Below, in pieces: positions 1-64,000 of a DNA stretch of 64,000 nt. Under the pieces are notes generated by a model. That model saw only the letters and a list, made by a program, of their open reading frames with translations, made no database searches and was not told the origin of the DNA. Origin of the DNA: Xiphophorus maculatus. Lineage: Eukaryota; Chordata; Actinopteri; Cyprinodontiformes; Poeciliidae. The stretch is from the NCBI RefSeq assembly GCF_002775205.1, contig NC_036450.1, forward strand, positions 24,888,288 through 24,952,287, read 5' to 3'. The number at the start of each line of letters is the position of its first letter. Within the stretch, counting starts at the first letter, position 1. A program made the translations under genes and the position numbers.

Positions 1-1185
1 AAACTCGTCCTTGGCCATCTTGTTACAAGACTTTTCCTGTAAAAGAGAATCACAAGCAGCTTCTTTCTTCAATATATAATCTAAACTGTCATCAAAAGAT
101 TTATTTTGCTCTTTTTTGTTAAGTTGAGTCTCATTATGTCTCAAAAATGTCCGGCTTGTCTCTTTCTTCTGTCTCCTCATTTCCATTTCTTCATTTTGAT
201 GCAGTCTATCTGACTGCATTATGGCAGCCATTTGTTGCCTTGCAATTTCAGCTCTGTCCTTCTTCTTCTGTTCTTTAATTTCAATTTGAGCATCCAATGT
301 GTCGGTCAGAGACTTTTTCAAATTGGCTTTCTTCTCCCTCTCTTGTTCCTCTTCAAACTTCTGGCGTAGCTGCTGCTTGGCCCGCTCTTTGCAACGCTTT
401 TCATCCAAAAGAACAAAGTTGGCAGCTTCTTTCTTCTTTATATAATCCAGATTTTCAAAAACAACCTTCTTACAATCCTCTAGACAATTCAACTTTTCAG
501 GAAGCCTCATTTCACTCAATTGTTTTGGGCAGTCTGATTCAGATTGATCCGTCTCGTCCTGTTTGAAGAATTGTCTATCTTTCTCCTTCTTGTGTCTCCT
601 CGTCTCAATCTCCTCAATTTGACACAACCTGTCTGCTTCCATTATGGCAGCCAATTGGAGACTTTCAATTTTAGCCTTTTCCTTCTCTTTCTGCTTTTTA
701 TATTTAATTTGAACATCCCATGTGTCCGTCAGAGACTGTTTCATTGCATCTTTCTTCTTCTTCTCTTGTTCCTCTTGTAACTTCTGGATTAACTGCTGCT
801 TAGCCCTCTCTGTACGACGCTTTTTCTCCAAAAGAATGTAATTGGCCGCCTCCTTCCGCTGTATTTCCTCTAGATTATCATAAACAATCTTCTTACAATC
901 CTGTTCCGTTTTACGTGACGAAGGCTTGTTAAACTGTTTGTCATTTCCAGAAACCTCGTTGTATTTAGCTGTGGACCCGTAGGGAGTTCTTTGTCTCAGC
1001 AGTCCTTCTGGCATTTTGCTTTCAGAGTCTACATCTTCTGTGTATTTAGTCCAGTTTGAAATAAAGGTGTCTAAAGATTCTTCCTGTTCTCGAAGTCGCA
1101 AAGGTCGGTTGAGTTCTTCATTTTGTTGGGTCTTCAATGTCCTCAGTAAAGGAATAATCCTCTTGGGTAATTGACGAGAATCCAT
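1..1185 (-). CDS. Ampliconic coiled-coil protein, copy A (C-terminus outside window)
   Basis: First 395 codons of the same intronless gene as copies B, C and D, cut by the window edge. The start is the ATG at 1185-1183 (MDSRQLPK...), which has A at -3 and G at +4; the longer open frame upstream lacks an ATG. The visible part is open throughout, with at least one private change (Lys instead of Arg in the DAMRQSLTD motif). It holds the N-terminal region and the first two of four charged helical repeats. It shares the A-D upstream block and lies head-to-head with copy B about 13.4 kb away. The family is not recognised by name; a ciliary or sperm structural role is inferred from the promoter and composition. 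Confidence 0.85.
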   Translation of the reverse strand, partial: MDSRQLPKRIIPLLRTLKTQQNEELNRPLRLREQEESLDTFISNWTKYTEDVDSESKMPEGLLRQRTPYGSTAKYNEVSGNDKQFNKPSSRKTEQDCKKIVYDNLEEIQRKEAANYILLEKKRRTERAKQQLIQKLQEEQEKKKKDAMKQSLTDTWDVQIKYKKQKEKEKAKIESLQLAAIMEADRLCQIEEIETRRHKKEKDRQFFKQDETDQSESDCPKQLSEMRLPEKLNCLEDCKKVVFENLDYIKKKEAANFVLLDEKRCKERAKQQLRQKFEEEQEREKKANLKKSLTDTLDAQIEIKEQKKKDRAEIARQQMAAIMQSDRLHQNEEMEMRRQKKETSRTFLRHNETQLNKKEQNKSFDDSLDYILKKEAACDSLLQEKSCNKMAKDEF

Positions 1186-1277
1186 CTTCCGTTTCTGTCT
1201 CACGATGCAAAGAGTAAAATTCACTATAAATCCACTGAAACTTTCTGCACGTCTGGTACTAGAACACAAGTAACAAA

Positions 1278-1384
1278 CTATTTAAGAGGTTTCAGAGCTG
1301 ATGTCATATGACACAAAGCATTTGATCCTAATGACATCATCAGTTAGGTAGAAGTGTCGCATTAGTTGCTATTGCTATGGTAAC
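1278..1384 (-). promoter_or_regulatory. Putative promoter of copy A: X-box, two CRE-like sites, TATA-like box
   Basis: On the minus strand, in order toward the gene: an RFX-type X-box GTTACCATAGCAAT (1384-1371), CRE-like TGATGTCA and TGACATCA octamers, and a TATA-like CTTAAATAG (1286-1278), ending about 95 bases before the ATG. The same block stands before copies B, C and D. X-boxes mark many ciliary genes and CRE-like sites many spermatid genes; use here is inferred from motif matches only. Confidence 0.55.
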
Positions 1385-2780
1385 CAGGAAAAGCTCTGAA
1401 GCGATTCCCACCTTCTAGTAAAGCAGATATTTCAAACCATTAAAACATTTCCAAATAAATTCGTTCATATTAAGACACATGAAACTTTTCCCAACCATTT
1501 AGACTAGTTTCTGCCAATGTGGCTGTAATTGATATGGGCTTAACAATGTGCAAAACACAATCACCTGGTTTCCCATTAAATCTGCTCAACAGTGTTTTCC
1601 TCATCTAAAGACGTTTTTGATGAGGAAAAGTGTTTGATGAACTCAGGTTAAACTGTGGCCGTTTCTCATTTAGACATCTTTAGCGCTTTTTTCCTTTATC
1701 TCATTTTATTTTGTATAACATATGACATCCGGTTTTTGATTTGATGTTATTTTATTTTTATTTTGCTCTATATATGTTGTAGAATGGCAGCTTAACGACA
1801 GAAAGGAACAGAAGACAAGTTACAACAGCGTGTTAAAATGTGTCTAGTTATTAGCGAACCCCTTGATAGAGGCACAAGGTATGTTTGTTTTGTAAATAAG
1901 GACGGTTCTAATTTTTAATCAGTTGAAATTGTGAATTTGTTGTATATAAACACTAGGGCATAGTTTTGAATTAGAGTTGATATTTTTAGAGTTTTAGTTG
2001 AAACGTTCTGGTTGTGTTTTTGTAGCTTACACTGTCCTTTGTGTGTGTGTGTGTGTGTGCATACAGCTATTACAGTGAAACTCAAGGTTTACTTCCAATA
2101 AACCTCACTGTTCATCAGTAAAGCCACAATCCTTCATTTGGGGCTGGGGGTGTTACACACTTTTTTATCTTTAATCCTTTTAGGCGTGTGCTGCTGTTCA
2201 TGCTTGTATATATGTGTGTGGCCCAGTGTAGACAAATGAGCCAAATACTGGAAAACATAAGTGGGATTTTATTCCCGACTGTCCTCAGATGGAACAGTAT
2301 TAATTTTGGTTTGATTTGTATGGAAGCTCATTGCTATCACACAGGAAAAAAAATATTTTGAGTGCTATCACGTTATAGCGTGATACTTATCTTAGACGTG
2401 ATACGTATCTTGTTTAAACGTAATAATTTTATGTCCAGGAAGTGGCGGTTTTATGCTAGGCTAGTACAGTGGCTAACTGTACTAGTTTTTTCTGGGTGTG
2501 TCTCCTCAGCAGGCAGGAGCAGCAAAGGAAGACAAGTGCTGCAGGTGCTGGTAAAAAGCTCCTGCAGCATGTCACTTTCAGTTAGGGGGGAATAATATGC
2601 TGAGGAGTTTTAAGTTACATTTATTCTTTGATTGATCTTAGTTAGTTCTAATGATTTGCAGGCATGTAAATATGTGTTGGTACCGTTTATTAGGTTTGTG
2701 TAAGTAGTGTTTGTTGTTTGTTCTTTTTTTTTGGATCACCCCTTTACTTGGTATAAGTGGTGAACTTGCCTCAGGTATAA
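1385..2780. other. Gene-free 5' flank shared by all four gene copies
   Basis: This flank is present in four copies (also about 12,990-14,400, 41,925-43,340 and 56,106-57,565). It includes a (GT)n run near 2,041 whose length differs between copies, a hairpin with 11-bp arms (1595-1605/1619-1629), and a hairpin with 10-bp arms CTAGTACAGT (2461-2470/2476-2485). A TATA-like CTATATATG at 1768 lies before an ATG (1838) and a consensus splice donor CAAG/GTATGT (1878/1879) on the plus strand, so a divergent transcript could begin here. A 77-codon open frame (2362-2595) exists in all copies but shows no independent sign of coding. Confidence 0.5.
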
Positions 2781-3250
2781 ATGCTTCTCGCTCTCACTGT
2801 GAAGAGTAAAGAAATTGGAAAAAGGCAACAAAAAAAAAGTTGGAATGAAAATAAGAAAGGAAAGAGATTATATGAAGTACAAAAGTCAGTATTAATTAGA
2901 AATATTAATGAGAGAAACAGAAGGGAAGAAATAATAATGATCAGATTAAGAGTAGGTCATACCTATTTAAATGACATTTTATATTTAATAGGGAGAAAAA
3001 ATAATGATAAATGTGAATGATGTGCAGAGAAAGAACATGAACACGTATTGATGAACTGTAAAACATGTGAAGCTGAAAGGGGGAAATTGAGAAGAATAGT
3101 TGGAAGGACAGGTCAATTTATATACAGATTAAGGAAAGCATTATTTATTTATCTTCAGAATAGAAACTTTAAAAATAGAATTTGATAGATGTAAAGGAAT
3201 GTTGCTACACACTCGTGTACAGTAGGTGGCGGTATGCACCTTAAAGTTGC
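2781..3250 (+). pseudogene. Non-LTR retrotransposon (LINE) ORF2 C-terminal fragment
   Basis: The translated frame carries a RLRVGHTYLNDILYLIG motif followed by a cysteine/histidine cluster (C-x2-C then H-x4-C), typical of the tail of fish LINE polyproteins. A TGA at 3018-3020 falls inside that cluster, just before the second cysteine. The frame resumes after it, so this is a dead fragment. The inverted copy in the right arm (55,650-56,106) carries the same stop, so the stop predates the arm duplication. Downstream, the sequence CAGTAGGTGGCGGTATG resembles fish LINE 3' UTR sequence. Confidence 0.65.
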
Positions 3251-3470
3251 ATGCGATCCGCCAGGATGGGCAGTGGCTTTCCTTCGGCCACTGTACCACC
3301 AAGACCTGATTGGTGGATTGCTGCAGAGATGCTTGTCCTTCTGGAAGATTCTCCTCTCCCCAAAGAGGAACCTTGGAGCTCTGCAGAGTGACCATTGGGT
3401 TGTTGGTCACATCCCTGATTAAGGCCCTTTTCTCCAGATCACTCAGTTCAGATACATATATTAATTGAAT

Positions 3471-4075
3471 CTGGAGAGACTCAGATGGAGATAAGAAGAC
3501 AATTAGAAGAGTTTATTGACAAACAGAATTTAAAGTCTTTGGCGCTCGGGCCCCGGCTGGGGATAACGGTTATCGCCGCGTTAGCGATAGGCTTCAGATG
3601 AGCATTCCCGATGCTGTTAGGAACCTCATCTCCCCAGGCCCACACTGGTGGTGGAGGTTGAAGAAGGGTCTGGGCCTCAGGACCGGGCAAATGGAGGAGA
3701 AGGGGTGGTGGTGGGTTGAGCTCGGCTGGAGAGCAAAGGACACCATGAACGAAGGTCCTTATCAGCTGGGACTTGGTCAATGATTGGACGTGACGTGGCT
3801 TGGTCCAGCGTTGATAGGTCGACGATTGTGGGCTGGTTGCTTCAATTAACGGGTCCCGGTGGGGATAAAGGAGTCTTCCAGTTTGAATTTGCGCCTAGGC
3901 TTCATTTCAATCTGGAGAGACTCAGACGGAGATAAGAAGAGAATTAGAAGAGTTTATTGACAAACAGAATTTAAAGTCTTTGGCGCCCGGGCCCCGGCTG
4001 GGGATAACGGTTATCGCAGCGTTAGTGATAGGCTTCAGATGAGCATTCCCGATGCTGTTAGGAACGTCATCCCCC
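3471..4075. repeat. 441-bp tandem repeat, about 1.4 units (left arm)
   Basis: The marker CTGGAGAGACTCAG occurs at 3471 and 3912, exactly 441 bases apart, and the sequence between them repeats with few changes. On the minus strand each unit includes an AATAAA signal (TGTCAATAAACTCTTC), suggesting derivation from the end of a transcript or an LTR. The right arm holds about 2.4 units. A partial unit also sits beside the minisatellite at 10,372-10,563 and 47,130-47,310. Open frames here are repeat products, not genes. Confidence 0.85.
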
Positions 4076-4099
4076 AAAAAGAGGCCGAGGCCGTGAATA

Positions 4100-5060
4100 T
4101 AAGGCAGAAAGTAAAAAGGGGAAAGAAGTTGCGCTGACTTTGGCTACCAAGTTAATAACGTAAAGGAAGTGACATGACAGCTAAAGGAGAGGGAGAGTAG
4201 GACGGGAAAGTGAAGACCAGCTGAGAATGCTGCCGGCCAAGAGGTGGTAGAATACACAAAACACAGGGCATGGGGACGTGGTGTGAGAGCCGGCTGGGGA
4301 TACGGCAGGACGAGGGAGGAAGGGATGTTGGAAGGTGACGGCCGGCTGAGGACACAATGGGGCATAGAGTAGCAGAACGCAGGGCATAGGGATGCTGGAG
4401 GATAAGCTGGCTGGAAATGCTGCGGGGCTAGTGGAATGGACGTGGGCGGGCGATAACCGGCTGAGGACACGGCAGGGCATGATGATAGAAAAGCCGGCGG
4501 GGAATGCTTAGGGCGAGAATGAAGGGATACAAGCGGGGCTTAGAAGAGGGGATGCTGGTTTGAAAAACGCCAGCATTAACTAATGTAGGGTATAGGATAG
4601 AGGGAGCAGGGCATAAGATAAAGGGACGCGTTGAATAGAGGAGATGGAGCGGGGAATAGGATACGGGGCAGCTGGCTAGAAAAAGAAGCCAGCTGGTAGC
4701 GGCAGGGCTTAGGAGGTAACGATGACATGGAAGAGACCAGCAGGGGAAGGAACAAGACAAGGGATGAGGGGCAGCTGGTTAGAAAAAGAAGCAAGCTGGA
4801 AACCCAGCAGGGCATTGAAGGAGAGAGGCAGATGGCTGAAGGATGGCTAGGAATGGTTCGAGGCATAGGGAGATGTGACACTGGGAGAAGAGTGATTGCT
4901 ATGGGTGAGCGGGGACACAGCGGGGCATGGGCTGCTGGTAGAAAAAGGCCTGCGGGGGTCACAGCAGGGCAAGGGAAGGTGGAATGCTGATAGGTGAAGG
5001 CCAGCAGAGGTGATATAATGATACTATGGAGTGACATTACTGATAGAGAATGAAATGCCC
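4100..5060. repeat. GC-rich degenerate tandem repeat (left arm)
   Basis: Imperfect repetition of a GCCGGCTGRGGAYACRGCAGG-like core, spaced by about 50-70 bases, drifting toward CAGCTGG/AAGCCAGC variants. Overlapping open frames on the minus strand, rich in Pro, Ser and Leu, follow the repeat and have no coding character. Mirrored at 53,440-54,300. Confidence 0.65.
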
Positions 5061-7067
5061 CAAAAAGGAGCTGAGGCCAGGGCCGAAGCTCAGAATTAGA
5101 GGCAGGAGGAGCTAGGCTAACTAGGGGCTTACAGGCTGTGTCTCGAGGAGTAATTAGAAGATAATTGCAGAGATAGAGGTGAGAGATGAGAAGCTGGTAG
5201 ATGAAGGTGAACAGAGGTAGAGTGGATGCTATGGAAAGATATGTTAGCTGGTGGAAGGAAGCTAGCTGGGAGATATTGAGATAGCAAAAAGAGGATGGGA
5301 GAATGAATAGACTAGAGTGAGAAAATAACTTCCTGCTACTGGAGATGGGATACTGATGCTAGGATCAGACTCACAGGGTGACGTTAGAGGAAACGGGCGA
5401 AAGACAAGATCATTCTAGAATGAACCTGAAAATAAAGATGTGAAGGACGATGAGGGGAAGGACATGCATCACGTTTGCTGCATAAGAGTGTGCACTTTTG
5501 CCTGAGGTTGACCAACCACCACCAGTGGATCGTGCAGTGCTCGTCTGGCACTGAGGGAAGCTGCGAACACGGAGGAGAGATACTCATTACGTGAAAAGAA
5601 TGCTGAAGATGAACTGGGGATTTTTATATATATATAAAGAATGGACTTTGAAATACTATTGTTAGTTTGCAAATCGCTGAACGACTTGGTACCACGAAAC
5701 AATGAAGATCTGCTGTAAAGCATCAACCTCCCAAGCTCATGAGGTCTTTCCGTTTGAGCCTGCTCTACGACCCCGGGACCAGACCAGAAAGAGAAGCAGC
5801 ATTCAGCATCTAAACCCCGCGAATTGGATCAACTCCCAGGAGACCTTAAAACAGCTGAAACGCGACTTTGATCAATCTCGACTAAAACCCGCCTGTTTAG
5901 AATGTATTAGAAACATGCTCAATCACAAAGTTAATGATGGAACTTGACTTGATATCATGTTTTGTTTGTTGCTTCCCTATGCATGACCTTGGTTCTTGAG
6001 CTATTATGATATAAAAGCATTTGCGCTGAAAATACCTTGCTGCCAAAAACAGCTTTGTTGAGTTAGATCTTTAAATACTACAGCCGCCACGAGCATCCGG
6101 TAAGGGATGAGAGGAGAGATTTCTGGTTCAAAATTTATTAAATAGAGCTGAGTGGTCTACGAGAAATACAGAAAAAGAGACAAATGAAAGCTATTATTTT
6201 CACTCGCTATGAAGTAATTTTTTTTTTTTTTTTTTTGTACCAGCAGATGGCAGCAAGAGACGACAAATAAACCGCAACGACGTTATCATGATGATAACTC
6301 TTTAGATTGTCATATCTGTATTTCAGTTGCACGGATATACGAATCCTGCTTGAATGCGGAGAAAACTTACTTTTATTCGTTGACCCGCTCTCTTGAACAA
6401 ACAGCTCTGAACGGCCTCTAACGATTACTTCGTAACGCTGAACGTGAGCTCTTACGACAACGGCTGATGCAGCTTGAGAGTACAAGGAACCAAACCAATC
6501 AAGGTAAACGTGAATCGGACGGTTTCCTGAGCTCTTAATGCGCAGTTATGTTAATCCATTTACGACATGCTATACAATAAGAATTTGATTGATTGATTTG
6601 GCTGGCTAGTTGAAAAGTGCCGTGCAACTACTTGACTTGGACCCAGGCGATGATGAGGGGGTTTGGTTCCTTTATATAAAGCCATGGCTTCAGAGCGGCT
6701 TGTTAACGAATCCGTAAGGGAAACCGTAAGGTGCTTTATGATAATTAGTTCAGAAGCGAGACGGAACGAACGCGTCCGAGCCTGGAACTTGAGTAAGCTA
6801 GAGAACAGGTTGCATAAACCAGGAAGTGGCAGAATAATCTGAGAAATAATGGTATGCAGATTTCAGACGAGTTTCGGATGAGAGATGAAACGTAAAAGCG
6901 CTGGATGGGACATGGCTTGAAATATGAGAAAATGGGACAGCTGCTTATTAGCGAAGAACGGCCCTGACTCCGGATGAAAATTAACGGGTAGGGCGAAATG
7001 AATCTATGAGGCTGAACATGTACCACGACATCGGTAGCCTGCAGGCCACTTGTTAACAAGCGTAAGG
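5061..7067. other. Left-arm spacer, no supported gene
   Basis: Mixed sequence, mirrored at about 51,129-53,440. Short open frames (5702-5947 plus; 6207-6485 minus; 6745-7059 minus) are conserved between arms only to the degree the whole arm is, and match no family I recognise. A poly-T run lies at about 6219-6236. Confidence 0.5.
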
Positions 7068-7105
7068 TAATATTAGAGTCGACTCTTAGCTATCTGTATT
7101 ACTAG
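7068..7105 (+). repeat. Outer fragment of the 27-bp minisatellite
   Basis: Just over one unit (GTCGACTCTTAGCTATCTG...TTACTAG) directly left of the piggyBac element, in the same orientation as the long array at 9140-9945. It ends in CTAG at 7102-7105, the left flank of the piggyBac insertion. Confidence 0.8.
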
Positions 7106-9139
7106 CCCTCTGATGCATGAATTATGAATCCCTGAGTCAAGATTTTTTTAAATGTGTTTTTACTCTTCTTATGGCATGAAAAAACAAATATTAACTTTTT
7201 TTTTCAAAAATGTTATTTTTCCAGGAAGTTACAGAAATGTCCACTACAGTGGACTACATGCGCTTCAGCACTCAACATAGAACAATATGAACTTAACTGA
7301 AGAATAATTTCATCTGAGTTTGATCATAAATCCATGACCTCATATTCCATTGTGGGCTTTGAAAAGCACTTGAACATGCTTTCATACACTCTAACATTCT
7401 ATAGCCCTTCTGTTAATCCAAACCAAGAGAACAATCTTCATCAAACAACTCCTCTTCTAACTTCTCTCCTAACTCATTTTCCTAACTCCTAGGCTACATG
7501 AAAATTGGCAAAGCATCCAAGGCACAGTGCCACATGGCACTGCATGCAGATGCATTTGGTCTTCCTTGTGCATGCAGCATCGTGGCATCTGTTTGCATTT
7601 TTGACTTGAGTGAGCTCGGGCCAGTGATTTCCTGCGCTGAACCTGACCTCCCTGGGTACTTTGGTCACTGCTCTGCACTTTGCTGGAGGTGGGGCTCCAT
7701 TGGGTCTTCCTTTTCTTTTTTGCTGACCAGAGCCAAAATTGATCAGTGCACGGGCCACAGAAGCTTTGAAGATAAGGAGATTCATCTTTTCCAACCCAGA
7801 CATCAGGTAGAGTCGCCAGGCATTTACAACAGTCACATCCAAAACATGAAAGAACACTCTGATGTACCACCACTTGTTTCTACGTCTGTGGGGATACATT
7901 GCCACACACTGGTCAACGAGATCCACCCCACCCATGTGTTGGTTATAAAGGGCCACCGAGTAGAGTCTTTGGACACTGATCTTGGCTTGGCTTGACCAGT
8001 ACATCCGTGTCCTAGGATACCGAATGTACCCCATGACCATGTTGATCCCTAGAAAAATTTGCATTTCTTTGTTTGTCACTGCCAGATTTTCTTTCCCTTT
8101 CTGCAGCACATACATGTTGGTGTTATGCACTATCACATCAGTGAGATCTAAGGGAAACAAATACCTAAAGAAATCAATTGGTTCTCTTCCATCAACATTT
8201 ACTCTCCTTTCTCCTAGAAAAGGTGGTAAGTCTCCATCAAAGTTATTGTCTTGGACTTTCCAGACATATTTGCGGGGTTGAGTGCAGGTATGGCCCTTGT
8301 GAACATTTCTCACAGCAGGTACCATGTGGACATTTTCCTCAGCTCCCTCATCTTGCTGACCTCCATCTGCATCCTGTCCTTCATCATCCTGGCCCTCATC
8401 ATCTTGACTTTCAGCATCCTGACTGTCTGCATCTCCTTCATCATCCGTATCTCCAATATTTCTAGTGTTTTCTGGCAGCCATTCCTCATCACTGCTGTCA
8501 CTATACTCGTCATCAGAGGAGTCAGAGGGAATTTCCTCGAATATTCTATAGTGTTCCTTATTTGCTGCACTTGTGGTCTAAAATTATGAGAAAATTATAA
8601 TTTTACTAACACAAACTACAAATGATCTGAATAAAAAAATATCTTTTTAAAACTAACATAGATATACTCAAAATGAATTTAATTGCAAGCAAAACAGTTA
8701 TAATGAAAGATAAATCAACTACATGACTTATATTAAAAATATAGTCAGCAATGCATGATGTCCACTGTGTTGGACACATGGTTAATTGCAATTTCCTACT
8801 TACATGAAATAAAATTTTCCAAACTAAGTTAATAATATTGTTACCTAGATGCTCCTGCATGTCAGCATATTTTTTTACCTCTAGGATTCTCCGAGAATAG
8901 AAGGATTGAGAGGATATTCCAGGAGTGGTCATTGACTGTGTCTGTCTGCCGGCCATATTGGACTCCGATGACATTAACTTGTAGTTACAACAACTTGCCA
9001 CTGAATTAACCTCAGTGGAGGGGAGCAGTAGAGAGCATTCTAAGGACTGATATGCAATACCACCGTAGAAGCCATTGCATTTAGGAGACAATGACTTCTA
9101 AACAGCTGTCCACTGTAGTGACCGCTATGCACCAGAGGG
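7106..9139 (-). mobile_element. piggyBac-type DNA transposon, internally deleted, left-arm copy
   Basis: The element is bounded by inverted termini CCCTCTGATGCAT (7106 onward) and the complement of CCCTCTGGTGCAT (ending 9139). Both flanks are CTAG (7102-7105, 9140-9143). Joining the flanks recreates an uninterrupted minisatellite unit, so the element landed inside the array. It encodes a two-exon piggyBac-family protein on the minus strand. The termini begin CCC as in piggyBac, but the target is CTAG rather than the usual TTAA. Length 2,034 bp. Confidence 0.85.
7489..8956 (-). CDS. PiggyBac transposase-derived protein, central catalytic region missing (two exons)
   Basis: Exon 1 is 8956-8879 (26 codons, starting MAGRQTQS) with donor GAG/GTAAAA. 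Exon 2 is 8577-7489 after acceptor TTTTAG, in phase 0, giving about 388 residues. Order: an acidic Asp/Ser/Glu-rich N-terminal region, a piggyBac-like segment (RYLFPLDLTD...), the conserved SVALYNQHMGGVDLVDQ motif, and a C-terminal Cys/His domain (C-x4-C-x4-C-x-C-x2-C...C-x2-C). Full piggyBac transposases are about 550-600 residues. The part carrying the first two catalytic aspartates is absent, the junction lying between SSQAKISV and QRLYSVAL. Catalysis is therefore not expected; DNA-end binding through the Cys-rich domain remains possible. The right-arm copy is nearly identical. Confidence 0.82.
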
Positions 9140-9945
9140 CTAGAGTCACCTTTTAGCTATCTGTATTACTAGAGTCGACTTTTAGCTATCTGTATAACTA
9201 GAGTCGACTTTTAGCTATCTGTATTACTAGTCGACTTTTAGCTATCTGTATTACTAGTCGACTTTTAGCTATCTGTATAACTAGAGTCGACTTTTAGCCA
9301 TCTGTATTACTAGAGTCGACTTTTAGCTATCTGTATTACTAGTCGACTTTTAGCTATCTGTATTACTAGTCGACTTTTAGCTATCTGTATAACTAGAGTC
9401 GACTTTTAGCTATCTGTATTACTAGAGTCGACTTTTAGCTATCTGTATTACTAGTCGACTTTTAGCTATCTGTATTACTAGACTCGACTTTTAGCTATCT
9501 GTATTACTAGAGTCGACTTTTAGCTATCTGTATTACTAGACTCGACTTTTAGCTATCTGTATAACTAGAGTCGACTTTTAGCTATCTGTATTACTAGTCG
9601 ACTTTTAGCTATCTGTATTACTAGAGTCGACTTTTAGCCATCTGTATTACTAGTCGACTTTTAGCTATCTGTATTACTAGAGTCGACTTTTAGCTATCTG
9701 TATTACTAGAGTTGACTTTTAGCTATCTGTATTACTAGTCGACTTTTAGCTATCTGTATTACTAGTCGACTTTTAGCTATCTGTATTACTAGAGTTGACT
9801 TTTAGCTATCTGTATTACTAGTCGACTTTTAGCTATCTGTATTACTAGTCGACTTTTAGCTATCTGTATTACTAGTCGACTTTTAGCTATCTGTATTACT
9901 AGTCGACTTTTAGCTATCTGTATTATGAGAGTCACCTTTTAGCTA
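9140..9945 (+). repeat. 27-bp minisatellite array (left arm)
   Basis: About 30 units of GTCGACTTTTAGCTATCTG-TATTACTA with an optional two-base GA/AG. Most units contain a SalI site (GTCGAC) and end near CTAG. Variants (AGTTGAC, AGCCATC, GTATAAC) are scattered. It abuts the right end of the piggyBac element and starts with a GTCACC variant that also closes the array. The mirrored array at 47,755-48,738 is longer. Confidence 0.95.
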
Positions 9946-10563
9946 TGATTGCCTGTATCAAACGGCCCTATTCGCCTCAGTCGGTTGGTTTGGGGAAAAA
10001 CTGCGCGCGGTTCTTTGCGTTTGCTGATTGTTGCCGAGGTTCTAACGCGCCTGCGCTCTCCTTCGCTGCCCTCGGGTGTAACCCAGCGCGTGCGTCTCAG
10101 CATTCATGATGCGTTTAAAGGCGGCTCGGAGAAAAAGGTTACGACATGAAAACATCAGATAAGCAGTTTTAACTGCGAAAAAGGGCGAGAACACATGTAT
10201 GGGAAGTGCGGAAGCCCCTAATGTAACTGAGGAGCGTCTGAAGGAAAAGAAGGAGCCGAGCACGCGGCTAAGCGGCTTTTATGACGGACGTTAGAGGTGG
10301 AAGGACGAGCAATCACGAAGAAAAGGATCTGGTGAGATAGCTGACTGAGAGCTGAGGCGTGCAGCTGAACAGGTTGAGCTCGGCTGGAGAGCGAAGGACA
10401 CCATGAATGAAGGTCCTTATCAGCTGGGACTTGGTCGATGAATGGACGTGACGTGGCTTGGTCCGGCGTTGATAGGTGGACGATTGTGGGCTGGTCGCTT
10501 CAATTAACGGTCCCGGTGGGGATAAAAGAGTCTTCCAGTTTGAATTTGTGCCTAGGCTTCATT
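9946..10563. other. Spacer with a partial 441-bp-repeat unit
   Basis: Mirrored at 47,130-47,754. The first 420 bases are moderately GC-rich with short, unsupported open frames. From about 10,372 to 10,563 the sequence matches part of the 441-bp repeat (GGTTGAGCTCGGCTGGAGAG... to CCTAGGCTTCATT). Confidence 0.6.
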
Positions 10564-10626
10564 ATGTAACTTAATATATATATAAGGTGTGAGGCCTTTT
10601 AATTAAATTTTTATGTCATCATTATC

Positions 10627-10705
<79 letters not shown>

Positions 10706-10790
10706 CTTAATTGTCATAATTAAAAGGCCTCACACTTTTAATGATGACATTAAAAGTGTCATAATATTGACATATATAACATATATATAT
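10564..10790. repeat. AT-rich inverted-repeat element with (TA)n core
   Basis: Begins TAACTTAATATATA, followed by AAGGTGTGAGGCCTTTTAAT and its inverted partner on the far side of a (TA)n run at about 10,632-10,703. The same modules occur at 17,505-17,960, 38,686-38,832, 45,868-46,650 and 47,026-47,125. It looks like a MITE or a mosaic of several; no protein is encoded. Open frames of alternating Ile/Tyr are microsatellite artefacts. Confidence 0.75.
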
Positions 10791-10799
10791 AAAAAAAAA

Positions 10800-11871
10800 A
10801 AAAAATTCCCTTCTCACCCACCGCGGGTGGTTCTTATCCTCTGAGCTCGGGTCCTCTACCAGAGGCCTGGGAGCTTGAGGGTTCTGCGCAGTATCTTGGC
10901 TGTGCCAAGGACTGCACATTTCTGGACTGAGATGTCTGATGTTGTTCCTGGGATCTGTTGTAGCCATTGGTCCAGTTTCGGGGTGACTGCCCCGAGGGCC
11001 CCGATGACCACAGGCACCACTGTGGTCTTCACCTTCCAGGTCCTCTCCAGTTCCTCCCTGAGGCCCTGGTATTTCTCTAGTTTCTCGTGCTCCTTTTTCC
11101 TGATGTTGCAGTCGCTTGGTATTGCTACATCTATCACAACGGCTTTCCTCTGTTGTTTATCCACTACGACAATGTCTGGTTGGTTCGCCATTACCATTTT
11201 GTCTGTCTGGATCTGGAAGTCCCACAGGATCTTAGCTCTGGCGTTCTCCGCCACCTTTGGGGGTGTTTCCCACTTTGATCTCGGGGTTTCCAGTCCATAT
11301 TCTGCACAGATGTTTCTGTACACTATGCCTGCAACTTGGTTATGTCGTTCCATGTACGCTTTCCCTGCCAGTATCTTGCACCCTGCTGTTATGTGCTGGA
11401 CTGTCTCAGGGGCCTCCTTGCACAACCTACACCTTGGGTCTTGTCTGGTGTGGTATATCTGGGCCTCTATTGCTCTGGTGTTTAGGGCCTGTTCCTGGGC
11501 GGCCAGGATGAGGGCCTCTGTGCTGTCCTTGAGTCCAGCTTTTTCCAGCCATTGGTAGGATTTACTGATATCAGCCACTTGGGTTATTTGCTGGTGGTAC
11601 ATCCCATGTAGGGGCTTGTCCTGCCATGATGGTATCTCTGGCACCTCAACCTCCGTTCCCTGTTGTCTGAGATATTCACTGAGCACATTGTCTGTTGAGG
11701 CTTTGTCCCTGATGTATTTATGGATCTTAGTTGTTTCGTCCTGGACTGTGGTTCTCACACTCACTAGTCCTCTGCCTCCTTCCTTGCGGCTCGTGTACAG
11801 TCTCAGGGTGCTGGATTTGGGATGGAATCCTCCATGCATTGTTAGTAGTTTTCTAGTCTTAATATCAGTGG

Positions 11872-11872
<1 letters not shown>
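10800..11872 (-). mobile_element. RLE-type LINE (R2/R4/Dong-like), 5'-truncated, left arm only
   Basis: The minus-strand frame from about 11,872 to 10,856 has the C-terminal parts of a restriction-like-endonuclease LINE: a C-x2-C-x7-H-x4-C knuckle (CRLCKEAPETVQHITAGC), then P-D followed by a second Asp (PDIVVVDKQQRKAVVIDVAIP) and a downstream KLEKYQGL. A short 3' UTR and A-run follow, then TA-rich DNA. Both ends sit in (TA)n, consistent with insertion into that repeat. The open frame upstream of 11,872 runs through (TA)n and is not protein-coding. The equivalent site in the right arm lacks this insertion. Confidence 0.78.
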
Positions 11873-11931
<59 letters not shown>

Positions 11932-12836
11932 GTATATATGTAGGGCAGTGGCTTAAATATGTCAGCAGATGCCACCAAAATGTTAGATTTGTTCTTTGAG
12001 TTGTGGAAGTTGGTAAAGTGTGTCCGTTGAAGAACACCGTACTTGGCGTCTGTTACGGTGCGCTGGCAGTACAACGGTCAGTATTTGCTGTTAATTATGA
12101 AGGTAAGCAATGCTGACCACCAGCTCCTCAATGTAGCCAAATGTTACTTTTAACGTCCAAGTAGTTAGTTTTCTATCGTTTTGTCTTTTTTTTAAATATA
12201 TGCTGTATCTGTTAAACAAAAAAAATAATAACTGCGTTAATGAGACTTATATTGACACGCAGTATTTGCTGTGAATTCTGAAGGCGAAGCCGCTGCGCTG
12301 TCAGTTGGTCCGAATAAACGGTCTGAACCACGATCTCAACCGCCGTGTGTGTCCGATTTCTGCCTCAAGTTTCCTTCCGACAACCACCACCACTAGGAGT
12401 ACTAGGTTTTTGATTTCTCCCCAGACTTACTGATACAGAGCCAAAAGACCCTGAGTCCAAACTGACGACTCTGATGGCTCAAATTAGCATTCTTCGTCAA
12501 TTGTAAATGTGGCCGTTGACCGTCAGGCCAGAAGGTAGGAGTGAATAGTCCATGTTGGGGGTGGGTATCTATGATACCTACAACTAGTCAGTTTAGTTTT
12601 GAAGCATACATGAAGTGTTTTGGAGAGATGTGACCTTTTGCAGCTGATCCATGATGTTGTGCTGCATTATCCAGGTCATTTTGCCAAATGTACATAGAGT
12701 TTGCAAAACATACAATCTGTTTCAAAAAATATGCAAAGGTTTTTCTAAAAGAAATTAGTAATGTCTCTCTTTGAAATAAAGCTAAGAGGGTATAAAATGA
12801 CAGTTTAGAAATAAACTAACCAAATTAATCTGATCA
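11873..12836. other. (TA)n tract, possible LTR remnant, and one copy of the 437-bp block
   Basis: A (TA)n run (11,873-11,928) is followed by sequence mirrored at 45,389-45,870, containing AATAAA at about 12,313 and LTR-like ends (TGTTACGG... to ...CCGACA, about 12,050-12,380) without a convincing target duplication. About 12,396-12,836 is the single left-arm copy of the 437-bp block that occurs twice at 43,503-43,939 and 44,952-45,388. No gene is supported. Confidence 0.5.
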
Positions 12837-12990
12837 TTATTATTTCTTCCCTTCTGTTTCTCTCATTAATATTTCTAATTAATACTGACTTTTGTACTTC
12901 ATATAATCTCTTTCCTTTCTTATTTTCATCCCACCTTTTTTTTTTTTTTGCCATTTTCCAATTTCTTTACTCTTCACAGTGAGAGCGAGA
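12837..12990 (-). pseudogene. Truncated LINE fragment at the inner inverted-repeat boundary
   Basis: Inverted copy of the first part of the LINE fragment at 2781-2949. Similarity stops at GATCAGATTAA, where the 437-bp block begins. The same breakpoint is at 43,513 in the right arm, so it predates the arm duplication. Confidence 0.7.
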
Positions 12991-14402
12991 AACATTTATA
13001 CCTGAGGCAAGTTCACCACTTATACCAAGTAAAGGGGTGATCCAAAAAAAAAGAACAAACAACAAACACTACTTACACAAACCTAATAAACGGTACCAAC
13101 ACATATTTACATGCCTGCAAATCATTAGAACTAACTAAGATCAATCAAAGAATAAATGTAACTTAAAACTCCTCAGCATATTATTCCCCCCTAACTGAAA
13201 GTGACATGCTGCAGGAGCTTTTTACCAGCACCTGCAGCACTTGTCTTCCTTTGCTGCTCCTGCCTGCTGAGGAGACACACCCAGAAAAAACTAGTACAGT
13301 TAGCCACTGTACTAGCCTAGCATAAAACCGCCACTTCCTGGACATACAATTATCACGTTTAAACAAGATACGTATCACGTCTAAGATAAGTATCACGCTA
13401 TAACGTGATAGCACTCAAAATATTTTTTTTCCTGTGTGATAGCAATGAGCTTCCATACAAATCAAACCAAAATTAATACTGTTCCATCTGAGGACAGTCG
13501 GGAATAAAATCCCACTTATGTTTTCCAGTATTTGGCTCATTTGTCTACACTGGGCCACACACATATATACAAGCATGAACAGCAGCACACGCCTAATAGG
13601 ATTAAAGATAAAAAAGTGTGTAACACCCCCAGCCCCAAATGAAGGATTGTGGCTTTACTGATGAACAGTGAGGTTTATTGGAAGTAAACCTTGAGTTTCA
13701 CTGTAATAGCTGTATGCACACACACACACACACACAAAGGACAGTGTAAGCTATAAAAACACAACCAGAACGTTTCAACTAAAAATAATGTTCACCTCTA
13801 AAAATATCAACTCTAATTCAAAACTATGCCCTAGTGTTTATATACAACAAATTCACAATTTCAACTGATTAAAAATTAGAACCGTCCTTATTTACAAAAC
13901 AAACATACCTTGTGCCTCTATCAAGGGGTTCGCTAATAACTAGACACATTTTAACACGCTGTTGTAACTTGTCTTCTGTTCCTTTCTGTCGTTAAGCTGC
14001 CATTCTACAACATATATAGAGCAAAATAAAAATAAAATAACATCAAATCAAAAACCGGACGTCATATGTTATACAAAATAAAATGAGATAAAGGAAAAAA
14101 GCGCTAAAGATGTCTAAATGAGAAACGGCCACAGTTTAACCTGAGTTCATCAAACACTTTTCCTCATCAAAAACGTCTTTAGATGAGGAAAACACTGTTG
14201 AGCAGATTTAATGGGAAACCAGGTGATTGTGTTTTGCACATTGTTAAGCCCATATCAATTACAGCCACATTGGCAGAAACTAGTCTAAATGGTTGGGAAA
14301 AGTTTCATGTGTCTTAATATGAACGAATTTATTTGGAAATGTTTTAATGGTTTGAAATATCTGCTTTACTAGAAGGTGGGAATCGCTTCAGAGCTTTTCC
14401 TG

Positions 14403-14509
14403 GTTACCATAGCAATAGCAACTAATGCGACACTTCTACCTAACTGATGATGTCATTAGGATCAAATGCTTTGTGTCATATGACATCAGCTCTGAAACCT
14501 CTTAAATAG
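14403..14509 (+). promoter_or_regulatory. Putative promoter of copy B: X-box, two CRE-like sites, TATA-like box
   Basis: X-box GTTACCATAGCAAT at 14,403-14,416 (6-2-6 layout of RFX sites), CRE-like TGATGTCA at 14,448-14,455 and its reverse complement TGACATCA at 14,481-14,488, then CTTAAATAG at 14,501-14,509. The ATG follows at 14,602. Identical in layout in all four gene copies. Confidence 0.58.
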
Positions 14510-14601
14510 TTTGTTACTTGTGTTCTAGTACCAGACGTGCAGAAAGTTTCAGTGGATTTATAGTGAATTTTACTCTTTGCATCGTGAGACAGAAACGGAA
14601 G

Positions 14602-16680
14602 ATGGATTCTCGTCAATTACCCAAGAGGATTATTCCTTTACTGAGGACAATGAAGACCCAACAAAATGAAGAACTCAACCGACCTTTGCGACTTCGAGAA
14701 CAGGAAGAATCTTTAGACACCTTTATTTCAAACTGGACTAAATACACAGAAGATGTAGACTCTGAAAGCAAAATGCCAGAAGGACTGCTGAGACAAAGAA
14801 CTCCCTACGGGTCCACAGCTAAATACAACGAGGTTTCTGGAAATGACAAACAGTTTAACAAGCCTTCGTCACGTAAAACGGAACAGGATTGTAAGAAGAT
14901 TGTTTATGATAATCTAGAGGAAATACAGCAGAAGGAGGCGGCCAATTACATTCTTTTGGAGAAAAAGCATCGTACAGAGAGGGCTAAGCAGCAGTTAATC
15001 CAGAAGTTACAAGAGGAACAAGAGAAGAAGAAGAAAGATGCAATGAGACAGTCTCTGACGGACACATGGGATGTTCAAATTAAATATAAAAAGCAGAAAG
15101 AGAAGGAAAAGGCTAAAATTGAAAGTCTCCAATTGGCTGCCATAATGGAAGCAGACAGGTTGTGTCAAATTGAGGAGATTGAGACGAGGAGACACAAGAA
15201 GGAGAAAGATAGACAATTCTTCAAACAGGACGAGACGGATCAATCTGAATCAGACTGCCCAAAACAATTGAGTGAAATGAGGCTTCCTGAAAAGTTGAAT
15301 TGTCTAGAGGATTGTAAGAAGGTTGTTTTTGAAAATCTGGATTATATAAAGAAGAAAGAAGCTGCCAACTTTGTTCTTTTGGATGAAAAGCGTTGCAAAG
15401 AGCGGGCCAAGCAGCAGCTACGCCAGAAGTTTGAAGAGGAACAAGAGAGGGAGAAGAAAGCCAATTTGAAAAAGTCTCTGACCGACACATTGGATGCTCA
15501 AATTGAAATTAAAGAACAGAAGAAGAAGGACAGAGCTGAAATTGCAAGGCAACAAATGGCTGCCATAATGCAGTCAGATAGACTGCATCAAAATGAAGAA
15601 ATGGAAATGAGGAGACAGAAGAAAGAGACAAGCCGGACATTTTTGAGACATAATGAGACTCAACTTAACAAAAAAGAGCAAAATAAATCTTTTGATGACA
15701 GTTTAGATTATATATTGAAGAAAGAAGCTGCTTGTGATTCTCTTTTACAGGAAAAGTCTTGTAACAAGATGGCCAAGGACGAGTTTGCCAAAATGTCACA
15801 TGAAGTACAGCAGCAGCAGAAAACTACAAAGCAACAACCTCTGGCTGATGAATTGGCTGCCAGACAGCAATACAAACAGTCAAAGAAGATTGAAACGGAC
15901 AGGACTGAAAGGGAAGGAGTTCTTCCTGGATATCGAGCTGAGGAAATTGGAGCCAGGAGACAGAAGAAGGAGGTTCAGCAGAACCTGAAGACACAGAACA
16001 ACGTCAGTGAACAAGGAAGAGATGTTCATTATGAATCAGTTGTTCTAGATAATGATAGTGACTGTGACATTGATGATAAGGACAGAAGTCGTGAAATACG
16101 TAAAAAAATCGTGTACGACCAACTGTCCCTTATAAAGAAAAAGGAAGATATGAAAAGGACTTTTATGGAGGATAAGATATTGAAAGAAACGAAACATCGG
16201 GAAGCTGCAGAGCAAAAGCATAAAAAACTGGCGAAAGAGAAAAAAGCTGCAGCTACCAAGTGTCTGACTGACTCATGGGATTACCAGATACGTCGTAAAC
16301 AGCAGGAGAAGAAGGAACTGCGTGAGGCTGAGAGGAAAGACATGCTGTCCTTAATTGAGTTGGAGAGAGTGTGTGGAGGCGAAAGTATTAAAAGAATCCA
16401 AATTGAGAAACGCAAACAGCCTGTTTATGACGACGTTAAGGAGACTCTGCCAGCAGCAAGACCAGGGAGAAGTTGCTCCAAGTCCCGTGAGGGAAGAACG
16501 ACGTTTTCTGACAAACATGTTGACGGAAAAACCAGCAAGGCTTGCAGACCTTCACTGGGTTGTCAGAAAGTTACCGATACCAAGCATGTCAGATTTCCCT
16601 CACTGAACTCCAAATCTGTGCACTTCTCTGAGAATTGCCAACAGACTTCTAAAAATGTAAAACTCCCATCCATTTCATAG
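14602..16680 (+). CDS. Ampliconic intronless coiled-coil protein, copy B
   Basis: A complete frame of 693 codons (692 residues) with no introns, starting at an ATG in strong context (AAGATGG). The protein is highly charged and helical. Four related segments can be aligned at about residues 97-208, 238-349, 360-461 (most diverged) and 500-610, each with a KK(I/V)V(Y/F)(D/E)xL...KKE start and a later (L)TDxxDxQI motif. The C-terminal 80 residues are basic and low-complexity. There is no signal peptide or membrane segment. The look resembles trichohyalin/plectin-homology axonemal proteins, but I cannot assign a named family. Copy B has the most private changes (Met in RTMKT, Gln in IQQKE, His in KKHRTE, Leu in DKILK). 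A possible AATAAA lies at 17,363. Confidence 0.88.
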   Translation: MDSRQLPKRIIPLLRTMKTQQNEELNRPLRLREQEESLDTFISNWTKYTEDVDSESKMPEGLLRQRTPYGSTAKYNEVSGNDKQFNKPSSRKTEQDCKKIVYDNLEEIQQKEAANYILLEKKHRTERAKQQLIQKLQEEQEKKKKDAMRQSLTDTWDVQIKYKKQKEKEKAKIESLQLAAIMEADRLCQIEEIETRRHKKEKDRQFFKQDETDQSESDCPKQLSEMRLPEKLNCLEDCKKVVFENLDYIKKKEAANFVLLDEKRCKERAKQQLRQKFEEEQEREKKANLKKSLTDTLDAQIEIKEQKKKDRAEIARQQMAAIMQSDRLHQNEEMEMRRQKKETSRTFLRHNETQLNKKEQNKSFDDSLDYILKKEAACDSLLQEKSCNKMAKDEFAKMSHEVQQQQKTTKQQPLADELAARQQYKQSKKIETDRTEREGVLPGYRAEEIGARRQKKEVQQNLKTQNNVSEQGRDVHYESVVLDNDSDCDIDDKDRSREIRKKIVYDQLSLIKKKEDMKRTFMEDKILKETKHREAAEQKHKKLAKEKKAAATKCLTDSWDYQIRRKQQEKKELREAERKDMLSLIELERVCGGESIKRIQIEKRKQPVYDDVKETLPAARPGRSCSKSREGRTTFSDKHVDGKTSKACRPSLGCQKVTDTKHVRFPSLNSKSVHFSENCQQTSKNVKLPSIS

Positions 16681-17504
16681 TCAAATGAAGAACTGTTTCT
16701 CAGCTGGACAAGGAATGAGATGGGATGTGAAAACAGCAGCTTTCACTTCTCGTTTACATAACATCTTTGTAAGATTGTCTGTTAGCTACGTCAGACATAT
16801 GAGGCCTTAGCTTTGAAGGTATAGCACAAATCATTTTAACAAAAGGTTTTCTCTGGGTGCTCCAGTTTTCCAAAAAAAACGAGAGAGACAGTGAGAGACT
16901 AATCCTACTTCAAATATACGTTTTCTCTTGGTGCTCCAGTTTCTCTAAAAACACAAGTGACAGACAGACATTGTAATTTGCTCTCTTAGGAAAATCAACT
17001 AATCTTGTTGAAACACAAGTTTTCTCCGGGTGCTCCGGTTTCTCTACAAACACAAATGACAGTCAGACAGACAGACAGACACACATTGTCTCTACAAACA
17101 TGATGCTACATAGGTTAGCTAGCTATAAATAGATAGGTCTATCAATAGGTAGGCAGGTAGAAACATAGATCTATCAGTAACACTTTATTTGACAGACTGT
17201 GCATAAGACTGACATGACATCATAAACATGACATAACATCTGTCATGAACATGAAGGAGTCTTTATGAATATTTATGACTGTTGTCATGAAGTGTCATTC
17301 GGTAAATAATTACATTTTAAGGCGAAGCTGCATTAAAAGTGCCAACTTTGCATTATTTTGAAAATAAAGTGACATTAATGCAAGATTGGCACTTTTAATG
17401 GACTTTCACTGCAACATTTAGAGCAACTTTGCATTAAAAATGTCATAATAATGACATTAAAAGTCATTATCTGTCTTTTAATAGTATTCAATTGGAGTGA
17501 TGTA
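16681..17504. other. 3' flank of copy B with a dispersed repeat
   Basis: Shared with the 3' flanks of C and, to 60,241, D. It contains a local repetition of TTTTCTCNGGGTGCTCCAGTTT at three places (about 16,846, 16,918, 17,018), short CAGA runs, and from about 17,178 a dispersed fish repeat starting AGTAACACTTTATTTGACAG. An inverted pair around 17,334-17,400 (ATTAAAAGTGCCAA with its complement) is present. Confidence 0.55.
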
Positions 17505-17804
17505 TACTGTATATACAGTATATATATATATAATGACGACATTAAAAGTGTCATTATTATGACACATTATTAATTATGACATTAAAAGTGTCATTATTAT
17601 GACACTTTTAATGTCATAATTAATAATGTGAGGCCTTTAAATTATGACAATTAGAATTAAAAGGCCTCACACCTTATATATATTAAGTCATATATTAATT
17701 TATATATATATATATATATGTTATATATGTCATTATTATGACACTTTTAATGTCATCATTAAAAGTGTGAGGCCTTTTAATTATGACAATTAAGCTATAT
17801 ATTA

Positions 17805-17873
<69 letters not shown>

Positions 17874-17960
17874 GATGATTATGACATAAAAATTAAATTA
17901 AAAGGCCTCACACCTTATATATATTAAGTTACATATTAATATTATATAGATATATAAATA
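17505..17960. repeat. Nested AT-rich inverted-repeat elements at the left inner junction
   Basis: Several overlapping copies of the GTGAGGCCTTTTAAT / ATTAAAAGGCCTCAC modules with TA-rich runs (long one at about 17,812-17,868). Homology to the right arm ends at about 17,688, at ATATATTAAGT, the terminus of one module. The remainder belongs to the spacer side. Confidence 0.75.
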
Positions 17961-20812
17961 TCAGCCAATATCTTTTCATGGGTCTTAGCCTTACTGGGGG
18001 CTAAGCACCCCTAAAAGTCAGATCCTAGATTCGCCCCTGTTCTTAATCTTTCTTTTCTCTGCCCCGGAAGAGTGAGTCCTTCGGTGTTTGGATGCGATAC
18101 GCACCTCACATTGCTCGGCAGCTCATACAGCGTGACCTTCCGTAGCCACCAGGGGGCCTCAAAGAGCAATTTCTTCATGGAAAAGCAGCATGAGTTACAA
18201 TTTACAAGTTCACCACAAGATGTCACTGTCTGGCAGCATAAATTCATTTGATATGTTGATGGTAGTTTGTCCTGTATTTTTACTGTCAATGATCACCTTA
18301 TTAGATTCATCTCTCTTTTTTTAAAACCATTCTGCACTGGCTTTTGTCTTCAAAACTGTCCCAATGGTATAAATTCCAAAAGGTGTCTAATTTGGCACTC
18401 TAAAAGGGTAGAGTGCCTTCTCTGGGTCAGGGGTGGGGGTGTCCTGCCCCAAGTGGAGGTTCATTTGTACAAGAGTACAAGCAAGCTTCTTGTAGACACA
18501 CTTTCACTTCCTCTGAATATCAGAAACATATTCAGAGAAGTCATGATGCACCCTGTATGGGTTGTAAAATTCAAACGACTTAGAACAATATTAAGTTAAT
18601 GTTTTCAAATGAATCCACAGCACAAAAAATGTTCACTCCTTAAAGGTCAAGCTTAAAGTTCATGATTTAGTTTTCCATCCAATGCTCTTCAACTTTGAGC
18701 TATTAAACCAAAGCAGAATGAGAGAACCAAATGCCTATTATCTTTGCATAATAGGAAGAGAAAGAGGCATATGAAGAATTACTGTGTCTATTGTGACAAA
18801 CATGGACATCGAGATGACCAATATTTAGAGCTTTGTGTGTTGCGGACAGCAGGTACAGATATGAATACTCTTAACTATTATCAGAACCTCATCAGTGGAT
18901 TTCAGCTTAACATGTTTTCAAATCTTCTTAGGCATATTGTGAGAGAATCACCAGTGTCAGGAAATGCTACAGAAATGCCTTCATCTGCAGAGGCGACCAT
19001 GTTGACGCGCCGTAAGCCTACAGATTCACAGAACTAGCTGAGTTTATGTTTAGGCTGAAACTATGAGAAAAGAGAGTCTTCCATGACAATTATGCAACAT
19101 GTTTGGCTCACCGCCCTCTTCTTCTACAATGCATAGGAGTTCCACTTCTTCATAAATAAAAAATAATAATTTTCTGCGCATTTACATCCATCGACTGACA
19201 TCATGTCCTGCTTAAAACGGGAGAAAATCAGATTCTCACTTCAACAGAAAGAGTGTCAATTTGAGAAGGGTTGTTCAACCTTTCCTCCAACTATCCCAGT
19301 CTCTTTGGCCTTCAACAAGTATGGAATCGTAAAAAAAATGAATAACCAATAAAAAGAGCAAGGTACAAAATAGTGAATACAAGGTTGTAAAACTAACTGG
19401 CTCAAGTGAACCATCATCAGTCTGTTTACTCCTGGATGCAGAAGTTAAGTCACCATACAAAGTCAAATTTCTCCAGTTAAGCTTCTACTGCCGTAATTTT
19501 AGTTTACATGTTTTATTTTGTATTATTCATATTTTTTGTGATTTTGACTCTTATTTTGAGAAGCTTAAGTAGGAAGTGGATTGAATCCAGCATGTTCGCT
19601 GGGGCACCAGAAAGAAGATGCACGTGGTATGAAAGCATGACGTTAGCAAGTGGCTGTAAAGTAATTTAAGTTTAAAGAATTCATTTAATAACCTCATTTC
19701 TACCTCAAAAGAAGGGTCAGCCGGCGAGGTATGTTTATATGTATTTATATCATTTTTTATGTCGTTATTGTACTTATGACACCATCTCACTTAAGTTTAT
19801 GGTGTATTTTAGTTCGCCGGTGGTGTTGGTGTCAAGTGGAACAAACGTGGAGTTATAACAAAAGCAACTTTAAAGATTTGCATTTAAGCTGACTTCACAC
19901 CAGCAGTTCAATGAACTCTTTATTGCCATTAAGAAGAAGAGGTGGAAGTGATATAAACAATCATTGTTGAGAATGGATGGATGGATTGTTATGTAACAAG
20001 TTGAGAAACTGTCAGGCATTTTGTTTTGGAGAAGATGAACTACATGTTGATTGATATTCAGTGTTAGTCTGGTCATCTTGTTTTTTAAAACGTTTTGCTG
20101 AGACTCTGTCAGCCTTTACTGTACAGCACTTAAGACATAAGTGTCTTAAGGTTTCAACAAATGGCTTGAAACCGGGAACTGAAACCAAGGTCAACCGTGT
20201 TGAGGATTACAACCTCTGTCCATGGTGTGCACACGCTTTTCCAGTTGCCACCCAGCAGCCCTCTGGCTAGCTCGTTTAAGAGTTCATGGTGTGCACAGAT
20301 GTGAGGGAAACAGAAGAACAGATCAGTAACAAGCAATGTGCCTTTAGTTTTTCATACCGTGGAATTTCATAAGACCAAAAGCCGAACGAACAGGGAGTCA
20401 AGCAGTTTTTACATGTATCTGCTCGCAGTGACATTCCTGACACGCTCATGAAACCTGAACATTGAAATACTTCTTTCTTGTTTTACACAAGAGCGTGTAA
20501 CGAGAAGCTCATGAGGGTGAAATGAAGGTTGCTTTAAATCTGGGCCACAGAGATGCAGACAGGTACAAACAAGAAAAACACAAGGAAAACCTTATACAAG
20601 GGTTTTATTAAGTCAGAAGTCTATACACTGAAATGCAATTTAACTTAAATACACTATGAGTTAATACTGCAAATCATCGCATCATTCATATTTGTAATAA
20701 TTCGAATGTAAAGCAAGATTGCAAAAGTGATTAATTGTGTTCGTTTTATGCTCAAAAACACATCAGTGCCGCAGTTTAACATGGACTGAATGAGAAGGAA
20801 TTTGAAGAGGAC
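17961..20812. other. Spacer, no supported gene
   Basis: A short repeat-like stretch (GCTAAGCACCCCTAAAAG, near 18,000) is followed by AT-rich sequence. The 97-codon open frame at 18,744-19,037 has a C-x2-C-x4-H cluster but no recognisable homology and no promoter or splice support. Nothing else stands out. Confidence 0.5.
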
Positions 20813-20823
20813 GGTATGTCACT

Positions 20824-21273
20824 CATCTATGGTCATGAGCTTTGGGTCATGACCGAAAGAACGAGATCGCGGATACAAGCGGCCGAAATGAGTTTTCTCC
20901 GTAGGGTGGCTGGGCTCTCCCTTAGAGATAGGGTGAGAAGCTCAGTCATCCGGGAGGGACTCAGAGTAGAGCCGCTGCTCCTTCACATCGAGAGGAGCCA
21001 GTTGAGGTGGCTCGGGCATCTGGTCAGGATGCCTCCTGGACGCCTCCCTGGTGAGGTGTTCCGGGCACGTCCCACCGGGAGGAGGCCCCGGGGAAGACCC
21101 AGGACACGCTGGAGGGACTATGTCTCTCGGCTGGCCTGGGAACGCCTCGGGATTCCCCCGGAGGAGCTAGAAGAAGTGGCTGGGGAGAGGGAAGTCTGGG
21201 CCTCCCTTCTGAAGCTGCTACCCCCCGCGACCCGACCTCGGATAAGCGGAAGAAGATGGATGGATGGATGGAT
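20824..21273 (+). mobile_element. 5'-truncated RTE/Rex-like LINE with target site duplication
   Basis: Encodes the familiar C-terminus of a fish LINE ORF2 (YGHELWVMTERTRSRIQAAE, RWLGHLVRMPPGRLPGEVF, RRPRGRPRTRWRDY). It ends in a (GGAT)n tail. An 11-bp duplication GGTATGTCACT flanks it exactly (20,813-20,823 and 21,274-21,284), proving the insertion boundaries. Strongly 5'-truncated, so not autonomous. Confidence 0.88.
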
Positions 21274-21403
21274 GGTATGTCACTTTAACAGGATGGACCT
21301 TTACTTTGGAATGGCCTGCTGGACATCGTCATGGGTGAAAAATGAGCAGGCTGTCTGTTTGGTACAACATCCCTTCATACACATTTTTTTTTTGAAGTCA
21401 CAT

Positions 21404-22754
21404 TTACCCTGTGATGCCTTTCTGGATGTCATCATAGGAGAACAGTGAACATGCTATTTCTTCAGTATAAGTTTTCTCTCCACACTCCATCAGACATGCA
21501 AACCAGCCATCTTCAATGTAAGTCAGGTCGGAGTAACCACTGGGTCCCTCGTTTATGATCCAAGGATTGCTCCATGCACTTGGATTTGTTGGGGATTTGT
21601 TTAGATACAACCCTAAGTCCACTCTTTTGCATTTACTCGTCGGATGGGAGTAAAGCAGCCACGGAGTTCCCCGATTTGAACCGTCTTCCTCAGGTTGAGC
21701 TGGGAAGGAGACCACACTCCCCTGACAGCCTGAGTTTGTTTCCACAAGCTTAGACGGGGCTAGAACACCCTCACAATCATCAAGGAACGCTTCGACCCGA
21801 AAGCCTCCCTGGCTTCGAGCGTTGCAGTACAACATCTTGGCTTGGTCAGTTGACGTCTCAGCTATTTCACATTCAAGTGATGTTTGTTCCAGCATGTTTC
21901 CACATTTGAAGTTCTCCACATTGTCACCACAAATAATGAGCGCATGGGGAGGAGGACAACACTTTGTACAACACAAGGAATCACAGCAACAAAACAAACT
22001 AGCCAGGCAGCTACGGCAGCTTTCACAACAGCTAGAACAGGAAGGGTAAGCATAAGCAGGGACGATTAGTTTACCAGTCTCGCTCTGAATACCATGGCCC
22101 GGTCCGACACCAAATGTTGCCCAATTCTTTATTTCAGGAAGTGTCTCAGTCAGATCAACGTGGTCGCTCCAGGTTTCGCCGCCATCCTTGGTTGCGATGT
22201 AGTACAGACGAGTCTCGTTGATGCCCCAACATATCTGATGGCTTTCTGAAGTGGTTCCTTTAACCCCGATGAAAAACAGGTAAATGGTGTTTCTTTTCTT
22301 TGCGTAGATCGGGCACGGGTTCATAGGGCGGTGTCCACCCAGATCTTTCTTCTTCACGACTTCTTTAGAATCTGACCACTTAAACAGGAACAATTAAAGT
22401 AAACATCAACATTTAACATTTTGATTGAACTGATGGTTTTTTGGTTTTTTTTTTTTTTTTTTGCAACAGTGATGGAAAAAAAAAACACAGATTACTAAAA
22501 AGAATTGAAGAATAAATGCTGATATTTACCTCAACTGCCCAAGAGTTGCCGGCTTTAGTCAGGTTTCCTGCTTTCATGACAAGAGCCACGCTGCTGGAAT
22601 CTTTTTCACATTTTCGTTTCTCTGCAAAGGCCAACAGAGTTTTTCTCTCATGATCAAATATGAGACCAGGGATCCTGAAGATCATTTCCTTGGAGAGAAA
22701 AACAGTTGTTTTCTCTTTCTGGGTTTTCATTGGAGTTGAATTGCTGCAGCCCAT
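21404..22754 (-). CDS. NEU3-like sialidase (two exons)
   Basis: Exon 1 is 22,754-22,530 (75 codons) with donor GAG/GTAAAT; exon 2 is 22,378-21,404 after acceptor TTTAAG, phase 0, giving 399 residues. Sialidases of this family remove terminal sialic acids, NEU3 preferring gangliosides at membranes. Visible hallmarks: the FRIP motif in exon 1 followed by LLAFAEKRK; GHRPMNPCP (about 90-98); one good Asp box (TKDGGETW, about 138-145); a CEIAE motif (245-249); YCNARSQGG; and GYSDL with GWFACLMECG near the C-terminus. The total is slightly shorter than vertebrate NEU3. Unusual is a cysteine cluster of 12 Cys in residues 189-216. There is no signal peptide, as expected for NEU3. A TATA box lies upstream. 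Confidence 0.9.
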
Positions 22755-22834
22755 GGCTTAAAGTCTCAAGTGCAACGTATTACAAAGAAAATGAGTCTGG
22801 CTCCTCCTGTCGAGGCAATTATAAAGGATTGCCT

Positions 22835-22842
22835 CTTTTATA
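22835..22842 (-). promoter_or_regulatory. TATA box of the sialidase gene
   Basis: TATAAAAG on the minus strand, about 80 bases upstream of the sialidase ATG (22,754), leaving room for a short 5' UTR. No other element was identified with confidence. Confidence 0.5.
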
Positions 22843-23008
22843 ATCATTGACAGCAGAGTCTGAGGTGGGAGGAAACTTCCTATGTTATTCTTATCTTCAA
22901 AACAGTTTGAATTTGTCAGTGGATTAGGAAAATGATTTAGACAACTTCTTTACAACTTCTCAGATGACTAAAATTCACACAGATTTTTTCTTTCATTATC
23001 TCCACATG

Positions 23009-23092
23009 TACTCAGTTCAGACCAAAAGTTTGGACACACCTTCTCATTGAATTCAATGAGAAGGTGTGTCCAAACTTTTGGTCTGTACTGTA
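23009..23092. mobile_element. Tc1/mariner-type palindromic MITE
   Basis: A TA dinucleotide at each end encloses a perfect 68-bp palindrome (23,018-23,085) with no spacer, centred on a GAATTC. The arm sequence (CAGACCAAAAGTTTGGACAC...) is a common fish Tc1-like terminus. It amounts to two terminal repeats joined directly. Confidence 0.8.
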
Positions 23093-23299
23093 TATCAATG
23101 CAGCAATTTGCACTAATGTTGTTGCCTCTCTGCAAAGCACACAATAATTGCTTTCAGCTATATTTCCTTCTTTTAAAAAAAAAAAAAAGAATTTGTGTAA
23201 TAACCCCATCCACAGTTATTACACAAGAAACAAATGAGAGACATAAAAAGGTGGAAATGGGTCCTGAAGTTAGAATTTGAACATGGTCCTCTCCTGTGG

Positions 23300-23790
23300 A
23301 GCCAGCTTCTACTTTTAGTCCGTGTGGCAGATAGATTACTTTTAAGACTAGGCTTAAGACATGTTCGGAAGACTGCACAGCGTCGAAGGAAGAGAGGGGA
23401 AGACAGGAGCCATGTGGTGCAGGATGATGCTACCTTAGAACTTCTCAGGTGGGCGCAGGTAAGATATCAATGAGCCCTGTGGCACAGGCCCAAATTTGGA
23501 TGGTACCAGCTGCAAATTTGAGAGACCATCCAGGTCAAGAGCAATAAGTGGCTGGGACTCCAGCTGGTGTAGTTTTTCTTCCGACGCCAGGATGTCGGTA
23601 CCTGGAAGAGCTTCTTCAAACACATCAGTGACATAATCACAATCAGTTTTGACGGCATTGGATTGATAACACAAAAGTTGATTGGGTTATCGGTCAATCA
23701 AGTGTATTTGTATAGCACATTTCAACAACAAGAGAGTTCAAAGTGCTTTACATCAGAAAAACACAAAAATCAACAAGTGAAACATTACAT
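23300..23790 (-). pseudogene. Fragment of a YqaJ-type TE-like gene, spacer copy 1
   Basis: Nearly identical, in the same orientation, to 37,070-37,487. A minus-strand frame at about 23,680-23,435 (..DCDYVTDVFEEALPGTDIL..) looks protein-like and in copy 2 lies just upstream of YqaJ recombinase-like motifs. The right end (23,698-23,787) is a dispersed repeat, GTGTATTTGTATAGCACATT. Copy 1 lacks the YqaJ part itself. Confidence 0.5.
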
Positions 23791-23942
23791 CTATATATGT
23801 AGGATTTGAAGAACCATGTCCATATATGTAGAACTCAAAGTGATACGCTCCTCTCACTGGTGCAGTGAACAGCCCTGTGAAGCATCATGGCCAGATATGT
23901 AAGCTTTTTCTTACCTTTCCTATCAGAACAAATTTACCACAT

Positions 23943-26900
23943 TTACAGTATGTTGCAATTGTGAGCACATGTAAATGCAAAATACAAGCCGTAAATTGCA
24001 GCACCTGTATGTTGGTTGTAGGCACTTCCAATATTAGTAACAACATGTCTGAAGACCAGAGTTGTGTGTGTGTTGAATGGTCCAAAGTCTCCTGGAGTCA
24101 ATGCCAAAAAAGAGGCAGAGAAAGCCAGACGTTTTGCTGAGAGACAGAAATGGAACATCATTAAATTACAGCAGGGAAAATAAGTAATAAACACCTTAAC
24201 AACTGTCACAATAAATATTGTTTTAACAGGCCTACTAACATGATAAATCGAATTAACATGTACAAAAGATATTTGATTTTTTTTTTTTACATTTTTTATC
24301 TTCTTAGGCATCTTGATATGCCTTCAAATACTTTTAGCCAAAAGTGATGGAAAGGCAGACAGTACCAGATAGCCTGCGACGTAGCAAGTGTAAAAGAAAA
24401 AAAAAGTGTAAAAAAACCTAAAAAACAACCATTTCAAACATTGTTTCGTCCTGTGCAGTGTGTGGTTGCCATTTTGAGTCATTCTAATAATGCAGAAAGT
24501 GCTAATTTTACCTCAGAAGCTAAGAACTATAATAGTACATAGAATGTTCTAAAGTTTTTAGTAGCTATCTAAGGATAATGGTGTCAGGATCCCAGACAGT
24601 TAGGTTGTTTTGTAGTTTGATTTGATATTAGTTTCATTATTTCTGCGTTAGTTTCTTATTTTGATTAGATTTGTCTTATTCCTGTTTCTAGTTATATTTC
24701 TTGCTTATGGTTTTTCTTTGCTAGCCTAGTTTTATTGTTCTTCAGTCTATCAGGGGTCTCAAACTCCAGTCCTCGAGGGCCGCAGTCCTGCAACTTTTAG
24801 ATGTGCCTCTGCTGCACCACACCTGAATAGAATAATTAGGTCATTAAGGCTCTGGAGAACTGATCTACACAAGGAGGAGGTCATTAAGCCATTTCATTCC
24901 AGTGTTTTGTACCTGTGGTGCATCTAAAAACTGCAGGACAGCGACTGGAGGACTGGAGTTTGTTAGATTTTTTTTCTGCTCACCTGTGTGCACTCTCCCT
25001 CACCCCCTGTGCCAGCTTCTCTCTCCCTCCACTCACACCTGCAACCAGTTGGCTAATCAGCCCAGGTCTTTTGGTCAGCATCCAACATCTCCAATACTTC
25101 AGCCTCTGATTTTCAGTCACTCCTTGCCGGATCCTTTTGTCTTCTACACTTGCCCGTTCTACTCCCTGTTCTCCTTGGGTCTCCTTGCCTGGATGTTCTT
25201 TGGATTTATTATTTTGTCTTCTGCCCTGGCTCTTGTGGTTTTCTGTAAGTTTTTGTATTTCACCTTTTTTCATTAAATCATCAAAACACTATTCTGAGAA
25301 TGATGTTCTTCATATTTCAAATGTATGTGTGGTTAAGTTTGAGTGTGTGTAGGCCTTGTTTGTTTGTGGGGGTGTGTGTATGTTGTAAAGTAAATTTTTT
25401 ACACAAACACTGCACTGTGTGAAGACCTGCTACTCCTTATGGGGCACAAAGAGTGGGCCCCATAAAAAGAAGTGAAGTATTAGTATTAGGTTTTACAATA
25501 ACGTGTGAGTTGAGTTTAGGTTAGGTTTGGGACTAGGTAGGTAAAGCAACTGGAAATGGTAAGGCATGCAGTAGAAATGAATGAAAAATTAATGGAAATC
25601 AATGCAAAGTCCTTGAGAAGATAAAAACAGTGTAGTGTGTTGCCATGACAGGTTTTCTTCAGAGTTCACAAACCTTCTCCCTCTCTCTTCAGAGCCTCCA
25701 CTTGGTTTTCAGCATTGTCTACCTTGGCCTGAACAGTAGCCAGTTCTGCTGCCTGAGCTGAAATGAAAGGAAAACCAAAGATTTGGTGTGAAATAAGAGC
25801 AATGCCGTAATTGGTTTGTTTCCTTACTAATGTCTTCCCATGTCTAAAATTTATTACATAAACATAACAATAAGTTTTAGCAAATGACAGGGAGTGTCAG
25901 AGGGACTGACATGAAAGTGAGTGATGTCATGACAAGTTTTCTTCAAACATTACTAACCTTCCACTCTGTTTTCGGTGAAGCTTGCCTTGGCTTTAACAGT
26001 AGCCAGTTCTGTTGCCTGCACTGAAATGAATGGAAAAACAAAGACTTAAGTAAGACATTATCTGTAGAGTATTTGCTCTAAATTATTGATTTGTATCCTT
26101 ACTGAGTCTCGCCATGTCTTACATTTATTGTATGAATGTATGAGCTCGGGGGATGCAAACCCAGAAAGGGTCTTTGAACTTATTTTTCTTAGGCTATTGC
26201 TAATTTGAGAAATTGAGAGACACTGCTGTAAATACATCTTGTATTAACTAGCACCATGTACTTTTCAGTGATGTTATACTTGGAATTGTTATATACACAC
26301 GTCTTTTGTTGCTGTGGTTTCTTGGTTTTGTTTCTGCAGGTCTGGAAGTAAACTTCCAAGGCGTTGACTCATATTTTTCTCTCTACCCTTATTTCTGTCC
26401 TCTACTTTTATCTCCTTTTCCTTTGAACCTCTTTCTCGCCTGTTTCTCTTTATTATATATTCTTTCTTTTTCATTTCTATTGCTTCTTCCCTTGCAGAAA
26501 AAAAAGAGATACCTTGGTTCTGTTGCCGCAGTTCTTTCATCTGTCTTTCCTGTGCTAAAGTAAAAAAACAATGACAAAAACAATGTTATAGTTGACAAGT
26601 ACATGCCTATCATATATTCAAAGTTACCTTTTTAATTGAACTTTTAGAAATTGTCTACTACAGGTCAGTACCTTGGTACTGTTGGTTGAGTGAATACAGC
26701 TCTTTTGTCTTTGCTGTTTGTAACGACAAATAAAAAAAACAATCAACATTTTATATGAGCATTTTATCAATGAAAAATTGTATTTCCAAATGCTATAACT
26801 CTCTTTGTAAACATACCTTCATTTTCTCTCTGTAAGTGCTTCACCTCCACCTTCAATCCAGCCAACCAGGCAGCCATCTTTCTCAGAACAGCATCGATGT

Positions 26901-27054
26901 CCTGTGTGTGGGTCTGCTGGGTAGCAGAGTCATGGTCTGGTTCTCCTACTTGTGCCTCAGTTTGCCTTAAATTTGAAATAATGTCGTCAGACTCTTGAAG
27001 CTGAGCTGCAGAGACAGCACAGACTATCAGCAGTACTGGAAAAAACATGATCAT
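23943..27054 (-). CDS. Secreted C1q-like protein with truncated C1q domain (six exons)
   Basis: Exons: 27,054-26,817; 26,713-26,672 (42 bp); 26,554-26,513 (42); 26,020-25,958 (63); 25,757-25,674 (84); 24,136-23,943. Every junction is phase 1 with GT/AG ends, and the joined frame is 221 codons. A signal peptide (MIMFFPVLLIVCAVSA) is followed by a coiled-coil stalk (residues about 55-156). The internal exons encode 14, 14, 21 and 28 residues, whole numbers of heptads. The last exon starts a C1q domain (KRLAFSASF, NTHTTLVFRHVVTNIGSAYN) but reaches TAA after about 64 residues instead of about 130. The usual TAPVxGxYxF strand is partly missing. Fish C1q-like proteins are secreted oligomers, some in immunity. 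This copy is either a pseudogene or a stalk-rich variant unable to form a normal trimeric head. Confidence 0.75.
24751..24965. mobile_element. hAT-type MITE, diverged copy
   Basis: Starts CAGGGGTCTCAAACTCCAG and ends with the inverted form up to GACTGGAGTTTGT. It is related to the intact copy at 50,711-50,936. The right terminus is eroded and no clear 8-bp target duplication remains. It lies in the large intron between the stalk and C1q exons of the C1q-like gene. Confidence 0.7.
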
Positions 27055-27479
27055 TTCCAGCCTCAGTTTTGGTCTCTGGAAGTCAACTCCTCTGTGTGGG
27101 CCTGATAAAGTTCTCGAGTCTTTATCTTGGACTTTATTGTTGCTGACTAATTATTATTCTAGTCTTTTGTCACACATGAGCTGATAAGACTTGTTACTTT
27201 AGACTTGTCCTGTTAACAAAAAAATCAATCTTGGATCATAAACAATATGTTACCTGTTTGCTGGAAGATGATTTTTTAATGTGTATCTAAATAAAATTGT
27301 AAATTGTAACCCTATAGTGTTTCCATGGATATGGCAAGTAATGAATGAAAACTATTCAACGAGGTCAGAACATTTAAAGGAAAACTCTTCATAAACATTT
27401 CAGTTCAGCACATCTTAATGCCCCATGCACTTTTGTGGTTAGTCCATTTCCACTCATTTCACACCATCTCTGGTCACCT

Positions 27480-27860
27480 CAAATGGCAAAATTTGATAAA
27501 AAAAAAATTTGGCTGAACACTCTAATCTTGTGTGGTATATCGTGGCCCGTGATCAGAGATGAGCACATCAGGAATCCCCTGCCAAGCAAAGCGTGCCTTC
27601 ATTTTGTGGACCACTGTACCTTTAGGTGTTCAGAAGGTTATCAACCTTCTAATTTTAATAACAGTCCACAAATAGTTTTTATTGTGCCAAGAAGACAGAT
27701 CCATTCCTGCCTTAGCCCAAGGTGTGTAGGCTATGTCACATGGGTGTAGTGTCTCTCTTAATTGCTTGAGTTCTACTGACCTGCATTTGTCGCATTTGGT
27801 AATAAAAATCTTTATCTGCTCCCTCATCCTTGCCAGTATTCACAATCACGTGATCTTCTG
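27480..27860 (-). pseudogene. Gypsy-like integrase fragment, degenerate
   Basis: Minus-strand frames show the zinc-binding end (KCDKCR), the core start (WAKAGMDL) and, further on, GIPDVLISDHGPRYT with the second catalytic Asp. Stops and frameshifts separate these parts. It is unrelated to the intact chromovirus immediately to the right. Confidence 0.65.
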
Positions 27861-28066
27861 AGGCAAGCTCCCATTCCTGAATGTGATGACTGTACATGGC
27901 AGATTAGGTCAATTGGAAATCACTGCTCTATCCTTCTTAAACACTATGCAATCCACAAATCTAATGGAGTGATAGTCCAATGGTGCAGCAGTCTGTGGTT
28001 TAAGGACCCGTCCTGCATTTCTTCCTCCATTTCTACTGAATATAAGTATCATGTCACATGTAGTTC

Positions 28067-28797
28067 TGTTGTGTTCCGGGGTTCTTTGTTTTCCTTGTGG
28101 GAGTCTGTTTGCTGCTTCTCACCATCTAGCCACCAGATAGCGCCAGACTCACCTCTCTCCGGAGTGGTGTGTCATCCTCCTGCGCACCTGAGATCAATCT
28201 GCTCGTCAGGCAAGGTGTACAAGAGGAGCTGACTGCCAGTACTTCGATGCCTGAGTGTTAGCCAGTAACGGTACCTCTGAGCCCCTAGAGCTTCTCTCTA
28301 CGTTCCTCGTGATTTTGATCGTCTAGTAATCTCCTCGTTGCCTTCCTCTATTTTCAGGTCCTCCTGGATTTCCTGGTTGGCAGTCACGCCGTCCCTCCGT
28401 CACCACTGCATGAGCCTACCTGTCCGTCCTCTGTTCCACTTCCTCGTTGCCTTCTGGACTTCTGTGGCTGAGCTCTGGACTATCTGGATCCACAAAGTGA
28501 CCAAGTCCCCGGACACTTCAGCAAACCCCTCCTAAACTCCGAACCTCCGTCTAACAAGTAAGACCGCTCCTATTAACAGTTGTTACTTCCGTCTCCGACG
28601 GCATTGAACTCATCATCTTCCCCCACTCTGCCTTGCCAGTGAGCCGAGCGTTTCTGTGAGCCCGCTTCTCCCCTGGACGAGACCCGTCGCTTCACTATTT
28701 TTTCCAGTTTGTGTTCGCAATAAACTCACTTAATTATATACGTGTCTCCTGTGTTGTGTTCTGCATGTGGGCTAGATATATTGAACCCATCATGACA
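28067..28797 (+). repeat. 5' LTR of the chromovirus
   Basis: 731 bp, TGTTGTGTTCC...CATGACA. It contains GCCTGAGTGTT at 28,249-28,259, complementary to the likely primer-binding site, and an AATAAA at about 28,721. The last bases include the ATG of gag. Confidence 0.95.
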
Positions 28798-29772
28798 GAA
28801 CACTCAGGCCAGCAAACAAGCCCAGCAGATGCAATCAGGAGAACATTAACTGAACAACACACCCTGCTACAGTCGCACGAAACCGCCTTAAGAGAACTTG
28901 GCACACGACAAGCCGAGACCAACCGACAGCTAATAGAAATTGCTAATTTTCTAAAATGCTCTGTTCCTCCGACTCCTTCCCCAGATCCTGCTCCTGTTCC
29001 AGACCGGCCAGGCCAACCCACGTTTTCCCAGATCCATCCTCCAACCCCAGAAAGATTCACAGGTGATCTGAGCAAGTGTCAGGGTTTTTTGTTGCAATGC
29101 TCTATCATATTCAATCATTCACCTCAGAGTTTTGCTCACGACAGCGCGAAAATTGCTTACGTTCTGTCCCTGTTGTCCGGGCAGGCCTTAGCTTGGGCCC
29201 AGGCCCGGTTTCCATCACCAGCCAGTTTTAACTGCTCGTTTGATGCATTCTTGAAAGAGTTTCGACAGATATTTAGTCATAACTCAGACAAATCATTTAA
29301 CTCACGTGAATTAATGAAAATCAAACAGGGCCAGCGTTCTATAGCAGACTTTGCCATAGATTTTAGAATTAGAGCTGCAGGTACCGATTGGAATGCAGCC
29401 GCATTAAAGAGTGTGTATTTTAACGCTCTAAATGAAAGTATTAAGGATGAACTTGCCACCCTAGACGAACCGGAGACGTTAGAAGACCTAATAAGCCTAA
29501 CACTGCGGCTCGATAATAGAATCAGGTCTCGTGTCAGGGAAAAGAGTCGGAGAGAACCGCCGGCTAGGCATCCAGGTGGCATTAACACCACTCTAGCGAT
29601 CTCTCCTTCCCAGACTTTTCAGGACCCCAAACCCATGCAAGTGGGCCGGACTCGCCTCACACCAGAGGAACGACAAAGACGTATTTCCGCTCGTCTATGT
29701 CTGTATTGTGGGTCCCCAGGTCACTTCCTTGCCCAATGCCCGGTCCGTTTAAACCTCCAGGTCCGCCAGTAG
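28792..29772 (+). CDS. Chromovirus Gag
   Basis: 327 codons (326 residues), starting at the ATG that overlaps the last six bases of the 5' LTR (28,792). The frame is open further upstream, but the ATG within the LTR end has the natural position for this group. A capsid-like region precedes a C-terminal CCHC zinc knuckle ([14 protein letters not shown]). The stop TAG is at 29,770. The last codons contain a TTTAAAC slip site, after which pol lies in the -1 frame. Confidence 0.88.
28799..28809 (+). promoter_or_regulatory. Putative self-primer binding site
   Basis: AACACTCAGGC, one base after the LTR, is an exact 11-base complement of GCCTGAGTGTT at 28,249-28,259 in the LTR. There is no tRNA-type primer site here. 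Tf1 of fission yeast primes with the first 11 bases of its own RNA; the same layout is proposed here, implying transcription starts at 28,249. Confidence 0.65.
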
Positions 29773-29800
29773 GGGCGAGGAGGTTGGCGGACCACCTCCT
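29748..29800 (+). promoter_or_regulatory. -1 ribosomal frameshift signal between gag and pol
   Basis: The heptamer TTTAAAC at 29,748-29,754 is in register (T TTA AAC) with gag. Five bases later a perfect stem starts: GGTCCGCC (29,760-29,767) pairs with GGCGGACC (29,786-29,793). The loop's AGGAGGT (29,778-29,784) could also pair with ACCTCCT (29,794-29,800), a possible pseudoknot, though the missing connecting loop makes that geometry tight. Confidence 0.75.
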
Positions 29801-31531
29801 ATGCAAAGACTCTCCTCGCTTATCATTACCAGCCACCGTAATCCACCAGAACCAGTCATTCCCCTTGTCCGCCTTGGTTGATTCGGGATGTGAACAGAAT
29901 CTCATTGACAGTTCCCTGGTCCAACAGATGTCAATTGAGACTGAACCCTTAACAGCTCCACTACGCGTTTCTGCTCTCGATGGAAAGGCCCTTCCCCAAG
30001 TAACTCACTGCACCAAACCACTACATCTAATAATCTCCGGAAACCACAGTGAACAAGCTTCATTTTTGGTTTTCCCCACACCCTGTTCTCCCATCATCCT
30101 TGGTTTCAAATGGCTCCAACAACACAACCCCCGTATAAACTGGTCCGACAGGCATATTGAATCCTGGTCCTCTTTTTGTCACTCCTCTTGTCTTCGCTCA
30201 GCTGTCCCCCCAGGTCCTCTACCGGCAGACCTGCAGGAAGCCGATCCGCCTGACCTGTCAACCATTCCTCCTGATTACCATGACCTCGCTCCAGTTTTCA
30301 GTAAGTCCAAGGCTCTATCATTACCACCTCATCGGCCATATGATTGTGCCATCGACCTCCTACCTGGTGCTCCGTTACCCACAAGCCGCCTATACAATAT
30401 CTCTCGGCCAGAGAGGGAGACCATGGAGAGATACATCAAGGAGTCTCTGGCTGCCGGCATTATCCGCCCATCCTCTTCTCCCTTGGGGGCAGGATTCTTT
30501 TTTGTGGGTAAAAAAGATGGATCACTTAGACCCTGCATTGATTATAGAGGGTTAAATAACATTACCGTCAAGAACAAGTATCCCCTGCCTCTGTTGTCCT
30601 CTGCCTTCGAGCCTGTTCATGGTGCAACCATTTTTTCGAAACTTGATTTAAGAAATGCCTACCATCTTCTCCGAATTCGCAAAGGAGATGAGTGGAAAAC
30701 AGCTTTCAAGACACCAATAGGTCATTTTGAATACCTAGTAATGCCATTTGGGTTGTCAAACGCCCCTGCCTTCTTCCAAGCCCTGGTAAATGATGTTTTG
30801 AGAGACTTCTTAAATGTTTTTGTATTTGTTTATCTTGATGACATTCTGATTTACTCCAAGTCTCTAGAGGAACACAAACACCATGTCCGCCTGGTTCTGC
30901 AACGACTCCTGGAAAACAAGCTATACGTCAAAGCCGAGAAATGTGAGTTCCACCAGTCATCTGTGTCCTTCCTTGGATTTATATTAGGAGGCGGACAGGT
31001 AAGGCCAACAGAGGAGAAGATCCGAGCTGTGCTGGAGTGGCCGACCCCAGAGACCCGAAAACAACTACAGCGCTTTCTGGGGTTCGCAAATTTCTACCGC
31101 CGCTTTATTCGGAATTACAGTCAGACCGCCTTACCACTAACCTCTCTCACCTCGACCAAGGTCCCATTCAGCTGGACCCCGGAGGCGGAAACCGCCTTCA
31201 CACGTCTAAAGAACCTGTTTGCCAACGCTCCCATACTCATCCAACCAGACCCGTCCAAGCAGTTCATTGTAGAAGTTGACGCCTCAGACACTGGAGTAGG
31301 AGCCGTGCTCTCCCAGGTCTCCTTCCACGACAATAAGACTCACCCGTGTGCCTTCTTTTCCCGCAGATTATCCCCTCCCGAACGAAACTATGACGTAGGA
31401 GATCGAGAACTGTTGGCTATAAAACTGGCCTTGGAGGAGTGGCGGCACTGGTTGGAGGGAGCTGAACACCCGGTGCTAGTCTGGACCGATCATAAAAACT
31501 TGTCATACCTGCAATCTGCGAAAAGACTTAA
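29749..31531 (+). CDS. Chromovirus Pol, first part (protease, RT, RNase H start)
   Basis: Read in the -1 frame from gag. In order: aspartic protease ([12 protein letters not shown]), reverse transcriptase ending in the catalytic YLDDILIYS box, and RNase H beginning [18 protein letters not shown]. The frame is broken at 31,531 by a MITE; read-through into it meets a stop at 31,625. The remainder continues at 31,880. Removing the insert and one TTAA would restore the register (352 bases, 1 mod 3, exactly offset between the two frames), so no other lesion is visible. Confidence 0.88.
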
Positions 31532-31879
31532 CCCTCTATGGCATGACTTTTTATTTTTGTGGGGAAGAAATATTTTCCTGCATTCTTTGGGAGCTTGGTG
31601 GTCCCTAATTACATGTCAATCATAAAATCGGACTCTGACACCTCCTGGAACCAGATTTGGGTTTGTTGCCTCAGGGTAACATTGGTCTAGAACACCAAGA
31701 TTGTCTACACTGATTATGAGAAATGAAATACAAATCAAACAAAAACTATATTCATAAAAGAACTATTTTTTGGACAAAAATATGTCAAAAATCATGCCCC
31801 CCAAAAAATAAAATAAAGGAGCAATGTGAGGTACAGCTATGTGGTTTGTTGCCTGAGGGCAACGCCATGCCATAGAGGG
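31532..31879. mobile_element. piggyBac-type MITE inside chromovirus pol
   Basis: 348 bp flanked by TTAA (31,528-31,531 and 31,880-31,883). Inverted ends are CCCTCTATGGCATG and its complement. Subterminal inverted motifs (GTTGCCTCAGGGTAAC near the left, GTTGCCTGAGGGCAAC at the right) are also present. It has no coding capacity. The termini share CCCTCT with the larger piggyBac element of the arms. Confidence 0.9.
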
Positions 31880-33447
31880 TTAATCCCCGTCAGTCACGTT
31901 GGTCATTGTTTTTCTCCAGATTTAACCTGTCTATTTCATACCGTCCAGGGTCTCGAAATATCAAGCCAGATGCACTCTCCCGTCTCCACTCGCCTTATGA
32001 CTCTGAGAAGGTCCCTGCCACAATCCTCCCTCCCAGCTGCACCGTGGCAACTGTCACCTGGGAGATAGAAGATCTTATTAAACAAGCTCAACTCTCCGAA
32101 CCAGCCCCCAACTCGTGCCCACCTAATAGGATCTACATTCCCACATCGATCCGAGCCCGTGTTCTCCAGTGGGTTCATGCTTCTAAATTCTCAGGTCATC
32201 CAGGAATCAGTCGAACCATTGCTCTCATCAACCGTAAGTTTTGGTGGTCCTCCATTCATAAGGACGTCAAAGAATATGTCTCAGCCTGCACAGTCTGCTC
32301 TAGAAATAAGTCTTCCCATCAGCCTCCATCCGGTCTCCTTCTGCCACTACCCATACCCAGACGCCCCTGGTCCTACATCGCTGTCGACTTTGTTACCGGC
32401 TTACCACCCTCTAAAGGTATGACCACTATTCTGACCATTGTTGACCGTTTTTCTAAAGCCTGCCATTTCATCCCACTCCGTAAGTTACCCACGGCCTTTC
32501 AAACTGCTCAACTATTAATCAAACACGTGTTTCGCCTGCATGGCATCCCGCAGGAGATCTTATCAGACCGAGGTCCTCAGTTCATTTCCCAAGTTTGGAA
32601 GAATTTTTGTTCTGCATTACATGCTAAGGTTTCTCTCACCTCTGGTTTTCACCCCCAGACTAATGGCCAAACTGAAAGACGCAACCAAGACCTCGAGACT
32701 ACACTCCGCTGTTTCACCTCCTCGAATCCTTCAGATTGGTGTCGGTTCCTCCCATGGGTCGAGTACGCCCTTAATAGTCATATCTCTGCCGCAACTGGTC
32801 TGTCCCCATTTGAAGCTTCCCTAGGTTATCAACCCCCGCTACTTCCATCCGATGAAGGGAACATTTCTGTCACCTCTGTTCGTCACCACATCCGCCGGTG
32901 CCAGAACATTTGGAAAACAGTCATCCGCAATCTCAACAATACTGCTGAACAAAATAAACGCCAGGCTGATCGTAGAAGGGTTCCTGCTCCCAGCTACGCT
33001 CCCGGACAGAAGGTTTGGTTGTCGTCCCGTGATGTTCCCCTGAAGTCCATGTCCAAGAAGCTGTCTCCCCGTTTTATTGGTCCATTCAAAATTGAATCTG
33101 TTATTAATCCCTCCGCTGTTCGCCTCCGTCTGCCAGCCTCCCTCCGAGTTCATCCTACTTTCCACGTTTCTCAGATAAAGCCCGTCCAGACCTGCATGCT
33201 CTGCCCTCCTTCCGAGCCCCCTCCTCCCCCCCGAGACGTTGATGGCCATCCTGCCTACTCTGTCCGCCGGATCGTGGACTCCCGTCGACGAGGTCGTGGT
33301 TGGCAATACCTTGTCGATTGGGAGGGCTACGGTCCGGAGGATCGCTCCTGGGTCCCTGGCTCTTTTATTTTAGATCCTTCCCTCATCACGGACTACCGCT
33401 CGTCGCTTCCCTCCTCTTCGTCTCGGCCGCCAGGTGGCGACCGTTGA
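31880..33447 (+). CDS. Chromovirus Pol, second part (integrase and chromodomain)
   Basis: Continues RNase H to its end ([19 protein letters not shown]). Integrase follows with an HHCC zinc-binding region (ending CTVCSRNK), the core first Asp in [11 protein letters not shown], the second in ILSDRGPQF, and the Glu-containing helix near [15 protein letters not shown]. The C-terminus holds a chromodomain ([20 protein letters not shown], then [13 protein letters not shown]), which defines chromoviruses and guides integration to marked chromatin in relatives. It ends at TGA, directly followed by the polypurine tract. Confidence 0.88.
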
Positions 33448-33458
33448 GGGGGGGGTAC

Positions 33459-34189
33459 TGTTGTGTTCCGGGGTTCTTTGTTTTCCTTGTGGGAGTCTGT
33501 TTGCTGCTTCTCACCATCTAGCCACCAGATAGCGCCAGACTCACCTCTCTCCGGAGTGGTGTGTCATCCTCCTGCGCACCTGAGATCAATCTGCTCGTCA
33601 GGCAAGGTGTACAAGAGGAGCTGACTGCCAGTACTTCGATGCCTGAGTGTTAGCCAGTAACGGTACCTCTGAGCCCCTAGAGCTTCTCTCTACGTTCCTC
33701 GTGATTTTGATCGTCTAGTAATCTCCTCGTTGCCTTCCTCTATTTTCAGGTCCTCCTGGATTTCCTGGTTGGCAGTCACGCCGTCCCTCCGTCACCACTG
33801 CATGAGCCTACCTGTCCGTCCTCTGTTCCACTTCCTCGTTGCCTTCTGGACTTCTGTGGCTGAGCTCTGGACTATCTGGATCCACAAAGTGACCAAGTCC
33901 CCGGACACTTCAGCAAACCCCTCCTAAACTCCGAACCTCCGTCTAACAAGTAAGACCGCTCCTATTAACAGTTGTTACTTCCGTCTCCGACGGCATTGAA
34001 CTCATCATCTTCCCCCACTCTGCCTTGCCAGTGAGCCGAGCGTTTCTGTGAGCCCGCTTCTCCCCTGGACGAGACCCGTCGCTTCACTATTTTTTCCAGT
34101 TTGTGTTCGCAATAAACTCACTTAATTATATACGTGTCTCCTGTGTTGTGTTCTGCATGTGGGCTAGATATATTGAACCCATCATGACA
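33459..34189 (+). repeat. 3' LTR of the chromovirus
   Basis: 731 bp, offset 5,392 bases from the 5' LTR, and apparently identical to it by eye. It is preceded by a G-rich polypurine tract (GAGGGGGGGG) and followed by the AGTTC target duplication. Confidence 0.95.
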
Positions 34190-34483
34190 AGTTCAGGGTT
34201 TTTTAAAAAAGTGTTTTGCTATTATGTTGTAAATTATGGCTGAAGTGGAAGTATTGACAACTTATAACTCACTAAAACACTAAAAATATCCTTTAATGTT
34301 CCAGGGAAATTTCTGGAAATGTTCTTTGCCAAACAACCAGATAATCTTGTGTAAAATCTGCAAAACATAAAGAATCAAGTGCTATTTCCATGCAGTCAGA
34401 TTATTTTTGCAATAAAAAGCTTTTTATGGATTCTATGAAAGACGTCGACATAGAAAAAAAAAGAGACTGTATTATTACAAAAT

Positions 34484-34806
34484 GGCGGCGCCCTGTATGG
34501 CTGCGGCTGCATGGGCTCTCGACAACTTGCGAGTATTTGAGCAAAATACGCCGCCTAAAACGCTACAAACTTTGCATCCACTCAGTAAGTTAGCATATGA
34601 TCGCCAGCGTCTGCTGGAATTACGATCATCAAGTGATTTAGGATATTTATATTTACATTTATATTTTATATTGTATTTTATTTTATTCTGAAGTAACCTC
34701 ATTACATTGGAACCTCAAACATTGTTCTGAGCCGTATGCAACGAAATTTCGTTCTGTATACACCATGTGCATGCAAAATGACAATAAAGTCAGTCTAAGT
34801 CTAAGT
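34484..34806 (+). mobile_element. Short LINE-derived element (L2-like tail)
   Basis: The first part translates to a LHPLSKLAYDRQRLLELR-like segment seen near LINE ORF2 starts. It then jumps to a 3' tail, AACGAAATTTCGTTCTGTA ... ACAATAAAGTCAGTCTAAG, ending in short GTCTAA repeats. It appears to be an internally deleted LINE. A relative lies on the minus strand at about 44,120-44,520. Confidence 0.6.
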
Positions 34807-34810
34807 TACC

Positions 34811-36600
34811 ACGCAGACATGTACATGTCAAGTTTTTAAAATTTTGTATGCTAAAGTTAAATTGTGAACGCCAAACATGGTGATAATATTTCGGCTAAGA
34901 ATTTTCTCTTGAAAATGTTTAGAAAATTTAAAAATGTGACAACTGCAAACAAAAATTCACATCATTGTGCAAAGGAAAGTTCAAATGCAGAACTAGTGTC
35001 CTTTAAATACACAGAAAAACACTGAGTTGGAACCAGTCTGGTGTTGGTGTCAGTCACTTACTACCTCAATAAATTACAGTTGTATTTGTAAGAATCATCA
35101 CATTTTCTATGCTTTCTCATTTCAACGCTGCCCAAGGTTTCAACAACTTAGCAGTGAAACTCAGCCTCTGCATTCAGCATATAACTTTAACTCAGAAATG
35201 ATTAAACAAATGTTATCTGCTGCTTTTCCCCCACAATATTAAACTACAGGTATTTCCTCATTGTTGTCGCCTAACACCCTGATAGGTCCTTTACAGTTTT
35301 ATGTGTGATCACGCAAATTCTTATTGGTATTTATTAACAGGTGGTGTTGCTTTCCCTGATCGGTAATCAGTGATGTTTAACAGTTTCCTTGATAAAGCCA
35401 GAGGTTTGCTTGCCATTTCCTTTGTTACTGGCTGTCAATGTTCTCTGTCAATATTTTCCCATTCATAAAGTGGTTGGAAAAAATCGGAAGAGGTTTTAGA
35501 TTTCTTTTATATATTAACTAGCAAAATAACATCTGTGTGTTCAATTACTTAGTAGGTCATATTTAACTTTCATAATGTAAAATTCACCTTCTACTGATCC
35601 AGCAGGAAAAAACTTTGCTAAAATGTGTTTCCATTAGTGGAAACACATGTGGGTTACTTACTTACTGCACAAGGCTCCCTTGTGACCATTTATCAAAACG
35701 TCTGTTTGTGCTGGAGGGATTAGTGAAAATTGAATTTCTAATGGTACCCTGGCTAGTTAAGCTTTTCAGATGCAAATTATAGAACTATTCTTTATCCAGA
35801 AACACTGTCTTTCTTTCCAGGACCACCATGAGGTGTACAGCATTCATATACTATAATAAAGCAGAAAACCAACTGATTTTGCAGACAAGAGCACCTCCAG
35901 AAGATTCCAATGGAGTGCCGCTCCATCATGAGGACAGGAGATATGGATAATCCTATTCGTAGGAGATGTGACTGGGGAAGAAAAACATGACAGTTCCATC
36001 AGTCAGATTTATTTATATAGCACAAGTCAAGTCAGTTTACAATATCTGGTAACTCCATAACTATTTAAGTTAACATTTTATGACTGCACGCTATAAACTG
36101 ATATCAATTATGCTGCAAAACAAGAATAGTTGCAAATATTTAAGACAACCTTATCAAAAAGCATTTTTAAAACATAAGTTCCAAGACAGTAACAGTCAGG
36201 AAAATAAGTGATTTTTCCCCAAAATTATACAATTTCATTTTAAAGAAATTGGCACATTTATGTGTTTTTCATAAGCGTCGAGTTCTTGTAAATAATGTAA
36301 ATTGTAAACAATTTACACTATTTACAGTGATTCACTAAGCTGGCAGTCTGAATATTCATAATGCAGAGGAACAAAAATGTAAGTTATATATTTTATAATT
36401 CTTACATTGACATAATCACATTGATGAATATGTTGAAGTAAAACATGTCCAGTTTAGATTTCATCTGAGCACTGAAAGACTCATCACGCCACAGCAGCTC
36501 AGCAGTTATTGTTGTAAGTGTGTCAGTGACAAAGCCGCACCATTCCAGTCCAGTGACTGCCAGCTGACCTTGTATATATCATATATGCGTGTGAACGCCT
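34811..36600. other. AT-rich spacer, no supported gene
   Basis: Only short, scattered open frames. A repeat-like piece, ATTTATTTATATAGCACA, lies near 36,010. Nothing else is recognised. Confidence 0.5.
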
Positions 36601-37487
36601 CAGAATCGCTTAGCCATCCTGAATCTTGAGGTGAGCAATCTGAGGCACGTCCTTCTTCACACTGATTTTTACCTCCACCAGTCCAAACGGGGGTGGTTCT
36701 GATGGGTCATACACCCTGCCAGCTGGAGTTGCGCCAATACACAATGTGTCAAGGCGAACAATGAATCCCGCAGTCCCACACGTTGACCCCCAACATCTCA
36801 GTGTAGTTTGCCAGCATCTCCGACTCCATCTGCAGGCCAGTCTTCAGGGCGGCAGATCATCCGAGCTGCCAGTGAATCTGGCAGCAGACGCCTCCTCTGC
36901 CAGATTCACTGAAACAGTTAGCTGTAAGTCCTGGTTGTCGAAGCTGTGCCCACGCAGGACATCTGGGCTGCTCCTTGGTTCTGGCCTCTATTTCACGAGA
37001 CATTTCCAGTGACACTTGAAGACGCATAAGTTGACCAAGTGTGGGCACAGAACACGTGTTCGGAAGACTACACAGCGTCGAAGGAAGAGAGGGGAAGACA
37101 GGAGCCATGTGGTGCAGGATGATGCTACCGTAGCATCATTCTCAGGTGGGCGCAGGTAAGATATCAATGAGCCCTGTGGCACAGGCTCAAATTTGGATGG
37201 TACCAGCTGCAAAATTTGAGAGACCATCCAGGTCAAGAGCAATAAGTGGCTGGGACTCCAGCTGGTGTAGTTTTTCTCCCGACTCCAGGATGTCGGTACC
37301 TGGAAGAGCTTCTTCAAACACATCAGTGACATAATCACAATCAGTTTTGACGGCATTGGATTGATAACACAAAAGTTGATTGGGTTATCGGTCAATCAAG
37401 TGTATTTGTATAGCACATTTCAACAACAAGAGAGTTCAAAGTGCTTTACATCAGAAAAACACAAAAATCAACAAGTGAAACATTACA
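36601..37487 (-). pseudogene. YqaJ-type recombinase-like pseudogene, spacer copy 2
   Basis: Read on the minus strand from 37,370: a DCDYVTDVFEEALPGTDIL segment, then after frame changes EARTKEQPRCPAWAQLRQ and a GLTANCF motif, then IGATPAGRVYDPSEPPPFGL with VEVKISVKKDVPQIAHLKI and a stop. The last part matches the YqaJ exonuclease pattern (GATPDG...DP...GLxEVK) common in fish TE-like genes. Several frameshifts and a stop interrupt it. The 5' portion plus flank is duplicated at 23,300-23,790. Confidence 0.6.
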
Positions 37488-37700
37488 TTTTCCCAAGTGC
37501 CGTCATTTACACATCAAAATGTTGGTTAGTGTTTGTACAGTACAAAAGCACAGATTGGTCATTAGTGTGGATTTAAAGGAACACAGTGTTTCAGCTGTTT
37601 TGCAATTTTCTTTTTGTTCCAGATTTGTGGTGCATGGAAGCTGAATGCTGCTTCTCCGTGTTTGGTTCTGACTCTGGGGACTCAGAGCAGACCAGAACCG

Positions 37701-37733
<33 letters not shown>

Positions 37734-38329
37734 GACTGGAGAGATCTGAAAGGTTCAGGACGGAGTCCCTTACAAGAAGTCTTTTCTTCCCTTGATAGCT
37801 GTGGATATATTCTTCACACATATCCTTTCTCAAGTTTACTGGCATGCTAATTTGCCGCCGCAATTTTCTTCACAATAGAGAAAGAAAAGGTTGGAAAATT
37901 AATCAAAGGTGTTGAAAAGAGAAACATCTTCTTTAGTGTACTTAGACTTGCAAAAAAAAAAAAAAAGGAAGTTTCCCAGCACCCAGAAACAGTGCTTCCG
38001 GTTGTCGTGAAAAAGGTTTAATACCGCTTCCGATTCTCTGCTATGTGTTGAAAATAAATAATTTTATGTCAATAAATACACAAATATTCGAAAAAACATG
38101 TTGCAGACACCTAACGTACATTAACAGAATATTACTCTAAGAAGCAACAATGTTTCGACCACAGGAAACAGCCAAATGATAACATCTGGGTCGTCATGGG
38201 AACAAGAAACGAACGGGAAGTAAGCGCCCATTACAAAAATCGTTGCCCAAAACAACCAGTAAGAAGACCGTTGTTTCTTCAACACTTAAATAATTCTTTA
38301 GTTAATCACTTTTCTCTCTATTAGCATCC
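37488..38329. other. Spacer with a (CCAGAA)n microsatellite
   Basis: (CCAGAA)n runs from about 37,690 to 37,736. The rest is moderately AT-rich and includes the presumed 5' region of the following sialidase exon. No motif of note was found. Confidence 0.6.
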
Positions 38330-38548
38330 ATGGGTAAAACCAGTTCAAAACGCGGCGAACCAAGAATTGAAAAACAAATCATTTTTAAGTCAAAGGGCGG
38401 AGATGTGTTCAGGATTCCTGCCATTTACTACAACGAAAATGAGAAAAGGCTGTTTGCCTTTGCAGAGAAGCGGAAATCCAGAGACGAATCTGACGCGGTG
38501 GCGCTGGTCATGAGAAAAGGGAAAGTGAACATTAACTCGGAAGTGAAG
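38330..38548 (+). pseudogene. Orphan first exon of a second NEU3-like sialidase
   Basis: 73 codons from ATG (MGKTSSKRGEPRIEK...) with the FRIP motif and RLFAFAEKRKSRDESDAVAL, ending at donor AAG/GTAATT in phase 0, just like exon 1 of the intact sialidase at 22,754. No second exon is found in the remaining 25 kb. The palindrome arm starts at 38,686, inside the would-be intron. Either the gene was broken by the rearrangement or its second exon lies beyond the window. The two sialidases are diverged paralogues, not a recent copy pair. Confidence 0.75.
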
Positions 38549-38685
38549 GTAATTATGTTGTAGCGGCTAAAATCCCATTTATTGACTTTACAATGTCCGT
38601 TATATTGCCATTTTCATGTAGAACCAAATAAATGACTCAAAACCCAGCAGAGTAGAAAACCGTTTGCCCTCCCATTAGCAACGTA

Positions 38686-38832
38686 ACTTAATATATATAA
38701 GGTGTGAGGCCTTTTAATTTTAATTGTCATAATTTAAAGGCCTCACATTTTTAATTATGACATTAAAAGTGTCATAATAATGACACTTTTAATGTTGTCA
38801 TTATATATATATATATATATATATATATCACT
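38686..38832. repeat. AT-rich inverted-repeat element at the right inner junction
   Basis: ACTTAATATATATAAGGTG followed by the GTGAGGCCTTTTAAT module, its inverted partner and a (TA)n run. The arm homology begins exactly at the element's end. Confidence 0.75.
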
Positions 38833-39645
38833 CCAATTTAATACTATTCAAAGACAGATAATGACTTTTAATGTCATTATTATGACATTTTTAATGCAAA
38901 GTTGCTCTAAATGTTGCAGTGAAAGTCCATTAAAAGTGCCAATCTTGCATTAATGTCACTTTATTTTCAAAATAATGCAAAGTTGGCACTTTTAATGCAG
39001 CTTCGCCTTAAAATGTAATTATTTACCGAATGACACTTCATGACAACAGTCATAAATATTCATAAAGACTCCTTCATGTTCATGACAGATGTTATGTCAT
39101 GTTTATGATGTCATGTCAGTCTTATGCACAGTCTGTCAAATAAAGTGTTACTGATAGATCTATGTTTCTACCTGCCTACCTATTGATAGACCTATCTATT
39201 TATAGCTAGCTAACCTATGTAGCATCATGTTTGTAGAGACAATGTGTGTCTGTCTGTCTGTCTGACTGTCATTTGTGTTTGTAGAGAAACCGGAGCACCC
39301 GGAGAAAACTTGTGTTTCAACAAGATTAGTTGATTTTACTAAGAGAGCAAATTACAATGTCTGTCTGTCACTTGTGTTTTTAGAGAAACTGGAGCACCAA
39401 GAGAAAACGTATATTTGAAGTAGGATTAGTCTCTCACTGTCTCTCTCGTTTTTTTTGGAAAACTGGAGCACCCAGAGAAAACCTTTTGTTAAAATGATTT
39501 GTGCTACCTTCAAAGCTAAGGCCTCATATGTCTGACGTAGCTAACAGACAATCTTACAAAGATGTTATGTAAACGAGAAGTGAAAGCTGCTGTTTTCACA
39601 TCCCATCTCATTCCTTGTCCAGCTGAGAAACAGTTCTTCATTTGA

Positions 39646-41724
39646 CTATGAAATGGATGGGAGTTTTACATTTTTAGAAGTCTGTTGGCAATTCTCAGAG
39701 AAGTGCACAGTTTTGGAGTTCAGTGAGGGAAATCTGACATGCTTGGTATCGGTAACTTTCTGACAACCCAGTGAAGGTCTGCAAGCCTTGCTGGTTTTTC
39801 CGTCAACATGTTTGTCAGAAAACGTCGTTCTTCCCTCACGGGACTTGGAGCAACTTCTCCCTGGTCTTGCTGCTGGCAGAGTCTCCTTAACGTCGTCATA
39901 AACAGGCTGTTTGCGTTTCTCAATTTGGATTCTTTTAATACTTTCGCCTCCACACACTCTCTCCAACTCAATTAAGGACAGCATGTCTTTCCTCTCAGCC
40001 TCACGCAGTTCCTTCTTCTCCTGCTGTTTACGACGTATCTGGTAATCCCATGAGTCAGTCAGACACTTGGTAGCTGCAGCTTTTTTCTCTTTCGCCAGTT
40101 TTTTATGCTTTTGCTCTGCAGCTTCCCGATGTTTCGTTTCTTTCGATATCTTATCCTCCATAAAAGTCCTTTTCATATCTTCCTTTTTCTTTATAAGGGA
40201 CAGTTGGTCGTACACGATTTTTTTACGTATTTCACGACTTCTGTCCTTATCATCAATGTCACAGTCACTATCATTATCTAGAACAACTGATTCATAATGA
40301 ACATCTCTTCCTTGTTCACTGACGTTGTTCTGTGTCTTCAGGTTCTGCTGAACCTCCTTCTTCTGTCTCCTGGCTCCAATTTCCTCAGCTCGATATCCAG
40401 GAAGAACTCCTTCCCTTTCAGTCCTGTCCGTTTCAATCTTCTTTGACTGTTTGTATTGCTGTCTGGCAGCCAATTCATCAGCCAGAGGTTGTTGCTTTGT
40501 AGTTTTCTGCTGCTGCTGTACTTCATGTGACATTTTGGCAAACTCGTCCTTGGCCATCTTGTTACAAGACTTTTCCTGTAAAAGAGAATCACAAGCAGCT
40601 TCTTTCTTCAATATATAATCTAAACTGTCATCAAAAGATTTATTTTGCTCTTTTTTGTTAAGTTGAGTCTCATTATGTCTCAAAAATGTCCGGCTTGTCT
40701 CTTTCTTCTGTCTCCTCATTTCCATTTCTTCATTTTGATGCAGTCTATCTGACTGCATTATGGCAGCCATTTGTTGCCTTGCAATTTCAGCTCTGTCCTT
40801 CTTCTTCTGTTCTTTAATTTCAATTTGAGCATCCAATGTGTCGGTCAGAGACTTTTTCAAATTGGCTTTCTTCTCCCTCTCTTGTTCCTCTTCAAACTTC
40901 TGGCGTAGCTGCTGCTTGGCCCGCTCTTTGCAACGCTTTTCATCCAAAAGAACAAAGTTGGCAGCTTCTTTCTTCTTTATATAATCCAGATTTTCAAAAA
41001 CAACCTTCTTACAATCCTCTAGACAATTCAACTTTTCAGGAAGCCTCATTTCACTCAATTGTTTTGGGCAGTCTGATTCAGATTGATCCGTCTCGTCCTG
41101 TTTGAAGAATTGTCTATCTTTCTCCTTCTTGTGTCTCCTCGTCTCAATCTCCTCAATTTGACACAACCTGTCTGCTTCCATTATGGCAGCCAATTGGAGA
41201 CTTTCAATTTTAGCCTTTTCCTTCTCTTTCTGCTTTTTATATTTAATTTGAACATCCCATGTGTCCGTCAGAGACTGTCTCATTGCATCTTTCTTCTTCT
41301 TCTCTTGCTCCTCTTGTAACTTCTGGATTAACTGCTGCTTAGCCCTCTCTGTACGACGCTTTTTCTCCAAAAGAATGTAATTGGCCGCCTCCTTCCGCTG
41401 TATTTCCTCTAGATTATCATAAACAATCTTCTTACAATCCTGTTCCGTTTTACGTGACGAAGGCTTGTTAAACTGTTTGTCATTTCCAGAAACCTCGTTG
41501 TATTTAGCTGTGGACCCGTAGGGAGTTCTTTGTCTCAGCAGTCCTTCTGGCATTTTGCTTTCAGAGTCTACATCTTCTGTGTATTTAGTCCAGTTTGAAA
41601 TAAAGGTGTCTAAAGATTCTTCCTGTTCTCGAAGTCGCAAAGGTCGGTTGAGTTCTTCATTTTGTTGGGTCTTCAATGTCCTCAGTAAAGGAATAATCCT
41701 CTTGGGTAATTGACGAGAATCCAT
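39646..41724 (-). CDS. Ampliconic intronless coiled-coil protein, copy C
   Basis: 692 residues, complete, starting at the ATG 41,724-41,722 in the same strong context as copy B. Same four-repeat helical layout. The visible private change is Thr for Ser in the C-terminal NSKSVHF motif. It shares Arg in IQRKE and KKRRTE and Ser in DKISK with D. Located head-to-head with D, 16 kb apart. Complete frames in three copies, with very few amino-acid changes, indicate recent duplication, gene conversion, selection, or a mix. Confidence 0.88.
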   Translation of the reverse strand: MDSRQLPKRIIPLLRTLKTQQNEELNRPLRLREQEESLDTFISNWTKYTEDVDSESKMPEGLLRQRTPYGSTAKYNEVSGNDKQFNKPSSRKTEQDCKKIVYDNLEEIQRKEAANYILLEKKRRTERAKQQLIQKLQEEQEKKKKDAMRQSLTDTWDVQIKYKKQKEKEKAKIESLQLAAIMEADRLCQIEEIETRRHKKEKDRQFFKQDETDQSESDCPKQLSEMRLPEKLNCLEDCKKVVFENLDYIKKKEAANFVLLDEKRCKERAKQQLRQKFEEEQEREKKANLKKSLTDTLDAQIEIKEQKKKDRAEIARQQMAAIMQSDRLHQNEEMEMRRQKKETSRTFLRHNETQLNKKEQNKSFDDSLDYILKKEAACDSLLQEKSCNKMAKDEFAKMSHEVQQQQKTTKQQPLADELAARQQYKQSKKIETDRTEREGVLPGYRAEEIGARRQKKEVQQNLKTQNNVSEQGRDVHYESVVLDNDSDCDIDDKDRSREIRKKIVYDQLSLIKKKEDMKRTFMEDKISKETKHREAAEQKHKKLAKEKKAAATKCLTDSWDYQIRRKQQEKKELREAERKDMLSLIELERVCGGESIKRIQIEKRKQPVYDDVKETLPAARPGRSCSKSREGRTTFSDKHVDGKTSKACRPSLGCQKVTDTKHVRFPSLNSKTVHFSENCQQTSKNVKLPSIS

Positions 41725-41816
41725 CTTCCGTTTCTGTCTCACGATGCAAAGAGTAAAATTCACTATAAATCCACTGAAACTTTCTGCACGTCTGGTACTA
41801 GAACACAAGTAACAAA

Positions 41817-41923
41817 CTATTTAAGAGGTTTCAGAGCTGATGTCATATGACACAAAGCATTTGATCCTAATGACATCATCAGTTAGGTAGAAGTGTCGCA
41901 TTAGTTGCTATTGCTATGGTAAC
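41817..41923 (-). promoter_or_regulatory. Putative promoter of copy C
   Basis: Mirror of the copy B block: X-box at 41,923-41,910, CRE-like octamers at 41,878-41,871 and 41,845-41,838, TATA-like CTTAAATAG at 41,825-41,817. Confidence 0.58.
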
Positions 41924-43339
41924 CAGGAAAAGCTCTGAAGCGATTCCCACCTTCTAGTAAAGCAGATATTTCAAACCATTAAAACATTTCCAAATAAATT
42001 CGTTCATATTAAGACACATGAAACTTTTCCCAACCATTTAGACTAGTTTCTGCCAATGTGGCTGTAATTGATATGGGCTTAACAATGTGCAAAACACAAT
42101 CACCTGGTTTCCCATTAAATCTGCTCAACAGTGTTTTCCTCATCTAAAGACGTTTTTGATGAGGAAAAGTGTTTGATGAACTCAGGTTAAACTGTGGCCG
42201 TTTCTCATTTAGACATCTTTAGCGCTTTTTTCCTTTATCTCATTTTATTTTGTATAACATATGACGTCCGGTTTTTGATTTGATGTTATTTTATTTTTAT
42301 TTTGCTCTATATATGTTGTAGAATGGCAGCTTAACGACAGAAAGGAACAGAAGACAAGTTACAACAGCGTGTTAAAATGTGTCTAGTTATTAGCGAACCC
42401 CTTGATAGAGGCACAAGGTATGTTTGTTTTGTAAATAAGGACGGTTCTAATTTTTAATCAGTTGAAATTGTGAATTTGTTGTATATAAACACTAGGGCAT
42501 AGTTTTGAATTAGAGTTGATATTTTTAGAGGTGAACATTATTTTTAGTTGAAACGTTCTGGTTGTGTTTTTATAGCTTACACTGTCCTTTGTGTGTGTGT
42601 GTGTGTGTGTGTGTGCATACAGCTATTACAGTGAAACTCAAGGTTTACTTCCAATAAACCTCACTGTTCATCAGTAAAGCCACAATCCTTCATTTGGGGC
42701 TGGGGGTGTTACACACTTTTTTATCTTTAATCCTATTAGGCGTGTGCTGCTGTTCATGCTTGTATATATGTGTGTGGCCCAGTGTAGACAAATGAGCCAA
42801 ATACTGGAAAACATAAGTGGGATTTTATTCCCGACTGTCCTCAGATGGAACAGTATTAATTTTGGTTTGATTTGTATGGAAGCTCATTGCTATCACACAG
42901 GAAAAAAAATATTTTGAGTGCTATCACGTTATAGCGTGATACTTATCTTAGACGTGATACGTATCTTGTTTAAACGTGATAATTGTATGTCCAGGAAGTG
43001 GCGGTTTTATGCTAGGCTAGTACAGTGGCTAACTGTACTAGTTTTTTCTGGGTGTGTCTCCTCAGCAGGCAGGAGCAGCAAAGGAAGACAAGTGCTGCAG
43101 GTGCTGGTAAAAAGCTCCTGCAGCATGTCACTTTCAGTTAGGGGGGAATAATATGCTGAGGAGTTTTAAGTTACATTTATTCTTTGATTGATCTTAGTTA
43201 GTTCTAATGATTTGCAGGCATGTAAATATGTGTTGGTACCGTTTATTAGGTTTGTGTAAGTAGTGTTTGTTGTTTGTTCTTTTTTTTTGGATCACCCCTT
43301 TACTTGGTATAAGTGGTGAACTTGCCTCAGGTATAAATG

Positions 43340-43513
43340 TTTCTCGCTCTCACTGTGAAGAGTAAAGAAATTGGAAAATGGCAAAAAAAAAAAAAAGGTG
43401 GGATGAAAATAAGAAAGGAAAGAGATTATATGAAGTACAAAAGTCAGTATTAATTAGAAATATTAATGAGAGAAACAGAAGGGAAGAAATAATAATGATC
43501 AGATTAATTTGGT
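43340..43513 (+). pseudogene. Truncated LINE fragment (right arm, inner boundary)
   Basis: Same truncated fragment as 12,837-12,990, ending at GATCAGATTAA where the 437-bp block starts. Confidence 0.7.
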
Positions 43514-43939
43514 TAGTTTATTTCTAAACTGTCATTTTATACCCTCTTAGCTTTATTTCAAAGAGAGACATTACTAATTTCTTTTAGAAAAACCTTTGCA
43601 TATTTTTTGAAACAGATTGTATGTTTTGCAAACTCTATGTACATTTGGCAAAATGACCTGGATAATGCAGCACAACATCATGGATCAGCTGCAAAAGGTC
43701 ACATCTCTCCAAAAACACTTCATGTATGCTTCAAAACTAAACTGACTAGTTGTAGGTATCATAGATACCCACCCCCAACATGGACTATTCACACTCCTAC
43801 CTTCTGGCCTGACGGTCAACGGCCACATTTACAATTGACGAAGAATGCTAATTTGAGCCATCAGAGTCGTCAGTTTGGACTCAGGGTCTTATGGCTCTGT
43901 ATCAGTAAGTCTGGGGAGAAATCAAAAACCTAGTACTCC
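43503..43939. repeat. 437-bp block, right-arm copy 1
   Basis: Direct repeat of 44,952-45,388 at a distance of 1,449 bases, differing at very few positions. It encloses a 108-codon open frame that is duplicated with it and not otherwise supported. The left arm has a single copy. Confidence 0.9.
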
Positions 43940-44951
43940 CAGTACTAGAAGTGCTGGAGTTAGTCCATTTTGACATATACCTATTCAGTCTAGAGACAGG
44001 CCAAATGACCTGAAGGATTTTATCTAGCAGGTGCTTTTGTTCTGTAAATAGGGCCATTACCTTATCAGTACCCTGGTAATGGCCTCAACGCATCTCACAG
44101 TTGCACAATTGTTCCTTAGACTTCGACTTCGACTGACTTTGTTGTCATTTTCAATGCACAGGGTGTATACAGAACGAAGTTTCGTTGCATACGGCTCAGG
44201 ACGGTGTTTGAGGTTCCAATGTTGTGAGTAAAATAAAATATAGTATAAAATATGAATATAAATCTAAATATAAAATATAAAGTGCAGGACTGACAGTAAA
44301 ATAGAAGTTATTTAGCTCTGTACATGTGCAAGGTATAAAGTGGAGACCAGTTTTTGAGTGCAGTCCAGTTAAGAGTTCAGCAGTCTGATGGCAAGTGGGA
44401 AAAAGCTGTTTCGGAACCAGGTGGACCTGCACCGGATGCTGCAGAACCTCTTTCCAGAGGGCAGCAGGGAGAACAGTCCATGGTGGGGGTGTGAGGGGTC
44501 ACTGACGATGTTTCGGCCTCAGGACACGCATCCTGCATCGATGGTTGACCTGACACTTCGCCCTTTTGCCTAAGCTGGGTGTGGAAGGTTGTTGCCGAAG
44601 CAGTTTCTCCTTGTGTGCCTTCTTCTCACTCACATGAGAGTTACCCAACTCTTTTGCAAGCTCAACCAGGAAGTCCACCCGTCTCTCCTGCACCCCAATG
44701 CATGCCTGATAAATGTTTCCATGTTTGCCAGGTTTGCTGACCAGCTGTCACATAGTGATGGAACCTTGGTCACCCCCCGCAAGATTATGACTGAAATAAA
44801 TGCCATTAGTTCTTGTGAACTAAATAGGTGAAGCAGTCACCTATTTATCCTCCACAGCACAAAAGGCTGCATGCAAATTTGCATGTGCAAAGTCTCCCAG
44901 ATTTCTTTTGCTTACACTTTTTGCATGATTTTTTTGAGGTGGATCAACACA
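43940..44951. other. Sequence between the two 437-bp blocks
   Basis: Contains a minus-strand L2-like LINE tail at about 44,120-44,520 (GACTTTGTTGTCATTTTC, then ACGAAGTTTCGTTGCATACG). No intact gene. Absent from the left arm. Confidence 0.55.
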
Positions 44952-45388
44952 ATTAATTTGGTTAGTTTATTTCTAAACTGTCATTTTATACCCTCTTAGC
45001 TTTATTTCAAAGAGAGACATTACTAATTTCTTTTAGAAAAACCTTTGCATATTTTTTGAAACAGATTGTATGTTTTGCAAACTCTATGTACATTTGGCAA
45101 AATGACCTGGATAATGCAGCACAACATCATGGATCAGCTGCAAAAGGTCACATCTCTCCAAAAACACTTCATGTATGCTTCAAAACTAAACTGACTAGTT
45201 GTAGGTATCATAGATACCCACCCCCAACATGGACTATTCACACTCCTACCTTCTGGCCTGACGGTCAACGGCCACATTTACAATTGACGAAGAATGCTAA
45301 TTTGAGCCATCAGAGTCGTCAGTTTGGACTCAGGGTCTTTTGGCTCTGTATCAGTAAGTCTGGGGAGAAATCAAAAACCTAGTACTCC
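44952..45388. repeat. 437-bp block, right-arm copy 2
   Basis: See 43,503-43,939. Its right flank continues with the sequence (AGTGGTGGTGGTTGTCGG) that flanks the single left-arm copy. Confidence 0.9.
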
Positions 45389-45901
45389 TAGTGGTGGTGG
45401 TTGTCGGAAGGAAACTTGAGGCAGAAATCGGACACACACGGCGGTTGAGATCGTGGTTCAGACCGTTTATTCGGACCAACCGACAGCGCAGCGGCTTCGC
45501 CTTCAGAATTCACAGCAAATACTGCGTGTCAATATAAGTCTCATTAACGCAGTTATTATTATTATTATTTTTTTTTTGTTTAACAGATACAGCATATATT
45601 TAAAAAAAAAAAAGAAAAAGACAAAACGATAGAAAACTAACTACTTGGACGTTAAAAGTAACATTTGGCTACATTGAGGAGCTGGTGGTCAGCATTGCTT
45701 ACCTTCAGAATTAACAGCAAATACTGACCGTTGTACTGCCAGCGCACCGTAACAGACGCCAAGTACGGTGTTCTTCAACGGACACACTTTACCAACTTCC
45801 ACAACTCAAAGAACAAATCTAACATTTTGGTGGCATCTGCTGACATATTTAAGCCACTGCCCTACATATATATGTCATCATTAAAAGTGTGAGGCCTTTT
45901 A

Positions 45902-46607
45902 TGTCATGTTTGGTTCCAGTTTACGAACCCACATGCACAAACACAATCAGGAGACGCGTGTGCAAAACAATAATGGAGTTTATTGACAAGAGGGAATAGG
46001 GTTGGGGAGAAAACACGGAGCAGGAGTCTGGAAGGGGCAACCAGTTCAGCCACTGTCAACGAGGAGAAGCTGTTAGAATAAACGAATCCAGGAAGGTGGA
46101 TGAATATGTATGTTGACGCAGGGAAAGGCTAACTAGGAGCGGATGGATGTTTCCTTTGGAGCAACAACGGACCCAGGGGCGGCGTGGAGAGGCAACGAAC
46201 CGTTGGAGGGCGGACAGGTAAGTCAGACTGAGCGGAGGAGCGAACTGACGGCTGGTCGGAGTCCGGGACAAACGACCCACAGAACTCTCCTCTCGGAAAA
46301 CTCCGGAGGAATCCAGGTAAACCTGACAACAGGGAAAAAACACAGGAGGCGATTATCTTGGGAAATGCTCAGAGGGCCTACTCAGGAACGATTTGTTACC
46401 AAGGTAAACAAACACTCAGGCAAGGAAGTGTCGCTCGCCGCTTCTTAAATACTCCCAGCCTCAGTCAGACAATGCGCCACAGGTGTGTCCCCGGGTTCGA
46501 CCCCACGCCTCTCCAGGGGCTCTGCTCCTAGGCGGCATCTGGTGGAGGAAGTGGGAAGCAGCAGGCTTCCACAAAAAACAAAACAAAACAAAACACCGAT
46601 CCTGACA
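45902..46607 (-). mobile_element. Solo LTR, right arm only
   Basis: 706 bp with TGTCATG...CCTGACA ends and a 5-bp target duplication TTTTA (45,897-45,901; 46,608-46,612). A minus-strand AATAAA (CTTGTCAATAAACTCC) sets the orientation. The left arm has the empty site (CCTTTTAATTATGAC, complement at about 10,720), so insertion followed the arm duplication. Confidence 0.88.
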
Positions 46608-46649
46608 TTTTAATTATGACAATTAAGTTATATATATATATATATATAT

Positions 46650-46705
46650 AAAATTCCCTTCTCACCCACCGCGGGTGGTTCTTATCCTCTGAGCTCGAGT
46701 TTTTC
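46650..46705 (-). mobile_element. Short 3' end of the RLE-type LINE in (TA)n
   Basis: Matches the 3' end of the LINE at 10,800 (AAATTCCCTTCTCACCCACC...) but in the same absolute orientation, although the arms are inverted. It is therefore an independent insertion, also joined to a TA run. Confidence 0.65.
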
Positions 46706-47020
46706 CTTACTTTTCCTTCCTTCCTCCTCCACGTTAAGCTCCGCAGTAAGCTACTGCGCAGTCTCACTGACTGAGCGGGAGGCAGCTGCGTCATGCGTCA
46801 CGAACAAAAGGTCAAAGGTAACAAGGTGACCCAAAGGGCTTATTATGTTGTTTTTCTTTAAATAAAAACAACAACAAAAAATAATAATTTTAGTACATAT
46901 CAGAGGAGGGCTTGGGAAATTAACTTTAAAAAAAAAAAAATTGGACCAAAAGGGCACTTTAGGGCAAGGAGCAAAAAGGGCAGGTGCTCAAGCACCCCCA
47001 GCCCCCCCCTCTGCACGTGC

Positions 47021-47057
<37 letters not shown>

Positions 47058-47129
47058 GATAATGATGACATAAAAATTTAATTAAAAGGCCTCACACCTT
47101 ATATATATATTAAGTTACATAATGAAGCC
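46706..47129. other. Right-arm-only sequence and AT-rich element
   Basis: Unrecognised sequence to about 47,020, then (TA)n and half of the AT-rich inverted-repeat element to 47,125. No gene. Confidence 0.5.
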
Positions 47130-47754
47130 TAGGCACAAATTCAAACTGGAAGACTCTTTTATCCCCACCGGGACCGTTAATTGAAGCGACCAGCCCACAA
47201 TCGTCCACCTATCACCGCCGGACCAAGCCACGTCACGTCCAATCATCGACCAAGTCCCAGCTGATAAGGACCTTCATTCATGGTGTCCTTCGCTCTCCAG
47301 CCGAGCTCAACCTGTTCAGCTGCACGCCTCAGCTCTCAGTCAGCTATCTCACCAGATCCTTTTCTTCGTGATTGCTCGTCCTTCCACCTCTAACGTCCGT
47401 CATAAAAGCCGCTTAGCCGCGTGCTCGGCTCCTTCTTTTCCTTCAGACGCTCCTCAGTTACATTTAGGGGCTTCCGCACTTCCCATACATGTGTTCTCGC
47501 CCTTTTTCGCAGTTAAAACTGCTTATCTGATGTTTTCATGTCGTAACCTTTTTCTCCGAGCCGCCTTTAAACGCATCATGAATGCTGAGACGCACGCGCT
47601 GGGTTACACCCGAGGGCAGCGAAGGAGAGCGCAGGCGCGTTAGAACCTCGGCAACAATCAGCAAATGCAAAGAACCGCGCGCAGTTTTTCCCCAAACCAA
47701 CCGACTGAGGCGAATAGGGCCGTTTGATACAGGTAATCATAGCTAAAAGGTGAC

Positions 47755-48738
47755 TGTCATAATACAGATACCTAAAAGTCGACTAGTAATACAGATAGCT
47801 AAAAGTCGACTAGTAATACAGATAGCTAAAAGTCGACTAGTAATACAGATAGCTAAAAGTCGACTCTAGTAATACAGATAGCTAAAAGTCGACTAGTAAT
47901 ACAGATAGCTAAAAGTCGACTAGTAATACAGATAGCTAAAAGTCGACTCTAGTAATACAGATAGCTAAAAGTCGACTAGTAATACAGATAGCTAAAAGTC
48001 GACTAGTAATACAGATGGCTAAAAGTCGACTAGTAATACAGATGGCTAAAAGTCGACTCTAGTAATACAGATAGCTAAAAGTCGACTAGTAATACAGATA
48101 GCTAAAAGTCGACTCTAGTAATACAGATAGCTAAAAGTCGACTCTAGTAATACAGATAGCTAAAAGTCGACTAGTAATACAGATAGCTAAAAGTCGACTA
48201 GTAATACAGATAGCTAAAAGTCGACTCTAGTAATACAGATAGCTAAAAGTCGACTCTACTAATACAGATAGCTAAAAGTCGACTAGTAATACAGATAGCT
48301 AAAAGTCGACTAGTAATACAGATGGCTAAAAGTTGACTAGTAATACAGATGGCTAAAAGTCGACTCTAGTAATACAGATAGCTAAAAGTCGAGTCTAGTA
48401 ATACAGATAGCTAAAAGTCGACTAGTAATACAGATAGCTAAAAGTCGACTCTAGTTATACAGATAGCTAAAAGTCGACTAGTAATACAGATAGCTAAAAG
48501 TCGACTCTAGTAATACAGATAGCTAAAAGTCGACTCTAGTAATACAGATAGCTAAAAGTCGACTAGTAATACAGATGGCTAAAAGTCGAGTCTAGTAATA
48601 CAGATGGCTAAAAGTCGACTCTAGTTATACAGATAGCTAAAAGTCGACTAGTAATACAGATAGCTAAAAGTCGACTCTAGTTATACAGATAGCTAAAAGG
48701 TGACTCTAGTAATACAGATAGCTAAAAGTCGACTCTAG
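47755..48738 (-). repeat. 27-bp minisatellite array (right arm)
   Basis: About 36 units of CTAGTAATACAGATAGCTAA-AAGTCGA with the same optional two-base variation as the left array, reversed. The order of variant units differs from the left array, so units have been gained, lost or exchanged since duplication. Confidence 0.95.
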
Positions 48739-48921
48739 CCCTCTGGTGCATAGCGGTCACTACAGTGGACAGCTGTTTAGAAGTCATTGTCTCCTAAATG
48801 CAATGGCTTCTACGGTGGTATTGCATATCAGTCCTTAGAATGCTCTCTACTGCTCCCCTCCACTGAGGTTAATTCAGTGGCAAGTTGTTGTAACTACAAG
48901 TTAATGTCATCGGAGTCCAAT

Positions 48922-50389
48922 ATGGCCGGCAGACAGACACAGTCAATGACCACTCCTGGAATATCCTCTCAATCCTTCTATTCTCGGAGAATCCTAGAGG
49001 TAAAAAAATATGCTGACATGCAGGAGCATCTAGGTAACAATATTATTAACTTAGTTTGGAAAATTTTATTTCATGTAAGTAGGAAATTGCAATTAACCAT
49101 GTGTCCAACACAGTGGACATCATGCATTGCTGACTATATTTTTAATATGAGTCATGTAGTTGATTTATCTTTCATTATAACTGTTTTGCTTGCAATTAAA
49201 TTCATTTTGAGTATATCTATGTTAGTTTTAAAAAGATAATTTTTTATTCAGATCATTTGTAGTTTCTGTTAGTAAAATTATAATTTTCTCATAATTTTAG
49301 ACCACAAGTGCAGCAAATAAGGAACACTATAGAATAGTCGAGGAAATTCCCTCTGACTCCTCTGATGACGAGTATAGTGACAGCAGTGATGAGGAATGGC
49401 TGCCAGAAAACACTAGAAATATTGGAGATACGGATGATGAAGGAGATGCAGACAGTCAGGATGCTGAAAGTCAAGATGATGAGGGCCAGGATGATGAAGG
49501 ACAGGATGCAGATGGAGGTCAGCAAGTTGAGGGAGCTGAGGAAAATGTCCACATGGTACCTGCTGTGAGAAATGTTCACAAGGGCCATACCTGCACTCAA
49601 CCCCGCAAATATGTCTGGAAAGTCCAAGACAATAACTTTGATGGAGACTTACCACCTTTTCTAGGAGAAAGGAGAGTAAATGTTGATGGAAGAGAACCAA
49701 TTGATTTCTTTAGGTATTTGTTTCCCTTAGATCTCACTGATGTGATAGTGCATAACACCAACATGTATGTGCTGCAGAAAGGGAAAGAAAATCTGGCAGT
49801 GACAAACAAAGAAATGCAAATTTTTCTAGGGATCAACATGGTCATGGGGTACATTCGGTATCCTAGGACACGGATGTACTGGTCAAGCCAAGCCAAGATC
49901 AGTGTCCAAAGACTCTACTCGGTGGCCCTTTATAACCAACACATGGGTGGGGTGGATCTCGTTGACCAGTGTGTGGCAATGTATCCCCACAGACGTAGAA
50001 ACAAGTGGTGGTACATCAGAGTGTTCTTTCATTTTTTGGATGTGACTGTTGTAAATGCCTGGCGACTCTACCTGATGTCTGGGTTGGAAAAGATGAATCT
50101 CCTTATCTTCAAAGCTTCTGTGGCCCGTGCACTGATCAATTTTGGCTCTGGTCAGCAAAAAAGAAAAGGAAGACCCAATGGAGCCCCACCTCCAGCAAAG
50201 TGCAGAGCAGTGACCAAAGTACCCAGGGAGGTCAGGTTCAGCGCAGGAAATCACTGGCCCGAGCTCACTCAAGTCAAAAATGCAAACAGATGCCACGATG
50301 CTGCATGCACAAGGAAGACCAAATGCATCTGCATGCAGTGCCATGTGGCACTGTGCCTTGGATGCTTTGCCAATTTTCATGTAGCCTAG
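48922..50389 (+). CDS. PiggyBac transposase-derived protein, right-arm copy (two exons)
   Basis: Exon 1 48,922-48,999, exon 2 49,301-50,389, phase 0, about 388 residues. Same internal loss of the first two catalytic aspartates as the left copy. Differences are few (Val for Phe in the RI(F/V)EEIP segment; Phe for Val in RVFFH). Conserved in both arms: MGGVDLVDQ and the Cys-rich C-terminus. The gene lies entirely inside the transposon. Confidence 0.82.
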
Positions 50390-50710
50390 GAGTTAGGAAA
50401 ATGAGTTAGGAGAGAAGTTAGAAGAGGAGTTGTTTGATGAAGATTGTTCTCTTGGTTTGGATTAACAGAAGGGCTATAGAATGTTAGAGTGTATGAAAGC
50501 ATGTTCAAGTGCTTTTCAAAGCCCACAATGGAATATGAGGTCGTGGATTTATGATCAAACTCAGATGAAATTATTCTTCAGTTAAGTTCATATTGTTCTA
50601 TGTTGAGTGCTGAAGCGCATGTAGTCCACTGTAGTGGACATTTCTGTAACTTCCTGGAAAAATAACATTTTTGAAAAAAAAAGTTAATATTTGTTTTTTC
50701 ATGCCCTAAG

Positions 50711-50936
50711 ACAGGGGTGTCAAACTCCAGTCCTCGAGGGCCGCTGTCCTGCAGTTTTTAGATGTGCCACAGGTACGAAATGCTGGAAGGAAATGGCTTA
50801 ATTACCTCCTCCTTGTGTAGATCAGTTCTCCACAGCCTTGCTAATGACCTAATTATTCTATTCAGGTGTGGTGCAGCAGAGGCACATCTAAAAGTTGCAG
50901 GACAGCGGCCCTTGAGGACTGGAGTTTGACACATGT
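50711..50936. mobile_element. hAT-type MITE nested in the right piggyBac copy
   Basis: ACAGGGGTGTCAAACTCCAG with inverted right end GAGTTTGACACATGT, flanked by an 8-bp duplication GCCCTAAG (50,703-50,710; 50,937-50,944), the hAT signature. The left-arm piggyBac has the empty site near 7,170. Confidence 0.9.
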
Positions 50937-51128
50937 GCCCTAAGAAGAGTAAAAACACATTTAAAAAAAATCTTGACTCAGGGATTCATAATTCATGCAT
51001 CAGAGGGCTAGTAATACAGATAGCTAAAAGGTGACTCTCATAATACAGATAGCTAAAAGTCGACTCTAGTAATACAGACAACTAAGAGTTGACTCTAGTA
51101 ATACAGATAGCTAAGAGTTGACTCTAAT

Positions 51129-53440
51129 ATTACCTTACGCTTGTTAACAAGTGGCCTGCAGGCTACCGATGTCGTGGTACATGTTCAGCCTCATAGATTC
51201 ATTTCGCCCTACCCGTTAATTTTCATCCGGAGTCAGGGCCGTTCTTCGCTAATAAGCAGCTGTCCCATTTTCTCATATTTCAAGCCATGTCCCATCCAGC
51301 GCTTTTACGTTTCATCTCTCATCCGAAACTCGTCTGAAATCTGCATACCATTATTTCTCAGATTATTCTGCCACTTCCTGGTTTATGCAACCTGTTCTCT
51401 AGCTTACTCAAGTTCCAGGCTCGGACGCGTTCGTTCCGTCTCGCTTCTGAACTAATCATCATAAAGCACCTTACGGTTTCCCTTACGGATTCGTTAACAA
51501 GCCGCTCTGAAGCCATGGCTTTATATAAAAGAACCAAACCCCCTCATCATCGCCTGGGTCCAAGTCAAGTAGTTGCACGGCACTTTTCAACTAGCCAGCC
51601 AAATCAATCAATCAAATTCTTATTGTATAGCATGTCGTAAATGGATTAACATAACTGCGCTTTAAGAGCTCAGGAAACCGTCCGATTCACGTTTACCTTG
51701 ATTGGTTTGGTTCCTTGTACTCTCAAGCTGCATCAGCCGTTGTCGTAAGAGCTCACGTTCAGCGTTACGAAGTAATCGTTAGAGGCCGTTCAGAGCTGTT
51801 TGTTCAAGAGAGCGGGTCAACGAATAAAAGTAAGTTTTCTCCGCATTCAAGCAGGATTCGTATATCCGTGCAACTGAAATACAGATATGACAATCTAAAG
51901 AGTTATCATCATGATAACGTCGTTGCGGTTTATTTGTCGTCTCTTGCTGCCATCTGCTGGTACAAAAAAAAAAAAAATTACTTCATAGCGAGTGAAAATA
52001 ATAGCTTTCATTTGTCTCTTTTTCTGTATTTCTCGTAGACCACTCTCAGCTCTATTTAATAAATTTTGAACCAGAAATCTCTCCTCTCATCCCTTACCGG
52101 ATGCTCGTGGCGGCTGTAGTATTTAAAGATCCAACTCAACAAAGCTGTTTTTGGCAGCAAGGTATTTTCAGCGCAAGTGCTTTTATATCATAATAGCTCA
52201 AGAACCAAGGTCATGCATAGGGAAGCAACAAACAAAACATGATATCAAGTCAAGTTCCATCATTAACTTTGTGATTGAGCATGTTTCTAATACATTCTAA
52301 ACAGGCGGGTTTTAGTCGAGATTGATCAAAGTCGCGTTTCAGCTGTTTTAAGGTCTCCTGGGAGTTGATCCAATTCGCGGGGTTTAGATGCTGAATGCTG
52401 CTTCTCTTTCTGGTCTGGTCCCGGGGTCGTAGAGCAGGCTCAAACGGAAAGACCTCATGAGCTTGGGAGGTTGATGCTTTACAGCAGATCTTCATTGTTT
52501 CGTGGTACCAAGTCGTTCAGCGATTTGCAAACTAACAATAGTATTTCAAAGTCCATTCTTTGAGCAACAGGGAGCCAGTGTCGGGGATCTTAAAACTGGC
52601 GTTTTGTGCTCCATCTTCCTGGTTTTAGTGAGAACGTGATCAGTAGCATTTTTGATCAGCTGCAGCATTCGATTGATTTGTTGGAAAGACCCGCAAAGTC
52701 GCGTTGCAGTAACCAATGCAACTGAAGATAAACACACGGATGATGTTCTAGATCTGGCGAGTCATTGTTCTTTAATCCAATAAGTGCGAAAGTTTTACAT
52801 AATTTATATATAGGTATATATATAAAAATCCCCAGTTCATCTTCAGCATTCTTTTCACGTAATGAGTATCTCTCCTCCGTGTTCGCAGCTTCCCTCAGTG
52901 CCAGACGAGCACTGCACGATCCACTGGTGGTGGTTAGTCAACCTCAGGCAAAAGTGCACACTCTTATGCAGCCAATGTGATGCATGTCCTTCCCCTCATC
53001 GTCCTTCACACCTTTATTTTCAGGTTCATTCTAGAATGATCTTGTCTTTCGCCCGTTTCCTCTAACGTCACCCTGTGAGTCTGATCCTAGCATCAGTATC
53101 CCATCTCCAGTAGCAGGAAGTTATTTTCTCACTCTAGTCTATTCATTCTCCCATCCTCTTTTTGCTATCTCAATATCTCCCAGCTAGCTTCCTTCCACCA
53201 GCTAACATATCTTTCCATAGCATCCACTCTACCTCTGTTCACCTTCATCTACCAGCTTCTCATCTCTCACCTCTATCTCTGCAATTATCTTCTAATTACT
53301 CCTCGAGACACAGCCTGTAAGCCCCTAGTTAGCCTAGCTCCTCCTGCCTCTAATTCTGAGCTTCGGCCCTGGCCTCAGCTCCTTTTTGGGGCATTTCATT
53401 CTCTATCAGTAATATCACTCCATAGTATCATTATATCACC
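51129..53440. other. Right-arm spacer, no supported gene
   Basis: Mirror of 5,061-7,067 with an extra segment of about 240 bases at 52,561-52,805 (repeat-like, GTTGCAGTAACCAATGCAAC) absent from the left arm. Short open frames are unsupported. Confidence 0.5.
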
Positions 53441-54300
53441 TCTGCTGGCCTTCACCTATCAGCATTCCACCTTCCCTTGCCCTGCTGTGTCCCCCGCCGG
53501 CCTTTTTCTACCAGCAGCCCATGCCCCGCTGTGTCCCCGCTCACCCATAGCAATCACTCTTCTCCCAGTGTCACATCTCCCTATGCCTCGAACCATTCCT
53601 AGCCATCCTTCAGCCATCTGCCTCTCTCCTTCAATGCCCTGCTGGGTTTCCAGCTTGCTTCTTTTTCTAACCAGCTGCCCCTCATCCCTTGTCCTGTTCC
53701 TTCCCCTGCTGTTCTCTTCCATGTCATCGTTACCTCCTAAGCCCTGCCGCTACCAGCTGGCTTCTTTTTCTAGCCAGCTGCCCCGTATCCTATTCCCCGC
53801 TCCATCTCCTCTATTCAACGCGTCCCTTTATCTTATGCCCTGCTCCCTCTATCCTATACCCTGCATTAGTTAATGCTGGCGTTTTTCAAACCAGCATCCC
53901 CTCTTCTAAGCCCCGCTTGTATCCCTTCATTCTCGCCCTAAGCATTCCCCGCCGGCTTTTCTATCATCATGCCCTGCCGTGTCCTCAGCCGGCTATCGCC
54001 CGCCCACGTCCATTCCACTAGCCCGCAGCATTTCCAGCCAGCTTATCCTCCAGCATCCCTATGCCCTGCGTTCTGCTACTCTATGCCCCATTGTGTCCTC
54101 AGCCGGCCGTCACCTTCCAACATCCCTTCCTCCCTCGTCCTGCCGTATCCCCAGCCGGCTCTCACACCACGTCCCCATGCCCTGTGTTTTGTGTATTCTA
54201 CCACCTCTTGGCCGGCAGCATTCTCAGCTGGTCTTCACTTTCCCGTCCTACTCTCCCTCTCCTTTAGCTGTCATGTCACTTCCTTTACGTTATTAACTTG
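53440..54300. repeat. GC-rich degenerate tandem repeat (right arm)
   Basis: Mirror of the repeat at 4,100-5,060; CAGCCGGC/CAGCTGGCTT cores at irregular spacing. Confidence 0.65.
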
Positions 54301-54359
54301 GTAGCCAAAGTCAGCGCAACTTCTTTCCCCTTTTTACTTTCTGCCTTATATTCACGGCC

Positions 54360-55430
54360 TCGGCCTCTTTTTGGGGGATGACGTTCCTAACAGCATCGGG
54401 AATGCTCATCTGAAGCCTATCACTAACACTGCGATAACCGTTATCCCAAGCCGGGGCCCGGGCGCCAAAGACTAAATTCTGTTTGTCAATAAACTCTTCT
54501 AATTCTCTTCTTATCTCCGTCTGAGTCTCTCCAGATTGAAATGAAGCCTAGGCGCAAATTCAAACTGGAAGACTCTTTTATCCCCACCGGGACCCGTTAA
54601 TTGAAGCGACCAGCCCACAATCGTCGACCTATCAACGCTGGACCAAGCCACGTCACGTCCAATCATTGACCAAGTCCCAGCTGATAAGGACCTTCATTCA
54701 TGGTGTCCTTCGCTCTCCAGCCGAGCTCAACCCACCACCACCCCTTCTCCTCCATTTGCCCGGTCCTGAGGCCCAGACCCTTCTTCAACCTCCACCACCA
54801 GTGTGGGCCTGGGGGGATGAGGTTCCTAACAGCATCGGGAATGCTCATCTGAAGCCTATCGCTAACGCGGCGATAACCGTTATCCCAAGCCGGGGCCCGG
54901 GCGCCAAAGACTTTAAATTCTGTTTGTCAATAAACTCTTCTAATTCTCTTCTTATCTCCGTCTGAGTCTCTCCAGATTGAAATGAAGCCTAGGCGCAAAT
55001 TCAAACTGGAAGACTCTTTTATCCCCACCGGGACCCGTTAATTGAAGCGACCAGCCCACAATCGTCGACCTATCAACGCTGGACCAAGCCACGTCACGTC
55101 CAATCATTGACCAAGTCCCAGCTGATAAGGACCTTCGTTCATGGTGTCCTTTGCTCTCCAGCCGAGCTCAACCCACCACCACCCCTTCTCCTCCATTTGC
55201 CCGGTCCTGAGGCCCAGACCGTTCTTCAACCTCCACCACCAGTGTGGGCCCGGGGGGATGACGTTCCTAACAGCATCGGGAATGCTCATCTGAAGCCTAT
55301 CGCTAACTCGGCGATAACCGTTATCCCCAGCCGGGGCCTGAGTGCCAAAGACGTTAAATTCTGTTTGTCAATAAACTCTTCTAATTGTCTTCTTATCTCC
55401 ATCTGAGTCTCTCCAGATTGAATTAATATA
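54360..55430. repeat. 441-bp tandem repeat, about 2.4 units (right arm)
   Basis: GAGTCTCTCCAG ends at 54,534, 54,975 and 55,416, exactly 441 bases apart. Each unit has AATAAACTCTTC on the plus strand. One unit more than the left arm. Confidence 0.92.
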
Positions 55431-55649
55431 TGTATCTGAACTGAGTGATCTGGAGAAAAGGGCCTTAATCAGGGATGTGACCAACAACCCAATGGTCACT
55501 CTGCAGAGCTCCAAGGTTCCTCTTTGGGGAGAGGAGAATCTTCCAGAAGGACAAGCATCTCTGCAGCAATCCACCAATCAGGTCTTGGTGGTACAGTGGC
55601 CGAAGGAAAGCCACTGCCCATCCTGGCGGATCGCATGCAACTTTAAGGT

Positions 55650-56106
55650 GCATACCGCCACCTACTGTACACGAGTGTGTAGCAACATTCCTTTACATCT
55701 ATCAAATTCTGTTTTTAAATTTTCTATTCTGAAGATAAATAAATAATGCTTTCCTTAATCTGTAAATAAATTGACCTGTCCTTCCAACTATTCTTCTCAA
55801 TTTCCCCCTTTCAGCTTCACATGTTTTACAGTTCATCAATACGTGTTCATGTTCTTTCTCTGCACATCATTCACATTTATCATTATTTTTTCTCCCTATT
55901 AAATATAAAATGTCATTTAAATAGGTATGACCTACTCTTAATCTGATCATTATTATTTCTTCCCTTCTGTTTTTCTCATTAATATTTCTAATTAATACTG
56001 ACTTTTGTACTTCATATAATCTCTTTCCTTTCTTATTTTCATTCCACCTTTTTTTTTTGTGCCATTTTCCAATTTCTTTACTCTTCACAGTGAGAGCGAG
56101 AAACAT
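55650..56106 (-). pseudogene. LINE ORF2 C-terminal fragment (right arm)
   Basis: Mirror of 2,781-3,250 with the same internal TGA and a few substitutions. Confidence 0.65.
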
Positions 56107-56827
56107 TTATACCTGAGGCAAGTTCACCACTTATACCAAGTAAAGGGGTGATCCAAAAAAAAAGAACAAACAACAAACACTACTTACACAAACCTAATAA
56201 ACGGTACCAACACATATTTACATGCCTGCAAATCATTAGAACTAACTAAGATCAATCAAAGAATAAATGTAACTTAAAACTCCTCAGCATATTATTCCCC
56301 CCTAACTGAAAGTGACATGCTGCAGGAGCTTTTTACCAGCACCTGCAGCACTTGTCTTCCTTTGCTGCTCCTGCCTGCTGAGGAGACACACCCAGAAAAA
56401 ACTAGTACAGTTAGCCACTGTACTAGCCTAGCATAAAACCGCCACTTCCTGGACATACAATTATTACGTTTAAACAAGATACGTATCACGTCTAAGATAA
56501 GTATCACGCTATAACGTGATAGCACTCAAAATATTTTTTTTCCTGTGTGATAGCAATGAGCTTCCATACAAATCAAACCAAAATTAATACTGTTCCATCT
56601 GAGGACAGTCGGGAATAAAATCCCACTTATGTTTTCCAGTATTTGGCTCATTTGTCTACACTGGGCCACACACATATAATACAAGCATGAACAGCAGCAC
56701 ACGCCTAATAGGATTAAAGATAAAAAAGTGTGTAACAACCCCAGCCCCAAATGAAGGATTGTGGCTTTACTGATGAACAGTGAGGTTTATTGGAAGTAAA
56801 CCTTGAGTTTCACTGTAATAGCTGTAT

Positions 56828-56902
<75 letters not shown>
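56828..56902. repeat. (CA)n microsatellite in the copy D 5' flank
   Basis: About 37 CA units; the matching run is about 9 units near 2,041, about 10 near 13,717 and about 14 near 42,592. Confidence 0.95.
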
Positions 56903-56904
<2 letters not shown>

Positions 56905-57565
56905 GGACAGTGTAAGCTACAAAAACACACTCTTACAACCAGAACGTTTCAACTAAAACTCTAAAAATATCAACTCTAATTCAAAACTATGCCCTAGTGT
57001 TTATATACAACAAATTCACAATTTCAATTGATTAAAAATTAGAACCGTCCTTATTTACAAAACAAACATACCTTGTGCCTCTATCAAGGGGTTCGCTAAT
57101 AACTAGACACATTTTAACACGCTGTTGTAACTTGTCTTCTGTTCCTTTCTGTCGTTAAGCTGCCATTCTACAACATATATAGAGCAAAATAAAAATAAAA
57201 TAACATCAAATCAAAAACCGGATGTCATATGTTATACAAAATAAAATGAGATAAAGGAGAAAAGCACTAAAGATGTCTAAATGAGAAACGGCCACAGTTT
57301 AACCTGAGTTCATCAAACACTTTTCCTCATCAAAAACGTCTTTAGATGAGGAAAACACTGTTGAGCAGATTTAATGGGAAACCAGGTGATTGTGTTTTGC
57401 ACATTGTTAAGCCCATATCAATTACAGCCACATTGGCAGAAACTAGTCTAAATGGTTGGGAAAAGTTTCATGTGTCTTAATATGAACGAATTTATTTGGA
57501 AATGTTTTAATGGTTTGAAATATCTGATTTACTAGAAGGTGGGAATCGCTTCAGAGCTTTTCCTG

Positions 57566-57672
57566 GTTACCATAGCAATAGCAACTAATGCGACACTTCT
57601 ACCTAACTGATGATGTCATTAGGATCAAATGCTTTGTGTCATATGACATCAGCTCTGAAACCTCTTAAATAG
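57566..57672 (+). promoter_or_regulatory. Putative promoter of copy D
   Basis: X-box GTTACCATAGCAAT at 57,566-57,579, the two CRE-like octamers, and CTTAAATAG at 57,664-57,672, about 92 bases before the ATG. Confidence 0.58.
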
Positions 57673-57764
57673 TTTGTTACTTGTGTTCTAGTACCAGACG
57701 TGCAGAAAGTTTCAGTGGATTTATAGTGAATTTTACTCTTTGCATCGTGAGACAGAAACGGAAG

Positions 57765-59843
57765 ATGGATTCTCGTCAATTACCCAAGAGGATTATTCCT
57801 TTACTGAGGACATTGAAGACCCAACAAAATGAAGAACTCAACCGACCTTTGCGACTTCGAGAACAGGAAGAATCTTTAGACACCTTTATTTCAAACTGGA
57901 CTAAATACACAGAAGATGTAGACTCTGAAAGCAAAATGCCAGAAGGACTGCTGAGACAAAGAACTCCCTACGCGTCCACAGCTAAATACAACGAGGTTTC
58001 TGGAAATGACAAACAGTTTAACAAGCCTTCGTCACGTAAAACGGAACAGGATTGTAAGAAGATTGTTTATGATAATCTAGAGGAAATACAGCGGAAGGAG
58101 GCGGCCAATTACATTCTTTTGGAGAAAAAGCGTCGTACAGAGAGGGCTAAGCAGCAGTTAATCCAGAAGTTACAAGAGGAACAAGAGAAGAAGAAGAAAG
58201 ATGCAATGAGACAGTCTCTGACGGACACATGGGATGTTCAAATTAAATATAAAAAGCAGAAAGAGAAGGAAAAGGCTAAAATTGAAAGTCTCCAATTGGC
58301 TGCCATAATGGAAGCAGACAGGTTGTGTCAAATTGAGGAGATTGAGACGAGGAGACACAAGAAGGAGAAAGATAGACAATTCTTCAAACAGGACGAGACG
58401 GATCAATCTGAATCAGACTGTCCAAAACAATTGAGTGAAATGAGGCTTCCTGAAAAGTTGAATTGTCTAGAGGATTGTAAGAAGGTTGTTTTTGAAAATC
58501 TGGATTATATAAAGAAGAAAGAAGCTGCCAACTTTGTTCTTTTGGATGAAAAGCGTTGCAAAGAGCGGGCCAAGCAGCAGCTACGCCAGAAGTTTGAAGA
58601 GGAACAAGAGAGGGAGAAGAAAGCCAATTTGAAAAAGTCTCTGACCGACACATTGGATGCTCAAATTGAAATTAAAGAACAGAAGAAGAAGGACAGAGCT
58701 GAAATTGCAAGGCAACAAATGGCTGCCATAATGCAGTCAGATAGACTGCATCAAAATGAAGAAATGGAAATGAGGAGACAGAAGAAAGAGACAAGCCGGA
58801 CATTTTTGAGACATAATGAGACTCAACTTAACAAAAAAGAGCAAAATAAATCTTTTGATGACAGTTTAGATTATATATTGAAGAAAGAAGCTGCTTGTGA
58901 TTCTCTTTTACAGGAAAAGTCTTGTAACAAGATGGCCAAGGACGAGTTTGCCAAAATGTCACATGAAGTACAGCAGCAGCAGAAAACTACAAAGCAACAA
59001 CCTCTGGCTGATGAATTGGCTGCCAGACAGCAATACAAACAGTCAAAGAAGATTGAAACGGACAGGACTGAAAGGGAAGGAGTTCTTCCTGGATATCGAG
59101 CTGAGGAAATTGGAGCCAGGAGACAGAAGAAGGAGGTTCAGCAGAACCTGAAGACACAGAACAACGTCAGTGAACAAGGAAGAGATGTTCATTATGAATC
59201 AGTTGTTCTAGATAATGATAGTGACTGTGACATTGATGATAAGGACAGAAGTCGTGAAATACGTAAAAAAATCGTGTACGACCAACTGTCCCTTATAAAG
59301 AAAAAAGAAGATATGAAAAGGACTTTTATGGAGGATAAGATATCGAAAGAAACGAAACATCGGGAAGCTGCAGAGCAAAAGCATAAAAAACTGGCGAAAG
59401 AGAAAAAAGCTGCAGCTACCAAGTGTCTGACTGACTCATGGGATTACCAGATACGTCGTAAACAGCAGGAGAAGAAGGAACTGCGTGAGGCTGAGAGGAA
59501 AGACATGCTGTCCTTAATTGAGTTGGAGAGAGTGTGTGGAGGCGAAAGTATTAAAAGAATCCAAATTGAGAAACGCAAACAGCCTGTTTATGACGACGTT
59601 AAGGAGACTCTGCCAGCAGCAAGACCAGGGAGAAGTTGCTCCAAGTCCCGTGAGGGAAGAACGACGTTTTCTGACAAACATGTTGACGGAAAAACCAGCA
59701 AGGCTTGCAGACCTTCACTGGGTTGTCAGAAAGTTACCGATACCAAGCATGTCAGATTTCCCTCACTGAACTCCAAATCTGTGCACTTCTCTGAGAATTG
59801 CCAACAGACTTCTAAAAATGTAAAACTCCCATCCATTTCATAG
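57765..59843 (+). CDS. Ampliconic intronless coiled-coil protein, copy D
   Basis: 692 residues, complete. Its visible private change is Ala for Gly in the TPYGSTAKY motif near residue 70. It otherwise follows C at the sites where B differs. Repeat layout and basic C-terminus are as in copy B. The 3' flank matches B until 60,241, where an ERV LTR interrupts it. No introns, so it may descend from a reverse-transcribed ancestor, although the promoter block travels with it and no poly-A tract or target duplication is seen at its ends. Confidence 0.88.
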   Translation: MDSRQLPKRIIPLLRTLKTQQNEELNRPLRLREQEESLDTFISNWTKYTEDVDSESKMPEGLLRQRTPYASTAKYNEVSGNDKQFNKPSSRKTEQDCKKIVYDNLEEIQRKEAANYILLEKKRRTERAKQQLIQKLQEEQEKKKKDAMRQSLTDTWDVQIKYKKQKEKEKAKIESLQLAAIMEADRLCQIEEIETRRHKKEKDRQFFKQDETDQSESDCPKQLSEMRLPEKLNCLEDCKKVVFENLDYIKKKEAANFVLLDEKRCKERAKQQLRQKFEEEQEREKKANLKKSLTDTLDAQIEIKEQKKKDRAEIARQQMAAIMQSDRLHQNEEMEMRRQKKETSRTFLRHNETQLNKKEQNKSFDDSLDYILKKEAACDSLLQEKSCNKMAKDEFAKMSHEVQQQQKTTKQQPLADELAARQQYKQSKKIETDRTEREGVLPGYRAEEIGARRQKKEVQQNLKTQNNVSEQGRDVHYESVVLDNDSDCDIDDKDRSREIRKKIVYDQLSLIKKKEDMKRTFMEDKISKETKHREAAEQKHKKLAKEKKAAATKCLTDSWDYQIRRKQQEKKELREAERKDMLSLIELERVCGGESIKRIQIEKRKQPVYDDVKETLPAARPGRSCSKSREGRTTFSDKHVDGKTSKACRPSLGCQKVTDTKHVRFPSLNSKSVHFSENCQQTSKNVKLPSIS

Positions 59844-60241
59844 TCAAATGAAGAACTGTTTCTCAGCTGGACAAGGAATGAGATGGGATGTGAAAACAGC
59901 AGCTTTCACTTCTCGTTTACATAACATCTTTGTAAGATTGTCTGTTAGCTACGTCAGACATATGAGGCCTTAGCTTTGAAGGTAGCACAAATCATTTTAA
60001 CAAAAGGTTTTCTCTGGGTGCTCCAGTTTTCCAAAAAAACGAGAGAGAGAGACTACTTCAAATATACGTTTTCTCTTGGTGCTCCAGTTTCTCTAAAAAC
60101 ACAAGTGACAGACAGACATTGTAATTTGCTCTCTTAGGAAAATCAACTAATCTTGTTGAAACACAAGTTTTCTCCGGGTGCTCCGGTTTCTCTACAAACA
60201 CAAATGACAGTCAGACAGACAGACAGACACACATTGTCTCT

Positions 60242-60946
60242 TGTTAAGGAGAAAAGTTATTAGGTTAGCTTAAACTTTGGAAAAGCATGGCTCTCCTTTT
60301 CCTCCTGTTAACCGGGTCGAGCGGGGTTCTCCGCGAGCGTCCTGCAACCGCGTGCTGCTAAAACAAAACAACAACAAAACGTGTTGACGTCACAGATCAC
60401 GGAGTTTTAATCTCAAACAAAGCAATCGACAACAAAGTTGCAGAGATACAGAGATATGCATTTTCTCATGAAAATAAAAACACACAAGGGGAAGACAGAC
60501 AAACACAAAATACATAAGACAGACAAAGGCGCCCAACGTGGAGTAAAAAGATGGAAAAAACTCTCCGTTGGCTTGCTGACTTGTACTTTTTAATGAAAGA
60601 GGTGTTTCCCTATTTAATATATGCAGTCAAGGCGTTCCGTTCTTTGACCAATTAGAAACTTAGAAACTCCCCTCATCACAGCCCCGATGTCTGGTTTTTA
60701 TCTAAGTGAAAGGGCGGACGACTTCGTCTTGGGCCGCGCCAGGTACGAGGGAGAGGCGCCAAAGAGTCTGTAACTCCTATCAGAGTGTAAATTTTATAGC
60801 TTTGTGTCTGTCAGCGGGGGAGGAAAAAAGGCCCTACTTCCCCCATGCTCCACAGAAAACTGTTCCAAATAAAGTGTTGGCTATCCCTTTACACATGTCG
60901 TAAGATTAAGTGTATTTTTAGCATTAAATAATCATTTTTCTTTACA
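60242..60946 (-). mobile_element. Endogenous retrovirus 3' LTR
   Basis: On the minus strand a polypurine tract AAAAGGGGG (about 60,957-60,949) is followed by TGTAAAG (60,946) and the segment ends CCTTAACA (60,242), giving about 705 bp with TG...CA ends. It contains a TATA-like TATATTAAATAG. Its left end falls exactly where gene D's 3' flank stops matching B. Internal sequence would lie to the right. Only one LTR is in the window, so the call is an inference. Confidence 0.55.
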
Positions 60947-63900
60947 ATCCCCCTTTTGAGATCTTCACCAAAGATCTCAATAAAAATTGAGTAAGCCTTC
61001 TAATACCGAACCAAAACTATGTATGAAAAAACGAAAAAACCGAAAAATAAAAAGACAAAAGAGTAACGTACCCTAATTACATACAATCCCCCTTTGAAAC
61101 AAAACCCAAGGTGTAGAAAGACTCATCCTTAAAAATATAAAAACATAAAACAAAATTATCACAATACAACCAAAACACAAGACAAACCAAAAAACCCAAA
61201 GTATACAATAAAAAATAAAGCAGGGACATACATATAAAAAACTAGTAAGAAATGCTCTGCAACTTCAAAGACAACATTCATCACAAAATTATAAACCGTC
61301 GAAACAAGAAACACACAAAATTACAATCTGCTGCACGTCTTTTCTGTTTTTTTTTTTTTTTTTTTTTTTTTTCAAATGTCCATCGACAGTCTCTCAAAAA
61401 AAAATATGAAGTCTTCGTCAGGAATTGTTCAAAAAATTGCGCGCAAAAAAACAAAACGACAGTCCTTTTCAGAGTCCACAACGAACGAAAAAACACGCAA
61501 TAAAAATTAATGTCGATCCTCTTGCAGCCTGAACTCCTCGGTTGGAAACCTCAAGTTTCCACCTTAGCGTCCGTTGCTCACTGAAAATTGGATTATTATG
61601 CCAATATAACCGTGAGTTTCAAAAAGAAAGTGAAATCTCCTCGTGAGGAAATTAGATCTTAGGAAACGACCTGTCACAGGTTATTAAAACAGACATTTTG
61701 TTTCAACATGAATTTCATTAGCATCAGAAACACAATTACAACATTCTTTAATATCACCTTCATTACCGTCAGCATAATCAAACGATGGTTTCACCTAAAA
61801 ATAAATTTGTCTTGTTATTTTCCATCCGGGGAAATCATTTTAATCCTTTTTATCAAAGAACGCAGATTTTGAATGAGACCACATCCACAGGGCACTGAAA
61901 CGACAAACAGAGATCAGATTTTCCAAAAGCATCATTCATTATGTGTATTCAACACAAACATCTTAAAGTCACCCCGTGTCAGAGTGAATCCTCCACCGCT
62001 CGCGACTCTGTGGCTGCTATCTTCGAAATAAGTGTGAAGCCGCTTCTCCAAGCAGCCCCACCCCTGCCTCGCATGACAACAGCTTGTGTGACAGAGTCCA
62101 GAGTCCCACCTGGAGCGCGGAGCTCCAGGGCAATCCGTGTGCAAAAACCACGAGCAACTCATCCCGTGAGGCCTTATCTCCTACTTTGTCCAGTTCTGTT
62201 CATCAAATGGTGGATGTGATCCCTTCAATTTACGTTTCTATTATGTTAAACTATTGTTCCTACCCGATGGAAAACAGCAAAACCTTGTAATCACCCGCTT
62301 CAAAAGACATATTTCCAAAGTAACGTTTTGCCAGAATATTAAACAAATGCAGATCTTTTCTTAAACCAATCTTGTAAAAATAGGATCAAACAAACGAAAC
62401 AAAACAAACACAAAAACCTAAAAATGTAGTTGTAAAGCTTACATTTACCATCAAAAATGAAAATCGCTGTGAATTAAACTGTCCCATTTAAATTACTTTT
62501 ATAGAACAAACTAGATCTTATTGGTTATTTGTCTAAATCATTTTACATGCGTTCCTTAAACAAAATTCAAAAGAGTTAGACCTGGAGAAATTATAATGTA
62601 AATGTATGCCTTAACAAATCCAAACATTTTCAAAATATACCAATTTTTACCTCGGCTTTTACTTGTCGTCGAATTTAAAGTTTTATTCAAAATCGTTTTA
62701 AATGGATGTAAATCAAAAAATCAAAATCAAGTTTAGAAAAATCATTATAATCCCGCCTGTGTACTTTTACTGATTAGTGATAACTTTAATCAAGAACAGA
62801 TTCTTCAAAACATTTCTTAAAACATTCATGCTCCATTAAATTAATGCTCTGAAAATGGCTGACACAATAATATTTTAATTTCTATAATTATTTTCCCAAG
62901 TTAATTAACCAAAATATGCTTCATTATCACTATAAATTTATCTATTTTCTCAAAATATGTTAGCCCATTGTCAGAAAATCTTATAATGGAGAACAACTCA
63001 AATCTATTTAAAATAAGCACATATAATACCAGAGAATATTTTCCTTTCACTTTTTTATGTGTAACACAGATCAGACATGTTCGTCAAAAAATTTGTTTAA
63101 GTAATAAAAGTTTCAGTAAATTACGTAAGTAATATAAAAATAAAAATAAATCCGTAACATATTCTCCCTCTGTATGATACATTACTGGCTAATGTATCAT
63201 CATTACCTAATATGTTAACTAACGATGTTGATGAAACAGGGTCATTATTTTACTGAGAAATCCACCCAATTCAATGCTGCCCCCGTCCTAACAGGCAAAC
63301 TTTCAAAACAAACAGAACAATTTATTGTAGGATGCTTTAAACCTTCAAAATTACTATTTTCCCAAAACATTTCACATTAAAGTTTTAAAACTCATTATTA
63401 CATATTACTGTTATGATTGTCAAATAAGGCATTTTACAAACTTCTCAAAAATTTTCACTAGCGTTTGACAAAGCATGTGTACCAATTAAGACTCTGCGAA
63501 GGTTTTGCATAAACGAGCCAGAGAGACGTTGAATAAAAATTCAAACACAGTTAACAAAGAAAATCCAAAAATAATAAATTGGGCCCCTACGGAAATCAAC
63601 ATAACAAAAAACAACACAGGTAGTAACAGAACGACGTAAGCACAAACTGACCTAACAAGACATGAGGGGAACTTAGATAATGGCTGATCAGACCATTAAC
63701 ACACACTAAGGGGCAATTAAACACACAAAACCCTAACAAATACTGGTCAGTATATCACTAAATCTACAAATGAAAGAAATTAAACTAAAGACCAAATTTC
63801 CCCCTCCCCCTTTCGAACGGGTCAAGAGGAAACTGGTGACTCAAAAGAAAGAAAGTAATTTGTTATATTTAACAAATAGACAAAGAACTGACACAAATAG

Positions 63901-64000
63901 CTAAATAAAAAGTCAGACTAATGAAAACAAATTTAAAGATAACGTTTCACTAAATCTAGGAAACCAAACTGCAGCAAAATCCTGTCTTATGTGATGAGAA
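60947..64000. other. AT-rich region, no supported gene (possibly decayed ERV interior)
   Basis: Just right of the LTR, a short minus-strand frame (IFGEDLKRGIV) overlapping the polypurine tract resembles the end of an envelope cytoplasmic tail, preceded by a stop. A second AAAGGGGGATTGTA lies at about 61,080-61,093. A poly-T run is at about 61,346-61,371, and a hairpin with 11-bp arms at 63,174-63,184/63,190-63,200. No open frame above 92 codons is convincing. Confidence 0.4.

Follow-up and report, generated by a model that had tools for sequence, protein, structure and literature searches.

How does one gene come to occupy a region in near-identical copies that face in opposite directions? 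The question is raised by a stretch of 64,000 nucleotides from contig C8 of the platyfish Xiphophorus maculatus (hereafter, the window), in which a sequence-only reading had recognized a nested palindrome carrying four copies of one gene, built in two steps and resembling the ampliconic palindromes of sex chromosomes. The evidence taken together argues, with a probability of about three in four, for a poeciliid-restricted gene that multiplied on C8 by segmental duplication with exchange between copies and spread elsewhere as transposon cargo.

Inverted arms within a seven-copy cluster

Self-BLAST recovered both levels of the proposed structure, i.e., two arms duplicated in inverted orientation on either side of a 21-kb spacer (Table 1) and an inverted gene pair inside each arm (A/B on the left, C/D on the right). 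The inner arm blocks (12392-17591 versus 43943-38745, inverted) are 99.3% identical over 5.2 kb, while the outer ones (1-10,660 versus 58,949-47,024, inverted) align in six main pieces of 97.0-99.3% identity that are interrupted by indels. Within the left pair, A (1-2949) matches B (15786-12825) in inverted orientation at 99.1%, and the C/D pair behaves likewise. Such inverted-arm architecture is far beyond chance. The inverted arms are thus present as described, but they are mosaics of common blocks rather than continuous, and the structure does not end where the palindrome was said to end: left-arm homology extends approximately 2.3 kb beyond the left edge of the window, and further gene copies lie outside it, one to the left (copy 1) and two to the right (copies 6 and 7). 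The four copies within the window are therefore only four of the seven in the C8 cluster, which covers approximately 122 kb in mixed orientation (seven 724-codon frames of 98-100% identity at C8:24.870-24.984 Mb, in the order - - + - + + +; B, C and D each carry one of these frames). Further sialidase frames, in addition to the one in the spacer, are located to the right of the cluster. The window also contains two 441-bp repeats (43503-43943, and an array at 54373-55422) that do not match each other; we take their equal length to be chance.

Table 1 Features of the window, with positions counted from its first nucleotide
Feature	Position	Strand	Evidence or remark
Left arm	1..17591		Inverted relative to the right arm; self-BLAST
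Copy A	1..1185	-	Truncated by the window boundary; complete in the genome, with its full CDS at C8:24887397-24889472
Left-arm stretch with piggyBac-like (DDE_Tnp_1_7) frame	7167..9946	-	Frame 7489-8577; 28-29 bp tandem repeats 9140-9946
Non-coding 5' flank of copy B	13328..14601	+	About 94% identical to the C5 and C3 copies, a higher identity than in the coding sequence
Copy B	14602..16677	+	CDS of 692 codons; open frame 14506-16680
Spacer	17592..38744		Length about 21 kb; parts of it recur at other places in the cluster (self-BLAST and C8 comparison)
Spacer segment	17891..23790	+	Duplicates the DNA next to gene copy 7 (C8:24984641-24990539) at 99.75% identity
Sialidase (BNR_2) frame	21404..22393	-	Open frame and domain match
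Ty3/gypsy element in the spacer	28063..34189	+	LTRs 28063-28797 and 33455-34189, 99.86% identical
Right arm	38745..60241		Self-BLAST
Copy C	39649..41724	-	CDS of 692 codons; open frame 39646-41820
Right-arm counterpart of the piggyBac-like stretch	47932..50711	+	Frame 49301-50389; tandem repeats span 47760-48738
Copy D	57765..59840	+	CDS of 692 codons; open frame 57669-59843

Sequence exchange and the order of duplications

Among the seven C8 copies, 123 of 253 pairs of informative sites fail the four-gamete test, and 56 of 120 pairs do so when CpG sites are left out. There has thus been much exchange among the copies, as in ampliconic palindromes, and it probably keeps them about 99% alike. 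Two other elements of the sequence-only reading were borne out as well, namely the recent inverted duplication of one gene in many copies and the fast change of its protein.

The order of events that had been proposed (A paired with D and B with C, the small inversion coming first) found no support in the gene itself. None of the 23 informative sites of the seven copies groups A with D alone, and two group B with C alone; when the sites are considered within A-D only, three divide the copies as AD|BC, one as AB|CD and two as AC|BD. Over the alignable parts, copy A differs from copy 6 by 0.84%, from copy 7 by 0.89% and from D by 0.88%, while B, C and D are mutually equidistant (0.39-0.42%). A single structural feature speaks for an A-D block: both units contain a stretch of approximately 2.4-2.8 kb with a piggyBac-like frame, which is missing from the corresponding position in copies 1, 6 and 7. 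Like repeats of 28-29 bp border it on both sides in the same direction and are joined in copy 1, so that copies 1, 6 and 7 may have lost it just as well as A and D may have gained it.

A small inverted gene pair, followed by inverted duplication of the whole unit in the style of sex-chromosome amplicons, would explain the synteny of the arms and the piggyBac-like stretch shared by A and D. Such a two-step origin is nevertheless unlikely, given seven copies instead of four, the gene sites and distances described above, a spacer that is itself partly duplicated, and a shared stretch whose absence elsewhere may be a loss. The layout could also reflect the assembly, which is prone to error in highly similar repeats and might have set out alleles or misjoined reads as copies. 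This is very improbable: the 200 kb of C8 around the cluster contain no N, the copies differ by substitutions, indels and neighbouring DNA, the family is dispersed over several contigs, and two haplotypes cannot account for seven copies.

Mammalian Y ampliconic palindromes combine near-identical inverted arms, a multicopy gene and exchange between copies. The C8 cluster shares these traits, but its array is mixed direct and inverted, its arms (97-99.3% identical) are broken by indels, and it is probably autosomal. According to a preprint (PMC13277934), X. maculatus has chromosome 21 as its sex chromosome; since the cluster lies on C8 and none of the 78 genome matches of the gene family falls on C21, a sex-chromosome location is unlikely if contig numbers correspond to chromosome numbers. 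The likeness to sex-chromosome amplicons lies in the architecture and the exchange.

The encoded protein and its selection

The gene, unannotated and fast-changing, is a single open frame of 692 amino acids from the initial Met. Its protein is rich in Lys, Glu and Gln and contains four repeats of approximately 125 residues, predicted as long helices in a low-confidence structure model, which suggests a long helical rod. No Pfam match was found for the protein (HMMER filters may hide coiled-coil matches), and a domain search of the frame gave no transposase, integrase or reverse transcriptase. PDB sequence searches returned no credible match (the sole hit was an aldehyde dehydrogenase, E 0.17), nor did a fold search with the low-confidence model as input return any; an axonemal or TPH-type relation was rejected on these two results.

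Relatives in the protein database were found only in Poeciliidae, with homologues from Poecilia and Gambusia at 28-56% identity to the query. These predicted proteins bear the source annotations "Trichohyalin-like" or "calponin homology domain-containing protein DDB_G0272472-like"; in the platyfish protein, however, neither a trichohyalin nor a calponin-homology domain was detected, and a trichohyalin/TPH or calponin-homology identity was discarded for want of the matching Pfam domain, within the same limits of the HMMER filters. The database searches returned no Xiphophorus entry for the family, although X. maculatus proteins are present there, and no report of the gene or the cluster appeared among the literature matches listed. 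A germ-line role for the protein is a guess, with somewhat less than even odds.

We counted 26 copies, on seven contigs, whose open frame is 600 codons or longer. The count rests on the open-frame lengths given by the search tool; one of the 26 (C3:29.658-29.660 Mb, 705 codons) was matched in pieces, one of them with a stop, and giant frames (2731 and 2068 codons) were excluded. The 2731-codon frame (L036) ended in X and so reflects a run of N. Several broken copies occur on C12, C3 and C4. Between subfamilies, dN/dS amounts to 0.44-0.75 in alignments that left out L036 and the broken L028. For the whole protein it is below 1 in all six subfamily pairs (0.44-0.69, Fisher p 3.6e-11 to 4.8e-3), with inflation in the middle of the protein where repeat-loss copies align unlike repeats. 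The C-terminal part, free of this problem, gives 0.45-0.87, with p <0.01 in three of six pairs (B versus C5: 0.87, p 0.61). Some ratios between near-identical copies exceed 1, on few changes.

Dispersed copies and the spread of the family

The main blocks of the C5, C14, C4, C15 and C23 copies are 95-99% identical. On C5 and C14, hAT-like ends (CAGAGGTG...CACCTCTG) are present at both outer borders of the gene-bearing block. The C5 composite (C5:19321013-19330998) is flanked by the 8-mers CAACATAG/CAACATAG, identical in 8/8 bases, and the C14 composite (C14:1082059-1088581) by CTGCTAAA/CTGTTAAA, identical in 7/8 (one mismatch); random 8-mer pairs match at 8/8 in 3.5e-5 and at 7/8 or better in 6.3e-4 of draws. 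The elements are assigned to the hAT type by the general rule for such elements, from their ends and the 8-bp duplication. Composite transposons, in which two elements move the DNA between them, are known mainly from bacteria. The C5 and C14 genes likewise lie between two like elements whose outer ends carry a target duplication, unlike the bacterial cases in that the elements are hAT-like, reside in a fish and are known here from ends and target duplications.

Among 40 element places scored of 167 candidates, three contain the gene junction (the same upstream hAT/gene junction at C14, C5 and C4), three more belong to the C5 and C14 composites, and 34 lie elsewhere. The C4 junction is part of a complete 1.35-kb element that is flanked by ATTATTAT at either end. 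For the copies at C4:31.40 and C23:29.70, 29.73 and 29.755 Mb, no upstream junction was found among the 40 scored places. Composite ends characterize two of the nine known copies of the dispersed subfamily; the C4:26.08 copy lacks the right-hand end, and the C15 and C23:30.01 copies have none. Within 200 kb around the C8 cluster, neither the left-type end (19-mer, up to 4 mismatches) nor the right-type end (27-mer, up to 7 mismatches) was detected, and composite carriage thus finds no support at the copies in the window.

Several other origins were considered for the dispersed copies. The C15 copy is flanked by inverted 1.73-kb repeats, but the outer 8-mers differ (TTCTAGAA, ATCCATGA), so that this copy gives no sign of composite insertion. 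In the dispersed copies there is also a stretch that is about 90% identical to DNA next to a PI4K_N exon at the left of the C8 region; this 683-bp stretch is a common repeat, found whole or in part in at least 27 other places (40 scored of 2684 candidates), and thus says nothing on their origin, so that descent from a PI4K intron was discarded. Helitron carriage, by analogy with texim, was likewise rejected, as nine flanking frames (two from dispersed loci) contain no Helitron domain and the ends are hAT-like. The texim genes (PMC4021074) are Helitron-associated SGNH hydrolase genes of X. maculatus and resemble the present family in species, in having several copies and in association with a DNA transposon. 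Unlike the C8-family gene, which is a single-frame helical-repeat gene, not known to be sex-linked, with hAT-like composite ends at two loci, they contain introns, encode an SGNH hydrolase domain, form a Y-linked cluster and are associated with a Helitron.

Arrival on several chromosomes at 95-99% identity, a single open frame and the hAT-like ends associated at C5, C14 and C4 might indicate that the frame is itself a transposable-element gene, encoding an accessory protein, and that its copies are element copies. This is quite unlikely in view of the absent transposase, integrase and reverse transcriptase matches, the C8 and C15 copies without these ends, and an element that mostly occurs without the gene. 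Neutral amplification of decaying, functionless copies would be in line with the fast protein change, the broken copies, the three C-terminal pairs not clearly off neutrality and the missing Xiphophorus database entry; it too is rather improbable, against 26 long open frames and a whole-protein dN/dS that departs from neutrality in every subfamily pair.

Local direct and inverted duplication together with transposon carriage is the best explanation of the family. The gene would have been amplified on C8, adjoining a sialidase array, via repeated direct and inverted segmental duplication, with exchange probably holding these copies alike; the same local route probably produced the C3, C4 and C23 clusters. 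Between chromosomes, it would have been carried as cargo (C5 and C14), with hAT-like elements on both sides, their outermost ends used together, so that the block moved as one unit and generated an 8-bp target duplication on insertion. The arrangement of the ends suggests transposase action at the outer borders of the composites. More doubtful is the idea of a semi-mobile, young, lineage-restricted gene that multiplies by local inverted duplication and composite-hAT carriage, its frame and 5' flank (the latter with stronger conservation than the synonymous sites) being kept in the manner of a germ-line or selfish (drive-like) gene.

The 26 open frames belong to a family for which the protein database yields no Xiphophorus entry. 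X. maculatus is an established laboratory fish, so expression and removal of the gene are testable. The family provides a vertebrate case in which target-site duplications make it possible to trace how composite DNA transposons spread a new coding gene, while other members of the family form a local ampliconic cluster that probably lies outside the sex chromosomes.

The inverted arms and the C8 cluster

Self-comparison of the 64-kb window bears out that the arms are inverted copies and that each encloses an inverted pair of genes, with identities of 99.3% between the inner blocks and of 97.0–99.3%, in pieces, between the outer ones. Copies B, C, and D carry 724-codon open frames, while copy A is truncated by the window edge. 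The sequence-only reading of four copies falls short of the locus: a protein search of the whole 704,300,149-base assembly gives seven full-length 724-codon copies on contig C8, 98–100% identical and oriented, in order, - - + - + + + (copies 1, 6, and 7 lie outside the window). A 200-kb self-comparison resolves the cluster into units of varied length, differing by deletions and insertions; no runs of N occur in these 200 kb. Part of the spacer is 99.75% identical to DNA adjoining copy 7, which itself adjoins sialidase frames. Several sialidase-3/4-like frames lie alongside the cluster, and several such proteins are present in other poeciliids as well. The window also holds a Ty3/gypsy element with a chromodomain, probably a very recent insertion because its LTRs differ at 1 of 735 positions; directly left of copy A, a further Ty3-like element has frames with integrase and SCAN domains.

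Positions of the features (window positions unless a contig or a stored stretch, L, is named)
Feature	Position	Borders	Flanks
Window	C8:24,888,288-24,952,287		
Seven-copy cluster	C8:24,870,450-24,983,670		
Cluster units	C8, ~24.869-24.992 Mb		
Outer arm blocks	between 1-10,660 and 58,949-47,024		
Inner arm blocks	12392-17591 and 43943-38745		
5' flank of copy B	13328-14601		
Spacer part shared with copy 7	17,891-23,790		
Ty3/gypsy element	28063-34189		
28-29 bp tandem repeats	9140-9946, 47760-48738, 51008-51133		
Integrase and SCAN-domain frames	L014 2482-5524		
Sialidase-3/4-like frames	C8:24.99-25.01 Mb (L019-L020)		
C5 composite block	C5:19,321,013-19,330,998 (9986 bases)	hAT-like ends at both borders	CAACATAG on both sides
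C14 composite block	C14:1,082,059-1,088,581 (6523 bases)	inner junctions as in C5	CTGCTAAA and CTGTTAAA
GIY-YIG frame, C23	L027 249-2480		

Order of duplications and exchange between copies

The small inverted pair had been proposed to come first and the whole unit to have been duplicated afterwards, pairing A with D and B with C. Substitution distances over the aligning parts place A at 0.88% from D, 0.84% from copy 6, 0.89% from copy 7, and 1.24% from copy 1, while B, C, and D are separated by 0.39% (B-C), 0.42% (B-D), and 0.40% (C-D). Across the gene and its flanks (3842 unmasked columns in seven copies, 54 variable sites), none of the 23 informative sites unites A with D alone, and two unite B with C alone. 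Of the 253 pairs that these informative sites form, 123 fail the four-gamete test; without CpG sites, 56 of 120 do so. These failures and the site groupings bear the mark of exchange between the C8 copies, which takes away the ground for regarding the small pair as older than the large one. The sole structural argument for the proposed pairing is a stretch with a piggyBac-like frame that the A and D units share and that copies 1, 6, and 7 lack at the same place. This argument does not settle the matter: the stretch has like 28-29 bp repeats on either side, oriented in the same direction and joined in copy 1, so it may have been lost from copies 1, 6, and 7. Tandem repeats of this length occur at three places in the window, and the right arm has both sides.

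The architecture had also been likened to that of sex chromosomes. The preprint PMC13277934 gives chromosome 21 as the sex chromosome of X. maculatus; none of the 78 gene matches in the genome-wide protein search lies on contig C21, the numbering of contigs possibly differing from that of chromosomes.

Dispersed copies and hAT-like elements

Five dispersed copies (C5, C14, C4, C15, and C23) belong to a second subfamily, and their main blocks are 95–99% alike. Those on C5 and C14 stand in composite blocks with flanking 8-mers; random 8-mer pairs from the two regions match at 8/8 in 3.5e-5 and at 7/8 or better in 6.3e-4 of draws. Beyond the blocks, a comparison of 20 kb from C5 with 20 kb from C14 gave no match, so the two loci are not a single site copied by plain segmental duplication. 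In the C4 copy the upstream element is complete, with ATTATTAT on both sides, and the right-hand element is absent. Among 40 scored of 167 candidates, three (on C14, C5, and C4) have the intact junction between the upstream element and the gene; the C15 and C23 copies are without this junction. Carriage by hAT-like elements would concern the C5 and C14 copies. A search of 200 kb of C8 detected neither hAT-like end; the window copies have therefore multiplied by duplication, without sign of carriage.

The C15 copy (L026 with L043 and L044) is framed by inverted 1.73-kb repeats, 99.1% identical and with Charlie-like CAGTGGTTCTC ends; the 8-mers outside them do not match. Directly before the C23 copy, a 689-aa GIY-YIG frame, perhaps a Penelope-type element, stands beside CCCTAA-like repeats. 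The nearest published case, texim (PMC4021074), also comes from X. maculatus but is a different gene, one associated with Helitrons. None of the papers listed in the literature searches concerns the present gene or the C8 cluster.

Family, selection, and predicted protein

Excluding two giant frames, open frames of at least 600 codons number 26 (seven on C8, eight on C4, five on C3, three on C23, and one each on C5, C14, and C15). Three copies with 767-codon frames lie on C3 at 28.54, 28.56, and 28.74 Mb, one of them opposite in orientation and ~200 kb off, and may include another inverted gene pair. Upstream of the copy B start codon, 1.3 kb of non-coding sequence agrees with the C5 copy at 93.9% of 1228 compared bases and with the C3 copy at 94.5% of 766, against coding identities of 80% and 88%, respectively; C-terminal dS, at 0.18–0.20, is about three times the divergence of this flank. 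Constraint or conversion could account for its likeness. The flank has short frames, none longer than 79 codons ahead of that of the gene, and there is no Rfam match anywhere in the window at gathering thresholds.

Between subfamilies, dN/dS is 0.44–0.75 in the joint alignment and, pairwise over the whole protein, 0.44–0.69 (all six subfamily pairs with Fisher p between 3.6e-11 and 4.8e-3); changes within the C8 cluster are too few to judge it. In the C-terminal part alone, dN/dS is 0.45–0.87, three pairs of the six reach p < 0.01, and copy B versus the C5 copy gives p of 0.61, which counts against the whole-protein signal. The reading frame thus seems to be maintained by weak selection, with rapid change in the protein.

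Counted from Met, the predicted protein is 692 residues long, of which 14.7% are K, 11.6% E, and 8.8% Q, and it contains four tandem repeats of ~125 residues each. It has no Pfam match, single other family members giving weak and inconsistent ones, and no credible relative in PDB. The AlphaFold2 model (mean pLDDT 62, pTM 0.21) contains long helices, including 90-209, 228-354, 364-437, and 492-594; Foldseek found no fold match for it. Protein-database searches, each scoring the 8000 candidates with most shared words, returned four relatives with a single sequence and five with a profile, every one of them a Poecilia or Gambusia protein; no Xiphophorus entry was among these matches, though X. 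maculatus proteins are in the database. The gene most plausibly encodes a helical rod that evolves quickly under weak constraint, its multiplication resembling that of many germ-line genes; expression in testis is predicted.
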